In this document: positions 1-64,000 of the stretch, piece after piece
How the letters are laid out: the number at the start of each line of letters is the position of its first letter
Position numbering within the stretch: position 1 is the stretch's first letter
Assembly: GCF_000474745.1 (NCBI RefSeq)
Contig: NZ_ASJR01000013.1
Location: 1 to 64,000, forward strand
From: Chitinivibrio alkaliphilus ACht1
GTDB taxonomy: Bacteria; Fibrobacterota; Chitinivibrionia; Chitinivibrionales; Chitinivibrionaceae
DNA: 64,000 nt
Reading direction: 5' to 3'
Position numbers and translations under genes: made by a program
Notes under the pieces: model-generated
What the model was told of the DNA's origin: nothing
Databases searched by the model: none
What the model saw: only the letters and a program-made list of their open reading frames with translations

Positions 1-2
1 AA

Positions 3-3000
3 ATTGTGGATGTGCAGGAGGGAGAACCCCTGTATTTTTATACCTTTAATTTAGGAGCAGCCCGAACCTCCCATGCCCACGAGCTTTGGCCCGGGGGAGA
101 CCTTGGTATTTCTGTTAGTGGAGCAAACCTTCCCGCCCTTGGTATTTGGGATGATGGGCCGGTTCGAGCACGTCATCAGGAGTTTGGTGACCGGGTGACC
201 GTACGTGATCAAGGCACTCCGACAGCTCATGGGACACACGTGGGGGGAACCATGGTGGCGGCGGGTGTTGTTGCTGAGTCCCAAGGTATGGCCTATGAAG
301 CACGCCTTACGTCATATGATTGGAATCGAGCGATAAATCAAATGGCATCTGAGGCGGCGAATAATGGGATGCTCGTTTCACAGCACTCCTATGGGTTCCC
401 CTATGACTCAGATCCCAATAGGTTTAATCTCTATGATTTTAATAACTCCGGTGAAAATTGGGATAATCTACACCTAAACTATCCCTACAAATTAGGTTCA
501 AAATCTGCTGGAAATGATGGTGCACATGGGTTTTACACCGTTTCTGATGCGGGAAATGCAAAGAACAATATTACCATTGGTGCTATTAACGAGATACAGG
601 GCGGATGGTCGAATCCGGGAAATGTACGTATCACTAATTTCAGTAGTCGCGGGCCGGTGCGTAATTCTGGAGGACGTATAAAACCGGACATTGTTGCTAA
701 GGGGGCGGGAGTCTATTCCACGGGCCATACCTGCGACAACGACTACACAACCATGAGTGGTACCTCTATGTCCGGCCCCGCCGCAGCGGGGATGCTGGGA
801 TTACTCCAGGACTACTACTATCAAACCCATGATAGAACCTTCATGCGGGCGGCTACGTTGAAGGCTCTTGCTATTCATACGGCTGGTGATGCTGGCACCC
901 AGGGGCCCAACGCAACCTTTGGCTGGGGAGTTATTCATCCAGCTCGGGCTGCACGGCTGATAAAAGCAAATGACGGCGGAGAGGCCGGGCTTATTCAAGA
1001 ACTCACCCTCCAAAACGGTGAATCCCTCGCCCTTGAGTACCGTGGTAATGGTGAAGAGGAGATTGTTGCAACGATTGTATGGCCCGATGCGGTCGGAGTA
1101 ACTTTGGTACACGATCTTGATCTTCGGGTCGTGGTGGATGGAGAGACCCATTATCCGTGGCGCTTAGACCAAAACAACCTCACCGGTGCCGCAGAACGTG
1201 GTGATAACAGTGTTGATAATGTGGAACGGGTGAATACGGGGGTGAGCCGTGCTGGTGCCTCCGTGTCTCTGGAGGTCTCTCATAAGGGCACCTTACCGCG
1301 GGGGCAGGATTTTTCCCTCATTGTTTCCGGCGTAGACGGTTCCGATCCCGTTTCACTGAGGCTTCTTTCTCCCAGCGAGAATGATACCCTTTATGCAGAA
1401 CAGGAGCATACGGTTCGATGGGAGTCTGAAGGGGATATTGAAAATGTGCATCTTGAATGGGGCCATGTGGGTGGATCTTGGTCTACCGTGGCTGAATCCG
1501 TCCCCAATACGGGAGAGTACACTTGGAATGTTCCCGATACGACTCACGATGATTGCCGTTTCCGCATAACCGATGCTGCTGGAAACGCAGAGGATGTCTC
1601 CGGAGTGTATGCCCTTGTGCAAAAGCCCATATTAAGTATGGCAGATGTCTTCCTTGACACAACCATGCGGAGTGGCGACAGAGTGGTGTATGATATTCCT
1701 CTTACTAACGACGGACGGGGGGTGCTGGATGTTTCTATTTCACAAAGCTCTGCACCGGAAACCTATTTTGATGCGGCCTCATGGAGTATTGCTGTGGATG
1801 ACTTTGGCTCTGCTGTTGATACAGCTGAGGGGCTTGTTCAGAGTGGTCGTGTGCATCTTTCTTATGATATACAATCGCAACCAGATGATGAGAGTTGGCC
1901 TTGGATGTCCCTTTCTTCCTCCGTGGGAACAGCCCTTACGTCCCTTGACAGTATTTCTCTTTCCTATGAAAGCGATCATGAAGTTTCCCTACTCCTTGAT
2001 CAGGAAGGCCTTTTCCGTGCGGGAACTTCTCATCGGGCAGTTCTTCCTGCCACAGGAGAAATCAAAGATACGGTTCTTTCCATACGCAGTGATTTTGCGC
2101 AGCCGGAGTGGGTGGTAGATGCAGGCAACGAAACGCCCCTTGACCTTTCTCAGGTTAGCAGTGTGAGCTTTTCCGTAACTCCTGAGTATACCACGGCAAC
2201 ACAGGGAGATCTCTCCATCTTAACAATGGATGCGTATGGAATAGATCTTCCCCATGGGCAGAGCCCCTTGGAGGCAGAAAATCAGTCCTTTTCTGTTGCA
2301 GCCGGCCATACGGAGTATCTCACCGTGGTTCTTCAAGCCGGTGATCTTCCCTATGGGGATTATGTAGATACCCTCTTTGTACATCATACCGATCCTGATC
2401 AGGGTGTTCGTTCAATACCCATGGATCTTACCATTCATGAGAACCGTGAACCTGTTTTTGAAAGTGCCCCGGAAACCACTGTTCGGCAATGGTTTGATTG
2501 GGAGTATGCTCTTTCTGTGAGTGACCCCGATGGTGATGCTGTAGAGCTGACAGTTGAAAAGATGCCGTCGTGGGTTGGTTTTGATGAGGAGTCACAGGTC
2601 TTGTTTGGACGTCCTGAAAGGCCTGATACCGCAGCCGGTGTTGTGCGTGTGGCAGCTGATGATGGATATGTGTCAGAACCAGTTATTCAGGAGTTTTCAC
2701 TCACGGTGCAGCCCAACCGGCTTCCGCAATTTGAGCCGCTTACTGAGGAGGCGTTCCTTACGTACGTGGATACGGCCTACGAGGTGACTCTCTTTGCAGA
2801 TGACCCCGATGGCGATTCTATTTCCTTTTCTGTTGCAGAAAAACCAGCGTGGCTTTCTTCCGAGTCAGCTGGAGCAGGAGCGCTACGCCTCTTTGGTACC
2901 CCCTCAGAAGCGGATCTTGATCGAAGAGATACCGTTGTGGTTCATGGATATGACGGAGTTGACCCCCAAAAATATGGGCAATATTCATTTCCCATTACGG

Positions 3001-3350
3001 TGACTCGCTCTGTTGATATTATTCACGTGGATACCCTTGGTAAGAGCAGCGGTGATGTGGGGATTTATCCGCAGGAAAACCCTGGGTATATTAGTGCAAC
3101 AGGATATGACTTTGCGGTTCTTACGGGGGCGCCCGCCTCTGTACGAATCGTCGTCTACGACTATCTTGGCAATATCCTTGATGAACAGGATGAGGGCAGT
3201 GCCATTGCCTCGGCACACCACCTCTCTTGGGATATGCGGAATAGTCGTGGCATGCCCGTTGCCCCGGGAAGCTACCTACTCGTGGCGCATGTGACCTATG
3301 AGAATGGTCGTACCACGGCGTTACGAAGAATGATCGGTTTGCGTCAATAG
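3..3350 (+). CDS. Secreted subtilisin-like (S8) serine protease, 5' end missing
   Basis: Probable secreted endopeptidase of the subtilase family. The frame is open to the left edge, so the signal and any propeptide lie outside the window; a GTG at 6 is not a convincing start because the catalytic Asp would lie only 49 residues in. Counting from that GTG, the triad is Asp49 (WDDG), His75 (HGTHVGGT) and Ser254 (GTSMSGP). After the catalytic domain (to about 320) come a jelly-roll-like segment, two Ig/cadherin-like repeats around 820-1000 (each with a DPDGD motif followed by an aromatic P-x-W stretch), and a C-terminal FlgD-like beta domain ending in a basic residue-rich tail, typical of outer-membrane or secretion anchoring. 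Followed directly by a strong terminator, so it ends its transcription unit. Substrate unknown. Confidence 0.9.
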   Translation: MVDVQEGEPLYFYTFNLGAARTSHAHELWPGGDLGISVSGANLPALGIWDDGPVRARHQEFGDRVTVRDQGTPTAHGTHVGGTMVAAGVVAESQGMAYEARLTSYDWNRAINQMASEAANNGMLVSQHSYGFPYDSDPNRFNLYDFNNSGENWDNLHLNYPYKLGSKSAGNDGAHGFYTVSDAGNAKNNITIGAINEIQGGWSNPGNVRITNFSSRGPVRNSGGRIKPDIVAKGAGVYSTGHTCDNDYTTMSGTSMSGPAAAGMLGLLQDYYYQTHDRTFMRAATLKALAIHTAGDAGTQGPNATFGWGVIHPARAARLIKANDGGEAGLIQELTLQNGESLALEYRGNGEEEIVATIVWPDAVGVTLVHDLDLRVVVDGETHYPWRLDQNNLTGAAERGDNSVDNVERVNTGVSRAGASVSLEVSHKGTLPRGQDFSLIVSGVDGSDPVSLRLLSPSENDTLYAEQEHTVRWESEGDIENVHLEWGHVGGSWSTVAESVPNTGEYTWNVPDTTHDDCRFRITDAAGNAEDVSGVYALVQKPILSMADVFLDTTMRSGDRVVYDIPLTNDGRGVLDVSISQSSAPETYFDAASWSIAVDDFGSAVDTAEGLVQSGRVHLSYDIQSQPDDESWPWMSLSSSVGTALTSLDSISLSYESDHEVSLLLDQEGLFRAGTSHRAVLPATGEIKDTVLSIRSDFAQPEWVVDAGNETPLDLSQVSSVSFSVTPEYTTATQGDLSILTMDAYGIDLPHGQSPLEAENQSFSVAAGHTEYLTVVLQAGDLPYGDYVDTLFVHHTDPDQGVRSIPMDLTIHENREPVFESAPETTVRQWFDWEYALSVSDPDGDAVELTVEKMPSWVGFDEESQVLFGRPERPDTAAGVVRVAADDGYVSEPVIQEFSLTVQPNRLPQFEPLTEEAFLTYVDTAYEVTLFADDPDGDSISFSVAEKPAWLSSESAGAGALRLFGTPSEADLDRRDTVVVHGYDGVDPQKYGQYSFPITVTRSVDIIHVDTLGKSSGDVGIYPQENPGYISATGYDFAVLTGAPASVRIVVYDYLGNILDEQDEGSAIASAHHLSWDMRNSRGMPVAPGSYLLVAHVTYENGRTTALRRMIGLRQ

Positions 3351-3370
3351 GTGCAACAGCAGTTCGTTGT

Positions 3371-3402
3371 AAAAGCTGCCCTGAAAAGGGCAGCTTTTTT
3401 GT
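3371..3402 (+). terminator. Rho-independent terminator of the subtilase gene
   Basis: A perfect 10-bp inverted repeat (AAAGCTGCCC at 3372-3381 and GGGCAGCTTT at 3388-3397) with a TGAAAA loop runs into a T tract. It sits 20 bp after the protease stop and before lnt. Confidence 0.93.
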
Positions 3403-3454
3403 TTTTTCTGAGTAAGGACGTATATTCTAAAACAACTTTACGAGGCAGGCTGGT

Positions 3455-5002
3455 ATGGGTGTGATGCAACGTGGTGCATGGATGTTTTGGATAGTTCTGT
3501 GCGGGGGAATCTATGGTTTTTTTTCTCCCCCCTTAAATAGCGAGTATACAGTTCTGTTTTATCCCTTGCCGTTCATTTCTCTTGCCGGGGTTCTTGGGCT
3601 ATTCCACACTGTTTGGTCCTATGGGGGAAAAAAAGGGGCCTGTGCTTCGTGGTTGTGGGGGGTAAGTTCCGTCGCTACGGGAACATACTGGATTCTTGCT
3701 GTTGATGTTGTGGATATTCCGGGAATAATGTTTCTTGGCCTCGTGCTTATGTCTCTGTTTCTCGGGCTGTGGTCTCTTCTCTTTTGGGTGGTGGGACGTT
3801 TTTTTGTACGTCATATACCGGGTTTGTTTTGGCTGTTTATACCTGTGGTGTGGGTCGTTCTTGATTATGGCCGTACCATGGGACAGCTCTCGTTTCCCTG
3901 GCATTTTCCCGCACATGCCCTTGTTCATTTTCATGCCTTTGCACAACTTTCATCACTGACGGGCGTATGGGGGATGACCTTTGTTGCTCTGCTTCCCCTG
4001 GCAATTCTCTATCAATTTTTTCGGACGCGCCAGAGAAGGCTTCTGTGGTATTTCTTTGCCGTCCTTTGTGGTAGTATCGGTATAATTGTATGGGGGTATG
4101 GGCGTGTCGAGAGTACCACGACGGGAGATAGAACTTTGTATGTCGGTATTATTCAGCCCGATATTGATAAGGTTCACTGGGATGGCTGGGTCTCCTTGGA
4201 GCGCTCCCTGCGTGTTATGGACAGTTTAGTTTCGGCGGCGTATCGCGATGGTGCAGAGATGATTGTTCTTCCTGAAAGTGCCCTGTTTACGTATTTAAGC
4301 AGTGATACGCGTGTACAGCATCGGGTAAATCAATGGCGACAGCGCTATGGAATCCCCGTCATAGCGGGGGCCCTTGATCGCCGCACCGGAGAAGAGGGAT
4401 ATGCCTATTATAATGGTGCCTTCTATTTCCCCCCTGAAACATCTCATTTTTACACCTACTATAAACATAAATTAGTTCCGTATGGAGAGTCAGCTCCTCT
4501 TGCATGGTTGTTTCCCCTTATTAACCCCCGTGATTTAGGTGGTGGCGATTTTACGCCGGGAACAGAACAGGTGATATGGGAGATTGACACACTCCATTTT
4601 CTTCCGTACATCTGCTATGAGGCTATATATCCATCCTTTATTGGAAGAAAAACAGATCGTGCTCATATTTTGGTAAATATCACCAATGATCGCTGGTTTG
4701 GTTTGGGGGTAGGGCCGTATCAACATAAAAATATTGCACGTCTTCGTTCCATAGAAACGGGGCTTCCCCTAATTCGTGCAGCCAATAACGGCATTAGCTT
4801 TGTAACAGATGCCACGGGGGCAATTCAGCAGGCAACCTCCTTGGGCACCAGGGAGTACCTTGTCGCCCCTCTTGCCGTGGAGACACGAAGCGGGCTGTAT
4901 GTCCGCTGGGGCGATTGGTTTATTCCGGCCGTGGTGCTTCTTCTGTTTGTGGTGAGCGTGGCAGAGGTGAAAAGAAAAGGGCGACAGGAGAATTCAGATT
5001 GA
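3455..5002 (+). CDS. lnt: Apolipoprotein N-acyltransferase
   Basis: Inner-membrane enzyme that transfers a third acyl chain from phospholipid to the N-terminal cysteine of apolipoproteins, the last step of lipoprotein maturation in Gram-negative bacteria. The 515-residue protein has about six N-terminal membrane segments (to about 215), then a periplasmic nitrilase domain and a final helix (about 485-505). The nitrilase triad is visible: Glu274 (VLPES), Lys337 (YYKHKLVPYGE) and Cys387 (YICYEA), spaced as in the E. coli enzyme. Start at ATG 3455 follows a GAGGCAGG stretch. Heads the lnt-yajC-def group; several lipoproteins in this window would be its substrates. Confidence 0.95.
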   Translation: MGVMQRGAWMFWIVLCGGIYGFFSPPLNSEYTVLFYPLPFISLAGVLGLFHTVWSYGGKKGACASWLWGVSSVATGTYWILAVDVVDIPGIMFLGLVLMSLFLGLWSLLFWVVGRFFVRHIPGLFWLFIPVVWVVLDYGRTMGQLSFPWHFPAHALVHFHAFAQLSSLTGVWGMTFVALLPLAILYQFFRTRQRRLLWYFFAVLCGSIGIIVWGYGRVESTTTGDRTLYVGIIQPDIDKVHWDGWVSLERSLRVMDSLVSAAYRDGAEMIVLPESALFTYLSSDTRVQHRVNQWRQRYGIPVIAGALDRRTGEEGYAYYNGAFYFPPETSHFYTYYKHKLVPYGESAPLAWLFPLINPRDLGGGDFTPGTEQVIWEIDTLHFLPYICYEAIYPSFIGRKTDRAHILVNITNDRWFGLGVGPYQHKNIARLRSIETGLPLIRAANNGISFVTDATGAIQQATSLGTREYLVAPLAVETRSGLYVRWGDWFIPAVVLLLFVVSVAEVKRKGRQENSD

Positions 5003-5065
5003 TAGGTGTACCATCAATTATATTATTTGCAGTGTACTGAAATTACTTTGAAAGGTATGGTAAAA

Positions 5066-5421
5066 ATGAAATTGTGTATCACCCTTCTTGTTTTGGCAAC
5101 GTCCCTCTATGCTCAGGGAGAAATGCGTGACCCCGAGGGGCTGCAGAATACAAATATGCTTCTTATGTTCGGCCTTGTTTTTTCGGTATGTGGTTTTTTA
5201 TGATTCGTCCTGAACAAAAAAAGCAGAAGAAAGCTACGGAGATGCGGGATAATCTCAAAAAAGGTGATAAAATTATTACTGCCGGGGGTATTTACGGCAC
5301 AATAAAAAAGGTTGTCAACGAAAAGGTGATTATTCAAACAGCACCTAATACTGAAATAACAATTTTGAAAACCTCCGTGGGTACACTTCAAGAAGAGCTT
5401 GATAAAAAGCTGGATAACTAA
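5066..5421 (+). CDS. yajC: YajC, SecDF-associated translocase subunit (frame broken in a T run)
   Basis: Small membrane protein of the SecDF-YajC accessory complex. ATG 5066 has AAAGG ten bases upstream and begins a signal-like stretch (MKLCITLLVLATSLYAQG), followed by the start of the membrane helix (NMLLMFGLVF). The frame then ends at 5203, while the rest of YajC (WFFMIRPEQKKQKK, then the KKGDKIITAGGIYG core) lies in another frame up to 5421. Adding one T to the six-T run 5178-5183 joins the halves as LVFFGMWFFMIRP, the expected family sequence, giving 118 residues. I read this as a sequence error or recent frameshift, not two genes. Without repair only a 77-residue fragment from ATG 5188 could be made. 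Lies between lnt and def, 3 bp from def. Confidence 0.85.
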
Positions 5422-5424
5422 GGT

Positions 5425-5937
5425 ATGCGTAGATTACGATACTACGGAGATGCAATACTCCGTGAAAAAGCGGCTATGGTAGAGACCTTTTCAGGGGAAA
5501 CGCAGGAGTTTGCTGAGGAGTTAGTTGAGCTGATGTACGAGTATGACGGTGTTGGTCTTGCGGCTCCGCAGGTAGGTGTGTCTCTTCAGATGATTGCTGT
5601 TGATGTTTGGGATGGAGAGCAAGATCCTGTGGTCTTGGTAAATCCACGTATCACCTGGGCATCAGAAGAGAAGGACTGGGACGCCGAAGGATGCTTAAGC
5701 ATTCCCGGAATCACTGCTCCGGTAGAACGGGCTACTTCCATAACGGTTTCGGCATTTACGCCTCACGGCGATCCCCTTGTTCTGGAGTCGGTAGAGGGCT
5801 TTTTTGCACGGGCTCTTCAGCACGAAATCGATCATCTTCGCGGTATTCTCTTTGTTGATCTAACCACACCGGCAAAGAAGGCTTTGCTGAAAAACAAACT
5901 AAAGAAACTTTCTCGGGCATACCAGAAAAACACGTGA
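5425..5937 (+). CDS. def: Peptide deformylase
   Basis: Removes the formyl group from the N-terminal methionine of nascent proteins; cytosolic metallohydrolase. All three family motifs are present in this 170-residue protein: GVGLAAPQVG (42-51), EGCLS with metal ligand Cys90, and HEIDH (133-137) with the two His ligands and catalytic Glu. Starts 3 bp after the yajC stop, and its TGA overlaps the ATG of the SpoIID-like gene by one base, so the genes are probably co-translated. Confidence 0.97.
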   Translation: MRRLRYYGDAILREKAAMVETFSGETQEFAEELVELMYEYDGVGLAAPQVGVSLQMIAVDVWDGEQDPVVLVNPRITWASEEKDWDAEGCLSIPGITAPVERATSITVSAFTPHGDPLVLESVEGFFARALQHEIDHLRGILFVDLTTPAKKALLKNKLKKLSRAYQKNT

Positions 5938-7322
5938 TGATACGTCTTTTTTCTCTTTGTGTACTCCTCGGAGGTATCCTTGCCTGTTCGGTGCCACATC
6001 GGCCTATTCATACCGAACCGGTAGCACAGGATACTATCCATGCTACTGACACAGGAGCTGTTGCGGCAGAGGTGAAGCCCCCTGTCAAAGATTCCCAGGC
6101 GAAAGACGCTCCTCTTGTTGCTCCCAAAGCACCGCAACGGAAGGTTCGTGTTGCAGTAAAACGAGATCAGAAGGAGCTTCGTAGTATCTCCTATGGCCGG
6201 GCTCGATTGCGGAGCGGTGATCGTGAAATACGCCTTCCTGCTGGAGCGCTTTCTTTTTCCTCTGTTGCGGCGGGACGGGTCTCAGTTTCAGGTCATGGTC
6301 GGCAGGCAGAGTTGACCTTACCCTGTACCCTTACGGTGGTTGAAGATGCTGCCGTGGTTGATATCGGTGAAACAACCTACCGGGGAGGACTTATTCTCAA
6401 AGAAGATGCGGCGGGGATGCTCGTGATAAATTATGTTCCCGTAGAACAGTATCTTCGTGGGGTTGTTCCCTTAGAAATCGGACAGCGCAGTATGCGGGAG
6501 GTTCACGCCATGAAGGCCCAGGCCGTGGCTGCGCGAACCTACACCTATCGAAAGATGGAAGAGCGCAAAAAAGATGCCTTTGATCTCGTTGCCACAGTAC
6601 AAGATCAGGTGTATGGCGGCGTTTTTGCGGAGTACCGGGGAAGTGATCATGCCGTACGTCACACTGCAGGGCTTGTTATGTACTCCGGCGATTCTCTTGT
6701 GGAAGCCTTTTACCACTCAACTTGCGGAGGAAAAACCGCAAATATTGAAGATGTATGGCGTACCAATGCTCGGTCCTATCTCACAAGTCAGGCAGATACT
6801 CATGGAAGCGGTGTTTCTTGGTGTGCCCATTCTCCCCGGTATACTTGGGAAGAACGGTGGGAGCGGGATGCCTTTGAAAAAATGCTCTATGAACAAAGCA
6901 GGAAAATTGATGGGTATGAGGCGTTTTCGGGAAGTCTTACAGGGGTAGCGGTGACGCAACGTGCATCGTGTGGAAGAATTCTTGCATGCCGCATTACTTC
7001 CACTACTGGGGAGTGGGAGTACGGTGGTGATCGTATTCGTCATTTATTTCGGCATCCTGAGACGGGGGGAATACTGCATAGTGCCCATTTCTCAATCACC
7101 CTCAATGAAAATACGGTCGTTGCCCGTGGCAAGGGGTTTGGCCATGGTATAGGAATGTGTCAGATGGGAGCTATTGGGCAGGCACGAGCCGGGCTTTCTT
7201 TTTCAGACATTCTGCAGGGGTATTACGGCGGTACGAAAATAAAAAAATCGATGAAGCGCAGAAGTGATTCAATTATATTTGAAATGGTTTCTTTTTTAAT
7301 GGCAGATTGTGAGTGTTCATGA
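5937..7322 (+). CDS. SpoIID/LytB-domain lipoprotein
   Basis: Predicted lipoprotein with a SpoIID/LytB domain, a family that in Bacillus includes the peptidoglycan lytic transglycosylase SpoIID and the amidase enhancer LytB; here probably cell-wall remodelling, as nothing else in the window suggests sporulation. ATG 5937 gives a lipoprotein signal with lipobox LLGGILAC (Cys17), then a low-complexity Pro/Lys/Asp linker to about residue 65. SpoIID hallmarks follow: YLRGVVPLEIG, MKAQAVAARTY, STCGGKTAN and GHGIGMCQMGA. The last 24 residues beyond YYGGTKIKK do not look like the family. One extra A in the run 7241-7247 would end the protein at TGA 7265-7267 after KIDEAQK (443 residues), so the 3' end is uncertain. 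Confidence 0.88.
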   Translation: MIRLFSLCVLLGGILACSVPHRPIHTEPVAQDTIHATDTGAVAAEVKPPVKDSQAKDAPLVAPKAPQRKVRVAVKRDQKELRSISYGRARLRSGDREIRLPAGALSFSSVAAGRVSVSGHGRQAELTLPCTLTVVEDAAVVDIGETTYRGGLILKEDAAGMLVINYVPVEQYLRGVVPLEIGQRSMREVHAMKAQAVAARTYTYRKMEERKKDAFDLVATVQDQVYGGVFAEYRGSDHAVRHTAGLVMYSGDSLVEAFYHSTCGGKTANIEDVWRTNARSYLTSQADTHGSGVSWCAHSPRYTWEERWERDAFEKMLYEQSRKIDGYEAFSGSLTGVAVTQRASCGRILACRITSTTGEWEYGGDRIRHLFRHPETGGILHSAHFSITLNENTVVARGKGFGHGIGMCQMGAIGQARAGLSFSDILQGYYGGTKIKKSMKRRSDSIIFEMVSFLMADCECS

Positions 7323-9925
7323 ATCAAGATGCGGGATCAGTAAAAAAGTACAGCTATGTTTTGAACAATTCAAAACCGCAAATAGGTCTGCTTATTGAAA
7401 GTATTTCTGGGTCATACCAATCCGGTATTTGGCCGGGAATTATTGAAGTGGCTCGAGAACACGACGTGAATGTCATTTGTTTTACCGGTGGTGCTCTTAT
7501 GAAGTCCCCCGATGATCCGTGGGAGAAAGAGCGCAATATCCTCTATGACATTGCAGAGAAGAATCAACTGGACGGTATTCTTATTTCAGGAACTCTCTGT
7601 AGTTATATCTCCGAGACAGATATCCAGGAGTTTCTTGAGCGGTTTTCCCAGCTCCCCGTGGTAAGTCTTTTGCCGCTGTCTGAGAAAATCCCTTCTGTCT
7701 CAGTAAACAACACTGCCGGCATGAAACATTTGGTAGAACACCTTGCGGGGGGGCATAAATATACTCGATTTTCTTTCATCAAGGGTCCCGTGGGAAACCC
7801 TGAGGCAGATGAGCGCCTTTCCCTTCTGTGTAGCTGTCTGCGGGAATACAATCTTACTATTCGGAAAACCGATATGGCTCCGGGAGACTTTACTCGCGAG
7901 TCGGGGAAAAATGCCGTAGACCGGTTTCTACAGGCAGGCAATGGAGAAATTCCCTATGATGTTATTGTCTGTGCCGATGATGAGACTGCCTATGGTGCTA
8001 TCGAAGAACTTCGCCGTAATGGGATTCAAGTACCGGAAGATGTGGCGGTGGTTGGGTTTGACGATGAGGATGAAAGCTCATATATTACCCCACCTCTCAC
8101 AACAATCCGTCAGCCCTTTCATGAATTGGGTCGAAGGGCTTGCTCACTGCTTATGGATCGCATGGCAGATGTTGATGTTCCCCAGGAGACTGTTCTTGAT
8201 GCGTGCTTTGTAGTCCGTCAGTCCTGTGGCTGTTTTGAGCATACGGTTAAGAAGGCCTTCATAAAAAAAGCCTTAATTGAGAGTGTCTCTGCGCAAAGCA
8301 ATATTCGTGAAGAGCGTCTCTTCAAGTATGTGACGCGTAAAATCAGTGGTTCCTACGATGAGCTTTTGGCTGATACCCCGGGGCTTGACCAGGTACTCTC
8401 TGCTTTTTGCAGTGATGTTAATGCCAAGACAAGTACTTCTTTTCTCCAAGTATTTGACAGAGTTGGACGTGAGGCGATCCTTACAGGAAGTAATCTGCAA
8501 GGGTGGAAAAAAATATTCTCGTCTCTCTGGCATTTCTCCTTGTCAAATTTGGAACGAGAAAGCTTTTCCTATGCCGATGCTCTTTTGCACCGGGCCCGTA
8601 TTATCCAGAGTAACCTGATTCTTCGGGCACAGGGATATCGACGTATTGCAACACAGCGGGAGTATTCAAATATTCATACCATTGGCGAGCAAATAGCCAA
8701 TACCCTCGATCTTGATACGCTTTTGACCCTTGTGGCAGAGTCCTTTCCCGCCTTAGGTCTGGATACGTTTTTTATTACCTTTTATGAAGATCAAGACAAC
8801 CCTCTGAAAGAATCCCGTCTTGTTGCAGCTGTTGTTGATGGCGAGGTTCAGGCCATAAATGATACCTCCCTGAAACCCTTCTCTACGGGAAAACTGCTTC
8901 CGCCCGGGGTTATTTCAGGATCAGATGCGCACATTATTATTTCTGAGCCTCTGTATTTCCATAATGAACTTTTCGGGGTGGTTTACTTTCTGGTCGATTC
9001 AAGCACCTATGACGTGGATATCTTTGAAGTGTTGGGGAATTATTTAAGTACTGCCTTGCATACAAAATACTTAATTGATCGTGTGCAGGTGCAGGCAGAT
9101 ACGCTCCGTATTCAGAATGACGAGCTGCAAGAGCTCCGAAAAAAAGAAAAGGCTCACCTTGATTCGATAAAAACAGAACTGGAGATCGGTCGGCGTATTC
9201 AGATGAGTTTTCTTCCCCCCTCTGTATTTCAACCGGAAGGCTACTCAATTGATGTGTTTTTCCGTCCTGCCCGTGAAGTTTCGGGAGACTTTTATGATGT
9301 TGTTGATATTGATGAAACGACAGTGAGTATTCTCATTGCCGATGTGAGCGGGAAGGATGTGGGAGCTGCCCTCTTTATGTCCATTGTTAAGACATTGCTA
9401 CGTGTATTTGGTCTACAGGCTTCACGGGAAGGGAAATCACCCCTTGAAACGGTGAGTATTGTAAATGATTATGTAATTAAAGAGCATCAGCAGCCGCACG
9501 GCCGATGTATGTTTGCAACGCTTTTTTACGGTGTTTTTGATACTGAGTCGGGGAGGTTGCGCTATGTCAACGCTGGACATAATGCACCGCTTTTGTTTGA
9601 TGCAGAGGGGAGACTGAGGGAAGAACTAAAAACTGCCGCACCGGCAGTGGGGCTTGCTCCAAACATGGATTTCCCTATAAATGAAGTAACCCTTGAGCCG
9701 GGGGAGTTTCTCTTTTCTTATACCGATGGTGTAACGGAGGCACAGGACAGCTCTGGAGAGTTCTTTACGTTAAAACGAGTAATTGACCTTTTACAATCCA
9801 TGGAAATAACCGGTTCTCAGGAGCCTCTTAAGGCTATTGAAGAGGACCTTTCAGGGTTTACCAAGGATGCTGTTCCCTTTGATGATATCACCATGCTTGG
9901 AGTCTACCGGAGGAGTTATGACTAA
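7319..9925 (+). CDS. LacI-type ligand-binding domain fused to a PP2C/SpoIIE phosphatase
   Basis: Likely a cytoplasmic sensor-phosphatase. Residues about 10-305 form a periplasmic-binding-protein type 1 fold as in LacI/GalR regulators (IGLLIES, DGILISG, VCADDETAYG, VAVVGFDD, TTIRQP), but no helix-turn-helix precedes it, and it ends in a RQSCGC motif seen in other sugar-sensor signalling proteins. A helical section and a GAF-like segment (about 450-600) follow, then a coiled coil (about 600-640) leading into a PP2C-type SpoIIE phosphatase domain (EVSGDFYD, ADVSGKD, YVNAGHNAP, SYTDGVTEA, DDITMLG), which retains the acidic metal ligands. Such domains usually dephosphorylate anti-sigma-factor antagonists; no such partner is nearby. 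ATG 7319 overlaps the preceding stop (ATGA). Ligand and target unknown. Confidence 0.88.
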   Translation: MNQDAGSVKKYSYVLNNSKPQIGLLIESISGSYQSGIWPGIIEVAREHDVNVICFTGGALMKSPDDPWEKERNILYDIAEKNQLDGILISGTLCSYISETDIQEFLERFSQLPVVSLLPLSEKIPSVSVNNTAGMKHLVEHLAGGHKYTRFSFIKGPVGNPEADERLSLLCSCLREYNLTIRKTDMAPGDFTRESGKNAVDRFLQAGNGEIPYDVIVCADDETAYGAIEELRRNGIQVPEDVAVVGFDDEDESSYITPPLTTIRQPFHELGRRACSLLMDRMADVDVPQETVLDACFVVRQSCGCFEHTVKKAFIKKALIESVSAQSNIREERLFKYVTRKISGSYDELLADTPGLDQVLSAFCSDVNAKTSTSFLQVFDRVGREAILTGSNLQGWKKIFSSLWHFSLSNLERESFSYADALLHRARIIQSNLILRAQGYRRIATQREYSNIHTIGEQIANTLDLDTLLTLVAESFPALGLDTFFITFYEDQDNPLKESRLVAAVVDGEVQAINDTSLKPFSTGKLLPPGVISGSDAHIIISEPLYFHNELFGVVYFLVDSSTYDVDIFEVLGNYLSTALHTKYLIDRVQVQADTLRIQNDELQELRKKEKAHLDSIKTELEIGRRIQMSFLPPSVFQPEGYSIDVFFRPAREVSGDFYDVVDIDETTVSILIADVSGKDVGAALFMSIVKTLLRVFGLQASREGKSPLETVSIVNDYVIKEHQQPHGRCMFATLFYGVFDTESGRLRYVNAGHNAPLLFDAEGRLREELKTAAPAVGLAPNMDFPINEVTLEPGEFLFSYTDGVTEAQDSSGEFFTLKRVIDLLQSMEITGSQEPLKAIEEDLSGFTKDAVPFDDITMLGVYRRSYD

Positions 9926-10202
9926 GGTTATGCGGTATCGTTTTCGTGTTACCGGTACTGTGCAGGGGGTCGGATTCCGCTATTTTACCGAGAAAATAGG
10001 CCGAGATTTGGGACTCACGGGGTGGGTGGAAAATTCCCAGGATGGCAGTGTTGTCGGAGAGGTTCAGGGCGAAGAAAGCCGCCTTGCCCATTTTACCCGA
10101 CTCCTTCAAGATGGCCCGATAACAGCAGAGGTGGATGCAGTAGTTTGCACGCCCTGTGCCGCCCGTACCAACGAAGAATCCTTCCAGATTCATACCTCAT
10201 AA
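9918..10202 (+). CDS. acyP: Acylphosphatase
   Basis: Small cytosolic enzyme hydrolysing acyl phosphates. The 94-residue protein carries the family signature GTVQGVGFR (catalytic Arg) and GWVENSQDGSV (catalytic Asn). ATG 9918 is preceded by GGAGG and overlaps the phosphatase stop by 8 bp; ATG 9930 is an alternative start. radA begins 4 bases later, suggesting a three-gene run. Confidence 0.93.
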   Translation: MTKVMRYRFRVTGTVQGVGFRYFTEKIGRDLGLTGWVENSQDGSVVGEVQGEESRLAHFTRLLQDGPITAEVDAVVCTPCAARTNEESFQIHTS

Positions 10203-10206
10203 AAGT

Positions 10207-11580
10207 ATGGCGAAGAAAAAAAGCTCCTTTGTATGTACAGAGTGTGGAGAAACCTTTCTTAAATGGGTTGGGCGCTGTACTTCCTGTGGAGCATATAACA
10301 CTATTAAAGAATTTCGTGAATCTGTCTCGGCAAAGCACACGGATCGGTATACAGGGTTTCTTCCTGATACTGAGTCAGCGGGGGTTGTCCGGAAGTTATC
10401 TGAATATACTGCGGGAGCCGTATCTCGTATTTCCACAGGCTTCCCCGAGGTCGATATGGTTTTGGGAGGGGGGGTTGTTCCCGGTGAAGTATGTCTTATC
10501 GGGGGCAGTCCGGGAATTGGAAAATCAACCCTGTTGTTGCAGATTGCAGCGTATCTTTCACAGCATGTTGGATCGGTGTTGTATGTCTCAGGAGAGGAGT
10601 CCTTGGAACAGATTTCCCTACGTGCCCGGCGTATCGGCTGTATCGATGCTGATATACAGGCGGTTGCGGAAACTGCCATGGAAAAAATAAGTGACCATAT
10701 GGGGCGAATGACCCCGGCCTTTGTTGTTATCGATTCGATCCAAACGCTTCACACCTCATATATCGATTCATCACCCGGATCTATCAGTCAAGTTCGGGAA
10801 TCTACAGCGCTCATAGCAAAGCTTGCAAAGCAGTTGAATATCCCCGTGTTTATTATTGGGCATGTTACCAAAAACGGCTCTCTCTCGGGGCCGCGCGTAC
10901 TTGAGCATATGGTTGATGCGGTTCTTCATTTTGAAGGGGACAGTAATTATTCCTATCGATTTCTCCGCGGCTTAAAAAATCGCTTTGGCCCTGCCGGTGA
11001 AGTGGCCTTACTTGATATGAAGCATTCGGGGTTGCATGAGCTTTCTCAAGGAGCTCGATTTTTACTGAATAGTGCATCTCTGGAAAAGCCAGGTACTGCC
11101 GTCGTACCCCTCCTTGAGGGATCGCGTGTGCTTATGGTGGAAGTGCAGGCCTTGGTTACACAAAGTCATTTTGGACTTCCCCAACGGGTTGCTGCGGGCA
11201 TTAATCAGAAAAAATTAGCCCTCATCGTGGCTGTATTGGAAAAATATGCGAATATCTCTCTTGGCGGGTATGATATATTTATTAACATCACCGGCGGATT
11301 TCGTGTGCATGAACCGGCTGTAGATTTGGCAATTGCCGCAGCAATTGTCAGCTCCTTTCGAAACATTTCCCTTGGACGGGGAACATCCTTTACGGGGGAG
11401 CTGGGTCTGAGTGGTGAGTTACGCCCCGTGGCAGATATGGAAAAGAGAATTCGTGAAGCAGGAACCCTCGGGTTCTCACGCTTGGTTTGCCCACCTCTCG
11501 GAGAGTGCTCTGCTCCGAAGGGAGATATTTCCCTTGTTATTTGCGAAGATATTGCCGGGATGATCGAGCAGCTTTTATAA
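10207..11580 (+). CDS. radA: DNA repair protein RadA
   Basis: RecA-like ATPase that promotes branch migration and processing of recombination intermediates. The 457-residue length matches E. coli RadA. An N-terminal zinc finger (Cys10, Cys13, Cys24, Cys27), Walker A motif (GGSPGIGKST, 99-108), the RadA-specific KNRFG motif and a C-terminal Lon-protease-like domain are present. ATG 10207 is chosen because the zinc finger follows immediately. Convergent with the M23 peptidase gene, with 17 bp between stops and no obvious terminator. Confidence 0.96.
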   Translation: MAKKKSSFVCTECGETFLKWVGRCTSCGAYNTIKEFRESVSAKHTDRYTGFLPDTESAGVVRKLSEYTAGAVSRISTGFPEVDMVLGGGVVPGEVCLIGGSPGIGKSTLLLQIAAYLSQHVGSVLYVSGEESLEQISLRARRIGCIDADIQAVAETAMEKISDHMGRMTPAFVVIDSIQTLHTSYIDSSPGSISQVRESTALIAKLAKQLNIPVFIIGHVTKNGSLSGPRVLEHMVDAVLHFEGDSNYSYRFLRGLKNRFGPAGEVALLDMKHSGLHELSQGARFLLNSASLEKPGTAVVPLLEGSRVLMVEVQALVTQSHFGLPQRVAAGINQKKLALIVAVLEKYANISLGGYDIFINITGGFRVHEPAVDLAIAAAIVSSFRNISLGRGTSFTGELGLSGELRPVADMEKRIREAGTLGFSRLVCPPLGECSAPKGDISLVICEDIAGMIEQLL

Positions 11581-11597
11581 GGAAGAATAAGGTGGGG

Positions 11598-12926
11598 TTA
11601 TCCCTCATCAGAAAGTTCCTCTTCCTCTTCTTTCTCGCGCTGCGCGATCTGTTTTTCATGATCAAAAAATACCACAGCGTCATTGTTTTGTATCTGTTCT
11701 TTAACAGTATCAATACGTGCTGCTTGTTTTTCAAGTTTCTCCAAGCGTTCTCCAGAAAGACGTTGGGTGGCAATCATACGTTTTGAATTTGGATTGACCC
11801 AGTTGCCTTGGGGGTTTCGGAATCCAAGATGAAGGTGTGGCCCTGTGGACATACCCGTACTTCCAACTCGCCCAATGACCTGCCGGGAATGTACCGATTG
11901 TCCGACCCGTACATTTTTTTGACTCAGATGGAGATAGTATGAGGTATACCCATCCGCATGGCGTATGGCAATTTTGTTTCCTGAGTACCGGTCATAGCCT
12001 GAGACAACCACTCGTCCCGGAGCTACGGCATATACGGGAGCACCATGTTCAATGGCATAGTCTATGCCGTTGTGAAAGGAACGCCTCCCTGTAATCGGGT
12101 GAGTCCGCCAGCCATATGGGGAGGATACGTGGAGCCTATCAAGGGGGTAGCGGACAGCAGAGTGAATTAAGGCTGTTCCTTCACGGGTATAGTGCCCGTT
12201 ATAAATAGAGGTTTCATCTTCCTCGCTGTAACGATATGCCCGATGTGTTCCGGATCGTGATCCACGGTAGTCGGTATAGAGTACGCGAGTAAACTCAGGG
12301 ATAAGGCTGTCGCGGTAAAACTCTTCGTGTAGGAGAACCGTAAAGGTGTCACCCACCCGTGCATCCGTACGGAAGGCTACTTTACATAGCAGAATACCGT
12401 TCACCACGGAGGTGATGTTCTGGCTCAGTCCTGCCTTAAGCAGGGAGGCATTTAAGGACGATCCCGGTCCGATGGTCCCCATGAGCATGCGTTCTTGTAC
12501 GTCCGTCTCTTTACGGGAAAAGGAGTAGTGTAAACTATCGCTTAGGGGATCAATGGTAATACGGTGTTCCGTTACGCGATTAGGACGATACACAAAGGCA
12601 CGCATGGCGGTGGTGTAATCACGGTGATATTTTGCAGAAAACCGCTCCCCTGCGCGCAGGGATGTAAGATCAGCTTCAAAGCGGAGCGTATTAATCAGAC
12701 GCATCTTTTTTGCATGGGAAACATTAAGACGGCCTAATACTTGGAATACCCCTTCCCCCGGTTCCAGCTGTAAGTGTTTCCACACTGTTGTGTCTTTCGG
12801 TGTTGTATCAACCACGGGGGGCTCAGTTTTTTCCTGAGAAACGGGTTGTTCTATTTCCGGTGCAGGACTTTCGGGAAAACAAGCCCACAAAAGAAATAGG
12901 GCCATACCGAGAACAATAGTTTTCAT
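11598..12926 (-). CDS. M23 family peptidoglycan endopeptidase, lipoprotein
   Basis: Predicted cell-wall endopeptidase of the LytM/MepM type. ATG 12926 has AAGGTG upstream and opens a lipoprotein signal with lipobox LLWAC (Cys16). A Pro/Glu/Thr linker and an N-terminal domain of about 200 residues, similar in layout to the inhibitory part of MepM and Csd3, precede the M23 core. Zinc ligands look intact: His285 and Asp289 (HNGID) and His364-Leu-His366 (HLHLG), so it is probably active rather than an EnvC/NlpD-like activator. A charged coiled coil (about 385-440, very Glu-rich) ends the protein. It has its own strong promoter and appears monocistronic. Confidence 0.92.
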   Translation of the reverse strand: MKTIVLGMALFLLWACFPESPAPEIEQPVSQEKTEPPVVDTTPKDTTVWKHLQLEPGEGVFQVLGRLNVSHAKKMRLINTLRFEADLTSLRAGERFSAKYHRDYTTAMRAFVYRPNRVTEHRITIDPLSDSLHYSFSRKETDVQERMLMGTIGPGSSLNASLLKAGLSQNITSVVNGILLCKVAFRTDARVGDTFTVLLHEEFYRDSLIPEFTRVLYTDYRGSRSGTHRAYRYSEEDETSIYNGHYTREGTALIHSAVRYPLDRLHVSSPYGWRTHPITGRRSFHNGIDYAIEHGAPVYAVAPGRVVVSGYDRYSGNKIAIRHADGYTSYYLHLSQKNVRVGQSVHSRQVIGRVGSTGMSTGPHLHLGFRNPQGNWVNPNSKRMIATQRLSGERLEKLEKQAARIDTVKEQIQNNDAVVFFDHEKQIAQREKEEEEELSDEG

Positions 12927-12955
12927 ACAACACACCTTGAGGAGTAAGTGGTGGT

Positions 12956-12984
12956 AATATAGCATAATATGATGGTGTTGTCAA
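12956..12984 (-). promoter_or_regulatory. Sigma-70-type promoter of the M23 peptidase gene
   Basis: Reading the minus strand, a perfect -35 box TTGACA (12984-12979) and -10 box TATATT (12961-12956) are separated by 17 bases, ending about 30 bp before the ATG. This is the best promoter match in the window. Confidence 0.85.
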
Positions 12985-12995
12985 ACATTTTTTCC

Positions 12996-14014
12996 TTAGT
13001 ACCCCAAGCGTTCCTTTAAGTCTTTAATAGGAGATTCTGCATCAAGTTCTTCAGTTTTTTCCGGATTACGAATACGGCGCATTTCACGATTCATGAATTG
13101 AATTCGTGAATTGAAGAGATAAAAGGGACTGTCAAAGGTGCTACTCAATGCACGGTATCGGAGACTGTCGGGCAGCTGTTCAACCACAGTTAGACGGTGT
13201 ACTTTTCCCGATGCAAGTTCTATGGAAATATCCATCAGGGGAGGAGTTGTGCCTACTTCAAGATGCTCTGCTTCGTAGCTCCATTGACCTGCTTCAGCCT
13301 CACTCAGGTACAACAAAAATCGCCGTACAAGGGTACTGTCCCGTGTAATGGGGTCATCATCTGAAACATCCAGCTTCCATCGGCTGTCATCCTGTTTTGT
13401 AATATGAAAATATGATTCATCCCGGTGTGTAACTCCTACGTGGGTGATCTCTTCGGGGGTAAAGGTAAAGAGGCGATCTTCGCGCCATCGGTCAAGGTTC
13501 GCACCATAGGCAAAGCGAATATTCTCGCCCACAGAGTAGATATCATCTTCTCCACTCATGCGAAAATAGCTGTTTGCCCATACTTCTCCGGGACGGCCGA
13601 TATAGAATGTATGCAGTGGAGCTCCTTTCATATCGTAGGTACGCACGGTTTTTCCGGTTTCTTCGGTAACTCCAAGACGGGTGCGTGCCTCACTACTAGC
13701 GGCGATATGATTTCTATTATGAATACGACGGCTGCGGGTAAAGAGCGTATCAATCTGCTCTTGTTCTACGGGAAAGCCGATAAAGGAGTGTGTCGTATCC
13801 ATGGTGATAAACCACTCTTGATCAACTTGATTAAGCACGACAAGGGAGTCTTTTTCCGATATAACAATACGCCCTATCTGAGATGGAGCAAAGTCACTAC
13901 TGAAGAAAGGGGTGTAGTGGGGGCGGCTTCGTTCCTGTTCAAGGAAAAACACCACTCCCCCCAGTAAAAGAAGTATCAGTCCGGAGATGAGTATTTTTTT
14001 TCGTTACTCACCAT
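12996..14014 (-). CDS. DUF4340 membrane-anchored protein of the GldG-type ABC operon (frame broken in an A run)
   Basis: Family of unknown function found beside GldG-like ABC auxiliary proteins. The open frame covers about 320 residues but has no ATG. A clear start lies at ATG 14014 behind GGAGG (MVSNEKK), in another frame. Adding one A to the eight-base run at 13994-14001 joins them as MVSNEKKILISGLILLLLGG, a textbook N-terminal membrane anchor, for 339 residues. The large rest (FFSSDFAPSQIGRIVI onward) would be periplasmic and beta-rich. The restored start overlaps the end of the upstream gldG-like gene by 11 bp. Function presumably tied to the ABC complex; substrate unknown. Confidence 0.8.
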
Positions 14015-15674
14015 GGGTGCCTCCGCTTTTTTTCTTATTATGCAGAGAGTTGCTCTCTATTTCCCGGCGATGCAGAAAGATTCCGATACCGATAAGCCAC
14101 ACAATAAGAGGAAGAAGGAAAATGTTTACCGTACGAATTCTCCGCGCTAAGGCGCTGTTTGTGGGTATACCATCGCGGGTTATTCGTCGGTCTGTTATGT
14201 TTTGGGAACGGATATGAATAAAATCGTCCCTGCGCGAGACCCAATCCACACTGTTTTGTATGAATATCCGGTTGTTCAGTCCCATGCCATCATGGGTAAC
14301 AAAGTTATCGCTTCCCACCACTACGAGGCGATTTTCCTGTTCGGGTGGGGGAGCAGTTTCATCGGCAAAACGATTCGGGAGCACTCCCTCAACAGATACG
14401 GCAAGGGGAAACGGGCCAAAGGGTGCTTCTCCCGCACGTTCTGCTTGGTCGAACATGCGATCCCAATCTTGGTTTGGAGCCAAGCCAATGGGTGGAGTAT
14501 TTCCAAAGGATTTTTCAGAGCTAAAAAGAAGAGTATCGATACGAAGGTCTTCCTTGGCGGCATTCTCATGGGCAAATACAGGAGATGCCCATTGGAGTAT
14601 TACACCGCTGATTGAAGAAGTGATTGGGTGAGTTTTGTTTAAACCATCTTGGGTAATCACGGGAAAATAGGGGTATTTAAACGGGACACTTCCCTGATCT
14701 GCATAGATGTTATCACAGTACTGATCAAGTATAACCGTCTCTCCCACGGACACTCCATAGGATTCCAACAAGGCATAAAAGGGATACTCCTTAAAGGTAA
14801 CATGGGGCTGCCGTCCCATGGCTGCAAGATTAATGTCGAGACGTGGTGCCAGGATCATGGCATTTCCACCACGGGCAAAAAAGGCATCCAGCTCGCGCAG
14901 AAACTCAGGACTGCTCAAGGTAGCTTCGTCACCACCGGGAATAACAATGGTTGAAATATCATCGGGAATGGATTGTCGGGAGAGATCAAGATGTTTTACG
15001 CGATAGGTTTCAAGAAGGATATCATAGAGATTTCTATATCGTTGACTGGTAAGCCCCGATGGTTGCTGTAGCTGGTATCGCTGGACCATTTCATCGGGAA
15101 TGGGCGTTATGGTGTCAGTTTTTACTACACCGACCTGCGGCAGTTTTTCCGTGGTAACATTAATAATCCTTTGCAGGATATCCCGCTCTAAATGAACAGT
15201 AGAACTAATGTCGTTAAGGGTCTCTGTGCGGTCTCCGTATCGTATGGCAAGTCCAGAGTAGCCATGGAGCTTAGCTAAGTGACGGGCAGAAACATCCTCA
15301 ATACGTATCTCTTCAACATTAAGGGCTAAGGCAAGGCTTAAATCGTCCGTGCTGGTGGTTGGGTCGTGTTGTTCCACCCGAATGCGTCCATGGGAAAATC
15401 TTTGAAATTCATACAGCATATCCATAACACGGGTACGAACACGTTGATAGCGTGGAGGAAGATTTTCAGAGAAGAACACATCTATACGAATAATATCGTC
15501 GATTTCTCCAAGCCGCTCTTTCGTAGGGGTAGAGAGGGTATAGACATTGTTTTCCGTTAGATCAGCACGGAAAAAGAACCGATTTCCCGCAAAATTAAGG
15601 ATACCCACATATCCAAAGACAATACCTATTGAGAGGATCGCAAAGAGACGAGTTTTTATGGCGTTTCGTTTCAT
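14004..15674 (-). CDS. GldG-like ABC-transporter auxiliary protein
   Basis: 556-residue protein of the group annotated as gliding-motility ABC auxiliary protein GldG. An N-terminal membrane helix (about 10-30) and the characteristic LTENNVYTLSTPTKE segment are followed by a large extracytoplasmic domain with a ThuA/DUF4350-like region (IVIPGGDEATLSSPEFL, FFARGGNAMILAPR) and a C-terminal membrane helix near 525-545 (NIFLLPLIVWLIGIGIFL). ATG 15674 lies 4 bp after the permease stop, with AAGGAG inside the permease gene. In Bacteroidota such proteins take part in gliding; gene clusters of this type are also common in non-gliders, so motility is not implied. Confidence 0.88.
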   Translation of the reverse strand: MKRNAIKTRLFAILSIGIVFGYVGILNFAGNRFFFRADLTENNVYTLSTPTKERLGEIDDIIRIDVFFSENLPPRYQRVRTRVMDMLYEFQRFSHGRIRVEQHDPTTSTDDLSLALALNVEEIRIEDVSARHLAKLHGYSGLAIRYGDRTETLNDISSTVHLERDILQRIINVTTEKLPQVGVVKTDTITPIPDEMVQRYQLQQPSGLTSQRYRNLYDILLETYRVKHLDLSRQSIPDDISTIVIPGGDEATLSSPEFLRELDAFFARGGNAMILAPRLDINLAAMGRQPHVTFKEYPFYALLESYGVSVGETVILDQYCDNIYADQGSVPFKYPYFPVITQDGLNKTHPITSSISGVILQWASPVFAHENAAKEDLRIDTLLFSSEKSFGNTPPIGLAPNQDWDRMFDQAERAGEAPFGPFPLAVSVEGVLPNRFADETAPPPEQENRLVVVGSDNFVTHDGMGLNNRIFIQNSVDWVSRRDDFIHIRSQNITDRRITRDGIPTNSALARRIRTVNIFLLPLIVWLIGIGIFLHRREIESNSLHNKKKSGGTHGE

Positions 15675-15678
15675 AGGG

Positions 15679-16392
15679 CTACCACTTTCTCCTTTCAAGG
15701 GACTTACGGTTGAGATAGAGAAAAAAGATGATAATGGAGAGGTAATAGATGATATCACGAGAATCGATTACGCCCCGACTAATACTTTGAAAATGAGTGG
15801 CTATACTGAGATAGTCAAAGAGTGGTACCAAGGAGGAAGGAATAAAGGTTGTTACAACCTCATTTCCAATGAGAAGAAAGACCAGGATAAACATGGCTGT
15901 GCCGATAAAGGCGATAATTTGATTTTCTGTGAGGGAGGAGATCCACATACCAATGGCAATATAGGATGCTCCCAAGAGTGCCGCTCCGGCGTAACTTCCA
16001 ATTATAACTCCTCCGTCAGGATTTCCTAACAACATGATGGTGATCGGTACGGTACATGACAGGAGTAAGGTAAGTAGGAGTATGAGCAGGGCTGCAAGAA
16101 ACTTGCCTAACACAATTGTTCCGTCTGGAATGGGCCAGGTCAGAAGGAGTTCCAAGGTCCTATTTTTTTGTTCTTCCGCCCATGTACGCATGGTAATTGC
16201 GGGAAGAAAGAGTATGAACACCCACGGTATTATTTCAAAGTATGCTCGCATGGAAGAGAGATTTTGTACAAAAAATGTTTGAAAGAAAAGAAAATTTGTT
16301 AAGATTAGGTAGACAGAGATGAATACATACGCAATGGGAGAGAGAAAGTAGGACTTGAATTCCTTGTATACAATGGTCATAAGTAGGTTCAT
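15679..16392 (-). CDS. ABC-2 type permease (GldF-like)
   Basis: 237-residue inner-membrane permease with six predicted helices and the ABC-2 pattern: cytoplasmic N-terminus (YKEFKSYFLSPIAYVF), then EEQKNRTLELLLTWPI after the second helix, as in GldF and NosY-type permeases. ATG 16392 overlaps the ATPase stop (ATGA). Expected to pair with the adjacent ATPase and the GldG-like protein; the transported substrate is unknown. Confidence 0.92.
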   Translation of the reverse strand: MNLLMTIVYKEFKSYFLSPIAYVFISVYLILTNFLFFQTFFVQNLSSMRAYFEIIPWVFILFLPAITMRTWAEEQKNRTLELLLTWPIPDGTIVLGKFLAALLILLLTLLLSCTVPITIMLLGNPDGGVIIGSYAGAALLGASYIAIGMWISSLTENQIIAFIGTAMFILVFLLIGNEVVTTFIPSSLVPLFDYLSIATHFQSISRGVIDSRDIIYYLSIIIFFLYLNRKSLERRKW

Positions 16393-17333
16393 TGCGCGGC
16401 TCCTTCCTCGGTGGTGAGGGTGGTAAAGATTGTTTCCAGGCTTTCTTTATGCCGAAGGCATTCCTCAATAGTTCCGCCTGCAGCAGTAGCTGTGCTAATA
16501 ATATCGGGACCATGCAAGGCCGTATCGCGGCACATAATACGAAGGTGCTTTTCCGGTGTGATTTCCGTAACGGAAGCCACAAAGGGCTTTTTTTCCAAGG
16601 TTTCGGTGAGGGTAGAAGGAAATTTTCCCTGTATATCATAGCGTGAATAGTGCTCAGAAGAAGATACGATTGCCTCTGGAGTATCAAGGGCAACAGTCTT
16701 GCCATTGTTGATAATAAGCAGACGGTCGCAGGTTTTATCAACCTCAGAAAGAATATGAGAGCAATACAGCACGGTTTTTTCTTTCCCCACTTCACGAATG
16801 AGGTTTCGTATTTCCACAATTTGGTTTGGATCGAGCCCGGACAGCGGTTCGTCTAATATGAGAAGTTCTGGATCATGAAGCATTGCCTGGGCAAGCCCAA
16901 CGCGTTGACGATATCCCTTAGAGAGCTTTCCCACGGTTTTTTTTCGTACATCGCCAAGGCCACAGAGGTCAATCATGTTTTTACATGCTCGATGCAGTGT
17001 TTTGCCGTTAAGCGACCGGATCTTCCCAGCGTATTCCAGATACTCGTCTACAAAAAGATCTCCATAGAGGGGGGTGTGCTCAGGGAGATACCCCATATGT
17101 TGTTTTATTTCAAGGTCATTTTTTCGTGAATCTAAGGAGTTCACACGAAAATATCCGGCCGTGGCAGGCATGTATCCGGTGAGGATACGCATGGTGGTTG
17201 TTTTTCCTGCTCCATTGGGGCCTAAAAACCCAAAAATTTCTCCCTTGTTTACTTCAAAAGAGAGATTATTAACGGCATAAAGATTACCGAACTTTTTTGA
17301 TATGTTGTTCACTGAAAGCATGGTTGTGCTCAT
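16389..17333 (-). CDS. ABC transporter ATP-binding protein (GldA-like)
   Basis: 314-residue ATPase with Walker A (GPNGAGKTT), signature (LSKGYRQRVGLAQ, the degenerate LSGGQ form seen in GldA-type proteins), Walker B with catalytic Glu (LLILDEPLSGLDP) and switch His (CSHIL). The C-terminal 80 residues form the accessory domain usual for this subgroup. ATG 17333 has GAGG five bases upstream. First gene of an ATPase-permease-GldG-DUF4340 operon. Confidence 0.94.
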   Translation of the reverse strand: MSTTMLSVNNISKKFGNLYAVNNLSFEVNKGEIFGFLGPNGAGKTTTMRILTGYMPATAGYFRVNSLDSRKNDLEIKQHMGYLPEHTPLYGDLFVDEYLEYAGKIRSLNGKTLHRACKNMIDLCGLGDVRKKTVGKLSKGYRQRVGLAQAMLHDPELLILDEPLSGLDPNQIVEIRNLIREVGKEKTVLYCSHILSEVDKTCDRLLIINNGKTVALDTPEAIVSSSEHYSRYDIQGKFPSTLTETLEKKPFVASVTEITPEKHLRIMCRDTALHGPDIISTATAAGGTIEECLRHKESLETIFTTLTTEEGAAQ

Positions 17334-17363
17334 AGAAACCTCAGAATAAATTTGTTCGTTCCG

Positions 17364-17391
17364 GATATATTCGGTATACGGCTAGGTTCAA
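17364..17391 (-). promoter_or_regulatory. Possible promoter of the GldA-like ABC operon
   Basis: On the minus strand TTGAAC (17391-17386) and TATATC (17369-17364) are spaced by 16 bases in the short gap between the AraC gene and the ATPase gene. Both boxes match the consensus only partly. Confidence 0.45.
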
Positions 17392-17394
17392 GGA

Positions 17395-18498
17395 TTATTG
17401 CCCCTTTGTTTGTTTTCGATACTGATTCGGGGTCATGTTTTCAATTTTACGAAAAATTCTGGCAAAGGAGTTTGAGTAGCAATAGCCTACCTGTTCTGCA
17501 ATATCTGAAATTTGTTTGTTAGATTCCCGCAGAAGTCGTTTTGCCTCTGTAATACGTATGGTGTTTATGTATTCCTTATACTGCATATCGAAAGAGTCTT
17601 TTAAGATTTCGTTGACTTGATAACTGTTAAGACCGAGTCGTTTACGAATAAAATCAAGAGACATGAGCGGGTTTCCATAGTTTTCACCGATAAAGGTAAC
17701 TAAGGTTGACGAGTCATCCCGTGAATATCCCGATGACACTTTTTGGTAGCGTGGCTCTGTTTTCTGTGTCCGTCGTCGTGTTCGTATGCCGGTTTGAAAA
17801 AACAGAGAGAGCAGGTATGAGCAGAGGGCGAACGCAAGAGTTACAGCCAGAGAGAGCAGTACAGCCGGTGTGATGGTGCTTACCAAACGAAGTCGTTTCA
17901 AGGATATTTCGTGGGTTTCTTGATCCTGTCGTTGCTCTTCAAAGGGGTCAAACATGATATGGGTCATTTGGGTCCAGTCTGTCTCAGGAATCCCTTCTTT
18001 TGTGATATCCATATATCCAAACCAGCGTGCCGGTGTGGCAAAATCTTCAATGGGGAATGAGTATTGCTCTTGAGCGGAATCAATACGATATCGCATAGCG
18101 TAGGGCCGATGTGTATCTGTAAGGGCGGGATTACTGAAGCCGGGAATATACATGAAGAGGCTGAGAACAAAGTCTTCAGTATTATCGGGGTCAACAGTTA
18201 CTTCAACATAGTCATAGCGACTGATATCAATGGTACGTACCAGGTCATGTGAGTGAAAAATTAAGGACGGACTGATTTGCCGAGTTCCCTCACGAATGTA
18301 GGAAAAATGGAGATGGTCAGTCATGGTATCAAGGGTTGCACTGTATGGATCGCGCTCTCGTTGCGCCGTTGCTGTACCATACTCAAGGTACGTTTGGTTT
18401 TGTGGATAGAGTTCGAGGGGCGGGGTATAAAGAAAGATAAATGTTATGAGAAGCACTACAAGGGAAAAGGACGCGATAATCAAGGGTTTGTTTTTCAT
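17395..18498 (-). CDS. Membrane-anchored AraC-family regulator
   Basis: 367-residue transcription factor with an unusual layout. ATG 18498 starts a membrane helix (about 6-25), followed by a 190-residue extracytoplasmic beta-rich sensor region, a second helix (about 212-236, VLLSLAVTLAFALCSYLLSLFF), a basic linker and a C-terminal AraC helix-turn-helix (about 260-365) with SLDFIRKRLGLNSYQVNEIL and the closing signature QISDIAEQVGYCYSNSFARIFRK. The start codon lacks a strong ribosome binding site. It is 61 bp downstream of the hybrid kinase gene and may be co-transcribed; a signal sensed outside the membrane is probably passed directly to DNA. Confidence 0.87.
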   Translation of the reverse strand: MKNKPLIIASFSLVVLLITFIFLYTPPLELYPQNQTYLEYGTATAQRERDPYSATLDTMTDHLHFSYIREGTRQISPSLIFHSHDLVRTIDISRYDYVEVTVDPDNTEDFVLSLFMYIPGFSNPALTDTHRPYAMRYRIDSAQEQYSFPIEDFATPARWFGYMDITKEGIPETDWTQMTHIMFDPFEEQRQDQETHEISLKRLRLVSTITPAVLLSLAVTLAFALCSYLLSLFFQTGIRTRRRTQKTEPRYQKVSSGYSRDDSSTLVTFIGENYGNPLMSLDFIRKRLGLNSYQVNEILKDSFDMQYKEYINTIRITEAKRLLRESNKQISDIAEQVGYCYSNSFARIFRKIENMTPNQYRKQTKGQ

Positions 18499-18559
18499 AT
18501 TTGTAGGGAACGCCTGTTTTTTCAGTAATATATAATACGTACTGTCCTGAGAGTGAATA

Positions 18560-20785
18560 CTAAGGAAGATACGTTTTAATTGTATTGACGATTGTTTCTG
18601 TTGTGGCGGTTTTGGTAATGTAGCCTGCCATGCCTGCAGAAAGACACTCTTCTTTTTCTCCATTTGCTGTATAGGCAATGACTTGGGCCTTTGGATTTAC
18701 GCGATGAATCTGTTCTGTGGCAGAAAAACCATCCATGACGGGCATTTGGATATCCATGAGTATGAGATCAAATTCTTCAGGAGAATTTGCATAGATTTCC
18801 ACGGCTTCCAAGCCATTCTCTACGGCTGTTGTTTGAAAGTGCATTTTCTCCAGAAGTCGGCAAATCATTCGTCGATTAATTTGGTTGTCTTCTGCAACAA
18901 GAAGGTGTTTCTTCTGCGTTGGTGAAACGGTTGTTTCACTGCCTGCCTCGAGGGGGATTTTCACTTTAAAAATAGTTCCAATACCCTTTCTACTTGAAAA
19001 ACTCAAGGTTCCATCCATGGATTTAAGCAGATGTTTTACAATACAGAGCCCAATGCCGAGGCCGTCATATCTTTGCGAGATATTCCCCTCTTCTTCCCGG
19101 TTAAAGGCATAAAAAAGCTCACTGCGATAGGACGGAGTGATGCCACAACCTGTATCGGAAACACGGATGCTAAAGGCATCATGCACGTAGGAAAGCTTCA
19201 CGCTTATTTTTCCCTCATGGGTAAATTTTATCGCATTGGAGAGAAGATTATCTGTGATAAGGGAAACCTTTTCAACATCCCCCACAAGATATTCAGGAAG
19301 ATTTTTCGAAACAGTGAGGAAAACTTCATTTCCCTGTTCTTCTGCTTTTTTGCTATTATACTCAATAATTTCTTGGACCCTTTTATAGGGTGAAAAAAGA
19401 ACGGGGGTGTTATGTAGCTTTTTATGCTGAATTCGCTCATAATAAAACAGGTTGCTTACGGTAAGGCTGAGATGATTTGTACTGGTTTTCAGTTCAGATA
19501 GTTCACTTGGAGTTGAACCCGCGCATTCCAAGGACTTTATCAAACCAACAACTGCTGATAAGGGCGTTTTAATTTCATGAGAAAGGGTTTTGATAAAACT
19601 GTCTTGTCGATTCAATAGTTGCTGTTGCTGTTTTCGTATTTGTGAGAGGCTTTGCAAGGCGTTTTTGAGCTCGTAGCTATATCGTTGTCCCCGCTCCTGT
19701 TCTTCTCGTATGTGTATACCAATAGAGCCTATAAACGAGAAAAAGAGTAAGGCATGTCCGTATGATGACAACCAAACTGGAGGAAATACTTCCTGCACAA
19801 TATGATAGATGTCGTAGATACCTCCGATAAAAAAGAGGCCAAATCCTGCAATAAGAAGCAGGTTTTCTTTTTTTCTATCGTAGTACGTTGCATAAATAAG
19901 TATTGTTACGGTAAGTATATTGACAGGGAGTATGTAGTAGAGTAGGACACTGCTGTGAAACTCAACAAGCTGGGCTTTTGTTGCGATAAATACAGTGTAG
20001 ATACTAATAGGAAGAGCGGGGAGTAACACGATTTTTGAATAGAGATTTTTAAGGTAGTAGTCTGAGAAATCGAGTACTGCAAGAAAAAGAATTCCAGGAA
20101 AAAGTGTTAAGGAGATGCGAGATATACGGAACAAAAGCAACTCTTTGATGGGCATCGTATCAAATAAAAAAATTGCATAGGTGAAGAAAATTAAGATGCC
20201 CGAGCATGAAAAGTAGAGAATGTATCGACGTTTGTGCGGCATAATGACGTAATAATAGGTGGTGAAAATGGAGATTGCCGCGATAAGAAAAATAAAAGCT
20301 TGAATAAGGTCAGAATTAAAGAATACATTATGGGCTTTACGTCTTCTAATCTCTTCGTATGAGCCTATGAGGAGTGGTTCAAGGGGGCTTCGTAGCCCAT
20401 CACTTCTAAACCGAAGGCGTATGTTTTGCGGGCCAGATCTGCTATTAAGCACAGCCATATCAGCTTGATATCGCCCTTTTATATCAGAATCAGTGACATC
20501 GGCCCAGCGATACACTAAGGTGGTATCAATGTAAATTTTTGTGGGATATGCTAATTGTGGGATAAATAGGTAGGCTTCGTTCAGCACTGTGTCGAGGGGG
20601 ATGACCCCCGTGAGGTCGTATAGCCCGGCCTTGGTGATAGGCAGGCTTCCTCCATCATAGGGGATGTGTGAATCCGTACTATGGCAGTAGATTCCAGTAT
20701 ATTCCATTTTGTACACGGAGGTTGCATGCACAAGAATGGGAAAAAGAATACACCCTAGAGCGTAGAGGAAGAGCCGTGGTTTCAC
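18560..20785 (-). CDS. 7TM-sensor hybrid histidine kinase
   Basis: 741-residue inner-membrane sensor kinase. A signal peptide (1-22) and an extracytoplasmic jelly-roll-like domain (about 25-155) precede seven predicted membrane helices (about 160-350), the arrangement of 7TMR-DISM receptors, which often bind carbohydrates. A short coiled coil leads to HisKA with His403 (LSHEIKTPLS), then HATPase_c (N box DNLLSNAIKF, G1 DTGCGI, G2 DGLGIGL) and a C-terminal receiver with Asp678 (LMDIQMPVMDG). Start is GTG 20785, preceded by GGAAGGAT. Next to a membrane AraC regulator. No dedicated response regulator or Hpt protein is seen nearby. Confidence 0.92.
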   Translation of the reverse strand: MKPRLFLYALGCILFPILVHATSVYKMEYTGIYCHSTDSHIPYDGGSLPITKAGLYDLTGVIPLDTVLNEAYLFIPQLAYPTKIYIDTTLVYRWADVTDSDIKGRYQADMAVLNSRSGPQNIRLRFRSDGLRSPLEPLLIGSYEEIRRRKAHNVFFNSDLIQAFIFLIAAISIFTTYYYVIMPHKRRYILYFSCSGILIFFTYAIFLFDTMPIKELLLFRISRISLTLFPGILFLAVLDFSDYYLKNLYSKIVLLPALPISIYTVFIATKAQLVEFHSSVLLYYILPVNILTVTILIYATYYDRKKENLLLIAGFGLFFIGGIYDIYHIVQEVFPPVWLSSYGHALLFFSFIGSIGIHIREEQERGQRYSYELKNALQSLSQIRKQQQQLLNRQDSFIKTLSHEIKTPLSAVVGLIKSLECAGSTPSELSELKTSTNHLSLTVSNLFYYERIQHKKLHNTPVLFSPYKRVQEIIEYNSKKAEEQGNEVFLTVSKNLPEYLVGDVEKVSLITDNLLSNAIKFTHEGKISVKLSYVHDAFSIRVSDTGCGITPSYRSELFYAFNREEEGNISQRYDGLGIGLCIVKHLLKSMDGTLSFSSRKGIGTIFKVKIPLEAGSETTVSPTQKKHLLVAEDNQINRRMICRLLEKMHFQTTAVENGLEAVEIYANSPEEFDLILMDIQMPVMDGFSATEQIHRVNPKAQVIAYTANGEKEECLSAGMAGYITKTATTETIVNTIKTYLP

Positions 20786-21076
20786 TCGGTAGATCCTTCC
20801 GTGTGAGAAGAAACAACCCTATAAAATGCAAATTTTTATGTGGAAAAAGGTACTTTTATCTTTTTTTTGCATAAAAAAAGTAGGAGGAAGAGCTTCCAAT
20901 ATACATTTTTTTTTAAATCATGAAGTTACGTTTTTTGTCAATAAACCTGGTGACAGGAGATTCTTCGCTCCTGAATTGATAAAAAGGAAGTCTTCCATCC
21001 CTGGAAACACAAGCCCTCCATGGCATCCATCCTTGGTTGTTTAATCGGCATGATGTGAAATAACTAAAGGTATAAA
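20786..21076. other. 290-bp intergenic stretch upstream of the hybrid kinase
   Basis: No convincing gene. It is AT-rich near the kinase and contains several small inverted repeats: GGAAG-AG-CTTCC (20886-20897), GGAAG-T-CTTCC (20986-20996) and CAGGAG/CTCCTG around an 8-base loop (20954-20973). A minus-strand TTGACA lies in the middle but lacks a good -10 at the right distance. It probably holds the kinase promoter; the repeats could be operator sites or a small RNA. Confidence 0.4.
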
Positions 21077-21108
21077 TAAAAAAAGCCTTCCAAAAAAAGA
21101 AGGCTTCA
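21077..21108 (-). terminator. Terminator downstream of tRNA-Pro
   Basis: Inverted repeat AAGCCTTC/GAAGGCTT around an A/T-rich loop, followed on the minus strand by a run of T. It lies immediately after the encoded CCA end. Confidence 0.88.
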
Positions 21109-21110
21109 TA

Positions 21111-21187
21111 TGGTCGGAGCGAGAGGATTTGAACCTCCGACCCCCACAACCCCATTGTGGTACGCTACCAGGCTGCGCCACGCTCCG
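21111..21187 (-). tRNA. tRNA-Pro (anticodon GGG)
   Basis: The minus strand folds as a 77-nt tRNA with the CCA encoded (21113-21111). The acceptor arms are CGGAGCG (21187-21181) and CGCTCCG with A as discriminator, the T-loop is GTTCAAATC, and the anticodon stem CCACA/TGTGG encloses ATGGGGT, giving anticodon GGG, which reads CCC and CCU. Own promoter and terminator flank it. Confidence 0.96.
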
Positions 21188-21202
21188 TTCATATGTGAGG
21201 AT

Positions 21203-21232
21203 AATATACTATATACTGTGTAATAAAGACAA
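21203..21232 (-). promoter_or_regulatory. Promoter of tRNA-Pro
   Basis: Minus-strand TTGTCT (21232-21227) and TATATT (21208-21203), 18 bases apart, with the -10 ending about 15 bases before the tRNA 5' end, a normal distance for a stable RNA. Confidence 0.7.
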
Positions 21233-21239
21233 GGGTAAT

Positions 21240-21685
21240 TTAGATTTTGTTCTCTTTACATGGTACAACGGTTGGCGTTGAAATTCTTCGTACAAGCAAA
21301 TCTACTTGGCTGAGTAGCAACAAGGAAAGCAGCACGGCGAAGATACTTCCCAAGATGGGAATGGGGTGGTCGGGTGGTGTATCAAGAAAAAAAGCAGGGC
21401 TCCATAGGTTGCTCCGCTGACACAGAGGGGTAGTATAAAAACAAGAAAGGCAGCAAAGGCTTCGTGCAGTACGGGTAAGTATACAAGAACATGCATGCCT
21501 GGCTCGGCGTTTTTACCGGGGGAAGGGAGGGTTATTTTGAGAGGGGTGAAGTTTTTTGTGCATCCCGAGCACCCCGTGGCAGTGCAGACACTCTTGAGGC
21601 TTTCTGGGGATAGTTGTACCACAATGTTTCTCCCCTTCCTTGCGGTAATTACCCCCGGACGGTGTACCTGTGTAAGGAGGGGCAT
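21240..21685 (-). CDS. rseC: RseC/SoxR-reducing-type membrane protein (frame broken in an A/T run)
   Basis: Member of the RseC family, inner-membrane proteins tied to electron transfer (rnf/rsx systems) or sigma-E control in other bacteria. The N-terminal part has the clustered cysteines (CTATGCSGC) and two hydrophobic stretches begin near residue 70. As written the frame ends in a non-hydrophobic tail (LIHHPTTPF...). Adding one base to the seven-A run 21387-21393 instead gives FLDTPPDHPIPILGSIFAVLLSLLLL, a second membrane helix, and stops at 21240 after 148 residues, close to family length. ATG 21685 overlaps the alr stop by one base, so it is coupled to alr. No rnf genes are visible here. 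Confidence 0.78.
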
Positions 21686-22815
21686 TAAAATATACTCCGT
21701 TTAAGTGTTGCTATTTTTTTTCCTCCTTCATAATATTCTTTGGTCATGGCATAACCGAAACGACAGAGGAGTTCGTATCCGATGGTTCCTGCTGCGCAGG
21801 CAAGGGTGTCAATAGATGCCTGTTCATGGGTTATGTTGGCGAGGTCTCCCACATGAACAGGAGTGTCTCCTATATCAACCATGAGATAATCCATGGTGAT
21901 TCGTCCTACTTGAGGGTAGAGGGTGTCTCCGATTTGAATGAGGAGGTTTTCCGTAGAGAGCGTTCGAGGAAGCCCATCGGAGTAACCTAAGGCAATGGTG
22001 GCGATACGGGTGTCTTTCGGGGCATGCCACGTATGTCCGTAGCTCACGCCCTCTCCTTTTTTCAACGTTCGTATAGAACAGACCGTACTTTGGATAGAGG
22101 CCACATCGGCAAGGCGCGGGGTTGGTATGTGAGGGTCTGGGTGGCACCCAAATAGAGCTATTCCGGGGCGTATGTGCGTGCAGCAGTCATGTTTCCAGAA
22201 AAGGGACCCCGCACTATTTGCACAGTGGATTGCGGGGGGCTGTATACCGGCTTGCCAGAGTATTTTGCAGCAGTGGGAGAATCGGCTTTGCTGGAGCCGT
22301 GTTTCTTCGTGAGCGGTTGTGCTGTCTGCAGAATGAAGGTGGGTGTAGAGGGAACGTATCTTTCCAGCAAGGGGAGAGAGTTCTTTCAGAAGTGTGGGGA
22401 TGTCCTCCCAGGGAAGTCCGCATCTATGCATTCCCGTATCTATGTTTAGGGCGATGGAGCCGTTGTAGTTTTGCAGCTCCCGCAGATGCGTGGCATCGAT
22501 AACTGAAATGGTGAGGTTTGCCTGTTCTGCTACGGAGAAATCTTCCGGGGTAACTCGACCAAGCACAAGTATGGCAGCGGTACTTTTTTTGTGTCGTAAA
22601 AAAAGCGCTTCTGCCAGAGTTGCCACGGCAAAGGTTGTAACCCCCCATTGTTCTAACCGATGCGCAATGATTCCACTGCCAAGGCCGTAAGCACTGTTTT
22701 TAATCACCGGAATACACTCGCTTGTCTCTACTCCTGCAGTAGAGCAGAGGGTTTGCAGGTTCTGGTGTAGGGCATCAAGGTTGATTTTTAGGCGGGGCTG
22801 TGGAAGCTGTGCCAT
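21685..22815 (-). CDS. alr: Alanine racemase
   Basis: PLP enzyme interconverting L- and D-alanine for peptidoglycan. The 376-residue protein has PLP-binding Lys39 in IKNSAYG (usually VKANAYG) and the second catalytic Tyr259 (VSYGHTW), plus the IALGYSDGLPR segment. Start at ATG 22815 with GAGG upstream; the in-frame extension before it is not family-like. First gene of alr-rseC, divergent from the ClC gene across a 203-bp gap. Confidence 0.95.
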   Translation of the reverse strand: MAQLPQPRLKINLDALHQNLQTLCSTAGVETSECIPVIKNSAYGLGSGIIAHRLEQWGVTTFAVATLAEALFLRHKKSTAAILVLGRVTPEDFSVAEQANLTISVIDATHLRELQNYNGSIALNIDTGMHRCGLPWEDIPTLLKELSPLAGKIRSLYTHLHSADSTTAHEETRLQQSRFSHCCKILWQAGIQPPAIHCANSAGSLFWKHDCCTHIRPGIALFGCHPDPHIPTPRLADVASIQSTVCSIRTLKKGEGVSYGHTWHAPKDTRIATIALGYSDGLPRTLSTENLLIQIGDTLYPQVGRITMDYLMVDIGDTPVHVGDLANITHEQASIDTLACAAGTIGYELLCRFGYAMTKEYYEGGKKIATLKRSIF

Positions 22816-23018
22816 GAAAGCCTCTTCAGAATATCGTAGTCTATACCGGTTGAATATATGTTGTGGAAAAAGAGAAAACAGAGATGCTTTTACAGAGAAT
22901 GAACTCCTCTTCTGTGAGAGGTTTTGATGTAGAATCCTTGGTACTGTTCGCGTAATAAAAATACGCAATTCAGATATTGAAGGATATATATTGCATTGTA
23001 CTCTTCTGGGGGCCAATA

Positions 23019-24383
23019 ATGAAACTCGTGCAATCGACCATATTGCGGATTCTCTTTGCCAATACCTTTATTATATTGAGCACTCTTAAGTGGTTTTTCC
23101 TTGCAATTATCGCTGGTGTTCTTGTCGGAGGGGTCTCGGGGGTTTTCTTGAAAACCCTTGACTATGGTATTTCACAAGCAAGTATGATACCACTCTATTA
23201 TCTAGCAATACCTGCGGCGTTTATGGTGAGCCTGTACCTTGTTCGGCGGTTTGCTCCCGATGCCCGGGGGCATGGTACGGAAAAAGTAATAGAATCGTTG
23301 CACAAAAAAGATGGAGAGATTGATACTCGGGTGATTCCGGTGAAATTGTTCGCAACCCTCATTACTCTTATTGCGGGAGGTTCTGCTGGAAAGGAAGGGC
23401 CCTGTGCCCAAATTGGAGCAGGGGTAGCTTCAACCGCAGCTCGTATTTTTCGAATGGGGCCAATTAACCGAAAACGGTTTGTCCTATGCGGGATTAGTGC
23501 CGGCTTTTCCGCTGTTTTTGGGACGCCGATTGCGGGGGCAATCTTTGCGGGTGAAGTAATTTATGTGGGGAAGTTTTCATATCGGGAACTCATGCCGGCT
23601 CTTATTGCATCATATTTTAGTTTTTTCGTTACAAAAAACATGGGTGTTACCCATCTTATATACCAGATTGATTTTGACATTACCAATGAAATAGCCTTGG
23701 TCTTCAATATGCTCTTTCTTGGTATTATCATTGGAATTGTTGCTATTTTCTTTATCTATGTATTGTACGGGATTGAGCGGACTATCGAAAAAATACCCCT
23801 CGGAGGGTATACAAAGGCTTTCTGGGGCGGGCTGTTTCTTGTCCTGGTTGTGTTTTTCACGGGCTCTCTTGATTATGTTGGTTTGGGAACTCATGTAATC
23901 GACCATGCCTTGGCAGGAAATGCCGTTGCACCGGAATCATCGTTACTAAAAATGATTACCACCTCAATAACCCTCGGATCGGGGGGCAGTGGCGGTATTC
24001 TAACCCCTATTTTCTTTATTGGTGCCACGGCAGGAAACATTTGGGCACAACTCGTGGGAGGAAATCTTGCACTGTATTCTGCAGTGGGGATGTGTGCCTT
24101 TCTTGCGGCGACGACAAATACCCCCCTTGCGGCAATACTCATTGCCATTGAACTCTTTGGAGTTGATGTTGGTTCCTACGGCTCAATTGCATGTATTGTA
24201 AGCTATCTCATTGTTGGGCATATGAGTGTGTATCCAAGTCAGGTTTTATCGGAAAATAAAACCTTTTTTATGCATGTTGAAACCCACCGTGAGATGGGCG
24301 AGATTGATCGTACTGATTATGTTATCAAGGATTCGCTCATGCGTTACTTTGTTGAGAAAATGAAGGGGATGTTTCGTCGATAA
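23019..24383 (+). CDS. ClC-family chloride channel or Cl-/H+ antiporter
   Basis: 454-residue integral membrane protein with about ten hydrophobic helices. The filter motif GKEGPCAQIG with the gating Glu (GxEGP) and the GSGGSGGILTP motif before a late helix identify the ClC family. No C-terminal CBS domain is present. ATG 23019 follows a G-rich stretch. Its 3' end overlaps the convergent tex gene by 47 bp. Ion selectivity (Cl- versus F-) cannot be decided here, though GKEGP fits the chloride type. Confidence 0.92.
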   Translation: MKLVQSTILRILFANTFIILSTLKWFFLAIIAGVLVGGVSGVFLKTLDYGISQASMIPLYYLAIPAAFMVSLYLVRRFAPDARGHGTEKVIESLHKKDGEIDTRVIPVKLFATLITLIAGGSAGKEGPCAQIGAGVASTAARIFRMGPINRKRFVLCGISAGFSAVFGTPIAGAIFAGEVIYVGKFSYRELMPALIASYFSFFVTKNMGVTHLIYQIDFDITNEIALVFNMLFLGIIIGIVAIFFIYVLYGIERTIEKIPLGGYTKAFWGGLFLVLVVFFTGSLDYVGLGTHVIDHALAGNAVAPESSLLKMITTSITLGSGGSGGILTPIFFIGATAGNIWAQLVGGNLALYSAVGMCAFLAATTNTPLAAILIAIELFGVDVGSYGSIACIVSYLIVGHMSVYPSQVLSENKTFFMHVETHREMGEIDRTDYVIKDSLMRYFVEKMKGMFRR

Positions 24384-26514
24384 GGGAAAGACCGATACGT
24401 TTCCTCTGCGTGTCCAGAGAGAGAATGCGTACCCTAACGAACTCCCCGGGAGCTATGACGTTCAAGGGATGCTCCACAAAATGGTCGCTGAGATGTGAAA
24501 TATGAATGAGCCCTTTCTCTCCAATTCCAAGGTCTACAAAGGCGCCGAAGTCTGTGACATTTACGACAACTCCTGAAATCTCCATCCCCGTATGGAGATC
24601 ATCCATGGAGAACACCCTTTGGTTAAACTCCGGAAGAGAGAATTCTTGACGGGGATCCAGGCCGGGGTTACGTAACTCAAAAAAAATATCTTCGAGGGTT
24701 TCTTTGTGAACCTTTCCAAACGTAAAAGTATGGGGCTGAATGTCCTCGAGAAGAGCCGGAGTGCTACACAGTTCTTCTATGGTGCAAGCAAGATGGCGGC
24801 AGATTTCTTCAACAAGGGGGTATTGTTCCGGGTGAATCCCTGTGTTTTCCAAGGGTGAATCTCCGTTTTTTACGCGGACAAACCCAACTGCTTGGGTGTA
24901 TCGCTGTGGCCCGATTCCTAGAACGGAACGGAGTTCGTGGCGACTGCTGAAGGGGCCTTTTTGGCTACGATGGGAAATAATATTCTGTGCCACGGTGCGA
25001 TTGAGGCCCGAGAGTGTAGCGAGGATATCTTCTGAGGCGGTATTGAGATCTGCACCGATACGATGAACCACTTGTTCCACCGTACGATGGAGGTTCTGTT
25101 GAAGGGCCTTTACAGGAACATCGTGCTGGTACTGTCCTAGTCCCAAAGCGTGTGGAGGAATCTTGATAAGTTCGCTTAAGGGGTCTTGTAGACGGCGTCC
25201 CAACGATATGGCGCTGCGCAGGGTAATATCATACTGAGGAAAGTCTTTTCTTCCTCGCACAGAGGCAGAATATACCGATGCCCCCGCTTCCTGCACCATA
25301 ACAAGGGATGGAGTGTCTGAAAGCTCCGGCAGAAGCTCACGTTGAAGAAATTTTCGCGTTTCTCGAGAGGCACAACCATTTCCCAAACCAATGAGCTTGG
25401 GATGATACGCTGTAATGATACGATGCAGTTCTTTTTTTGCCTGTGCCCGTTTGGAAGGTGAGGTGAGGTAGACTGTGGTAAGTTTGAGGGGCTCTCCAAC
25501 AGCGGAAAGAAGTGCGCATTTACAGCCGTGGGCATAGCCGGGATCCATGGCTAAAACAGGTACTGCCCCTGCGGGGGGAGCAAGGAGGGTCTTTTTGAGA
25601 TTTTGCGAAAAAATATCGATGGAGTGGCGGTGGGCGTGTTCCTCTGCTTCTCTGAGGACCTCTTTCTTTATGGCGGGAAGAAGGTCCTTGGAAAGAGCCG
25701 TGGTAATACAGCGGCGAATGAGGGAGGCGTAGGTTCCCTGGGGACGGAGAATGTTTTTTTCAATGTACGCCTCTGCCTGGGCGCGCGGGTACTCTATGCG
25801 AAGGGTTAGGAGTTTTTCTTTTTGTCCCCGCATCAGGGCTAAGAGGGCGTGCGGTTTTACCTGGTGAAGGGGAGATGAAAAACCGTCGTAGGTATCGGCA
25901 GTAGAGGAGCCTGCTGGTGCCTCTTTTTTCTTAGAGGCCCGTATGCTGCTTTTTTTACGAATCCGTGCGGTGAGCCATGAACGAAGGCGTCGGTTCTTGC
26001 GAAGCCGGTCTTGAATAATTTCTGCTGCCCCCGCAAGAACTTCTTGTTTTGTGGTATAGCCGAAGCGACGAGCACGGGACATATCAACCCATTCGGACCA
26101 GTTTGGCTGCTGTGAACCTTTTCGTGATGTCGAAATATGATCTGCCACAGGGGTAAGCCCTGCGCGACGCGCTGACTCTGCTTTCGTTGTACGACTCTGT
26201 TTAAATGGAAGATAGATCTGCTCCAACTCGCTTCTGCACGTTGCAGCGGCGAGAGCATGTATTACATCCTTGTGTAATAGATCTCGCTTCTTCAGTTCTT
26301 TTTCTATGGCATTTTTCCGTGCTATAAACGCGGTATACTCATGACAGTCATCTAAGAGTGTAAAAAGATCTTCTTCCGTGAGGGGAGCACACATTTCTTT
26401 ACGATACCGAGCAAGAAAATGCACCGTTGCTCCTGCATCAAAGGCGGCGGTACTATCTCGTATGACTTGTACGGGAAACCGCCGCTTATTCTGTATGTAG
26501 GTTGTGCGGTCCAT
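24337..26514 (-). CDS. tex: Tex-type RNA-binding transcription accessory protein
   Basis: 725-residue homologue of Tex/YhgF, a nucleic-acid-binding factor associated with transcription. The N-terminal domain carries FLARYRKEM, the middle YqgF/RNase-H-like domain reads VLAMDPGYAHGCKCALL, helix-hairpin-helix motifs follow (LSGLNRTVAQNII and LRSVLGIGPQRY), and an S1 RNA-binding domain ends the protein (about 640-715, GAFVDLGIGEKGLIHIS). Starts 3 bp after the lepA stop, so it is probably the last gene of greA-lepA-tex. An insertion of low complexity (KKKEAPAGSSTADTYDG, about 205-222) departs from typical Tex. Confidence 0.95.
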   Translation of the reverse strand: MDRTTYIQNKRRFPVQVIRDSTAAFDAGATVHFLARYRKEMCAPLTEEDLFTLLDDCHEYTAFIARKNAIEKELKKRDLLHKDVIHALAAATCRSELEQIYLPFKQSRTTKAESARRAGLTPVADHISTSRKGSQQPNWSEWVDMSRARRFGYTTKQEVLAGAAEIIQDRLRKNRRLRSWLTARIRKKSSIRASKKKEAPAGSSTADTYDGFSSPLHQVKPHALLALMRGQKEKLLTLRIEYPRAQAEAYIEKNILRPQGTYASLIRRCITTALSKDLLPAIKKEVLREAEEHAHRHSIDIFSQNLKKTLLAPPAGAVPVLAMDPGYAHGCKCALLSAVGEPLKLTTVYLTSPSKRAQAKKELHRIITAYHPKLIGLGNGCASRETRKFLQRELLPELSDTPSLVMVQEAGASVYSASVRGRKDFPQYDITLRSAISLGRRLQDPLSELIKIPPHALGLGQYQHDVPVKALQQNLHRTVEQVVHRIGADLNTASEDILATLSGLNRTVAQNIISHRSQKGPFSSRHELRSVLGIGPQRYTQAVGFVRVKNGDSPLENTGIHPEQYPLVEEICRHLACTIEELCSTPALLEDIQPHTFTFGKVHKETLEDIFFELRNPGLDPRQEFSLPEFNQRVFSMDDLHTGMEISGVVVNVTDFGAFVDLGIGEKGLIHISHLSDHFVEHPLNVIAPGEFVRVRILSLDTQRKRIGLSLIDETSPSFSQQSNA

Positions 26515-26517
26515 GGC

Positions 26518-28320
26518 TTAACTATTGCGATCAAGCACTGCGAGAAAGGCCTTTTGCGGCAATTCTATTTTCCCAATGCTTTTCATTTTTTTCTTCCCCT
26601 CTTTTTGTTTTTGCAAGAGCTTTTTCTTACGGCTGATATCACCGCCGTAACATTTTGCCGTCACATCTTTCCGATAGGCTTTCACCGTTGAACGGGCGAT
26701 TACCTTCGAGCCGATAGCCGCTTGAATGGCCACCTGAAACATTTGGCGGGGAATGAGCTCTTTGAGTTTTACTGTCAATTGCTGCCCAATGTGGTAGGCA
26801 TCATCACGATGCACAATGGTGGAAAAGGCATCTACGGGCTCCTTGTTTATGAGGATATCAAGGCGCACCAAGGCATCGGCGGAATACCCGTCAAATTCAT
26901 AATCCATGGAGGCATAGCCACTGGAGACGCTCTTGAGTTTGTCGAAAAAGTCAAGCATGAGTTCCGCCATGGGGATATGATAGTGGAGATTAACCCGGGT
27001 TGTCTCCAAATACTCCATATGATCGAGATTTCCCCGTTTTTCTTCACAGAGTTTCATAATAGCACCGGTATAGTCTGTGGGCGTAATAATCTGTACTTTT
27101 GCAATTGGTTCAAGAATGGTCTCTATATCGCCGGGGGCCGGGAGATCACCGGGACGTTCTACAAATCGTTCTTCACCGCTTTTGAGAATAATGTGGTAGA
27201 CCACATTGGGAACGGTGGTGATAATTTCAACATTGAATTCTCTTCGAAGTCGCTCTTGAGTAATTTCCATGTGTAGCAGTCCGAGAAAGCCCGTGCGAAA
27301 GCCAAACCCCAGGGCTTGAGAGGATTCAGGCTCAAAGGTAAGGGATGAGTCATTGAGTTTGAGTTTGTCCAAGGCTTGTCGAAGATTTTCATACTCTCCC
27401 TTGTCCACTGGGTAGAGCCCGCTAAATACCATGGGTTTTACCTCTTTATACCCTGTAATGGGAGTGTCGGAAGGATCCGCTATGGTGGTGATAGTATCAC
27501 CAATTTTTATATCGTCAAGCTCTTTTATGTTACAGATGACATATCCCACCTGCCCTGTGGTTAAGGTGGTGAGCGAGGTTCGTTTTAATCCGAGCCGCCC
27601 CAACTCAACAATCTCATATTCGCGATTGGTATGAAGAAACTTAATTTTATCACCCTTGGAAAGTTCACCCTCAAAGATACGGACATACGCGATTGCTCCG
27701 CGGTATGAATCGAACACGGAATCAAAGACCAAGGCTTCTGTTGTTGTTTTGCCGCTGTAGGAAGGGCCCGGTATGTCGTGAACAATTTGTTCCAAGATCT
27801 CCACAACTCCTTCGCCGGTTTTAGCGCTGCAGTGGAGTATCTCTTCCGGCTCAACTCCCAAGAGTTCAGCAACCTGCATTCCCACTTCTTCCGGCCGTGC
27901 AGAAGGAAGATCAACCTTGTTTAGCACGGGGAGTATGGTGAGATCATTATCCATGGCGAGGTAAATATTGGAAAGCGTTTGTGCTTCAATCCCCTGTGCA
28001 GCGTCAATAACAAGTATTGCGCCGTCACATGCTGCAAGGGAGCGGGATACCTCATAGGAAAAATCAACATGTCCGGGAGTATCAATGAGGTTCATATAAT
28101 ATTCCTGCCCATCCTGTGCTGTATATACCATCTGGATGGGGTGGGATTTTATGGTTATCCCCCGTTCTTTTTCCAAGTCCATATCATCAAGAAGCTGCTC
28201 CTGCATCTCGCGTTCCGAGATTGTCCCGGTGAGCTGAAGAAAGCGGTCTGCTAAGGTTGATTTTCCGTGGTCAATATGGGCAATAATTGAAAAGTTACGA
28301 ATATTTGCTATCTGTTTCAT
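26518..28320 (-). CDS. lepA: Elongation factor 4
   Basis: Ribosome-associated GTPase affecting translocation and initiation. 600 residues, the usual length, with G1 AHIDHGKST, G3 DTPGHVD, G4 NKVDLP and the LepA-specific C-terminal domain (KAYRKDVTAKCYGGDISRKKKLL, split here only for length). ATG 28320 has AAGGA upstream. It lies 19 bp downstream of greA. Confidence 0.98.
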   Translation of the reverse strand: MKQIANIRNFSIIAHIDHGKSTLADRFLQLTGTISEREMQEQLLDDMDLEKERGITIKSHPIQMVYTAQDGQEYYMNLIDTPGHVDFSYEVSRSLAACDGAILVIDAAQGIEAQTLSNIYLAMDNDLTILPVLNKVDLPSARPEEVGMQVAELLGVEPEEILHCSAKTGEGVVEILEQIVHDIPGPSYSGKTTTEALVFDSVFDSYRGAIAYVRIFEGELSKGDKIKFLHTNREYEIVELGRLGLKRTSLTTLTTGQVGYVICNIKELDDIKIGDTITTIADPSDTPITGYKEVKPMVFSGLYPVDKGEYENLRQALDKLKLNDSSLTFEPESSQALGFGFRTGFLGLLHMEITQERLRREFNVEIITTVPNVVYHIILKSGEERFVERPGDLPAPGDIETILEPIAKVQIITPTDYTGAIMKLCEEKRGNLDHMEYLETTRVNLHYHIPMAELMLDFFDKLKSVSSGYASMDYEFDGYSADALVRLDILINKEPVDAFSTIVHRDDAYHIGQQLTVKLKELIPRQMFQVAIQAAIGSKVIARSTVKAYRKDVTAKCYGGDISRKKKLLQKQKEGKKKMKSIGKIELPQKAFLAVLDRNS

Positions 28321-28339
28321 AAGTCCTTACTGAAATAAA

Positions 28340-28819
28340 TTACTGTACCTTGAGTATTTTGAATTCAATGGGGCCGTTTGGTGTATGGGCCGTTACAATA
28401 TCATCCACGGCGTGCCCCAAGAGTGCTTTTCCAATGGGAGATGTAACGGAAATTTTACCTGCCGTTGGATCTGATTCATCAGCGCCTACCAAGGTGTATT
28501 CCTCCACCATGTCAGGGTCATCCATATCTTCCGGTTCTACAATGGTCACCTGCGATCCAAATACAACAGAGTCACTGTCCTCCTTTTTTTCAAGGACCTG
28601 TGCACCGGAGAGTGTGGTTTCTAAATAGTGGATACGATCTTGAATGTGGCCCTGTTTTTCCCGCGCGGCATGGTATTCTGCATTTTCTTTTAAATCGCCT
28701 TCGGCGCGGGCTTCTGCAACACGAGAGATGATATCCGGGAGCTCAACCTTTTTTAAATGATCCAGTTCGTTGAAAAGATCATCAAACCCTTCTTGGGTCA
28801 TCACTTTTCTACCACTCAT
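28340..28819 (-). CDS. greA: Transcription elongation factor GreA
   Basis: Stimulates RNA cleavage by backtracked RNA polymerase. 159 residues: an N-terminal coiled coil with the functional acidic tip (EARAEGDLKENAEYHAARE) and an FKBP-like C-terminal domain (SPIGKALLGHAVDD). ATG 28819 is preceded by GGAG; the in-frame extension of 11 residues upstream is not conserved. First gene of greA-lepA-tex. Confidence 0.97.
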   Translation of the reverse strand: MSGRKVMTQEGFDDLFNELDHLKKVELPDIISRVAEARAEGDLKENAEYHAAREKQGHIQDRIHYLETTLSGAQVLEKKEDSDSVVFGSQVTIVEPEDMDDPDMVEEYTLVGADESDPTAGKISVTSPIGKALLGHAVDDIVTAHTPNGPIEFKILKVQ

Positions 28820-28923
28820 GTTTCTACTCTCCTCTAAAAAGTACAGATTCAAGCCCTAAAAATATATATATACAAAATCTTCTGTATATTAATGGTGCAA
28901 AGGTGTATATTTATCGAAGAGAA

Positions 28924-28929
28924 TATAAT
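28924..28929 (+). promoter_or_regulatory. Possible -10 element of fabI
   Basis: A consensus TATAAT lies 30 bp before the fabI ATG, in the 139-bp gap shared with greA. No good -35 box is found 16-18 bases upstream. Confidence 0.4.
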
Positions 28930-28958
28930 AGAAATAATTTCTTTCTGAGGGTGTTTAC

Positions 28959-29843
28959 ATGCTTGAAGTAGATCTTACTGGAAAGACCGCTTTTATAGCG
29001 GGTGTAGGCGATGATAAAGGGTTCGGTTGGGCCATCGCGAAGCGACTTAATCAGGCGGGTGCAACGGTATTAGTGGGTACGTGGCCTCCTGTATATGATA
29101 TGTTTAAGAAAATCCTTGAACGGGGAAAACTGGATACGGCTTTGGATGATGGTGGCACCCTTGAAATTGCTGACGTGTTTCCCCTTGATGCCGTGTATGA
29201 TACGATGAAAGATGTTCCGCGAGAAGTTCGTGAAAGTAAGCGGTATGCGCAACATGCTGTTTTTGCCTTGGAAGAAACGGCGAAGGCGGTGAAAAAGAAG
29301 TATGGAAAAATTGATATTCTTGTACATGCTCTAGCCAATGGACCGGAGGTGCACAAGGATCTTCTTGAAACAAGTAGAGAAGGGTATTTGACTGCCTTTT
29401 CCACTTCAGCATATTCCTTGGTTTCCTTAGTTCAGAAATTTGGCCCCGTCATGAATGAGGGGGGATCTGTGGTTTCTCTCACCTATCTTGCTGCAGATGG
29501 AACGGTTCCAGGGTATGGTGGCGGTATGGGTGCGGCAAAGGCAGCTTTGCAAAGTGATACACGAACCCTTGCCTTTGAGGCGGGCCGAAAATGGAATATT
29601 CGGGTGAATACCATTTCTGCAGGTCCTTTGCGCAGTCGGGCAGCCCGTGCCATTGGGTTTATTGACAAGGCAGTAAAATACAGCATGGCCAACGCCCCCT
29701 TAACACAAGATTTTACGGCCGATCATGTGGGGACAGCTGCGACATTTCTTCTTTCCCCCTTGGCAGGGGCAATAACCGGAACAACCATGTATGTTGATAA
29801 TGGATTGCATTCCATGGCCATGGCTCCAGCTGCCATAGAATAG
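28959..29843 (+). CDS. fabI: Enoyl-[acyl-carrier-protein] reductase
   Basis: NAD(P)H-dependent reductase of the last step of fatty-acid elongation. The 294-residue protein is longer than E. coli FabI and resembles the plant/chlamydial type, with an insertion after the second strand ([25 protein letters not shown]). The nucleotide motif [14 protein letters not shown] and the catalytic Tyr/Lys pair in [12 protein letters not shown] are present. GAGGG lies 8 bases before ATG. A terminator follows, so it is monocistronic. Confidence 0.95.
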
Positions 29844-29865
29844 AACAACTATGCAGAAATGCTTC

Positions 29866-29893
29866 AAGCGATCTTGCGGGGTCGCTTTTTTTA
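29866..29893 (+). terminator. Terminator of fabI
   Basis: AAGCGATC pairs with GGTCGCTT (one G-T wobble) around TTGCGG and is followed by seven T. It lies between fabI and argG. Confidence 0.8.
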
Positions 29894-29936
29894 TAACTAC
29901 AGCTCAATAATTGAAATAGATAAAAAGGAGACACCT

Positions 29937-31151
29937 ATGGCAAAGCAAAAATGTGTTCTCGCCTACTCCGGTGGGTTGGATACATCTGTAATGATTCAGT
30001 GGCTGATTGACACCTTTGATTGTGAGGTTATTGCCGTGTGCGGTAACCTGGGACAAAAGGATGAGCTTGAAGGGCTCGAAGAAAAGGCCCTGAAAACCGG
30101 TGCGGTGAAGGCATATATTGAGGATTTGCAGGAAGAATATATTACCGACTACATATACCCTGTTTTAAAAGCAGGAGCAGTATATGAAAACAAGTATCTT
30201 CTTGGAACAAGTCATGGTCGCCCTCTTATTGCAAAGCGTATGGTGGAGATTGCCCGCAAAGAAGGCGCAACCATGGTAGCCCATGGAGCCACGGGAAAAG
30301 GGAATGATCAGGTTCGTTTTGAGCTTACCTTCATGGCCTTAGCTCCCGATCTCACGATTATTTCTCCATGGAAAGATGACCGATGGACCCTCACGTCTCG
30401 TGAAGAGTGTATTGAGTATGCGGAAGCGCATAATATTCCCCTTACGGTATCAAAGGAGAAAATCTATTCCGAGGATGCAAATATCTGGCATATCAGCCAC
30501 GAAGGAGGCGAGCTCGAAGATCCGGGAAATGAACCCCTCGATACTGTTTATACAAAGTCTACTCTTTTGGAGGAAGCCCCTGATACACCAGAATATGTGG
30601 AGATTGACTTTGAAAAAGGTGTTCCTGTTGGTATCGATGGTGAACGGATGAGTTCTGCCCTTGCTCTTGTGGAAAAATTGAACAACCTTGGAGCAAAACA
30701 CGCTATTGGGCAAATTGATATTGTTGAAAACCGTTTGGTCGGAATTAAGTCTCGTGGTGTCTATGAGACTCCCGGTGGGACAATCCTCTATGCAGCACAC
30801 CAGAATCTCGAAGAATTGACCTTAGATCGAGATACTTTTCATGAAAAGCAAAAGCTTGCCTTAACCTATGCCGACCTCGTGTATGATGGAAAATGGTTTA
30901 CCCCACTTCGGGAAGCTATTGATGCCTTTGTTGATTCTACGCAGGAGAGTGTTACTGGGAAGGTCCGTCTGAAGCTTTACAAGGGAAATATTGTTCCGGC
31001 CGGTGCGTGGTCGAAGAATTCTCTATATGTCGATGAACTTGCTTCCTTTGACGATGTTGAATTGTATGATCAAAAGGATGCCGGTGGGTTTATTCGGTGC
31101 TTTGGCCTTCCCATGAAGGTTGAAGGAATGCGTCATCGTAAGGAATTGTAA
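29937..31151 (+). CDS. argG: Argininosuccinate synthase
   Basis: Condenses citrulline and aspartate, using ATP, in arginine synthesis. 404 residues with the PP-loop motif [11 protein letters not shown], the [13 protein letters not shown] segment and the [13 protein letters not shown] substrate-binding region. ATG 29937 has AAAAGGAG at ideal spacing. Monocistronic between two terminators; no other arginine genes are in the window. Confidence 0.97.
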
Positions 31152-31173
31152 TACTACGGTCTGTCACCCCCCC

Positions 31174-31208
31174 CAAAAAAAAAGGAAGTGAGTCACTTCC
31201 TTTTTTTT
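31174..31208 (+). terminator. Terminator of argG (symmetrical)
   Basis: GGAAGTG and CACTTCC pair around AGT, extended by A and T runs on the two sides, so it could act in both directions. A run of eight C precedes it. Confidence 0.85.
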
Positions 31209-31210
31209 GC

Positions 31211-31239
31211 TTGTCTCTTCCCTGCTGATACGGTATAAT
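31211..31239 (+). promoter_or_regulatory. Promoter of the four-gene signalling operon
   Basis: TTGTCT (31211-31216) and perfect TATAAT (31234-31239) are separated by 17 bases and start immediately after the argG terminator, about 34 bp before the first ATG. Confidence 0.85.
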
Positions 31240-31272
31240 TTTTATTAGTAGGGTTGTTTGTGTGAGGCATGC

Positions 31273-32514
31273 ATGCGTTTTCTTATTGTAGATGATGATC
31301 TGCTCATATGTGAGAATCTTCAGCGTATATTACAGGAAAAAGGCTTTTCCGTAGATTCCTTTACGTCATCCCGTGAAGGCCTTGCGTTTCTGCAAACCCT
31401 TTCTTTGCATGATTACGTTCTCATTTTACTTGATTTTAATATGCCGAAACTTTCCGGAGGAGAGTTTCTGCAAGAGTTGTCCCGGTTAGACCGAAAATAT
31501 CACACCTATGTTATTATGATGACCGGCGCCTTTGATAGCGATGAGAAATTAGTACAATCACTGCATGCGGGGGCCGATGATTTTCTCCAAAAACCGTTTC
31601 AATTTGCCGTGGCAGAGGCGAAAATATCTGCAGGAGTGCGGTCCTTTGAATTGCGTCGGCAAGTAGATATCCATACAAAGGAGTTGCAGGAAAAAAATGA
31701 AGAACTCCGACGGTCCTATGCAGAAATCTCCCGGACGCAGGCACGATTGGTCCAACAGGAAAAAATGGCTTCCTTGGGAGAATTAGCCGCAGGTATCGCT
31801 CATGAAATAAATAACCCCCTCGGTTTCATAAAAAGCAATCACGAAACCCTCTTTGAATATCGCGATTGGGTTGAAGCGCTTATCGCAACGCTTCGAAACG
31901 GCAATGGGTTACCCGTAGAAGATGCCAGAGAACTTGATTTTGTCCGTGCTGATGCCGATACGCTTTTGCGAGAAAATAGAGAGGGGATTGAGCGGATTGA
32001 GAATATTGTCAAAAATATGAAGCACTTTGCACGGTATGATAAAGAGCGAATTATGGAGCTCCATGATGTGCGTGATCTTATTCGTAGCACCCTTGTTATA
32101 GCACGAAATCGAATTAAATATATTGCCGATATCCGTCTTGATCTACAGGAGGTTCCCTCTGTTCCTCTTGTGGCTGGTGAGGTTAATCAGGTTCTTCTGA
32201 ATCTCCTTATTAACGCCGTACAGTCTATAGAGGAGAAGGGCGGGGAGAGTGGGAGTATTACCATTCGCACCTTTGCCGAGTCTTCTTCGGTGGTGTGTGC
32301 CATTACCGATACGGGGACCGGTATTGCTGAGTCTGATGAACGTCGGGTCTTTGACCTTTTTTACACTACGAAAACAGCACGTGGGGGGAGCGGTCTTGGC
32401 TTGAGTATTTCCTACGATATTATCGTCCAAAAACATGGTGGCGATATGTGGTTTGAATCGGAGGTTGGAGTGGGTACAACTTTTTTTATTGCCCTTCCTA
32501 TGGGGGATTCATGA
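31273..32514 (+). CDS. Receiver-histidine kinase fusion (REC-HisKA-HATPase)
   Basis: 413-residue soluble signalling protein without membrane segments. The N-terminal receiver (1-120) has the acidic pair in IVDDDLL and phospho-acceptor Asp54 (LLDFNMP). A coiled coil (about 130-165) leads to HisKA with His177 (AAGIAHEINNP) and an HATPase_c domain (LNLLINAVQS, DTGTGIAE, GGSGLGLS). Such proteins receive a phosphoryl group from another kinase or autophosphorylate in response to their receiver state. ATG 31273 has GAGG five bases upstream. Its TGA overlaps the next ATG, and the three following genes form one operon with it. Confidence 0.92.
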   Translation: MRFLIVDDDLLICENLQRILQEKGFSVDSFTSSREGLAFLQTLSLHDYVLILLDFNMPKLSGGEFLQELSRLDRKYHTYVIMMTGAFDSDEKLVQSLHAGADDFLQKPFQFAVAEAKISAGVRSFELRRQVDIHTKELQEKNEELRRSYAEISRTQARLVQQEKMASLGELAAGIAHEINNPLGFIKSNHETLFEYRDWVEALIATLRNGNGLPVEDARELDFVRADADTLLRENREGIERIENIVKNMKHFARYDKERIMELHDVRDLIRSTLVIARNRIKYIADIRLDLQEVPSVPLVAGEVNQVLLNLLINAVQSIEEKGGESGSITIRTFAESSSVVCAITDTGTGIAESDERRVFDLFYTTKTARGGSGLGLSISYDIIVQKHGGDMWFESEVGVGTTFFIALPMGDS

Positions 32515-33710
32515 AAAAAAATATTCTCATTGTCGATAGTGAAATTAATATTATTCACTCCTTACAACGTTGTTTTCGTTCTGAGGAGTATGAGCTGGAG
32601 TCGGCTCAAACACTCTCTGATGCTGAAGAGGTTTTAGATCGTTTCTCTCCCGATATGCTTATTATCGATATCACCATTGATCATATGCATGGACGACGAT
32701 TTATTGCGGATACAAAAATGCTGTATCCCTCTCTCCTTGTCATTGTTTTAACAGCCTATACAGATGAAAATACGGCCATAGAGTGTGTCACTGATAACCT
32801 TGCAAAATTATACATTCCAAAACCGTGGGACAATACCCTTCTTCGGCAGAAAGTGTATTATCTCTTTAAGCTGTATGACGATATGCAACACTCTGTTGCC
32901 ATAGAGGTGCTTGCGGACAATTTTGACTTGATGGAATTGCCCCGCAGTTATATCAAGATACATTCCATGATTATGGAAGATCGTGATATGGAAGATATTT
33001 CAGCGGAGGTGGAAAAAGATCCAGTACTGTCTTCAAAGCTTCTCTCCTTGGTAAATACGGCATTTTTTGGTCTTTCTATTTCATCGGTGCGTAAGGCGGT
33101 ATCATACCTTGGGCTCGATGCCCTTGAAACCGTTCTTCTTTCTATAAAACTCTTTGATACCTATACTGCGGAAGATTGTTTGTCTTCGGATATGACAGAT
33201 ATTTGGGAGCATTCAAATCAGGTAAACTGCCTCTTTTCATATCTTTACTCTCAGCTTATGGGAGAAAAGCCCCCCGAAACCTACTCTGTGGCAGGATTAC
33301 TCCATGATTTAGGGAAGATTATTATGATGAATATCGATTTTGAGAAATATGAGTATTGCTATGGCGGTGAAACCAGTTTTGGCGCTTCTCGGGAGTGTGA
33401 ACGCCAATTTTTTGGAATTGGTCACGAAGAACTCGGTGCCTTTGCCATGGACTGGTGGAATCTTCCACAAGAACTCATAGAAACGGCCCTGTATCACCAT
33501 GAACCGGAAAACAGAAATGTCACTGACCCGGTTGCCATAGGGCTGATTCACGTGGCTGATCAGCTTTCATCTCATATACATGCAGGTACCCTGGATGAGT
33601 TTTTTTCATCTGAGCTACCTCTTTGTTCACTCTTTTCTGTTTCCAAGGAAAAACTCATAACCATAGTGGAACATTTTCTCTGTGATGAAAGCGAGGGGTA
33701 TCATGGGTAA
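32511..33710 (+). CDS. Receiver-HDOD domain protein
   Basis: 399-residue protein with an N-terminal receiver (1-120; Asp53 in MLIIDIT, Lys in PKPW) and an HDOD domain (about 140-350). HDOD is a non-catalytic HD-like fold linked to cyclic-dinucleotide, chemotaxis and stress signalling; an HD-like stretch GLLHDLGK occurs near 266, so a residual HD phosphohydrolase character is possible. Starts inside the previous stop (ATGA) and overlaps the next gene by 8 bp, so the three receiver genes are tightly coupled. Confidence 0.9.
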   Translation: MKKNILIVDSEINIIHSLQRCFRSEEYELESAQTLSDAEEVLDRFSPDMLIIDITIDHMHGRRFIADTKMLYPSLLVIVLTAYTDENTAIECVTDNLAKLYIPKPWDNTLLRQKVYYLFKLYDDMQHSVAIEVLADNFDLMELPRSYIKIHSMIMEDRDMEDISAEVEKDPVLSSKLLSLVNTAFFGLSISSVRKAVSYLGLDALETVLLSIKLFDTYTAEDCLSSDMTDIWEHSNQVNCLFSYLYSQLMGEKPPETYSVAGLLHDLGKIIMMNIDFEKYEYCYGGETSFGASRECERQFFGIGHEELGAFAMDWWNLPQELIETALYHHEPENRNVTDPVAIGLIHVADQLSSHIHAGTLDEFFSSELPLCSLFSVSKEKLITIVEHFLCDESEGYHG

Positions 33711-34611
33711 GATTCTTTTTGTTGATGACGAAAAAAGTATCCTGAATTCTTTAAAGCGGGTCTTCTTTGGATTATCTCAGTATGAGCCGCTCTTTATGGA
33801 TGATCCAGAGGATGCCCTTGAGTGTGTTCGTGAAGGAGGCATACATGTGGTGGTTTCGGATATAAAAATGCCACAGATGTCCGGGATTGCCGTACTTGAT
33901 GCGGTACGGGAAATTGATCCAGATATTGTTCGTATTGCTCTTTCTGGTAATGCGGAGATGCAGGATATCATAGAAGCCGTTAATCGGGGTGATATTTGGC
34001 GATATATTGATAAACCCTGGGATCGGCAAAAACTATTAATGACCATGAAAAACGCCCTTGAGTTATTCGATAAGAAAAAGGAGAGCAAACGTCTATTTCT
34101 TGCCTTGGAGGAGAAAAAGAGTGAGCTGGAGAAAATTAATCGTAATCTTGAATCCATGGTTGCCATGCGAACAAAGCTTCTTGAAGAACGAACACGCATT
34201 ATGAACCTCATTATTAATGATGAACCCTTGGAGACGGTTTTTCGTGCAGTTGCAGAAAATCTTGTGTTTTTTGGGAAGGCACGGGTAGTACAAATAAACT
34301 CACCATATTTGGAGGCTACCTTTATATATCCTGCGGACGCACAGGTTGATCAGGTGGTAACTGAAGGGGAGTTTAATAAGGCTGGGTTTTCTGTGCAAGG
34401 TGACTGTACGGTAGTCTCTCGTTTGCGGAAGAACCGGAAAAATCTCGGATATCTTATGCTGAAAGATATTGACAAGAAAGATATTTCCGAACTATATCCC
34501 ATTATTGAAACCTTTGCAAACTTAGTTATTATTTACTTGTATCAACAAAAAACTCTGGCAGATCTTCCTCGGGTCTTGCAGCAGTTGGATTCTATTATAG
34601 AGTCGTCTTGA
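33703..34611 (+). CDS. Response regulator with unknown C-terminal output
   Basis: 302 residues. The receiver (1-120) has phospho-acceptor Asp53 (VVSDIKMPQMSG) and the ALSGNAE and KPWDRQKL segments typical of RpfG-like regulators. A coiled coil (about 125-170) follows, and the C-terminal 130 residues look like a degenerate GAF-type sensor domain (EPLETVFRAVAENLVFFGKARVV) rather than DNA-binding or HD-GYP output. ATG 33703 behind GAGGGG is preferred to upstream in-frame codons. Probably a sensing or docking partner of the adjacent kinase. Confidence 0.85.
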   Translation: MGKILFVDDEKSILNSLKRVFFGLSQYEPLFMDDPEDALECVREGGIHVVVSDIKMPQMSGIAVLDAVREIDPDIVRIALSGNAEMQDIIEAVNRGDIWRYIDKPWDRQKLLMTMKNALELFDKKKESKRLFLALEEKKSELEKINRNLESMVAMRTKLLEERTRIMNLIINDEPLETVFRAVAENLVFFGKARVVQINSPYLEATFIYPADAQVDQVVTEGEFNKAGFSVQGDCTVVSRLRKNRKNLGYLMLKDIDKKDISELYPIIETFANLVIIYLYQQKTLADLPRVLQQLDSIIESS

Positions 34612-34614
34612 CCG

Positions 34615-36586
34615 ATGAACCTGAGCACACAGATTCGTATAGAAGTGTCAAAAGATGCAACACGGTCGTATCTTGTTGATTTCCCAGGCGATGCCATGGT
34701 GGATGACGTGTATCGTCGTTTACAAGATTTGCACATTGTCCATGGCATTATCGATGAGAACATCTCCCAGGTTCTCATGGGAAAACCCTTTACCGCATAC
34801 CCTATTGCAGAAACAGAAAATAGGGATAGGGCGGTCTCTTTTCCTCATACTACGGAGGGGGTTTCTGCAGATAAGATGTTCCATTATTGCATGAGTATTC
34901 GTACCTCCATACTGCATAAGGAGGTGCCCCATGTGTCTCATACTCCCCGTTTTTATCAAGTGGGAGAAGAAGTTTTTTCTGTGCTGCTCTACACCGAAGA
35001 ATCAGACCTTTACGGAAGGCCTTTGTGGCCGGAGCCACCGCAACGGCTTTTTGCAACAGATGGGTCTCTAGAAATGCATGAAGAGGGGGATCGTCTTCGC
35101 TTCTTCGCGGTTACTCCGGGATATCTTGCAGCGGAAGAACAGGGTCGCATAAGCCTGTTGCTCCCATTTGAAGATCGTGAGGAGAAACTGAAACGCTACT
35201 GTGTTATTCTTCCCAATACGTTGGGGGCAGAGAAGTTGTATGAATATCTACAGGAACAGCGAGATTCTTTTGTTGCAGAGTATGAGGTAGACTCACCGCC
35301 CTTTATTTCCTCTGAAGCGTTTCAGTCTATTGTTCGTGGAGAACAGGTGAAAACGGTGTTAGTGTATCGGGGGAAGGCAAAAAAAGATGGATGTGACGGG
35401 GGGATTCGCTTTACCGTGGAGGAGGAGCATTCCAAGGAGGTTTTACCGTCACATGAACGGGTAGATATGAAGTCGTTTTGTTCGTATCTTATGGTAAAAC
35501 AGGGAGAAATAGTTGCAGAAAAAAGTGCTCTCTTCTGCGGGTGAAGATGGTATCGATGTTGATGGCACGCGTATTCGGGCATATCAGGGTAAGGATATGG
35601 CCTTTCGAATACTGGATAATATTGCAGCCGAAGAGGATCAGGGGCGTATCATATATCGTGCTGAGAAGACAGGGATTCTCATTACTGATACTCGTTCTGT
35701 CTCTGTTGTTGAGGAGCTTGTCATTACGGGAGATGCGGGTATTGAAAGTGGCAATATTCGGTACGAAAAAGATGTGATCATAAAGGGAAACCTCTGCAGT
35801 GGTTACTCAGTGGAGAGCGGAGGGAATGTCTCTATTCAAGGCAATATAGAAAACGGAGGTATTGTTCGCTGTAAGGGAAATCTCTACATCGGAAATGGTC
35901 TTTTTGGAGAAAATAGCGATATTTCTGTGCAGGGTAATTGTGAGGTTGGTTTTGTACAGGATAGTGCCATGATGGTTGAGGGGAGTATTCAGGTTCGTAA
36001 TTTTGTATGGCAGAGTGCTCTTTTCTCCCGCGCGTATATTACGGTGATGGGCAAGAGTATGAAGGGGAGTAATACCAGTGTGGTGGGGGGGCGGTTGATT
36101 GCCATGAAGGGGATGGACCTTGCTTCTGTTGGTTCATATAACGCTGATACAACACTTTTTTGCGGATATAACCCTTCTTTGGAAATACGGGAGCGTCAAC
36201 TACAGAAGCTTGTGAAACGCTTGGATACTCTTCTCTTACGTGTTCAAAACAGTTGTCCTGTTAATTTGCATGATACAGAGATGATTCGTCGTATGATTGT
36301 ATTAAAGCCACAAATGGCAGGGGAGATTCGAAAGAAGTTAATGCAACTTCGCGACCTTCTTGCTAAAAAAAATCGGGCTGAGCAAGCAATTGAACAAACA
36401 CGACAGGAAATGCTGAGCAATGAGAGTCATCTTGCTATCTATATTCGGAAAAAAATAGTTCCCGATCTCATTGTTCGTATGAAGAATGAACGCCGTGTTT
36501 TTTCCTGTGAGGCAACAGGAATGGAGATCTATCTTACGGGATCAGGAATTCATTGTAAAAGCTACGATGGGTCTCTTTCTCCATAG
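34615..36586 (+). CDS. FapA/DUF342 family protein (frame broken in an A run)
   Basis: Family with a beta-helix core (repeated short GN/GNV strands) often found next to two-component and motility genes; molecular role unclear. The first frame (34615-35544) ends MVKQGEIVAEKSALFCG, while the second runs from about 35513 to 36586 and contains the beta-helix (VIIKGNLCSGYSVESGG, SIQGNIENGG) and a C-terminal coiled coil (about 555-640). Removing one A from the run 35519-35524 joins them as GEIVAEKVLSSAGEDGIDVDG, the usual FapA linker, giving 656 residues. Starts 3 bp after the response-regulator gene, so it belongs to the signalling operon. The 3' end overlaps convergent slt by 25 bp. Confidence 0.82.
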
Positions 36587-38694
36587 AGGGCTCTATAGGT
36601 CCAATAATTACCTAATACTTTCTTGACATAATCCCGTGTTTCTGAAAAGGCGATAAATTCGACAAAGAGATATTCATCATCAAGAATTGCCTCATTGCGT
36701 CGAACCCATCGTTGTACGTTGTGGGCACCTCCGTTATACGATGCTAAGGCTTTCACTTTGCTTCCATCCCACTGTTCAAGGCGTTTTGCTATGTAATAGG
36801 TACCGAAGTCGATATTGATAACAGGATTAAACAACATGTTTCGAGAAAAAGGGCGTCCTAACTCCCGAGCAATTTGTTGCCCCGTGGCAGGCATGATCTG
36901 CATAAGCCCCAAGGCACCCACGGGGGAACCAATGGTTTCATGAAAGGTGCTTTCTTGACGCATAATAGCGGGGATCAGATAGGGAGATACGGAAAACTGA
37001 GCACTGGCGAGGCTTATTTCAAAGGGGTACACCTGTGGATAATACCGTTCAAGAAGACCACGGGGCGCATCTCGGCGAATGGAGAGGGGAACCCGATAGT
37101 ACAGGTTCCTCATAATTCTGTATGATTCATGATACTCTTCCATAAGCATGTAAAGATCGGAAAGGCTTAGGAGTGTTCCATGATTTGTTCCTGATTGAAG
37201 AGTGAGGGGTTCAATGATAAAATAGGTCTCGTCGGAAAAACCAAGTGATCCTAAGCGTAAGGCATGCTCAAAACGTGCATTTTCCTCAGGGGCTGTAGAA
37301 CCTTGTCCTTGTCGATTCAACCTTTGTTTCCATCGATCGGTGGTATCAAAGGAGAGTTCCTCAGTTTCCAGTTCTTTACGCGCAATCCATGCATAGTAAT
37401 GAGTGGGATCAGTAGAGATGGCACGCTCATAATATTTTTCGGCATTTGCCCTGTCTTCAAGGGCGGCATATGATCGTCCGATCCAGTAGTAGCCTCCAGG
37501 GTAGAGCGGAGATGAGCGGAATTGACGACAGAAGGTTTGATACTCTTCTATGGCTTTTTCGTAGTTACCCGTGCGAAAATGAAGCAGTCCCACTCGGAAC
37601 GCAGCATCATCTCCAAAGCGGCGATCGGGTGTGGTGTTGCGAATTTCTGCAAAGGCCTCTCGTGCCGCGTCAAAATCACCGCGATTCTCTTTTTGCCACG
37701 CCATGTACCAGATGATGCTATGGCTTCGTGCACTGGTGGGGTAATAGGAAACATGTTTGTTGTACCACTCATTGGCCGCATCTTGATTGCCCAAACTGCG
37801 ATATGACCGGGCCATACGGTAGAGAATCTCTGAGTTATTCCCATGGTTTTCATAATATTCCCGGCCCCAGCGCAGGGTGTTACTCCAGTTTTCTAAGTGA
37901 TAGTTTAGAAGAGTACGATGGTGCAAGTACTCCTTGTCTGTGACGCGGCGAGAAAAGTCATCACGACGCAGGGCGTAGTGAAGCCAGCGGCTTGCGGAGC
38001 GATGAAGCCCCTGTTCCATGAGGTCTTTTGAGATATGAAATGCCGTGTCAGGGGTAATTTCCCCCTGTACCCTGGTTGTGTCTAGGGCTTGGAGATATGA
38101 CCGTAAGGAAGATTCAGCCACCGCTTTTGTACGGTTGGAGTGGTAGTTTTCCCCGGTAATACCAGTCTCTCTGATTACGACAGGCCAATTGGTTTTTTCA
38201 GGGATTGGTACATCTTCGCCATGAACAAGGCGACGCCAATGCAGTATCCAATTAATGCGCCCAATATGATGTTCATGGGCTTGGGCAAGAGAGTCTATTT
38301 TGCTGAAGAGAAAAAAGCGATAGGACTCTATGTCAGTATAATGTGCTGCTTCGCGATAGTAAAGAATTGCCCGTTTCCACTCCTCTTGATCGACATAGAT
38401 ATCCCCCATGCGACGAAATGCAAAGGGTTTGTAGGGGCTGTCTGTGAGTATAACCTTATCAAGGTACTGCATGGCCTTTGCAATATCCCCTTCTCTTCGG
38501 CGAAGCTCTCCCATCTTAAGATAAAAATACGTGGAGTCTTCATATTCAATGGAGCGGAATAAGGAGTCTGCACGGGAGAATTCTCCTGTCACAAGATAGG
38601 TATTTCCACGGCATTCTGGTATCTCATCAAAGGAGATCAGGTGTGCCGTGACCGTGCAGGCAAAGAGTATATTACAGAGAAGGGTTATCTTCAT
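36562..38694 (-). CDS. slt: Soluble lytic transglycosylase with TPR-like superhelix
   Basis: Periplasmic enzyme cleaving glycan strands of peptidoglycan. ATG 38694 with AGGAG gives a signal peptide (1-19). Residues about 40-540 are helical repeats, several TPR-like (YYWIGRSYAALEDRANAEKY). The C-terminal Slt domain has catalytic Glu581 (RQESTF), then SPVGALGLMQIMPATG and the SYNGG motif (usually AYNAG). 710 residues, longer than E. coli Slt70. Likely cell-wall recycling or growth. A promoter is visible upstream. Confidence 0.92.
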   Translation of the reverse strand: MKITLLCNILFACTVTAHLISFDEIPECRGNTYLVTGEFSRADSLFRSIEYEDSTYFYLKMGELRRREGDIAKAMQYLDKVILTDSPYKPFAFRRMGDIYVDQEEWKRAILYYREAAHYTDIESYRFFLFSKIDSLAQAHEHHIGRINWILHWRRLVHGEDVPIPEKTNWPVVIRETGITGENYHSNRTKAVAESSLRSYLQALDTTRVQGEITPDTAFHISKDLMEQGLHRSASRWLHYALRRDDFSRRVTDKEYLHHRTLLNYHLENWSNTLRWGREYYENHGNNSEILYRMARSYRSLGNQDAANEWYNKHVSYYPTSARSHSIIWYMAWQKENRGDFDAAREAFAEIRNTTPDRRFGDDAAFRVGLLHFRTGNYEKAIEEYQTFCRQFRSSPLYPGGYYWIGRSYAALEDRANAEKYYERAISTDPTHYYAWIARKELETEELSFDTTDRWKQRLNRQGQGSTAPEENARFEHALRLGSLGFSDETYFIIEPLTLQSGTNHGTLLSLSDLYMLMEEYHESYRIMRNLYYRVPLSIRRDAPRGLLERYYPQVYPFEISLASAQFSVSPYLIPAIMRQESTFHETIGSPVGALGLMQIMPATGQQIARELGRPFSRNMLFNPVINIDFGTYYIAKRLEQWDGSKVKALASYNGGAHNVQRWVRRNEAILDDEYLFVEFIAFSETRDYVKKVLGNYWTYRALYGERDPS

Positions 38695-38725
38695 GTTGTA
38701 CTCCTCATGAGTAGATGTTCTTTGT

Positions 38726-38755
38726 AATATAACTACGACTATGTTCATTTTGCAA
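38726..38755 (-). promoter_or_regulatory. Promoter of slt
   Basis: Minus-strand TTGCAA (38755-38750) and TATATT (38731-38726) with an 18-base spacer, 31 bp before the slt ATG. It lies in the gap between the divergent slt and Nudix genes. Confidence 0.6.
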
Positions 38756-38770
38756 AAAGGAAAAAATCAG

Positions 38771-39507
38771 ATGAATTTTTTTACACAGTATGCAAAAGCA
38801 GCACGATGGAAGAAGAAGATAGATCGCTCACTCTGTCGTTTTGTTGGTGCTGATGTGCGTGCCTCGCACAGAAAAAACGATGGCTCACTTCTTTTTGCAT
38901 ATGTTGAATCACATGTGCTCTCGCCACAGGGACAAACTCTTCCGGGCATTCTTTTTCTACGGGGCGATGCGGTGGTTATTGTACCACATATTATTTGTAA
39001 AGAAGAGGGAAGGTCTTTCTTTCTCATGGTGAACCAGCGTCGTATTGCTGATGGGGAAGTTCATTGTGAATTTCCTGCAGGAATGCTTGATGATGAGGTG
39101 GACAATCCCCGTGGTGTTGCCTGTCGTGAGTTGGAGGAGGAGACAGGGATGTGCATCGGTGCAACAGATCTCTTTTTATTGCACCATAAGCCTCTTTTTA
39201 CCAGTCCGGGAGGAAGTGATGAGGCCGTATGGTTTTTGGTGTCACCCAAGAACTTTCCCGTCGTGAGTGCCGTGCTTTAGACAAGCGGAACATGGGAAAT
39301 ACTATGGAAGGAGAGGTTATTCACACAGAGCTTGTTTCACCCCAAGCGGTTATTTCCCGTGCTGTGTCATTGCAGGTGCTCTGTGGCTACCAGTTGTTTA
39401 GATCTTTCTTTGAGAACGTTGCAGGAGAATCTCTCCAAGATAGAGTGCTCCTCCCCCAAGAGCAACAAAGAGGGTCGCACTATAAAACAAGGCCGCAAAA
39501 GCCATAA
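38771..39507 (+). CDS. Nudix hydrolase, ADP-sugar-pyrophosphatase-like (frame broken in a T run)
   Basis: Probable hydrolase of a nucleoside-diphosphate-linked compound. ATG 38771 follows AAAAAGGA at good spacing. The Nudix box is GMLDDEVDNPRGVACRELEEETGM, with REL-EEE-TG intact but one extra residue and Asp in place of the first Glu. The frame stops at 39280 just after SPGGSDEAVWF, whereas a neighbouring frame carries a fitting continuation (GVTQELSRRECRALDK). Adding one T to the run 39233-39237 joins them as VWFFGVTQEL for 245 residues, ending at 39507. The tail then overlaps the convergent membrane-protein gene by 110 bp, so the exact 3' end is uncertain. Substrate not predicted. Confidence 0.75.
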
Positions 39508-40345
39508 CTTGCGACACCGTGAGGTGCGGAAAAAACAGCAGGAACGTATACTCTCGTACACCGGCACCGTTTATGGTGAAGGGAATAAAGGTAAGCACTG
39601 TAATTATGGGGAGCACCATGAGCAAGTCGAGAAAGCCCATGGGGGCACCAATGAGAGCAAAGATGTAAAAGCTAATGCCAACCAGGAGAAGAAAAATACT
39701 GCACCCTAAAACAATGGTTAATGTAAGAATACCAGGGCAGCAAAGGTAGTGGCGAAGGCTTTTTTGCATGGTGGCGATAATCTTTTGCGGGCGAACCCAC
39801 GTGGCGGGAAGGAGCTTCTTATGCAAAGGAAAAAATAGAAAGAGGATAGATACTCCCAGCAGTGGATAGATGAGCACAAATATGCGTTGTGCCATGGGGG
39901 GGAGGTCTCGGTGAAGATCGGGAGAAAGTATCAATGAGAGTGCTCCCAGGGCTGCAAGAATTACAAATCCCATGGCTCGGGCAAATAGTACCGACGTTGC
40001 TGCGTCAATTTTGGCTGTTTCATTTTGGGCAAGACGTGCTCCCTTAATAATATCCCCGCTTGCTGCAGAAGGAAGTATGGATTGAAAGAAAAATGCCGAG
40101 AAGTGAATACAGAAAAGACGGGCAAAGGACACCTGTCGTAAGGCCGTTTTTCGTAATATGCCATACCACTTGACTACATGGAGAAACTGCATGAGAAACA
40201 CAAGCATGATGAGTGACAGGAGTTGGAGAAAAGAGATTCCTCGAAGTGGTGAAATAATATCTTCTGAACTTGTTTGTCCGAGAAGTATTGCAAGGAGAGT
40301 TATGGTGATAAGGAGTTTTACGAGGGTTGGTGTTTTACCCGTCAT
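39398..40345 (-). CDS. UPF0104 / lysylphosphatidylglycerol-synthase-like membrane protein
   Basis: 315-residue protein with about eight membrane helices, matching the flippase-type membrane domain of MprF and stand-alone homologues. The conserved SAASGDIIKGARL (family form PGRLGE/PSGAGD-like) and FIPFTINGAGVREYTFL segments support the family. ATG 40345 has AGGAA eight bases upstream. No synthase domain is attached, so lipid modification itself is not implied. Its 3' end is antisense to the Nudix tail. Confidence 0.85.
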   Translation of the reverse strand: MTGKTPTLVKLLITITLLAILLGQTSSEDIISPLRGISFLQLLSLIMLVFLMQFLHVVKWYGILRKTALRQVSFARLFCIHFSAFFFQSILPSAASGDIIKGARLAQNETAKIDAATSVLFARAMGFVILAALGALSLILSPDLHRDLPPMAQRIFVLIYPLLGVSILFLFFPLHKKLLPATWVRPQKIIATMQKSLRHYLCCPGILTLTIVLGCSIFLLLVGISFYIFALIGAPMGFLDLLMVLPIITVLTFIPFTINGAGVREYTFLLFFPHLTVSQVMAFAALFYSATLFVALGGGALYLGEILLQRSQRKI

Positions 40346-40455
40346 GGCGGAATTTCCTGGTAAAATGATGTCTGAGAGCTGGGGAGAGTGTACTGATGCT
40401 CTGATATGGTTGTAGTGGTGTATTCTGTATCGCGTGGAGATGGTTTTCGAGTATT

Positions 40456-41427
40456 CTATAGGTTTTCACGAAGGTTCCTCAAGGTTTCTCGATGTTTTTG
40501 CACCCATTCAATGCGCGCTTCATACTCAGAGGGAGAGTGTGAGAGTGCTTGACGAATTGTTTCTGCCGCTTGTGTTGTGTTTTCCTGTGCCATATAACTG
40601 CGGGAGATAATAACAGCAGCAGAGAGTATATCAGCTAAGTTTCGGGGTTCACGATGGGTCGCCTTCGTAATAAGTCTATAGCCCTTTTCAAGGGCTACCG
40701 TATAATTTCCCATATGATACGCAGCATTTGCCGCTGCACGAAGCATGAGTGTGTTGTGGGGGTATGTTTCCAGGGCCCGTTGTATCAGGGTGTATGCAGT
40801 GGTATACTCCTGTCGATCGTAATAAATCCAAAAGAGATTTTGCAAGGTAAACAAATGATGGATTGACGATGATCGTCCCAAGGAGTGTAACGTCTCAAGG
40901 GGGACCTTGGGATTTCCCGTGAAGGGTACCCATCGAAGAGAAGTGGCGCTGTAATATTCATAGAGTGCACGCGCTTCAACAAGGGGGTGTGGGGTAAATC
41001 CTTCTTTTTCCAGTTCACGCATGAGGTTGATTCCCCTGCGGCTTGCCTGTAATCCCCGTAGGGAACGCCCCTGTTTGAGATAGTGAAGTCCCTGCATGGA
41101 GAGAATGGAAGCTTTATAGAAGCGTTCGTCCTGGGTTGGGTCGGGAATATGCGCAAGGTGTGTGCGGGCTTTTTTGCAGAGCCCATGGAAAAAGGTTGAC
41201 TCCGGGATGAACGATTCATAATCAATAATGCGTGCATTTTCAATGCTTACCAAATAGTACAGAGAATCGCTCGTACCCAAGGATTTTTCTGCAACCATAT
41301 TTCGTGCACGTTCGTACTCTTGCTGCAGTAGATAATCGTATAAGAGGGAGTCCTGCGTGGACTCCATGGGGCCGGCCCAAAGGGGATTGAAGAGTATCCC
41401 CAGAAGTATGACGGAGACAATTACCAT
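40456..41427 (-). CDS. Secreted TPR-repeat protein
   Basis: 323 residues with a signal peptide (1-18, VSVILLGILFNPLWAG) and helical repeats; clear TPR-like units lie near 210-300 (AYTLIQRALETYPHN, AANAAYHMGNYTVALEKGY). ATG 41427 overlaps the nadE stop by 7 bp, so it appears translationally coupled to nadE although no functional link is evident. Probably a periplasmic scaffold; partner unknown. Confidence 0.8.
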   Translation of the reverse strand: MVIVSVILLGILFNPLWAGPMESTQDSLLYDYLLQQEYERARNMVAEKSLGTSDSLYYLVSIENARIIDYESFIPESTFFHGLCKKARTHLAHIPDPTQDERFYKASILSMQGLHYLKQGRSLRGLQASRRGINLMRELEKEGFTPHPLVEARALYEYYSATSLRWVPFTGNPKVPLETLHSLGRSSSIHHLFTLQNLFWIYYDRQEYTTAYTLIQRALETYPHNTLMLRAAANAAYHMGNYTVALEKGYRLITKATHREPRNLADILSAAVIISRSYMAQENTTQAAETIRQALSHSPSEYEARIEWVQKHRETLRNLRENL

Positions 41428-43064
41428 TCGTATTTGCTGACAATGGGAAATCGTCGTCCCATGCCAAAGGCTTTTGGGGTTACCTTTAATACTGGCGGAG
41501 CTTGGCGACGTTTATATTCATTTATTTGTAACGAACGAATTATCCAGTGCACAATTTGAGGGTCTATGCCTTTACTGATAAGATCTTCGCTTGACTGATC
41601 TTCTTCCAGCAAGGCAAAGAGCACTTCGTCAAGAAGATCGTAGGGAGGAAGGGTGTCCTGATCAAGTTGTTCTTCTCGTAATTCTGCTGAAGGGGGCTTG
41701 CTAAGGGTGTTTTCCGGGATACATTCTCCCATGGTGTTAAGGTGGTGTGCAAGGGCAAAGACTTCTGTTTTGTACAAGTCTGCCAATATGGAAAGAGCAC
41801 CGTTCATATCGCCATAGAGCGTACAGTATCCCACGGCCATTTCGCTTTTGTTTCCCGTATTCAGTACAAGGGCCCCAAACTTATTTGCAAAGGCCATAAG
41901 AAGGGCCCCTCGAATCCGTGATTGTACATTTTCTTCTGCTGTATTTGGTGGAAATTCGGAGAAGTGAGGAGCGAGTTCCTCTTCAAAGGCGGTATGAATC
42001 TGGCCAATACTGATTTCTTCCATGGAGATACCGAGATTAGAGGCAAGGCTGCGTGAGTCATCTATCGATCCGGGGGATGAGTATTTTGAGGGCATGGTAA
42101 TGCCCCGCACATTTTCTTTTCCTAAGGCTTGCACAGCAAGGGCTGCTGTGACTGCAGAGTCAATTCCTCCAGATAGGCCAATGAAGGCATGCGTAAAGCC
42201 GCTTTTAGAGAAGTAGTCTTGAATACCCAGTACAAGAGCTTGGCGAAGCTCTTCGTAATCATCTGTACGACTTGTGTGGATTGGTACCGTGTCTGTATCA
42301 TTCATATCAACTATTTCAAGGGCTTCTTCAAAAAAGGGAAGACGGCTCATGCAGACACCATGGGCGTTAACTGCAGTGGAACCGCCATCAAAGATCAGTT
42401 CATCATTTGCGCCTACTGTATTTACCAAGATAAAGGGGATCTTTTCAGAACGGGCGTGATCTTGTATTACGCGAAGACGCTGCTGCGATTTGTTACGGTA
42501 ATAGGGAGATGCTGAGATATTGATGATGAGCTCTGCGCCACATTTTTTAAGCTCGTGTACGGGGTTTTGCTCATAGGTAAAGGAGTGGGTGTTTCGTGCC
42601 CACATATCTTCACAAATGGTGATACCGATGCGTGTATCCTTAAAAACAAAGGTGCCGTGTTCCGAGGCGGGTTCAAAGTATCGATGCTCATCAAAAACAT
42701 CATAGCTGGGGAGGAGGCTCTTGTGCTGAGCAAAGAGTATCTTGCCGTTCATGATACACACTGCTGAATTATAGAGTGCTCGTCCGTATGGACCGGTATT
42801 GGGGAGTATCGCTCCGGTGATAAGTGCTTTTTCCGGAATGCTTTTTGAGAGCATACACAGCCGATCCAGGGCGTATCCTGCTTGCTGAATAAACCACGTA
42901 TGATCAAGGAGATCCCGTGGAGGATAGCCGGTGATAAAGAGTTCGGGAAACACAAAGAGATCGGCCCTGCGATAATTTATATTTTCGATGATTGCTTCGG
43001 CTTTTTTAAGGTTTCCCTCAATATCTCCGACAATGGGATTGAGTTGACACAAGGCAATTTTCAT
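41421..43064 (-). CDS. nadE: Glutamine-dependent NAD+ synthetase
   Basis: Makes NAD from deamido-NAD with glutamine as nitrogen donor. The N-terminal nitrilase domain supplies ammonia and shows the triad Glu41 (FPELF), Lys115 (HKSLLP) and Cys151 (ICEDMW); the C-terminal synthetase domain has the PP-loop LSGGIDSAV and KYSSPGSIDDS. 547 residues, normal for the two-domain form. ATG 43064 fits family starts; an in-frame ATG at 43076 is possible but its AGGG is too close. Confidence 0.95.
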   Translation of the reverse strand: MKIALCQLNPIVGDIEGNLKKAEAIIENINYRRADLFVFPELFITGYPPRDLLDHTWFIQQAGYALDRLCMLSKSIPEKALITGAILPNTGPYGRALYNSAVCIMNGKILFAQHKSLLPSYDVFDEHRYFEPASEHGTFVFKDTRIGITICEDMWARNTHSFTYEQNPVHELKKCGAELIINISASPYYRNKSQQRLRVIQDHARSEKIPFILVNTVGANDELIFDGGSTAVNAHGVCMSRLPFFEEALEIVDMNDTDTVPIHTSRTDDYEELRQALVLGIQDYFSKSGFTHAFIGLSGGIDSAVTAALAVQALGKENVRGITMPSKYSSPGSIDDSRSLASNLGISMEEISIGQIHTAFEEELAPHFSEFPPNTAEENVQSRIRGALLMAFANKFGALVLNTGNKSEMAVGYCTLYGDMNGALSILADLYKTEVFALAHHLNTMGECIPENTLSKPPSAELREEQLDQDTLPPYDLLDEVLFALLEEDQSSEDLISKGIDPQIVHWIIRSLQINEYKRRQAPPVLKVTPKAFGMGRRFPIVSKYEW

Positions 43065-43133
43065 ATGTATATACATCCCTGTTGGTTTTTACTGTAAAAT
43101 AATATACAGGACGGGTTTCTTAAAGGGGAAAGT

Positions 43134-44111
43134 ATGTGGAGTAGAAATCTTTTCATTCTTTTCGTCGTTCCTCTGTTTTTTCTTGGGTGCGGCATATTAG
43201 AGCCTTCTTCTGGCCATGATGATGAGAAAGAGCAGGAATACTCCTTCTTTGCAACGACCCCCTTTTTTGCACCAGCTCAGAAAGAAACGTCTCTTCTTAC
43301 TCTCTACACATCGTCCGGAACATCTCTTCGTCTGTCATCAGGAGACCTTCTTCGTATCCGTTTCTTTGATCACTCCTATGTATCCCGAGAAGATACAATC
43401 TCCATAAAGAGAGGGCAGAATCTTGATGCATTATTTACCCAGATTATCCAGGCAGTAGCCTCTCATGGCTATGAGCTTGCTCTTTCTTTGGAAGAAGGGG
43501 AGGTACAGGCAAAATTTTCTCCGGGAGATACCATCTATAATCTCACTGTGGAGAATCTGAGTGATCATGTTTCTAAAAAGGAACTGCGCCGTACCCTTTA
43601 TTGGAGCGGTACTCTTTGGGGAACCCGCGTAAGTGCCGGGAGATTGCTGAGTCCCGCTGCAAAGAGTGATCTCCTTACAGAATTACGCGATCCTTACGGA
43701 CGGCGTGTGGGGATCGAAGCCTTTGATACGATTTTTGTTATGGGAAGTATTTCAAATAAGGAGATTCCTCCCGGTGAATATCTTCTTCGTATAGACCCCC
43801 ACGGCGGTGGAGAGACCGTAGAGGATCTCCATTTGCTGATTCGCACAGCCGCCTCTGCTGCAGGAAGCCGGGGATACTCCTTTGGCGTGGTATCCAGGAG
43901 CCCCCATGAGAGAACGGGAGCTTTTTATTTCCAGGCGCCCCATACAGATAGGTCAAAGGATTCCCTCGTGGTTTTTGCCAAGAAAGCACGTGGCGGCGGA
44001 GCTCTCTCCCCCGCCATATTTAATGATATGATGGTCTACGAGTACATCCCATGTGCCATCCCTGAGCTTAGGGATGGTATTTCTTCAGGGACGGTGCTTG
44101 ACTGTTTATGA
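43134..44111 (+). CDS. Lipoprotein of unknown function
   Basis: 325 residues. The signal ends in lipobox LFFLGC (Cys19), with GGGG-rich ribosome binding site upstream of ATG 43134. I recognise no family. Two segments are similar to each other and look like a duplicated domain: RGQNLDALFTQIIQAVASHGYELALS (about 83-108) and ETVEDLHLLIRTAASAAGSRGYSFGV (about 224-249), each followed by a short beta hairpin, in a layout reminiscent of flagellar-hook FlgE/FliK-type or usher-like repeats, but this is only a resemblance. The 3' end overlaps convergent dapA by 44 bp and runs through a hairpin. Confidence 0.7.
   Translation: MWSRNLFILFVVPLFFLGCGILEPSSGHDDEKEQEYSFFATTPFFAPAQKETSLLTLYTSSGTSLRLSSGDLLRIRFFDHSYVSREDTISIKRGQNLDALFTQIIQAVASHGYELALSLEEGEVQAKFSPGDTIYNLTVENLSDHVSKKELRRTLYWSGTLWGTRVSAGRLLSPAAKSDLLTELRDPYGRRVGIEAFDTIFVMGSISNKEIPPGEYLLRIDPHGGGETVEDLHLLIRTAASAAGSRGYSFGVVSRSPHERTGAFYFQAPHTDRSKDSLVVFAKKARGGGALSPAIFNDMMVYEYIPCAIPELRDGISSGTVLDCL
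44056..44077. terminator. Hairpin at the junction of two convergent genes
   Basis: A perfect 8-bp repeat CCATCCCT/AGGGATGG with loop GAGCTT spans the dapA stop codon. Neither side has a strong T tract, so it may be a weak bidirectional terminator. Confidence 0.45.
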
Positions 44112-45015
44112 GCTCAAGGAGTGATTCCCGGAGTATCTCACCATCCTCTGTTTCAAGAACGCTACAGAGGGGTTGATACAGCGGGCTATTGAAAAATGTA
44201 CCCAAGGGTATTGGGTTTTTACGACTAAAACAGGCTTGTATCAAAGGAGTTAACTGAAACTGTAGCTCAAAGGCCTTTTCATGATTTCCCTGACGAGCTT
44301 CAGTAATAATTGTGTTCATCATGGTTAGGGCTTCGGGGATATTTGCCGTGGCTGATATAATCCCGGTTCCTCCGTCTCTTATGAGCTGTGCAAGGGAGTC
44401 GTCTTCTCCCGAAACAACCGAAAAGGGCATGTCCTCAGTTGCCTTGATAATATTTAAGGTGTCCTCGCGATGATCTCCCCCAATGGTAAAGTCAACGGCT
44501 TGTTTCAACCCGATAAATTGCGGGTTTTGCGCCAGATCTATTACCGTATCCGCTGTGATGTAACTATTTGTCCGTCCCGGAACATTGTACAGGACAATTT
44601 CTGCGCCTGTTTCCTCCGCAAGGGTTTCAAAATGTTTCTTTACACCGTACCGAGGAGGATTATTATAATATCCGGTTACGCAGAGAACGGGGATACGTTT
44701 GATATCCATTATTTTATTAATAATACTCACTGATTCTCGGGTGCAGTTTGAACCGGCTCCTGCAATTACTTCACATCGATCACCGATATAATCAACCACA
44801 AATCGGATAAAATCGAGGTGCTGTTTATGGCTTAAGGTTGCACTTTGTCCCGTTGTACCCACCGGAACAATGCCACTGACTCCACTGGAGATAAGATCAT
44901 CAATAATCAGTTTTGTTTTCTCATAATCTATGGAGTTGTACAGTCGTTTTTCACAATCATTTTTCAGGGGGGTGAAAAGTGCCGTATATACACCGGACAA
45001 TCTTTTCGTAGCCAT
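44068..45015 (-). CDS. dapA: 4-hydroxy-tetrahydrodipicolinate synthase
   Basis: First committed enzyme of lysine and diaminopimelate synthesis. 315 residues; Schiff-base Lys171 (FIGLK), Tyr143 in LYNVPGRT and the GTTG motif (53-56) are present. GAGGAGG lies five bases before ATG 45015. It follows ilvE by 102 bp, the gap holding an unusual hairpin. DAP for the cell wall would link it to the murein genes nearby. Related aldolases (NanA, KDG aldolase) are less likely given the motifs. Confidence 0.93.
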   Translation of the reverse strand: MATKRLSGVYTALFTPLKNDCEKRLYNSIDYEKTKLIIDDLISSGVSGIVPVGTTGQSATLSHKQHLDFIRFVVDYIGDRCEVIAGAGSNCTRESVSIINKIMDIKRIPVLCVTGYYNNPPRYGVKKHFETLAEETGAEIVLYNVPGRTNSYITADTVIDLAQNPQFIGLKQAVDFTIGGDHREDTLNIIKATEDMPFSVVSGEDDSLAQLIRDGGTGIISATANIPEALTMMNTIITEARQGNHEKAFELQFQLTPLIQACFSRKNPIPLGTFFNSPLYQPLCSVLETEDGEILRESLLELINSQAPSLKKYHP

Positions 45016-45052
45016 GCAGCCTCCTCTAAAGACAATGGGACAGGTATTAATT

Positions 45053-45098
45053 AGGGGTAATATAGTAAAAATTCTACCCCTGGGGGCAGAATTTTTAC
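45053..45098 (-). promoter_or_regulatory. Structured leader between ilvE and dapA
   Basis: An 11-bp perfect stem GTAAAAATTCT/AGAATTTTTAC (45065-45075 with 45088-45098) encloses a C-rich/G-rich loop. On the transcript the loop sequence AGGGGTA (45081-45075) can also pair with TACCCCT (45059-45053), just downstream and about 40 nt before the dapA start, giving a pseudoknot or two competing folds. It may be the ilvE terminator, a dapA attenuator, or both. It does not match the lysine riboswitch as I know it. Confidence 0.5.
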
Positions 45099-45117
45099 GT
45101 GAGGGCTCTGAGAACGG

Positions 45118-46139
45118 TTACAGGCGGTACATCCACTGATGAGGATCTTCCCGATCACCATACTGGATACCTTGTAGTTCTTCGTAGAGTTTTGTTAAGG
45201 TTTCTCCTGCCGTATCCGGTGTACCATAGGTGTAGGTGGTATCGCCATATACTATGGAGTACACTGGGGTTATGACTGCAGCGGTCCCACACGCACCAAC
45301 TTCACGAAATCTGGTGAGTTCGTCCAAATGAACCGGACGTTTCTCTACACGCATTCCCATATCCTGTGCAAGGGTTTGCAGGGATACATTGGTGATGCTT
45401 GGTAATATCGAGGGAGATTTGGGGGTTACGTACGTGGCGTCATCGGTAATGCCGATAAAATTTGAGGTTCCAAATTCATCGATGTATTGATGGCTGGCAG
45501 AATCAAGATAGAGTGATATGGGATAGCCCCGCTTTTTTCCATAGAGGTCACCCATCATTCCTGCGGCGTAGTTGCCGCCGGCTTTAACATTGCCTACGCC
45601 GTGTGGAGCTGCTCGATCAAATTCGTCTTGGATACATGCCTGTACGGGGTAAAATCCGTCCTTATAATATGGGCCAACGGGCATACCGAGCATGTACAGA
45701 TCATACTCATCGGCGGGTTGCACACCGATCCGCGGAGTTGTTCCTATGAGGAGAGGACGCACGTAGAAGCTTGCTCCTGTTCCGTAGGGAGGTATGTACG
45801 TACTATTATCCCGCGCCAGCAGGGTGAGGGCCTCAAGAAAAAGATCCTGAGGGACTTCTTCCATTAAGAGCCGTCGCGCAGAGGAGTTGAGTCGTTGTGC
45901 ATTTTGATCAGGGCGAAAGGCGCTTACTGATCCATCTTTTTGGGTGAAAACTTTTAATCCTTCAAAGGCTTCCTGGCCGTAGTGCAGGGCAGTTGCGGCA
46001 ACATGAAGGGAGATCATGGGATTGGTAACCCGCTCAGGAGCTTTCCACTCACCCTGTCGAAAGGAGAGTCGGTAGAATGAATCTGTTTCACTATAGGAAA
46101 ATCCGAGTTCACTCCAGGGGATATTTTTTTGTCTGTCAT
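45118..46139 (-). CDS. ilvE: Branched-chain amino-acid aminotransferase (frame broken in an A run)
   Basis: PLP enzyme for the last step of isoleucine, leucine and valine synthesis. The uninterrupted frame starts only at 46017 (MISLHVAATALHYGQEAFEG), inside the conserved fold. Upstream, ATG 46139 with AAGGAAG six bases away starts MTDKK in another frame; adding one A to the seven-base run 46124-46130 gives MTDKKNIPWSELGFSYSETD and continues smoothly through WKAPERVTNP to the rest, for 340 residues, the type II BCAT length. The PLP Lys is in NVKAGGNYAAG. Begins 10 bp after the cimA stop, forming a cimA-ilvE unit. Confidence 0.88.
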
Positions 46140-46149
46140 GGATACTTCC

Positions 46150-47751
46150 TTATGATCGAATAATATTTCGGTCTTTGAGTAGTTTGTACTTAATACTGTC
46201 AACCAAGGCAATCCAAGATGCTTCTATAATATTGCCTGAAACACCAATTGTTCCCCAACGATCATTCCCGTCGGTAGACTCAATGAGCACCCGGACCTTT
46301 GCTGCTGTTCCGGCACTGCCGGCAAGGACACGAACCTTGTAATCTTCAAGATGCATATGCGTTAATTCGGGGTATATCTCTGTTATTGCTTTTCGCAGGG
46401 CGTGGTTTAAGGCGTCAACCGGGCCATTTCCCTCTGCAGCGGTGTGCACCGTTTTCTCACAGCCTTTAATGTTTTCAACAATTTTTATTGTTGCTTCAGA
46501 TAAGGGGTGACCGTCACAGCGAACATCCTCAATGACACGAAACCCCTTAACAATAAAGGGGTCTTGAAAATCGCCCAGCTCTTTATGAACTAAGAGTTGG
46601 AATGTTCCATCAGCAGCTTCAAAGTGATATCCCTGTTGTTCCATCTCTTTAATGGTGTTCAAGAGCCGTTTTACTAAGGGGTCTTTTTTATCGATATCGG
46701 GACGAATACCCGTAAGTTTCTCGATAATTGTGCCGCTACCGGCCTGGTCTGATATCACAAAGTGGCGTTTGTTTCCCACGAGCTCTGGAGACATGTGCTC
46801 AAAGGCCTTCCGATTTTTTCGCACCCCATCAACATGGGCCCCGGCTTTATGGGAGAATGCCGCTTCACCTACAAAGGGTGCACGAAAGTTGTATCCCGCA
46901 TTTGCGATTTCTCCTACATAGATAGAGGTTTCACGCAGGCTTCTCATCTGTTCATCGGAAATAAGGTCATACCCTTTTTTAATTTGTAGTGCTGGAATTA
47001 TTGTGCAGAGATTGGCATTTCCGCACCGTTCTCCCAGCCCGTTAATTGTTCCCTGAATATGGGTTGCTCCAAGCTCTGCGCCGATAATTGAGTTGGCCTC
47101 AGCACAACCTGTATCGTTGTGAACATGTACCCCAAGGGGGGCAGAAACTTCCTGCTGTACAGCTTGCACAATTCTGGTAAAATCACCCGGAAGGGTTCCA
47201 CCGTTTGTGTCACAAAGTACCAGGCAGTGCGCGCCTGCTTCCTGAGCAGCCTGTAAAGATTTGATGGCGTAGTCGGGGTTGTTTAGATACCCGTCAAAAA
47301 AATGTTCAGCATCAAAAATGACTTCATCTTTATATCGTTTTAAGTGGGACACCGATTCATAAATCATGGTGAGATTTTCTTCTTCTGTACACCTGATAAC
47401 ATCATGGACATGGAGATCCCATGATTTCCCGTAGATTGTTGCTACGGGGGCATCTGCTTGAATAATATCCGCGAGAAAGGGGTCCTTATCAACTGCGGTA
47501 TGAGGTCGCTTGGTGCTGCCGAAAGCGGCTATCTTAGCAGATAGATTGAGTTTCTTTACTTCACGGTAAAACTTCGTATCAATCTCATTCGTGGGGTTGG
47601 GCCATCCGCCTTCAATATAGTGAAGTCCCAAGGCATCCAGTTTTTCAGAAATTTCAAGTTTGTCTTGCAACGAGAGGCCCAAGCCGATGGCTTGGTTTCC
47701 ATCTCGGAGGGTCGTATCATATATGATTATATCGCTCTGTGTATTTGCCAT
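46150..47751 (-). CDS. cimA: (R)-citramalate synthase
   Basis: Condenses pyruvate and acetyl-CoA to citramalate, the threonine-independent entry to isoleucine. 533 residues: TIM-barrel with TTLRDGNQAIG, metal-binding HVHNDTGCAEANS and GLGERCGNANL, and a C-terminal LeuA-type regulatory domain (about 400-525) for feedback control. The sequence follows the citramalate-synthase branch (TTLRDGxQ..G) rather than 2-isopropylmalate synthase. ATG 47751 is chosen by alignment to family starts; its ribosome binding site is weak and ATGs at 47760-47763 are possible. Upstream of ilvE, consistent with isoleucine synthesis. Confidence 0.9.
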   Translation of the reverse strand: MANTQSDIIIYDTTLRDGNQAIGLGLSLQDKLEISEKLDALGLHYIEGGWPNPTNEIDTKFYREVKKLNLSAKIAAFGSTKRPHTAVDKDPFLADIIQADAPVATIYGKSWDLHVHDVIRCTEEENLTMIYESVSHLKRYKDEVIFDAEHFFDGYLNNPDYAIKSLQAAQEAGAHCLVLCDTNGGTLPGDFTRIVQAVQQEVSAPLGVHVHNDTGCAEANSIIGAELGATHIQGTINGLGERCGNANLCTIIPALQIKKGYDLISDEQMRSLRETSIYVGEIANAGYNFRAPFVGEAAFSHKAGAHVDGVRKNRKAFEHMSPELVGNKRHFVISDQAGSGTIIEKLTGIRPDIDKKDPLVKRLLNTIKEMEQQGYHFEAADGTFQLLVHKELGDFQDPFIVKGFRVIEDVRCDGHPLSEATIKIVENIKGCEKTVHTAAEGNGPVDALNHALRKAITEIYPELTHMHLEDYKVRVLAGSAGTAAKVRVLIESTDGNDRWGTIGVSGNIIEASWIALVDSIKYKLLKDRNIIRS

Positions 47752-47848
47752 AGGTACCATCATCTGTAAAGGTAATATCTCCTCAAGTAATATACATATT
47801 TGTACAGGAAATAGAAGCAGAGTTTTTCCAGTTGTTTTGAGATAGACC

Positions 47849-48817
47849 TTACTGAGAGAGGGTCTTGAGGAGTTCTTGTATCCGCTTCTGTTCGTGGGAG
47901 ACCCCCATGCGCCCGTATGCGGCATAAATATTTTCTAACCCTTGAATTGACTGTGGGGCTCCGGCTACATAGGCTTTTTGGAAAAATGTTTCAGCTTCGT
48001 TGTACAGGCCTTCTTCAAAGGCGATATTACCGGCTAGGAGGGCGAGTTGCGGAAAGTCGGGCGTGCTTTCTAAAAATTCGTGCGCCTTCATGACGGCTAC
48101 ATAAGGACGGTTTGAAATGCCGAGAATTTCAATATATCGATACAGATTCCATTGCTTTGCCACTCCCGATTCGATAAGATAGTCGATATAGAGAAGGGCC
48201 TGGTCGTACTGTTCCGTATCGAAGGCGTGGTCTGACAGAAGGGTGTATTTATCGTAGAAATCCCGTTCCCGATCTTCAGGATAGTTTTGTAACCAAAAGC
48301 GAGACTGCTCACGGTCTTTGAGCTCTTCGTACATTGTGTAGAGTAGATAATATATATCAGCATGTGCTTCGCCCATTTCGGCAAGTTGCACAAAGAGAGG
48401 AATCGCTTTTTCGTAATGGCTTAGTTTGTAATAGGCACTTCCCAGAAGAGCCATCATTTCTGTATTTGGTTCTGTTTCAAGGCGCATTGCTCGTTCAAGA
48501 AGGGCAATTGTTTCCGCATATGCTTCCTGTGAAAAAAGCAGCACTGCCAAATTATGATAGGGCCGAAGAAACCCCGGTGCTTCAAGGATGGAAAAGCGGT
48601 ATGCTGCGATTGCCTGAGGTATATCTCCACGGCTGTAGTATGCATTTCCCATATTAAAATAGGCAAGGGCAGGGCGAAGGCCCGTACGTACGGCTTCCTT
48701 ATACAGGGTAATTGCCTCTGTATAGGCCCCGGCTTGATATTTCTCTGCAGCTTGGTCAAGAAGAGATTTTGCCGTAAGCGGGGCTGTACAAAAGAGGATC
48801 AGCAGTAACAGTTTCAT
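47849..48817 (-). CDS. TPR-repeat protein of the TonB operon
   Basis: 322 residues with a signal peptide (1-16) and at least five TPR units covering most of the chain (for example LAYFNMGNAYYSRGDIPQAI and LGSAYYKLSHYEKAIPLF). ATG 48817 has GGAG five bases upstream and starts one base after the tonB stop. TPR proteins end similar TonB/ExbB/DUF3450 operons in marine proteobacteria, where they assist outer-membrane uptake; here the same role is inferred. Confidence 0.85.
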   Translation of the reverse strand: MKLLLLILFCTAPLTAKSLLDQAAEKYQAGAYTEAITLYKEAVRTGLRPALAYFNMGNAYYSRGDIPQAIAAYRFSILEAPGFLRPYHNLAVLLFSQEAYAETIALLERAMRLETEPNTEMMALLGSAYYKLSHYEKAIPLFVQLAEMGEAHADIYYLLYTMYEELKDREQSRFWLQNYPEDRERDFYDKYTLLSDHAFDTEQYDQALLYIDYLIESGVAKQWNLYRYIEILGISNRPYVAVMKAHEFLESTPDFPQLALLAGNIAFEEGLYNEAETFFQKAYVAGAPQSIQGLENIYAAYGRMGVSHEQKRIQELLKTLSQ

Positions 48818-48818
48818 A

Positions 48819-49451
48819 TCACTCCAAGCTAAAATTGATACTTTGCCGTACTCGTACCGCCACGGGCATCCCCTCAAACACACCGGGACGGAACCGCCAC
48901 CGCTGGAGAGTTTCACGTACGGGAGACTCAAACAGGGGATGGGGAAGTTCTTCAAATTGGATGTTGCTCACTGCGCCGCTGATATCTACTACAAAGGTCA
49001 CTACCACTGTTCCTTCTATGCCTTGCCTGCGGGCCGCGCGGGGATAGGCAACGGGTTCTCGGCGAATTGGAGCAGGAGGCGTGTCTGCATCTCCCTCTTC
49101 CATCACACTGGTACGTACCCCTTGACCACCTCCAATAATACTCCCCCCATCGCCAACGCCCAGATCGGGGGAGAAATCCATATCAAGATCCCGGGCCGGG
49201 CGACTCATGGAGGTTGCTAAGGGGTTCATATCAGGGCTTTCCTCTTGTGGTTGCGGCGGTGTTTCTTCCTGCGGTTCTTCAAAGACTATTGTCTGTTCAA
49301 CCTGTATTGAGTCCTCTTCCTTGGGGGGACGATCTTGAGACATGTCTTGCGCAATGGGAATAATCATGAAAAGAAGAAATGTAACGAGCAGGGCCAAGGC
49401 AGATTTTGCTATGAGCTGTGCTATCTTCATAAGGTATTGAGTATATCTCAT
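48819..49451 (-). CDS. tonB: TonB-family energy transducer
   Basis: 210 residues: an N-terminal membrane anchor (about 10-32), a Pro/Glu-rich periplasmic spacer (45-75, then a Gly-rich stretch 97-110) and a C-terminal TonB domain (about 130-210) with YPRAARRQGIEGTVVV and WRFRPGVFEGMPVAVRV. Links the inner-membrane proton channel to outer-membrane receptors. ATG 49451 starts 2 bp after the exbD stop; ATG 49430 is also possible. No TonB-dependent receptor is encoded in the window. Confidence 0.92.
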   Translation of the reverse strand: MRYTQYLMKIAQLIAKSALALLVTFLLFMIIPIAQDMSQDRPPKEEDSIQVEQTIVFEEPQEETPPQPQEESPDMNPLATSMSRPARDLDMDFSPDLGVGDGGSIIGGGQGVRTSVMEEGDADTPPAPIRREPVAYPRAARRQGIEGTVVVTFVVDISGAVSNIQFEELPHPLFESPVRETLQRWRFRPGVFEGMPVAVRVRQSINFSLE

Positions 49452-49453
49452 GG

Positions 49454-49864
49454 TTAATTTCTATCAGCCGCAAGGGAAACCCGGTCAAACCCTGCAGTGT
49501 TCACAATGTCCATAATTTCAACGGAACGCCCCAAGGGAGAACCGCGATCACCAACAATAATAACGGTGGCTGAGGGGATGCGCGCCCGTTCGCTTCGGAG
49601 GAGCCGCTCCAGTTCTTGTGTGTCTACTTGCCTGCCGTGAATATGAATGCTACCCTCACGGGAAACACCGACAAGGATTGTTTCGTTACCTTGCGCCACG
49701 GAGCTTGCCGCTTGGGGCTTGTCAACATCTATACCTGTCTCACGGGTAAAATTGGTTGTTATAACAAAGAAGATAAGAAGAATAAACACCATATCGAGAA
49801 GTGGGCCCATATCGACATGAGCAGCCTTGGACTCTTTTTGGATAAAGCCGTAATCATCAAACAT
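49454..49864 (-). CDS. exbD: ExbD/TolR biopolymer transport protein
   Basis: 136 residues with one membrane helix (about 20-40) carrying the essential Asp24 of the proton path (MGPLLDMVFILLIFF) and a small periplasmic domain. Overlaps exbB by 8 bp. Works with ExbB to energise TonB. Confidence 0.94.
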   Translation of the reverse strand: MFDDYGFIQKESKAAHVDMGPLLDMVFILLIFFVITTNFTRETGIDVDKPQAASSVAQGNETILVGVSREGSIHIHGRQVDTQELERLLRSERARIPSATVIIVGDRGSPLGRSVEIMDIVNTAGFDRVSLAADRN

Positions 49865-50477
49865 GTTCTTCTCCCATGGTTATAATTGCTTCTCCTGCAT
49901 GAATGAGCGTATGGACAATACGCTCTTTTCGTCCTTTGAGATAGTTGTGTATTAACATGCCGGGAAAGGCTATTAAAAGACCTGTTTGTGTCGTAAGTAA
50001 GGCAATAGATATACCCCCTGAAAGGATGTGGGGGTTGCCGATACCATGTTCTGTTATAAGTGAGAATGTTTGCACCATTCCCACAACGGTTCCTAATAAG
50101 CCTAGTAAGGGGGCTACGGTTACCCATGCAGCGATAATATCAAGGTTTTTTTCAAGCAGGGGGACCTCCCGTAATAATACTTCACGATACCGATTAATAA
50201 AAAATTGACGGGATGATCGAGCATCTCTTTCATAGGAGTCCATATCCATAAAGGAGAGGGTAAACCATGGTGGTAGTTGTGTATCGCTTCCATGCTCTTT
50301 TCTTTGGAGGTATTCCTTAATTTTTTCAGGTGTGGGGAGGTTTTTTTCAACATGCATGTAGTAGAATAGGGTATCAAAGGAAAGAAAAAAGATTACCAGT
50401 GATACAAAAAAGATGAGGAGGCTCACCACTCCAGCAGTATGGACGTAATAGTCGTAAAACAATTCAATGAAACGCAT
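49857..50477 (-). CDS. exbB: MotA/TolQ/ExbB proton-channel protein
   Basis: 206 residues, three membrane helices (about 14-36, 120-142, 158-180) with the family motif PLLGLLGTVVGMVQTF and ALLTTQTGLLIAFPGML. ATG 50477 has AGGTG upstream. It is the short ExbB, immediately next to exbD; the longer ExbB-like protein is encoded just upstream. Confidence 0.93.
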   Translation of the reverse strand: MRFIELFYDYYVHTAGVVSLLIFFVSLVIFFLSFDTLFYYMHVEKNLPTPEKIKEYLQRKEHGSDTQLPPWFTLSFMDMDSYERDARSSRQFFINRYREVLLREVPLLEKNLDIIAAWVTVAPLLGLLGTVVGMVQTFSLITEHGIGNPHILSGGISIALLTTQTGLLIAFPGMLIHNYLKGRKERIVHTLIHAGEAIITMGEEHV

Positions 50478-50485
50478 TAGTACAC

Positions 50486-51940
50486 CTATTCTGCTGGCCA
50501 TAGACGGTTTAATATTCGCATTGCATACATCTCAATATCAGATTGTATTCGGTTTCGTCTATTGCGGAGAAAATTATGTAGCAAGAGTACAGGAATTGCA
50601 ATAATTAAGCCTGTCTCGGTGGTTACCAGCGCCTCTGATATACCTCCGGCAAGCAGTTGTGGGTCCCCGGTACCGAAGCGGGTAATATCAGTAAACATAC
50701 GAATCATCCCTGTCACGGTTCCTAAGAGCCCCATAAGTGGGGCCGATGCAGCAATAACGGCAAGGGTGTCGAGATGTTTTTCCAAGATGGGTATTTCGGT
50801 AAGGAGAATTTCCTTCACGGCCTTTTCTGCAGAAGCTCGATTCCGCTCAGAATGTTCAATAGAGTTTTGTAAGATTCGTGCTAACACCCCAGAATTTTTT
50901 TCAGCCAAGGTTTTCGCTCCCTCTATATCGCCCTTCTCCAAAAACTGCACAGCCTTGTTAATAAAGGTATAACTGCGTTTATGACGCACGTGATATACAA
51001 TCAAACGATTGACAACCAACACAAGGGCCCACAGCATCATCACCCCAAGCGGGGCCATCATAAATCCGCCCTTCTCAATAAAATCTTGTAGATACTCCCA
51101 TGTTGTCATCTCCTCACGCCCAAGCATATCTCGGGTTTGGGTGGTTTGGACGGGGTCAAGGGGGAGGGAAAGGAGTTGCCCCTCCTCTGGAGATACGTGA
51201 CTGGAGAAAATCTGATCAATCATTTGACCATGGCTTTGATCGGCAACCCGCTGCCATTCAAAAGGGTTGGCACGATCTTCTCCAAGGAAATTGAGGTAGT
51301 ATTGACTTGTGTCTACAATCCCGTATGCCACGGCATGGCCAATACGAAGAACCCGCATGTCTTGAATTTCCTCTTCAGGAAGCACAACCCTTGTTCGAAA
51401 CCACTGGCTGAAGCGGCTCTCCATGAAGCGAGATACTTTTAAATCAAGAAGGGTGGTATAATAGGTTCCGGGATTTTGTTGAGGAGAGAGTTCGTCCTGA
51501 AGCGCCCGGTGAGCAACAAAGAGAGAGTCCTTGTGCAAGGGAAAATCCTGAGAGATGTAGTCGCTATATTGACGATCCTTTTCCTCCACTGCTCGTACAA
51601 TCTCTTTCCATGTATGCTGAAGCCGTTGTATCTCTTCTTCTTGGCTAGAAATTTCACTACGAATTACTTTTTGATTTTCCCGTTTTGATGTAAGTGAGCG
51701 GAGCAGCTCCTCACTCTCTGTCTGTAGCTCTTCCAAGTGATCTCTATTTCGTTTTCGCAGACGAGTGTGTTCCTCCTTTTGATTCCACCGTGTTCGCGTG
51801 AGGTGTTCAAAGGTGCTTTGTCGATCATGGTAGCGTTCGCGGAGATACTCAAGCTCTGAATAGAGATCTTCTAAGGGGGTATCTTCACTAAATATCGGTA
51901 TAAGAAGAAAAAGGAGCAGTAACAGGGATCTTTTACTCAT
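50486..51940 (-). CDS. ExbB-like protein with long periplasmic N-terminal domain
   Basis: 484 residues. After a signal peptide (1-19) comes a coiled-coil periplasmic region (about 25-120) and a mixed domain to about 270, then the MotA/TolQ/ExbB membrane domain (three helices, about 285-480) with PLMGLLGTVTGMIRMF and TTETGLIIAIPVLLLHNFL. This long form corresponds to the TtpC-like component of DUF3450/TonB operons, thought to work with a regular ExbB/ExbD pair. ATG 51940 behind AAGGAG overlaps the DUF3450 stop by 8 bp. Confidence 0.9.
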   Translation of the reverse strand: MSKRSLLLLLFLLIPIFSEDTPLEDLYSELEYLRERYHDRQSTFEHLTRTRWNQKEEHTRLRKRNRDHLEELQTESEELLRSLTSKRENQKVIRSEISSQEEEIQRLQHTWKEIVRAVEEKDRQYSDYISQDFPLHKDSLFVAHRALQDELSPQQNPGTYYTTLLDLKVSRFMESRFSQWFRTRVVLPEEEIQDMRVLRIGHAVAYGIVDTSQYYLNFLGEDRANPFEWQRVADQSHGQMIDQIFSSHVSPEEGQLLSLPLDPVQTTQTRDMLGREEMTTWEYLQDFIEKGGFMMAPLGVMMLWALVLVVNRLIVYHVRHKRSYTFINKAVQFLEKGDIEGAKTLAEKNSGVLARILQNSIEHSERNRASAEKAVKEILLTEIPILEKHLDTLAVIAASAPLMGLLGTVTGMIRMFTDITRFGTGDPQLLAGGISEALVTTETGLIIAIPVLLLHNFLRNRRNRIQSDIEMYAMRILNRLWPAE

Positions 51941-52757
51941 GGGAAACTCCTTCTTCAAGGGTCGATATATAGGGGATGGGAAGAGGAATTATGTCGGGTA
52001 TATCTCGATCTTCACGCATTTGGATAGCACGAAGAATCGTCTCAGCATAGCCTGCATCCTCAAAAGATACCCAAGACATTTTCCGTGGACTCCAGTAGGC
52101 CCCGCGTTTTCCTGCTGCGTCTACACAGGCAAGAAAGGCGTATCCTACACGAAGGTAGTGGGCAGAGCCGTCTATTCCTTCATATGCCGAAGGGGCACTC
52201 CAGCTATCAATACTGAACCGGCCTGTGGAAAATCGGTTTAAGATAAGCCAAAGACGATCAACTGCTTCACCGGGCGCAGCAGAACCATCGTCAACATCTT
52301 GTTTGAGCATGGTAAGGTCACGCATGGGAGATTCTGCAATACTTGGTGGCAGCAGAGAAAGGCTGTCGTGATACCGTTCCATACTCGCCATGAGGTGGCT
52401 TGAAAACTGTTGTTCCCGATATCGATACGACCGAATGCGTCGAGCAAGACTTCCCGTGTGGGCGGTGAGAGAGTCTTTCCGTACCTTCTCTTTCTGAATC
52501 TCCTCTGTTAGAGAGTCAATACGGGTGCTACGAAGGTTTCTCACAGAGTCTATGCGTGCTGTATAGGAGATAAAAGAGGCGGAATCATCTTTAATACGAG
52601 ATTCCGTATCGGCAATCTCCATATCAATATTATCAATACGGGATCGGTACTGTTCAATTTCGCGCATGATCTCACGTCGCTGCATCTCTTCAGAATTGGC
52701 AGCTATACCGATGGGCACAAGCAGAAATACGGTACAACACCACTGGATTAGTTTCAT
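51933..52757 (-). CDS. DUF3450 family periplasmic protein
   Basis: 274 residues: signal peptide (1-20), a long coiled coil (about 22-110) and a C-terminal globular part (HYLRVGYAFLACVDAAGK, then MSWVSF) typical of DUF3450, a family almost always encoded with TonB-system channel genes. ATG 52757 has GAGG upstream. First gene of the operon DUF3450, long ExbB, exbB, exbD, tonB, TPR. Exact task unknown; probably a periplasmic partner of the long ExbB. Confidence 0.85.
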   Translation of the reverse strand: MKLIQWCCTVFLLVPIGIAANSEEMQRREIMREIEQYRSRIDNIDMEIADTESRIKDDSASFISYTARIDSVRNLRSTRIDSLTEEIQKEKVRKDSLTAHTGSLARRIRSYRYREQQFSSHLMASMERYHDSLSLLPPSIAESPMRDLTMLKQDVDDGSAAPGEAVDRLWLILNRFSTGRFSIDSWSAPSAYEGIDGSAHYLRVGYAFLACVDAAGKRGAYWSPRKMSWVSFEDAGYAETILRAIQMREDRDIPDIIPLPIPYISTLEEGVSHE

Positions 52758-52995
52758 ACTACCTCGCATATAAGATTCCCCGTTAATATACGCAATTGTT
52801 ACATCTCTGTAGAGTGCTTTTCCGCCACACCTGCCTTGGAAAGAGGCTTTTGAAAAATGAACAGAAAGTGATCAAAATATATATGGTCTAAAAAAATGTT
52901 CATTATCAAAGGATGTGCAGAAAAAAAACAATCCCTTACAAAGGGTATTGCGGATGTAATATATAACTTGGTGTTAGTCGCGTCTAAAGAATATG

Positions 52996-53023
52996 AAAAA
53001 AAAGAGGAGTTACCTCCTCTTTT
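52996..53023 (-). terminator. Terminator of the small membrane-peptide gene
   Basis: AAAGAGGAG pairs with CTCCTCTTT around a four-base loop; the minus strand continues into eight T. It is 22 bp past the small gene's stop. Confidence 0.88.
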
Positions 53024-53044
53024 CTCTATGTGCTCTTGTCGTTT

Positions 53045-53182
53045 TTAGGATACGCCTCGCGCACCTCGTTCTACTTTCTCTTGATCCTGTGATAGTTTTT
53101 TCTCATCAGATGCGTTAAGAATCATAATAATAGCTGCAATCGCTACAGCTCCCGCTGTTAGTAAGCCTACTACTTTCTTCAT
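53045..53182 (-). CDS. 45-residue single-helix membrane peptide
   Basis: Starts at ATG 53182 with AAGGAG six bases upstream. The peptide is a Lys-Lys start, one hydrophobic helix (residues 4-23, VVGLLTAGAVAIAAIIMI) and a charged, mainly helical C-terminal tail (EKKLSQDQEKVERGARG). No family recognised. It has its own promoter and a strong terminator, which argues that it is a genuine, well-expressed gene. Could be a lysis-like, toxin-like or small regulatory membrane peptide; nothing decides between these. Confidence 0.75.
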   Translation of the reverse strand: MKKVVGLLTAGAVAIAAIIMILNASDEKKLSQDQEKVERGARGVS

Positions 53183-53249
53183 GGAAAACTCCTTTGTTTT
53201 GGTATAGGGCAAATACCTGTAACTCTTCGACAGAGCATTTCTGACTCTA

Positions 53250-53278
53250 TAAATACAATCTCCTCTGAGGGAAGTCAA
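53250..53278 (-). promoter_or_regulatory. Promoter of the 45-residue peptide gene
   Basis: Minus-strand TTGACT (53278-53273) and TATTTA (53255-53250), spacer 17, leaving a leader of about 60 nt before the ATG. Confidence 0.6.
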
Positions 53279-53381
53279 CTCTTTTTACAAGATATCCATG
53301 GGCACAGGTGTGCTCCTTCCACGAGTGTATCAGATAAAAGGATCTGGCGTAATATATTTTGCTTGTACGAAGGAGCGTTAT

Positions 53382-54626
53382 ATGTTAGAAGATATCCAAA
53401 ATCTTCCCTTGTGGAAGAGTCTTAATACTGAGGTACGGCAGTTTTGCTTGTTTGTTACCGACACCTATGAATTTACTTTTCAGCAGAAGCGGCAGCTTTT
53501 GATATGGAGCGTTGATTTACAAATGTGGGGGTGTACTATAACACCCCTCAAGAATATGCTAGAGTGGAATGATAAGGCGACACGTAAGCAGAATGCCAGA
53601 GCTGCAGTTTCGTGCATACACACCTTTTGGAAGTCGAAAAAAAACGAGGGCCCTTTTTATTCAGGTGAAGGATTTGCGCCCAGTGATATTTCTCCACGGG
53701 TGCGTCGTGAAGATCGTCGTAGGAAAATTTTAGGAGAGTGCCCGGTGGCGTCGGAAAAGACGAGGTGCTGTAATTTAAAAACCCTTGATGCTGTACAGGG
53801 GTGTGGGTATGGGTGCTCCTACTGCTCTATTCAGTCTTTTTATTCAGGAGGCGAGGTGGTTTTTGATTCGCGTCTTTCTGAGCGCCTTAAGGAGCTTTCT
53901 CTGGAAAAAGATCGAATCTACCATATTGGTACGGGGCAGTCTTCCGATTCACTCATGTGGGGCAATACGAATAATCATCTTGCAGATCTGATGCATTTTG
54001 CAGATACGCACGAGCAGGTCATTCTTGAGCTTAAAACAAAATCCAATCGTGTTGATTGGTTGTTGGAGCATGAAATACCACGAAATGTAATCTGTACCTG
54101 GTCACTAAATCCACAGGATGTTATTTCCGCAGAAGAACATCATACTGCATCTTTACAGGATCGCTTGGATGCTGCTGAGAAAGTGGCACGGGCCGGGATA
54201 CGTGTGGGCTTTCATTTTCACCCCATGATGAGATATCACGGGTGGAAAGAAGGATATGGTACGATTTGTAGGATTCTCCAAGAACGATTTTCTCCCACGG
54301 AAGTTGTGTCAATTTCCTTTGGAGCCTTAACATTTATCAAGCCGGTTCTGAAAAAACTTCGTCAACGCGCTCTGCCCAGTCGAGTCTTGCAAATGCCCTT
54401 CGAAGAGATCGCTGGGCGATTTTCATATCCCCGAGAGATTAAAAAAGAGCTGTTTTCATACGCATATAATTGTTTCTCCCCTGGGTGGAAAGAGAGTGTA
54501 TTCTTTTATTTATGTATGGAGGATGCAACACTTTGGAAAGAGGTTTTTGGTTTTGAGTATTCCAGTAATGAAGCTTTGGAAGCATCTATGAATCAATGGT
54601 ATATGCGTAAAATTTCAGAAAAATAA
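53382..54626 (+). CDS. SPL-family radical SAM protein (spore-photoproduct-lyase-like)
   Basis: 414 residues with the radical SAM cluster Cys141-x3-Cys145-x2-Cys148 (CGYGCSYC), flanked by LKTLDAVQG, plus IGTGQSSDS and HFHPMM segments typical of the spore photoproduct lyase family. ATG 53382 is set by AAGGAG six bases upstream. In spore-formers this family repairs UV lesions; related proteins in non-sporulating bacteria have no firm function. An N-terminal helical region (1-100) precedes the barrel. Monocistronic, facing the rpsD terminator. Confidence 0.85.
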   Translation: MLEDIQNLPLWKSLNTEVRQFCLFVTDTYEFTFQQKRQLLIWSVDLQMWGCTITPLKNMLEWNDKATRKQNARAAVSCIHTFWKSKKNEGPFYSGEGFAPSDISPRVRREDRRRKILGECPVASEKTRCCNLKTLDAVQGCGYGCSYCSIQSFYSGGEVVFDSRLSERLKELSLEKDRIYHIGTGQSSDSLMWGNTNNHLADLMHFADTHEQVILELKTKSNRVDWLLEHEIPRNVICTWSLNPQDVISAEEHHTASLQDRLDAAEKVARAGIRVGFHFHPMMRYHGWKEGYGTICRILQERFSPTEVVSISFGALTFIKPVLKKLRQRALPSRVLQMPFEEIAGRFSYPREIKKELFSYAYNCFSPGWKESVFFYLCMEDATLWKEVFGFEYSSNEALEASMNQWYMRKISEK

Positions 54627-54657
54627 TTATTATAAGAGTGTCGTGATTTGAACCTAT

Positions 54658-54692
54658 CATAAAAAAAGGCCCATCCAGTTGGATGGGCCTTT
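54658..54692 (-). terminator. Terminator of rpsD
   Basis: A perfect 12-bp stem AAAGGCCCATCC/GGATGGGCCTTT with a 4-base loop, followed on the minus strand by T residues. It probably also stops transcription from the radical SAM gene on the plus strand. Confidence 0.95.
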
Positions 54693-54714
54693 GGTAAGTT
54701 CTTTGCATATCGTA

Positions 54715-55329
54715 TTATTTTGAGTAAAACTCAACAACAAGCTGGATATCTCCGGGAAGAACCACGTCTTCTCTTTGTGGCTTACGGAGTATTTTTCCAG
54801 TACCGTCAACCTTAGAGAATTCAAGCCATTCAGGAATTGTTTTTCCTGCATTTTCAGCAATGTAATCCTGTACTAACTTTTTACTTTTGTTACGATCGCG
54901 CACAGTAATAACATCATTTTCACATACAGTGTATGAGGGGATGTCCATTTTTTTACCATTTACACGGATGTGGTTATGATTTACCAGTTGACGCGCCTGA
55001 GAGCGGGTAGAGGCCATGCCAAGACGATATACCACATTATCAAGGCGTGACTCTAAGAGCGTAATCATGTTGCCATCGGTAACACCCTTGAGTTGTTTTG
55101 CCTTTTTAAAGGTATTACGGAACTGGCGCTCACTTAAGCCGTAACTATACCGAATCTTCTGTTTTTCTCCGAGTTGTTTCCCATACTCACTTACATTGGG
55201 ACGACGTTTTTTCTTTGGCCCTGGAGGTGCCGGTTTTTTGTCGAGAATGCGCGAGTATTTTTCATTCTCAAAAATATTGCTGCGAAATCGACGAACGATT
55301 TTTGCTTTTGGTTTTAGGTTTCTTGACAT
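54715..55329 (-). CDS. rpsD: 30S ribosomal protein S4
   Basis: 204 residues, normal length. Primary 16S-binding protein and nucleator of 30S assembly. The N-terminus lacks the zinc-binding cysteines (C-minus form), and the S4 RNA-binding domain is clear (LESRLDNVVYRLGMASTRSQ, VNGKKMDIPSY). ATG 55329 behind GAGGAG. It is a single gene here, away from the usual rpsM-rpsK-rpoA cluster. Confidence 0.98.
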   Translation of the reverse strand: MSRNLKPKAKIVRRFRSNIFENEKYSRILDKKPAPPGPKKKRRPNVSEYGKQLGEKQKIRYSYGLSERQFRNTFKKAKQLKGVTDGNMITLLESRLDNVVYRLGMASTRSQARQLVNHNHIRVNGKKMDIPSYTVCENDVITVRDRNKSKKLVQDYIAENAGKTIPEWLEFSKVDGTGKILRKPQREDVVLPGDIQLVVEFYSK

Positions 55330-55363
55330 CTTTTCTCCTCTATGTCTTCATTATTCTGCTGTT

Positions 55364-55398
55364 AAATTACTGTAGCCGCGGTAATTTGAGCCAGCAGG
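55364..55398 (-). promoter_or_regulatory. rpsD leader hairpin
   Basis: An inverted repeat AAATTAC/GTAATTT (55364-55387) encloses a loop containing CCGCGG, 35-60 nt upstream of the rpsD start. Free S4 represses its own mRNA in several bacteria through leader RNA structure, so an autoregulatory site is plausible. The leader shares GCCGCGGTAAT and GCCAGCAGG with the 16S 530-loop region, on the opposite strand and in swapped order; this may be chance. Confidence 0.4.
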
Positions 55399-55451
55399 AC
55401 TAACGAAATCGGTTATAATATAAAATACGCGAGCCTGTAAGGTGTAGAATA

Positions 55452-56834
55452 TTAATTTTTTGTCACTGGATAGAGACCGTCGAAACAGGCTTTGCAGTAG
55501 TTACAGCGCTGATCTTCAGGAAGTGCCGCAAGCATCCCTTCTATAGAAAGATAGGCAAGAGAATCAACATCAAAATAAGACTCGATCTCTTTCACATTTT
55601 TGTTGTTCGCCAAAAATTGGTCTTTACGGGGCATATCAATACCGTAAAAGCAGGGGTGTAGAACCGGTGGCGAAGCAATGCGTAAATGCACTTCACGTGG
55701 TTCAGCTGTTCTGAGGAGTTTAACAATCTTCCGCATGGTTGTACCCCGGACAATGGAGTCATCCACGACAATAATTTTTTTCCCTTTTATAAGAGATTTA
55801 ACAGGATTGAATTTAACCCGAACACCAAAATTACGGCCGCTCTGCTTTGGCTGGATAAAGGTTCGCCCTACATAATGATTTCTGATAAGGCCATGTTGGA
55901 AGGGTATTTGCGCCTCTTCTGCATACCCGAGAGTTGCCACTGTTGCAGAGTCGGGAACACTCATTACAAAGTCAGCATCGGCAACAGGATTTTCCGTAGC
56001 AAGTTGTCGTCCCATTTCTCGGCGGACTGCATCTACGGATTGACCAAAAATGCGAGAATCAGGACGGGAAAAATAGATATGCTCAAAAATACAGTGAGCA
56101 TATGTTTTTACGGGTTTAAACTTTGGTATTTCAAAGGATCGGACCCCATCACGGGTAATCTTGATCATCTCGCCAGGTTGTATTTCTCGAATCTCTTGGG
56201 CGCCGAGGAGATCAAAGGCGCATGTTTCAGAGGCAACCGTATAGGCACCGTCTATTTTCCCAAGACTGAGCGGCCGGATGCCGTAGTGGTCACGAGCTGC
56301 ATACAGGGCGTCCTTGGTTAAAAAAAGCATGGAATAGGCGCCAAGTGCATTTGAAAGGGAGTCGAGGATCATGCTGTCGAGAGTTTTATGGCGCGAGTTT
56401 GCCATAAGGTGCATTACCACATCGGTGTCGTTTGTCGAGGTAAAAATTGACCCCGCATTTTCCATTTCAGTCCGTAATTCCTGGGCATTAATCAGATTTC
56501 CATTATGCGCACAGGCGATCTGCCCTGCCTTAAAGTCAATCAGCATGGGTTGTGCGTTTTCAAGGCCCGACCCTCCTGTCGTGGAGTAGCGATTATGGCC
56601 AATGGCTGCGGTTCCGGCAAGTGAGTCGATAATGGCAGTATCGTTAAATACGTCTTTTACCAGCCCAGAGTTTGCATAGCGTTTAAGTAGTTTTCCGTCA
56701 GATGAGCAAATTCCGGATGCTTCCTGTCCACGGTGCTGTAGGGCATATAATCCGTAATACGTAAAATTTGCCGCATCTTCATGATTGAATATGCCAAATA
56801 CACCACACTCTTCTTTAATAGAACTTTCTACCAT
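55452..56834 (-). CDS. purF: Amidophosphoribosyltransferase
   Basis: First committed enzyme of purine synthesis, transferring glutamine nitrogen to PRPP. 460 residues; a short propeptide precedes nucleophile Cys10 (EECGVFGIFN), as in the Bacillus type. The PRPP loop is VVDDSIVRGTT, and C-terminal cysteines (CNYCKACFDG, plus an earlier HPCFYGID) suggest an iron-sulfur cluster. ATG 56834 has AGGTAG upstream. Follows pyrG by 20 bp. Confidence 0.97.
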   Translation of the reverse strand: MVESSIKEECGVFGIFNHEDAANFTYYGLYALQHRGQEASGICSSDGKLLKRYANSGLVKDVFNDTAIIDSLAGTAAIGHNRYSTTGGSGLENAQPMLIDFKAGQIACAHNGNLINAQELRTEMENAGSIFTSTNDTDVVMHLMANSRHKTLDSMILDSLSNALGAYSMLFLTKDALYAARDHYGIRPLSLGKIDGAYTVASETCAFDLLGAQEIREIQPGEMIKITRDGVRSFEIPKFKPVKTYAHCIFEHIYFSRPDSRIFGQSVDAVRREMGRQLATENPVADADFVMSVPDSATVATLGYAEEAQIPFQHGLIRNHYVGRTFIQPKQSGRNFGVRVKFNPVKSLIKGKKIIVVDDSIVRGTTMRKIVKLLRTAEPREVHLRIASPPVLHPCFYGIDMPRKDQFLANNKNVKEIESYFDVDSLAYLSIEGMLAALPEDQRCNYCKACFDGLYPVTKN

Positions 56835-56854
56835 TATCAACTACCTCGATAAGT

Positions 56855-58462
56855 TTATTTCGACGAATGAAAAGTTTTTGCCGCGTGTACAAACCCTGAG
56901 AATAGAGGGTGTGGTGCCACAGGGCGGGATTTAAATTCCGGATGAAATTGGACACCCATGAAAAAGGGGTGGTTGGTGAGCTCTACAATTTCAACAAGGT
57001 TTTTCTCCTTGTAGTGACCAGAAAACACCATGCCTTTTTCTTCAAACATATAATAATAGCTATTGCTAAATTCGAAGCGGTGGCGGTGTCGTTCATGAAC
57101 CGTATCTTCTCCGTACAGGGTATGAGCGAGGCTTCCCCGTGTCAATTGGCAGGGGTAGGAGCCAAGACGCATTGTTCCACCCATCTGCTCAATGGCATGC
57201 TGTTCTTCCATGAGGGCGATTACGGCATCTTTTGTTGACTCATTCAGTTCTGTACTATTGGCTTCAGCAAGGCCCATGACATTACGGGCAAACTCAACCA
57301 CAGCCATCTGCATGCCAAGGCAGATGCCGAAAAAAGGAACTGACTGTTCACGGGCAAAGCGAATCGCCTCTATCTTTCCTTCATGACCGCGTTTGCCAAA
57401 ACCGCCGGGGATAAGAATTCCGTCCATGGATGCAAGGAAGTGTTCTGCGCCGTCAGCTTCAATATCTTCAGCTTTTATGCTGTGAATATGGATGCGCGCA
57501 CCATGTTGAGCACCACTATGGTCAAGGGCTTCATGGATAGATTTATACGCATCAATGAGTTCAGAATATTTACCTACAACAGCAATATTGATCTCACTGG
57601 TTGCATGAGATACATTTGCTGTATATTCACGCCATTTGTCGAGGCTTCGTTTTCCCGAGGCAAGACCAAAATAGTCGAGTATAATTGTGTCAATATTCTG
57701 TTCTGCGTAAGCAAGGGGCACCTGGTAGATCGTTTGATCTACATCAAAGGCCTCAATAACATTATCGCGGTCAACATTGCAAAAGAGAGAAAGCTTATCC
57801 ATGACATCTGGCTGTAGATGCTTCTCTGTGCGACAGACCAGCATATCTGGAATTATCCCGATTTCACGAAGACGACCCACAGAATGCTGGGTTGGTTTTG
57901 TTTTTACTTCCCCTGCTTTACTGAGAAAAGGGATGAGAGTTACATGAATAAAGAAGACATTTTTTGCTCCCTTTTTCAAGCGAAACTGCCGGAGAGCCTC
58001 AAGAAAGGGGAGCCCCTCAATGTCGCCAACTGTACCACCAATCTCTGTAATAACAATGTCTACATCTGAGTTGTCAAAACTATGGATTGCACGACAAATC
58101 TCACCGGTAACATGGGGAACCACTTGTACTGTTCCACCCAAAAAGTCGCCACGACGCTCCTTGCGGAGAATGGAGTCGTAGATTTTTCCCGCCGTAAAAT
58201 TGCAATATTTATTTGTAGAGACGCCGGTGAATCGTTCGTAATGGCCGAGATCCAGGTCTGTTTCTGTCCCATCGTCCGTTACGTAGACCTCTCCATGCTC
58301 ATAGGGGTTCATTGTGCCGGGGTCAACGTTTAAATAGGGGTCAAATTTCTGCAGGATTACTTTCAGTCCACGGGATTTTAATAAGAGACCGATTGAGGCA
58401 GCTGTAATCCCTTTTCCAAGAGATGAAACAACACCACCGGTGATAAAAATATGTTTTGGCAT
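56855..58462 (-). CDS. pyrG: CTP synthase
   Basis: Makes CTP from UTP, ATP and glutamine. 535 residues; synthetase domain (KHIFITGGVVSSLGKG, EIGGTVGDIE) and a class I amidotransferase domain with nucleophile Cys in FFGICLGMQ and His/Glu in GVQFHPEF. ATG 58462 behind AAGGAG. First gene of pyrG-purF, joining pyrimidine and purine synthesis under one transcript. Confidence 0.97.
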   Translation of the reverse strand: MPKHIFITGGVVSSLGKGITAASIGLLLKSRGLKVILQKFDPYLNVDPGTMNPYEHGEVYVTDDGTETDLDLGHYERFTGVSTNKYCNFTAGKIYDSILRKERRGDFLGGTVQVVPHVTGEICRAIHSFDNSDVDIVITEIGGTVGDIEGLPFLEALRQFRLKKGAKNVFFIHVTLIPFLSKAGEVKTKPTQHSVGRLREIGIIPDMLVCRTEKHLQPDVMDKLSLFCNVDRDNVIEAFDVDQTIYQVPLAYAEQNIDTIILDYFGLASGKRSLDKWREYTANVSHATSEINIAVVGKYSELIDAYKSIHEALDHSGAQHGARIHIHSIKAEDIEADGAEHFLASMDGILIPGGFGKRGHEGKIEAIRFAREQSVPFFGICLGMQMAVVEFARNVMGLAEANSTELNESTKDAVIALMEEQHAIEQMGGTMRLGSYPCQLTRGSLAHTLYGEDTVHERHRHRFEFSNSYYYMFEEKGMVFSGHYKEKNLVEIVELTNHPFFMGVQFHPEFKSRPVAPHPLFSGFVHAAKTFHSSK

Positions 58463-58544
58463 TCTTGCTCCTTGTGTCCGCAAAGTTGTCTAAAAATAAT
58501 ATCTGCGTACGGTGAGTGCAGTGCCAATCTGATTTCTTTTCATA

Positions 58545-58577
58545 TAAAAAAAGGGAAGCTCAAGGCTTCCCTTTTTT
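58545..58577 (-). terminator. Terminator of the acidic secreted-protein gene
   Basis: GGGAAGC and GCTTCCC pair around a 5-base loop with A and T runs on both sides, so it may work in both directions. It lies 22 bp after the gene's stop. Confidence 0.88.
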
Positions 58578-58598
58578 CTGCATGGTCTGTACTTCTTG

Positions 58599-60629
58599 TT
58601 ATCGTTGAACCGTGAAGGCTCGTACGAAATTGGCAGACTCTCCACCCTTTGAAACTGCACGGAGAATATAGGTTCCGTTTGACAGATTATCTGTGGAGAT
58701 GGAGGCTACGGAGCCACTATTTACAAGGTCCTGGGTCTGTATTAGCTGTCCATTGACAGAGTAAATCATGGCGGTTGCAGATTCAATGTTTTGCGGAATC
58801 GCAAGATTCACCGCATCTCTATCTACCCGGAGTGAGAAGTTTGTTTCTCCTCGCTGGGTATCAGAAACGACAAGGTCTGTGATATCCCGCGTACGACGGT
58901 GCGTGCCTTCTACGAAACGCACATTGTGAATCTCAATAGAGCCTTCATCAGCTTCTTGTCCCTGATAGACAAAGGCGATATTTTCAATTTCATTAGGGCG
59001 GAAGGATTTATCGCGATCTTGACTATTCCACCACGGAAGGGTGAGGTCGTCAAAGGAGATCGTTGCTGTTTTTGTTTCCCCATTTGTACCGGGAACAGCA
59101 ACATAAAAGGAGGTTCCGCTCTGCTCGAATTCGTTTGAATCATAGATACGAACCTGAAGCCATTCTACTTCTGCCGAGGTTGAGTAGGTAAAGCGAAGGC
59201 CATCATATCCATGTCCTTCCGCATTGTACCACTCGCTTTCATCGCGTGCGGTAAACATATTCATGGCAAGACCGGCATAGGGCTGAATGAGAACCAAGTC
59301 TCCATCAGAGGATTCAGTTTCCTCAGTACCACCCAAGACGAAATTCATGTGCAACTCATCAGTTTCATCTGTTACTTCGTCAAGGGTAAGCTCGCTACCG
59401 GTACTTCCGTATTCATACCACGCGTTGAAGGTTCCTTCATCGTCTTCACCAATGAGGTTGGTGGGACCCATGTTCCAGATAAGGCTTCCATCCGTACCAA
59501 AATCTGTGTTCCATGCATCTTCTTCGGGAAGTTGATCTTCGAAGACAGGAGTGTAGTCTGATATGGTAATGTTGTCGATGTAGAGAGTTACTTCTTCACC
59601 GCTTACTACACTGTTAATTGAAGAGGTGTGAGCATCTCCAGTTCGAACTTCCACAGACCACTGAAGGCGTTCGGCACGATCCCAGCGAGGTGCTGCTTCT
59701 GCCCACTCTGCAAAGGTCTCTGCATCAGGAGCTTCAAAGCCGAAGAAATGACGCTCGGGGTTATCTTCTCCGTCACGCTGTACCCATTCAATATCTCCTT
59801 CTTCATCAATCTCTGGTTCCCAGATATCTCCTCGTGATGCCCACGCATGATCGAGGCGGAATCGAGATGGATCATGATTGTCCTCATCAAAATATTTAAC
59901 ACTATCATGCTCATGCTCAAGAACAATATCGTAGCGCTGCCACTCAGGGCCAACTTCAATGTTTACACTGTATGACCAGTCACGAAAATCAAAAAGCTTT
60001 TGTGCGGTACCCACGGAAAATTCAACCACAAGATCTTCCTCAAAGAGCTCTGCTTCGTCTGGCAGGTCTGCCTTTGCGTAGAAGCTAATAGTCATGCCTT
60101 CTTCAAGAATTGCGTATTGTCCTGTAGGTTTAAGCCCCGTACCAATACCGACAAAGTTATTGTAACGCAGATCGTCGTGGTGATCATATTGAGGGCGAAC
60201 TTCTTCGTCTATGATAAAAGAGGCGGAAAAACCGCGTCCGCCGTCATACCCAATCCCGTCAGCTGCCACTACAGAGGGGTAATTTTTAGATATCTCATGG
60301 ATGTGAGTTCCGCCGGGAAGATACGTCGTGTCATACCCAACTTCACCGATCTCCATTCCGCTAATATGGGTAAACCGTGATGATCCGCCTTCAAGCATGC
60401 CGTTTTCATCGTTGTAATATCCAGCATCATCATCCCATGAAGATGCTTTCCATGACGGTGTTCCGTCGTCGTACAAATACCATGCACCGTTATTGTAGTT
60501 CATGACGTCGGAACCGCCGTCGCGGTTTTCGAAATCGTCAAGGACATACTCGGATGCAAAGGCAGAGCCCGCAACAAGGCATAAGCCTGTTAGGAGCGCA
60601 AGTCCGTTTTTCATTGAGCGATTACGCAT
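58599..60629 (-). CDS. Large acidic secreted protein with sorting-type C-terminal domain
   Basis: 676 residues, ATG 60629 behind GAGGAG. Signal peptide (1-25, ending AFASEYVL). Two lectin-like beta-sandwich segments resembling carbohydrate-binding/CIA30-type domains (about 28-330 starting YVLDDFENRDGG, and about 385-580 with LDEVTDETDEL and VRIYDSNEF), and a C-terminal 75-residue beta domain (YSVNGQLIQ, LSNGTYILRAV) of the Por secretion/T9SS type A sorting kind. Very rich in Asp and Glu, with few Lys, as seen in salt- or alkali-adapted secreted proteins. No catalytic motif recognised; a surface polysaccharide-binding role is inferred. Ends before a terminator. Confidence 0.8.
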   Translation of the reverse strand: MRNRSMKNGLALLTGLCLVAGSAFASEYVLDDFENRDGGSDVMNYNNGAWYLYDDGTPSWKASSWDDDAGYYNDENGMLEGGSSRFTHISGMEIGEVGYDTTYLPGGTHIHEISKNYPSVVAADGIGYDGGRGFSASFIIDEEVRPQYDHHDDLRYNNFVGIGTGLKPTGQYAILEEGMTISFYAKADLPDEAELFEEDLVVEFSVGTAQKLFDFRDWSYSVNIEVGPEWQRYDIVLEHEHDSVKYFDEDNHDPSRFRLDHAWASRGDIWEPEIDEEGDIEWVQRDGEDNPERHFFGFEAPDAETFAEWAEAAPRWDRAERLQWSVEVRTGDAHTSSINSVVSGEEVTLYIDNITISDYTPVFEDQLPEEDAWNTDFGTDGSLIWNMGPTNLIGEDDEGTFNAWYEYGSTGSELTLDEVTDETDELHMNFVLGGTEETESSDGDLVLIQPYAGLAMNMFTARDESEWYNAEGHGYDGLRFTYSTSAEVEWLQVRIYDSNEFEQSGTSFYVAVPGTNGETKTATISFDDLTLPWWNSQDRDKSFRPNEIENIAFVYQGQEADEGSIEIHNVRFVEGTHRRTRDITDLVVSDTQRGETNFSLRVDRDAVNLAIPQNIESATAMIYSVNGQLIQTQDLVNSGSVASISTDNLSNGTYILRAVSKGGESANFVRAFTVQR

Positions 60630-61037
60630 AATTTCTCCTCGAGTTTATAAATGAAACACATTCTCTCTCTTAAATATATAAAAAAACTTAAAAACTTCTG
60701 TATATATTTTGTATTATCTAGCACCATTGTCATATTTGTATGTCTATTTGTTCCTTGTCTTTTTTCCTGAATTGGTGAAATGTTTTCCAGTTTAGCCTAT
60801 TTCTTTTCACATTTCAAGCTTTTTTTACTCCTCACATAGAAAGAACGGTCTTTCCTTCGTTCTCTCCGTGAGGATGTCTCTGTTTTGTTGACATTTTTCC
60901 ATGTGTTCTATTCGGAATGTTTTTTCCGGAAAATAGCAAGTATGGGAAAGGTCTTTTTTTTAAAGTAATGGGTGGCAATATGTGGGCAGTATGCTATACT
61001 AACCTACGTGTTCTATTTACTCTGCGAAGAGGGTGTA
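60630..61037. other. 408-bp AT-rich gap between divergent genes
   Basis: No gene seen. It should hold promoters for the secreted protein (minus) and cheV (plus). A plus-strand TTGACA (60888-60893) lacks a matching -10. Near cheV a TATACT (60994-60999) lies 16 bases after TGGCAA, and the same TGGCA also fits a weak sigma-54 pattern (TGGCA, then GC 10 bases later). Confidence 0.4.
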
Positions 61038-61955
61038 ATGTTTACAGAAAAAAAAGAGGATATTCTCTTAGAGTCCGGCACAAACGAAGTGGAATTTCTC
61101 GTTGTGGAAGTACAGGGGCAGCTTTTTGGCATAAATGTGGCGAAGGTGCGTTCCATTCAACAATATTTTCCCGATAAAGTAACCCCGATTCCTGATAGTC
61201 ATCCCGCGGTGTTGGGTATGTGGCGGGAACGAAAAGAGACGATTAATCTCATCGATTTAGCAGGGGCCATCGGCAAAGAAAAAGTACAGGAATATGAACG
61301 GGAGATAATCGTTGTTACTGAATTTAATGCGGTGGTAAACAGCTTCTTAGTACAGGGTGTCCGCCGAATTTATCGTATTTCTTGGGATAATCTCACCCCG
61401 GTGAGTGAGTTTTCTTCTACCAATTCTCATGTCACTGGGTCGGTGTATATTGATGATACGGAGATCATGATACTTGATCTGGAACAGATTATTTCCCAGA
61501 TATATCCGGACATGATTATTGAAAAACCACAGAAAGCGGTGAGTGATCCGGATCGTCATAAAACACGTGAGCAGTTATTTGTGCTTTTTGCTGAAGACTC
61601 AAAGTTGATTCGCAGCAGTGTGGCAGAGCAACTTGTGGAAGGAGGGTTCTCATCTTTAGAATCCTTTGAAAACGGTTTGGATCTTTTTGAATATCTTCGA
61701 AAAGAGTTTGCAACTATCTCCGCAACACATCGCGTGGTCATTCTCACTGACATAGAAATGCCGAAAATGGATGGACTCACCTTAACCAAGCGAGTTCGTG
61801 AAGACTTTCCCGATGCAGATATTCCTGTTATTGTGTTTTCCAGCTTGATAAATCAGCAGATGATTGAGAAGTGCAAAAGTGTTGGGGCTGATCGATACAT
61901 TGCCAAGCCAAGTTATACACAACTGATGAATTGTATTGATGAGTTTTGCAATTAG
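61038..61955 (+). CDS. cheV: Chemotaxis coupling protein CheV
   Basis: 305 residues: CheW-like coupling domain (about 12-155, VVEVQGQLFGINVAKVRSI) and a C-terminal receiver (about 175-300) with Asp238 (LTDIEMPKMDG) and Lys in AKPSY. Links chemoreceptors to CheA and adapts signalling through phosphorylation. ATG 61038 has GAGGG upstream. No other che or flagellar genes are nearby. Confidence 0.93.
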   Translation: MFTEKKEDILLESGTNEVEFLVVEVQGQLFGINVAKVRSIQQYFPDKVTPIPDSHPAVLGMWRERKETINLIDLAGAIGKEKVQEYEREIIVVTEFNAVVNSFLVQGVRRIYRISWDNLTPVSEFSSTNSHVTGSVYIDDTEIMILDLEQIISQIYPDMIIEKPQKAVSDPDRHKTREQLFVLFAEDSKLIRSSVAEQLVEGGFSSLESFENGLDLFEYLRKEFATISATHRVVILTDIEMPKMDGLTLTKRVREDFPDADIPVIVFSSLINQQMIEKCKSVGADRYIAKPSYTQLMNCIDEFCN

Positions 61956-62008
61956 GGTGGAGATAAGCTATTTTATAAATCTATACTATAATGAAAGGCC
62001 TACCACCC

Positions 62009-62356
62009 ATGTTTGGACGAGGATCACGTACAAATAAACAGGACATGCACCGAGAGTTGTTTAAAAAGCAGCAACAGGTTCAGCAGGTATATCAAAAGCG
62101 ATTGTCTGGCAAAAACATTAATGCCTTAAACACGTTTCTCTCCTCAGGAAAACAGCCAGGGTCTGCGGAGTTTTTTAAACTGCATCCCCTCGTGCAGGAG
62201 GTTGTGCTGAAACTCAATCTCACCAGTATTGATGTTATGGCAAAGCACACGAGAAATCCTATTAAAAAAGGGGTCTTCCTTTTACAAAAAGCGATGTTTA
62301 AGCGGCTTGCGCGGGGAAATCAGAAGAAGAGAACCCCGAAAAAGAAGAAGAAATAG
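62009..62356 (+). CDS. Small basic protein of unknown function
   Basis: 115 residues, ATG 62009 with AAAGG ten bases before it. No family recognised. Helical, with a strongly Lys/Arg-rich C-terminus (KKRTPKKKKK) suggesting nucleic-acid or ribosome binding. The next gene starts on the base after its stop, so the two are co-translated. Confidence 0.65.
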   Translation: MFGRGSRTNKQDMHRELFKKQQQVQQVYQKRLSGKNINALNTFLSSGKQPGSAEFFKLHPLVQEVVLKLNLTSIDVMAKHTRNPIKKGVFLLQKAMFKRLARGNQKKRTPKKKKK

Positions 62357-63127
62357 ATGTGTCAGCTTCTTGGTATGAGCGCCAATACGCCCACGGATAT
62401 CCGCTTTTCATTTTCTGGGTTACGGGTCCGCGGTGGAGAGCGAGGACCTCATCGTGACGGGTATGGCCTCTGCCTCTATCGGCAACGCGGAGTGCAGGCG
62501 TTTCATGACTTTCTTCCGGCATCGCAATCAGACCTTGCGGTGCTTTTGGAACGACTTCCTATTAAAGCGGATGTGGCCCTTGGACATATTCGTCAAGCAA
62601 ATGTGGGGGTTGTTTCCCTAGTAAATACTCATCCCTTTATTCGCGAATGGCGGGGGAGGTATTGGTCCTTTGCTCATAACGGACAGTTTCGTGGTTCTAA
62701 AGGGCTTCCTCAGACATACTACACTCCTGTAGGAACCACTGATTCGGAAGCGGGGTTCTGTTGGATTATGAATCAGTTGCGGGCTCTTGCGCGGCCTCCC
62801 GGGGAAAAACGTCTCTGTACGCTCCTACACCAATTTTTTCAAGATCTTGATACGCGGGGCATATTTAACGCCATGCTTACCGATGGAGATCGTTTTTTTA
62901 CGTACTGCTCTAAGAGTTTGTACTGGATTACGCGTCGTGCCCCCTTTGGCCAGGCAAAACTGGTTGATCGTGATATGATGGTTGATTTCTCTAGGGAGAC
63001 GACTCCTCGCGATGTGGTAACTCTTATCGCCACTGAACCGCTTACAGAAGATGAGGCGTGGACTGCCATGCAACCGGGAGAGCTGATTCTTTGGAAAAAC
63101 GGTGAGATTGTATGGCGAGGCGTATGA
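62357..63127 (+). CDS. Class II glutamine amidotransferase (YafJ-like)
   Basis: 256 residues with N-terminal nucleophile Cys2 (MCQLLGMSAN) and the glutaminase elements HRDGYG, GHIRQAN, NTHPF and FAHNGQF. This stand-alone glutaminase-type family lacks a synthase domain; homologues are linked to peptide or gamma-glutamyl metabolism. Its start abuts the stop of the small basic gene. Physiological reaction unknown. Confidence 0.88.
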   Translation: MCQLLGMSANTPTDIRFSFSGLRVRGGERGPHRDGYGLCLYRQRGVQAFHDFLPASQSDLAVLLERLPIKADVALGHIRQANVGVVSLVNTHPFIREWRGRYWSFAHNGQFRGSKGLPQTYYTPVGTTDSEAGFCWIMNQLRALARPPGEKRLCTLLHQFFQDLDTRGIFNAMLTDGDRFFTYCSKSLYWITRRAPFGQAKLVDRDMMVDFSRETTPRDVVTLIATEPLTEDEAWTAMQPGELILWKNGEIVWRGV

Positions 63128-63280
63128 TTACGCATCATCAGGGTGCGTATGCCGCCATGCCCGAGCGTATTGACGTATCCATAAGAAGGCTGCTGTATTA
63201 AGGTCCACTGTCTTGTTTTGAAAACGAGACAGAAAAAGCTGATACTTTTTTATTTCTGTTAATTGCGCCATATTATCCAT
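63128..63280 (-). CDS. Possible 50-residue small protein
   Basis: An open frame from ATG 63280, with GGGGG just upstream, reads MDNMAQLTEIKKYQLFLSRF... and ends HTHPDDA at TAA 63128-63130. The composition is protein-like (balanced, Leu/Arg/Gln-rich, no repeats) and the gap would otherwise be empty. Convergent with the amidotransferase, stop next to stop. No family recognised. Confidence 0.5.
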   Translation of the reverse strand: MDNMAQLTEIKKYQLFLSRFQNKTVDLNTAAFLWIRQYARAWRHTHPDDA

Positions 63281-63370
63281 AATTCCCCCTATAAAAACAT
63301 CCCTGTTTTTTTATATATATATCGGCAATTATGTATTTTGCCTTGAGTAAAAGTAATGAACGAGGGGCGT

Positions 63371-63798
63371 ATGTTTTTTTGTACCTATCAACGTGGAGGT
63401 GCTCAGGAGGATGAGTATGCCTTTTCCGGTGCGATTGATGCAGACTCTTTTTCTGCCCTTTTTTCAGGCCTTGACTGGCGTGAGGAGCATGAGAAGTGGC
63501 GGAGGAATACCTCTGGATCAGAGCCAACGGTGTCAGTTGTGAACAGAGAGAAAAAATCTCTTCTCTGGGTTTCATGTCTTCCCGATTCTGCAGATGTCTT
63601 TCTTCTTGGGTTGGTTCGTACGCTCCCGCGGCGTTTTGGGAGAATACTTCCCCTTAGCACACGAACCAAGAAGAAAAAATAACCGTTATTACCGATGATG
63701 CAGGGGTTGTACAAGATTGCTTTTCTGCCTTTTTCCGGGAAGAAGAAACCTATGTCTATGCACGATTATTTCAGCTTCCCCGGGCGGTTTCTTCATAA
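63371..63798 (+). CDS. Protein of unknown function (frame broken in an A run)
   Basis: ATG 63371 has GAGGGG four bases upstream. The frame stops at 63682 in a Lys run, but one extra A in 63674-63679 continues it as KKKITVITDDAGVVQDCFSAFF to a stop at 63796, giving 142 residues whose tail looks like real protein. No family recognised. Starts MFFCTYQRGG; no signal or membrane segment. Followed by the tyrA-like gene after 26 bp. Confidence 0.6.
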
Positions 63799-63824
63799 GT
63801 ATGCAAACAGTTTTAGGAGTACCA

Positions 63825-64000
63825 ATGGTGTCAGTTCAACGTGTTATTATTTATAGTGTGGGACTCTTAGGAGGTTCCTTGGGTGCGGCCTTAAAGCAGA
63901 GTGGGTTTTCCGGTGAAATTATTGGGGTTTCCTCTCCACGAGGGCAAGATACTGCTCTGAAAGCAGGAGTAATTGACCGGGCTGTGGGCTATGAGAGTCT
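63825..64000 (+). CDS. tyrA: Prephenate dehydrogenase-like protein, 5' part only
   Basis: Runs off the right edge. ATG 63825 with AGGAG seven bases upstream starts a Rossmann fold (RVIIYSVGLLGGSLGAALK) followed by IIGVSS and VIDRAV segments as in TyrA, which oxidises prephenate for tyrosine synthesis. The first glycine of the usual GxGLxGGS is Ser here. Only 58 residues are visible, so another 6-phosphogluconate-type or arogenate dehydrogenase is possible. Confidence 0.75.
   Translation, partial: MVSVQRVIIYSVGLLGGSLGAALKQSGFSGEIIGVSSPRGQDTALKAGVIDRAVGYES

Follow-up and report, generated by a model that had tools for sequence, protein, structure and literature searches.

Do the genes that change reading frame at short A/T runs in this stretch of DNA represent lesions carried by the organism, or errors in the deposited sequence? 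The stretch (hereafter the window) comprises 64,000 nucleotides of contig NZ_ASJR01000013.1 of Chitinivibrio alkaliphilus ACht1. An earlier note listed eight runs of A or T in it and claimed that at least seven genes are broken at them. When checked in the sequence, the positions, letters and lengths of all eight runs were as listed. The genome from which the window comes consists of 2,591,328 bases in 99 contigs with a GC content of about 46%, and the published description of ACht1 gives 2.6 Mb, 46.2% GC and 99 contigs (PMC4704652, Table 1). Most of the window is occupied by ordinary housekeeping genes, and tRNA is the only Rfam match in it.

We located breaks using a purpose-written protein-to-DNA aligner that tolerates frame changes, with homologs from related genomes as queries, and sampled about 460 kb of the ACht1 genome for a genome-wide rate. 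The homolog set is partial and breaks near gene ends are missed, so that the break rates given below for the sequence outside the window and for the related genomes are lower bounds. Some frame-aware matches were discarded as shadow ORFs opposite conserved genes, such as L140 11796 in the related genome G022. Two other approaches were abandoned: a tblastn search for neighbouring matches in differing frames was too insensitive and found only fapA among the window breaks, and a codon-usage hidden Markov model with frameshift states for the most part called overlapping gene pairs as shifts.

Broken genes in the window

Three genes are interrupted within their bodies. In yajC (5090..5421, plus strand), the frame changes at the T6 run 5178-5183; frame-aware alignment places the break beside this run, at 5188, and all 18 of 18 related-genome homologs are uninterrupted. 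The coding signal jumps to another frame in this gene, and in the downstream piece the Pfam YajC match does not begin until profile position 13. The fapA gene (34615..36586, plus strand) is interrupted at the A6 run 35519-35524, giving two ORFs, with the N-terminal part of the Pfam FapA_N domain in one ORF and the C-terminal part in the other. Its homologs (14/14) are uninterrupted and place the break at 35519-35537, with an alignment score gain of up to 120 when a frame change is allowed. The sign of this break is opposite to that of the other sites, the run having one base too many, in agreement with the earlier note. In a NUDIX hydrolase gene (38741..39507, plus strand), the first piece carries the Pfam NUDIX match and the frame changes at the T5 run 39233-39237; all 11 of 11 homologs continue through, and the aligned break lies at 39229-39235.

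Two further genes, both on the minus strand, have lost the connection between start codon and body. The ATG and first residues of ilvE, encoding a branched-chain aminotransferase (45118..46142), are out of the body frame at the T7 run 46124-46130. Homologs align to 46122-46131, extending the match by about 35 residues upstream beyond the first in-frame ATG, and no usual start codon was found in the body frame at that position; the expected first residues, with their ATG, are encoded in another frame on the far side of the T7 run. The same arrangement is seen in a DUF4340 gene (12996..14016) located downstream of an ABC_transp_aux gene: the A/T run 13994-14001 puts its ATG in a different frame from its body. 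The N-termini of its homologs mostly reach 13994-14003, where the body frame contains a stop and lacks a usual start, and an ATG followed by plausible first residues is present in another frame beyond the run.

The remaining sites are less clear-cut. An RseC/MucC-like gene (21240..21685, minus strand) changes frame at the run 21387-21393. Its first part scores 18.8 bits against Pfam RseC_MucC, below the cut-off of 24.4, and is covered by homologs from two related genomes (G001 and G009); the second hydrophobic segment of the G001 homolog is found here only in the next frame. An unassigned ORF preceding a TyrA-like reading frame (63356..63800, plus strand) may change frame at the A6 run 63674-63679. 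No homolog of this ORF was found among 20 relatives, and codon usage, the one line of support, favours the switch. We consider breaks in the RseC-like gene and in this ORF likely. In the SpoIID-domain gene (5934..7322, plus strand), the frame may change at the A7 run 7241-7247, but this would affect a short C-terminal tail only, since homologs stop at about 7226-7283.

Taken together, the claim of at least seven broken genes is confirmed for at least five (yajC, the DUF4340 gene, fapA, the NUDIX gene and ilvE), whose homologs are uninterrupted or reach the run, and is likely to hold for seven with the RseC-like gene and ORF 63674. The probable break proposed in the SpoIID gene would not extend to the gene body and would touch its last residues alone. 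The claims for the SpoIID gene and ORF 63674 are weaker than those for the other six sites. Two more genes were suspected of having lost their N-termini because their Pfam matches start late, an enoyl-reductase gene at 28959 and a purF-like gene at 55452; both translations look intact.

Breaks concentrate at homopolymer runs

Of the window positions, 10.6% are no more than 6 nt from an A/T run of at least five bases, and each of the five well-localised breaks is at such a position; were the breaks independent, the probability of this by chance would be about 1e-5. Breaks are also commoner at longer runs: the broken share of A/T runs rises with observed length from 0/523 at length 4 to 1/232, 3/98, 3/48 and 1/14 at lengths 5, 6, 7 and 8, respectively, rough counts that combine the earlier note's list of breaks with all runs, coding or not.

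Outside the window, about 155 kb of homolog-covered sequence yielded another five breaks, distributed over three genes. Each lies at a run of six or seven, although just 5.2% of the covered bases are within 8 nt of a run of six or more. A gene with periplasmic-binding-type and GGDEF domains (L097 1033-1260, G000:C4) has two breaks, at a T6 and a G7 run; a UbiA-family gene (L099 15830-15910, G000:C6) changes frame at a T7 and a T6 run about 65 bases apart; and a gene with PHP and ACT domains (L101) is broken at a C6 run. The score gains at these breaks range from 176 to 517. Breaks thus occur across the sampled assembly in unrelated genes and at T, G and C runs, and the earlier association with A/T runs holds within the window but not genome-wide.

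The same scan of three related genomes found one break at a run of six or more in about 411 kb. This single case, L149 8220 in G022, is likely an A6 homopolymer break. Per run of six or more, the outside-window sample has 5 breaks in 351 against 1 in 1052 in the relatives (p = 0.005); counted by gene, the difference is borderline (3/351 vs 1/1052, p = 0.05). By itself the outside-window sample is suggestive, and taken jointly with the window it is convincing.

Origin of the breaks

We conclude that the breaks are very probably run-length errors, from sequencing or assembly, in the deposited draft, and that the broken genes are almost certainly artefact and not biology. In flow-based sequencing such as 454, run length is taken from signal strength, and once a run reaches about five bases its consensus length can be wrong by one. 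Inside a gene, an error of this kind shifts the deposited reading frame, although the gene is most likely intact in the living organism. We infer that ACht1 was sequenced on a 454-type platform and that its true run lengths differ from those deposited. For the related Chitinispirillum alkaliphilum strain ACht6-1, 454 GS FLX Titanium was the only sequencing method and GS De Novo Assembler 2.6 the only assembler (PMC4814513). The ACht1 genome reportedly comes from an overlapping author group and a similar date.

The breaks resemble those in assemblies of GS FLX Titanium reads made with Newbler in being one-base indels at single-base runs, commoner at longer runs and spread over unrelated genes with intact homologs. 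Errors in 454 data are mostly indels (PMC3116506). Besides the borderline contrast by gene outside the window, two observations stand against run-length error. Insertions are reported to be somewhat commoner than deletions in raw 454 reads (PMC3116506), whereas the breaks here are nearly all deletions. In addition, G022, which is very probably the 454-only ACht6-1 genome, has one homopolymer break in 129 kb; with so few breaks there, the ACht1 data would have to be poorer or of lower coverage. The earlier note had likewise preferred homopolymer error of the sequencing method, and recurrence at runs, near absence in three relatives, lack of run conservation and the 454-only related genome all support it.

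Alternatively, the breaks could be real and recent, replication slippage at the runs having made pseudogenes in nature or in culture. Homopolymer runs are hot spots of real indel mutation too, and the gene bodies look undecayed, as those of recent pseudogenes do. This origin would nevertheless require several unrelated housekeeping genes to have been hit simultaneously, including the sole ilvE-type gene that the genome yielded at E <= 1e-20. Pseudogenes should in addition accumulate nonsense codons and indels outside runs, and almost none are seen: in-frame stops are almost absent from the homology-covered sequence, in which every well-supported frame change is at a run. We therefore consider recent pseudogenes improbable. 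A lone in-frame stop within a homolog alignment (L111 16651, G000:C18), not at a run, may reflect a shadow ORF or a real stop.

It is also conceivable that the run lengths are right and that slippage of RNA polymerase or of the ribosome restores the frame at the runs, so that the proteins are made. In E. coli and Buchnera, transcriptional insertions in A/T runs grow exponentially with run length and are confined to A/T (PMC5574713), and slippage rescue is known in bacteria, for example in Citrobacter rodentium tssM (PMC4256274). As in the Buchnera cases and tssM, the genes affected here are otherwise intact and change frame by one base at A/T runs. A canonical X XXY YYZ heptamer (A_AAA_AAA or T_TTT_TTC), as used in programmed -1 ribosomal frameshifting, lies in the right frame at three of the eight sites (DUF4340, RseC-like and SpoIID). 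The other sites do not fit: yajC, the NUDIX gene, ilvE and ORF 63674 lack a canonical heptamer, and fapA would require the opposite shift. Runs of five to seven bases are short, and the affected runs are neither mainly long (five to eight bases in the window) nor limited to A/T; the G7 and C6 breaks elsewhere misfit a transcriptional process whose insertions are A/T-confined. Moreover, the homolog DNA inspected at the site, for YajC, FapA, NUDIX and IlvE, shows no conservation of a matching run, and these homologs encode their proteins continuously. The same four features, namely short runs, affected G/C runs, runs that are not conserved in homologs and a heptamer at three of eight sites, bear out the earlier judgement that real slippage is less likely, and we regard it as highly unlikely. 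Still further from what we expect is that the deposited lengths are right and that this free-living haloalkaliphile habitually recodes across its genome by slippage that is unusually efficient at short runs, whichever the base, a reading to which we give almost no credence.

Consequences for the gene set and neighbouring genes

Read as run-length errors, the breaks reveal no new biology; the result is a caution on the gene set of this genome. The ACht1 genome represents its species in reference collections, and its annotation may lack yajC, fapA, ilvE and similar genes, or give them as split or with a wrong start. Run lengths should be checked before split genes here are called pseudogenes, gene fissions or recoding.

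Two other features of the window were observed alongside the breaks. An 870-residue protein encoded at 7313-9925 combines a LacI-type periplasmic-binding domain with a C-terminal SpoIIE phosphatase domain, a pairing that is uncommon. At 47849-52769, genes with overlapping ends encode a DUF3450 protein, two MotA/ExbB-type proteins, ExbD, a TonB C-terminal protein and a TPR protein, and this run of genes looks like a Ton-type energy-transfer operon.

Follow-up and report, generated by a model that had tools for sequence, protein, structure and literature searches.

A LacI-type ligand domain joined to a SpoIIE-type phosphatase in Chitinivibrio alkaliphilus, a putative soluble receptor-phosphatase

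A single gene of Chitinivibrio alkaliphilus ACht1 encodes a protein of 868 amino acids in which a LacI-type sensor is followed by a spacer, a GAF-like segment, a coiled coil and a SpoIIE-type PP2C phosphatase (7319..9925, + strand, of the 64,000-nt stretch of DNA analysed here, referred to as the window), an arrangement supported by the open reading frame, Pfam and NCBIfam matches and orthologues. All parts are of known kinds; for a LacI-type input on a PP2C output we found no published description in titles, abstracts and passages of the open-licence literature, nor any LacI-SpoIIE fusion. The combination of a headless LacI sensor with a SpoIIE phosphatase suggests that protein phosphorylation is probably switched in response to a small molecule inside the cell. 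On balance, we lean towards a soluble, ligand-gated receptor-phosphatase acting on a STAS/HATPase partner switch. More tentatively, we propose direct control of the PP2C by a LacI-type sugar receptor, with the phosphatase working in trans on a STAS/HATPase switch common to the lineage and being one output of a sensor cassette.

Results

Gene context and domain architecture

The frame runs uninterrupted from an ATG at 7319 to a stop codon ending at 9925, with a GTG in frame slightly ahead of it (7313), and its start overlaps the stop of a SpoIID-like upstream gene by 4 bases. The neighbours in the window are lnt, def, the SpoIID-like gene, an acylphosphatase gene and radA, and no STAS or anti-sigma gene was found beside 7319-9925 within the 64,000-nt window, in agreement with an earlier sequence-only reading of this DNA. 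No membrane segment was found, the maximum 19-residue Kyte-Doolittle value being 1.72 and lying inside the PP2C core; as a best explanation we propose that the protein is a soluble cytoplasmic receptor-phosphatase. Elsewhere in the window lie a hybrid histidine kinase with a receiver domain (18560-20785, - strand) and, in this Gram-negative lineage, a spore-photoproduct-lyase-like protein (53298-54626, + strand).

The N-terminal part is a LacI/GalR periplasmic-binding-like ligand domain without an HTH (aa 20-303; 7376..8227, + strand), identified by Pfam and NCBIfam matches and by alignment to LacI-family proteins. Pfam reports Peripla_BP_3 at 5e-31 (aa 140-303) and Peripla_BP_1 at 3e-12 (aa 20-289). 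A family profile search of the 868-aa protein returned no HTH family, and as the ligand domain is preceded by 19 residues only, there is no room for the HTH head of a repressor; the sequence-only description of a ligand domain lacking its DNA-binding head thus holds. The domain aligns over its full length with LacI/GalR repressors (CcpA, RbsR, PurR, CytR), and R166 and D248, which are invariant in all 27 full-length phosphatase fusions, align with the ligand-anchoring Arg/Asp of this family, presumably the equivalents of the ligand-holding R197/D274 of LacI and R190/D275 of PurR. Unlike these repressors, the fusion has no HTH and continues into an SCGC motif, the spacer, the GAF-like segment and an enzyme output.

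Directly behind the LacI fold, the module alignment places the motif R-Q-S-C-G-C (aa 300-305; 8216..8233, + strand). R-x-S-C-G-C is nearly constant at this position whatever the output (seen in L054-L093, L103 and L174-L178), and SCGC itself is invariant in 41 of 41 compared modules carrying four different outputs. It is also kept in Bacillota_A versions of the module; a Deinococcus module reads RQSCGT, the second cysteine being lost, and the aligned repressor 9nt3 reads ReSta at the SCGC position. Candidate roles for the motif are metal binding, redox chemistry and structure. A stand-alone headless LacI sensor of 371 aa, with SCGC and no output domain, was also observed (G000 C11:54257-55102; L104:6066-7181).

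The middle of the protein is less sharply defined. Residues 306-445 (8234..8653, + strand) belong to no known family and are predicted, at low confidence, to form an all-helical spacer; the single-sequence structure model of this middle region has a pLDDT of 44.7 and was taken as 'helical' only. It is followed by a GAF-like segment (aa 455-590; 8681..9088, + strand) with a weak match to Pfam GAF_2 (E=0.037 when the whole protein is searched, 5.6e-4 when the segment is cut out, which falls below the Pfam cut-off), a family that appears at E<=1 in 9 of 31 homologous segments; its best PDB profile match is a histidine kinase (E=0.014). A coiled-coil or signalling-helix linker can be read by eye from the sequence at about aa 583-630 (9065..9208, + strand), with E610, E620, L621, I627 and Q628 conserved. 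The coiled coil of the sequence-only reading is therefore plain, and its GAF-like segment is supported weakly, by a match that stays below the Pfam cut-off.

The output is a SpoIIE/RsbU-type PP2C phosphatase domain (aa 640-864; 9236..9910, + strand), recognised by Pfam and by alignment with solved PP2Cs. PF07228 matches aa 666-862 at E=3.5e-44, and a SpoIIE-family PP2C domain is present in 27 of 27 full-length proteins. The site residues G656-D657, D675, T802-D803-G804 and D855-D856 are invariant across the same set, and D657, D675, D803 and D855/D856, candidate metal ligands, align with solved PP2Cs. The metal residues of SpoIIE are D628, D746 and D795 (PMC5468089); the equivalent Asp ligands and the GD motif are all present. 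The sequence-only reading had called this domain a SpoIIE-type phosphatase and tied that call to retention of the metal-binding residues, which their invariance in 27 proteins bears out. Judged from these residues, the catalytic site is complete and the phosphatase is predicted to be functional. Like the PPM phosphatases RsbU, RsbP and SpoIIE, the protein combines a C-terminal PP2C with a complete metal site, a coiled-coil linker, N-terminal sensors and STAS partners in the genome. It differs from them in its sensor, a LacI-type domain in place of the inputs named for PPM phosphatases, namely the RsbU N-terminal domain, PAS, GAF-only, receiver and HAMP (PMC12143880). The anatomy fits a scheme of sensor, linker and PP2C in which the input is a LacI-type ligand domain.

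The sensor module is shared with other outputs

The query stretch 17-610 recurs within the order at about 24-31% identity, joined there to GGDEF, HisKA-HATPase and chemoreceptor (MCPsignal) outputs. In other lineages (loci L174-L178) the C-termini of the module were read from the sequence as HD-GYP and histidine kinases, the HD-GYP version of the LacI-spacer-GAF module occurring in another phylum, and Deinococcus peraridilitoris WP_015231178.1 carries the module with a GGDEF-EAL output. LacI-like (Periplas_BP) input for diguanylate cyclases and c-di-GMP sensors is mentioned in general terms in a review (PMC8846402). Such cyclases and their kin, WP_015231178.1 among them, share the LacI-spacer-GAF module (query 17-610) and the SCG(C) motif with the window protein and differ from it in ending in GGDEF, GGDEF-EAL, HD-GYP, a histidine kinase or a chemoreceptor, not PP2C. 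The other outputs joined to this sensor act through dimeric helical linkers, which matches the exchangeable-linker model (PMC12143880). As part of our more tentative proposal, LacI-SCGC-helical-GAF would be a cross-phylum cassette that has been combined with six or more types of output.

Distribution, descent and genomic linkage of the fusion

Of the 40 genomes of the order covered by a family profile search, 26 carry a full-length LacI-SpoIIE fusion, in one case split over two contigs; they comprise 5 of 5 genomes in family f1, 20 from f4 and a single one from f2. Identity to the window protein ranges from 31 to 55%. Outputs cluster strongly on the tree of sensor modules (5 changes vs 17.7 when shuffled), and 26 of the 27 phosphatase fusions form one group, albeit with weak support (82); the remaining fusion, L076, sits on a long branch of unsure placement. 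The clustering and this group fit one main origin of the phosphatase fusion followed by descent.

A Lachnospiraceae locus from the contig scan was dismissed as a relative, as it matches part of the LacI domain only and is not a fusion. In 399 genomes of its phylum the sensor module turned up with other outputs, and no full-length phosphatase fusion was found among the matches listed (at most two candidates scored per genome). Plasmid tblastn gave no record covering 80% of the query, the matches consisting of separate LacI or PP2C hits and one LacI-GGDEF-EAL protein. In two f1 genomes, the fusion gene is followed after 2-3 bp by a gene for a small cysteine-containing protein (L056:9254-9688, L057:1916-2344); the two copies, 144 and 142 aa long, are 55% identical, belong to no Pfam family and represent a candidate partner.

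The sole clue to the ligand is linkage to a GH94 gene. In 13 of 26 orthologous loci the fusion is preceded, in the same orientation, by this gene (at least 60% identical to the L058 copy), and in 11 of those 13 the two are directly adjacent (gaps of -4 to 582 bp). Its closest structure is cellobiose phosphorylase (3qde, 1.6e-158), followed by chitobiose phosphorylase (4e-134). Based on this linkage, the ligand in family f4 may reasonably be guessed to be a beta-linked disaccharide or its product. C. alkaliphilus itself lacks this GH94 orthologue and has only distant GH94 proteins, about 30% identical. In an organism specialised on chitin, a sugar derived from that polymer is plausible as ligand, without support from gene position.

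Candidate partner-switch proteins in the genome

The genome was scanned for partners over 2,591,328 bases in 99 contigs (GC 46.0% in the window, 46.4% in sampled contigs). STAS and HATPase proteins, which the sequence-only reading had proposed to search for and whose absence would have spoken against it, are both present, and that objection falls away. The genome encodes four SpoIIE-type phosphatases: the C9 protein, a receiver-PP2C-HATPase with its own HATPase and a STAS gene nearby; the C7 protein, encoded between two genes for FeFe-hydrogenase large subunits (C7:101198-101776; L097:6689-7885); and the C5 protein and the window protein, both encoded by orphan genes. Eight STAS matches were found, and in four of them the SpoIIAA/RsbV site still has a residue that can be phosphorylated: C14 (NSTGLG), C9 (DSTGIG), C6 (DSSALG) and C1 (DSTDLG). 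The C14 genes form a triad of HATPase, STAS-HATPase and STAS in a row, without a phosphatase (C14:17511-19068; L094:8476-10072), in which the STAS part of the STAS-HATPase fusion lacks the phosphorylatable serine. Six proteins have sigma-70 region 2, none assignable to the phosphatase. Partner-switch phosphatases are often, though not always, encoded together with their STAS/HATPase partners; no STAS gene lies near the fusion at any of the 26 orthologous loci examined. The C14-type STAS is almost universal in the order, also where the fusion is lacking, and co-occurrence therefore does not single out C14. Since the other phosphatases partly have a context of their own, we infer by elimination that the likeliest target is the C14 triad, or else one of the orphan STAS proteins of C6 and C1.

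Discussion

In the most likely reading, the phosphatase, and through it a STAS switch, responds to an intracellular sugar; the ligand class, the direction of control and the STAS target are what we infer. A small molecule, most probably a sugar or an oligosaccharide breakdown product, would close the two-lobed LacI-type domain, and the change would be relayed within a dimer, via the helical spacer, the GAF-like segment and the coiled coil, to the PP2C switch helices, altering metal binding and activity. The phosphatase would then dephosphorylate one or more STAS-domain antagonists, and the dephosphorylated STAS would shift an anti-sigma-type (HATPase) partner switch. The suggestion of the sequence-only reading that a partner-switching cascade answers to a soluble ligand may accordingly be kept at the strength of a proposal.

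That the fusion is degenerate, non-functional or an artefact of joined frames deserves almost no credence: the architecture is unusual, but the frame is open in 26 of 40 genomes and the catalytic residues are invariant, and such conservation rules this reading out and argues against chance or a mis-joined frame. An unlikely, if more serious, alternative concerns the input. The LacI-type domain might be a constitutive dimerisation or redox module and not a sugar sensor; the input would then be redox state or metal, read through the SCGC cysteine pair, or would arrive by way of the GAF-like segment. The constancy of SCGC in all 41 modules regardless of output, its persistence in Bacillota_A and the ReSta of the repressor 9nt3 would suit such a role; however, the ligand anchors R166 and D248 are likewise invariant in the 27 phosphatase fusions, the Deinococcus version does without the second cysteine, and the GH94 linkage points to sugars.

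Less probable still is a different target, a hydrogenase-type CBS-HATPase switch with CBS-HATPase/DRTGG proteins, through which the supply of sugar would bear on the control of hydrogenase or fermentation. Both genomes of genus g11 have a CBS-HATPase gene 2 or 88 bp behind the phosphatase gene, and the window genome has a CBS-HATPase orthologue at C10:94979-95851 beside DRTGG-type genes. Yet the adjacency is confined to one genus, genome G002 keeps the fusion with no CBS-HATPase match, and the C7 protein between the hydrogenase genes is a more natural hydrogenase partner. As CBS-HATPase is found elsewhere with DRTGG-type genes, its link to the phosphatase appears secondary, and we retain the STAS/HATPase partner switch as the favoured target.

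How PP2C partner-switch sensors perceive signals and pass them on is largely open. In this order a natural test is at hand, since every one of these types of output carries the same recognisable sensor module. LacI-family proteins are the best understood sugar-binding allosteric proteins, and since the sensor is predicted to be soluble and belongs to this family, its ligand, the affinity for it and its effect on the enzyme should be directly measurable.
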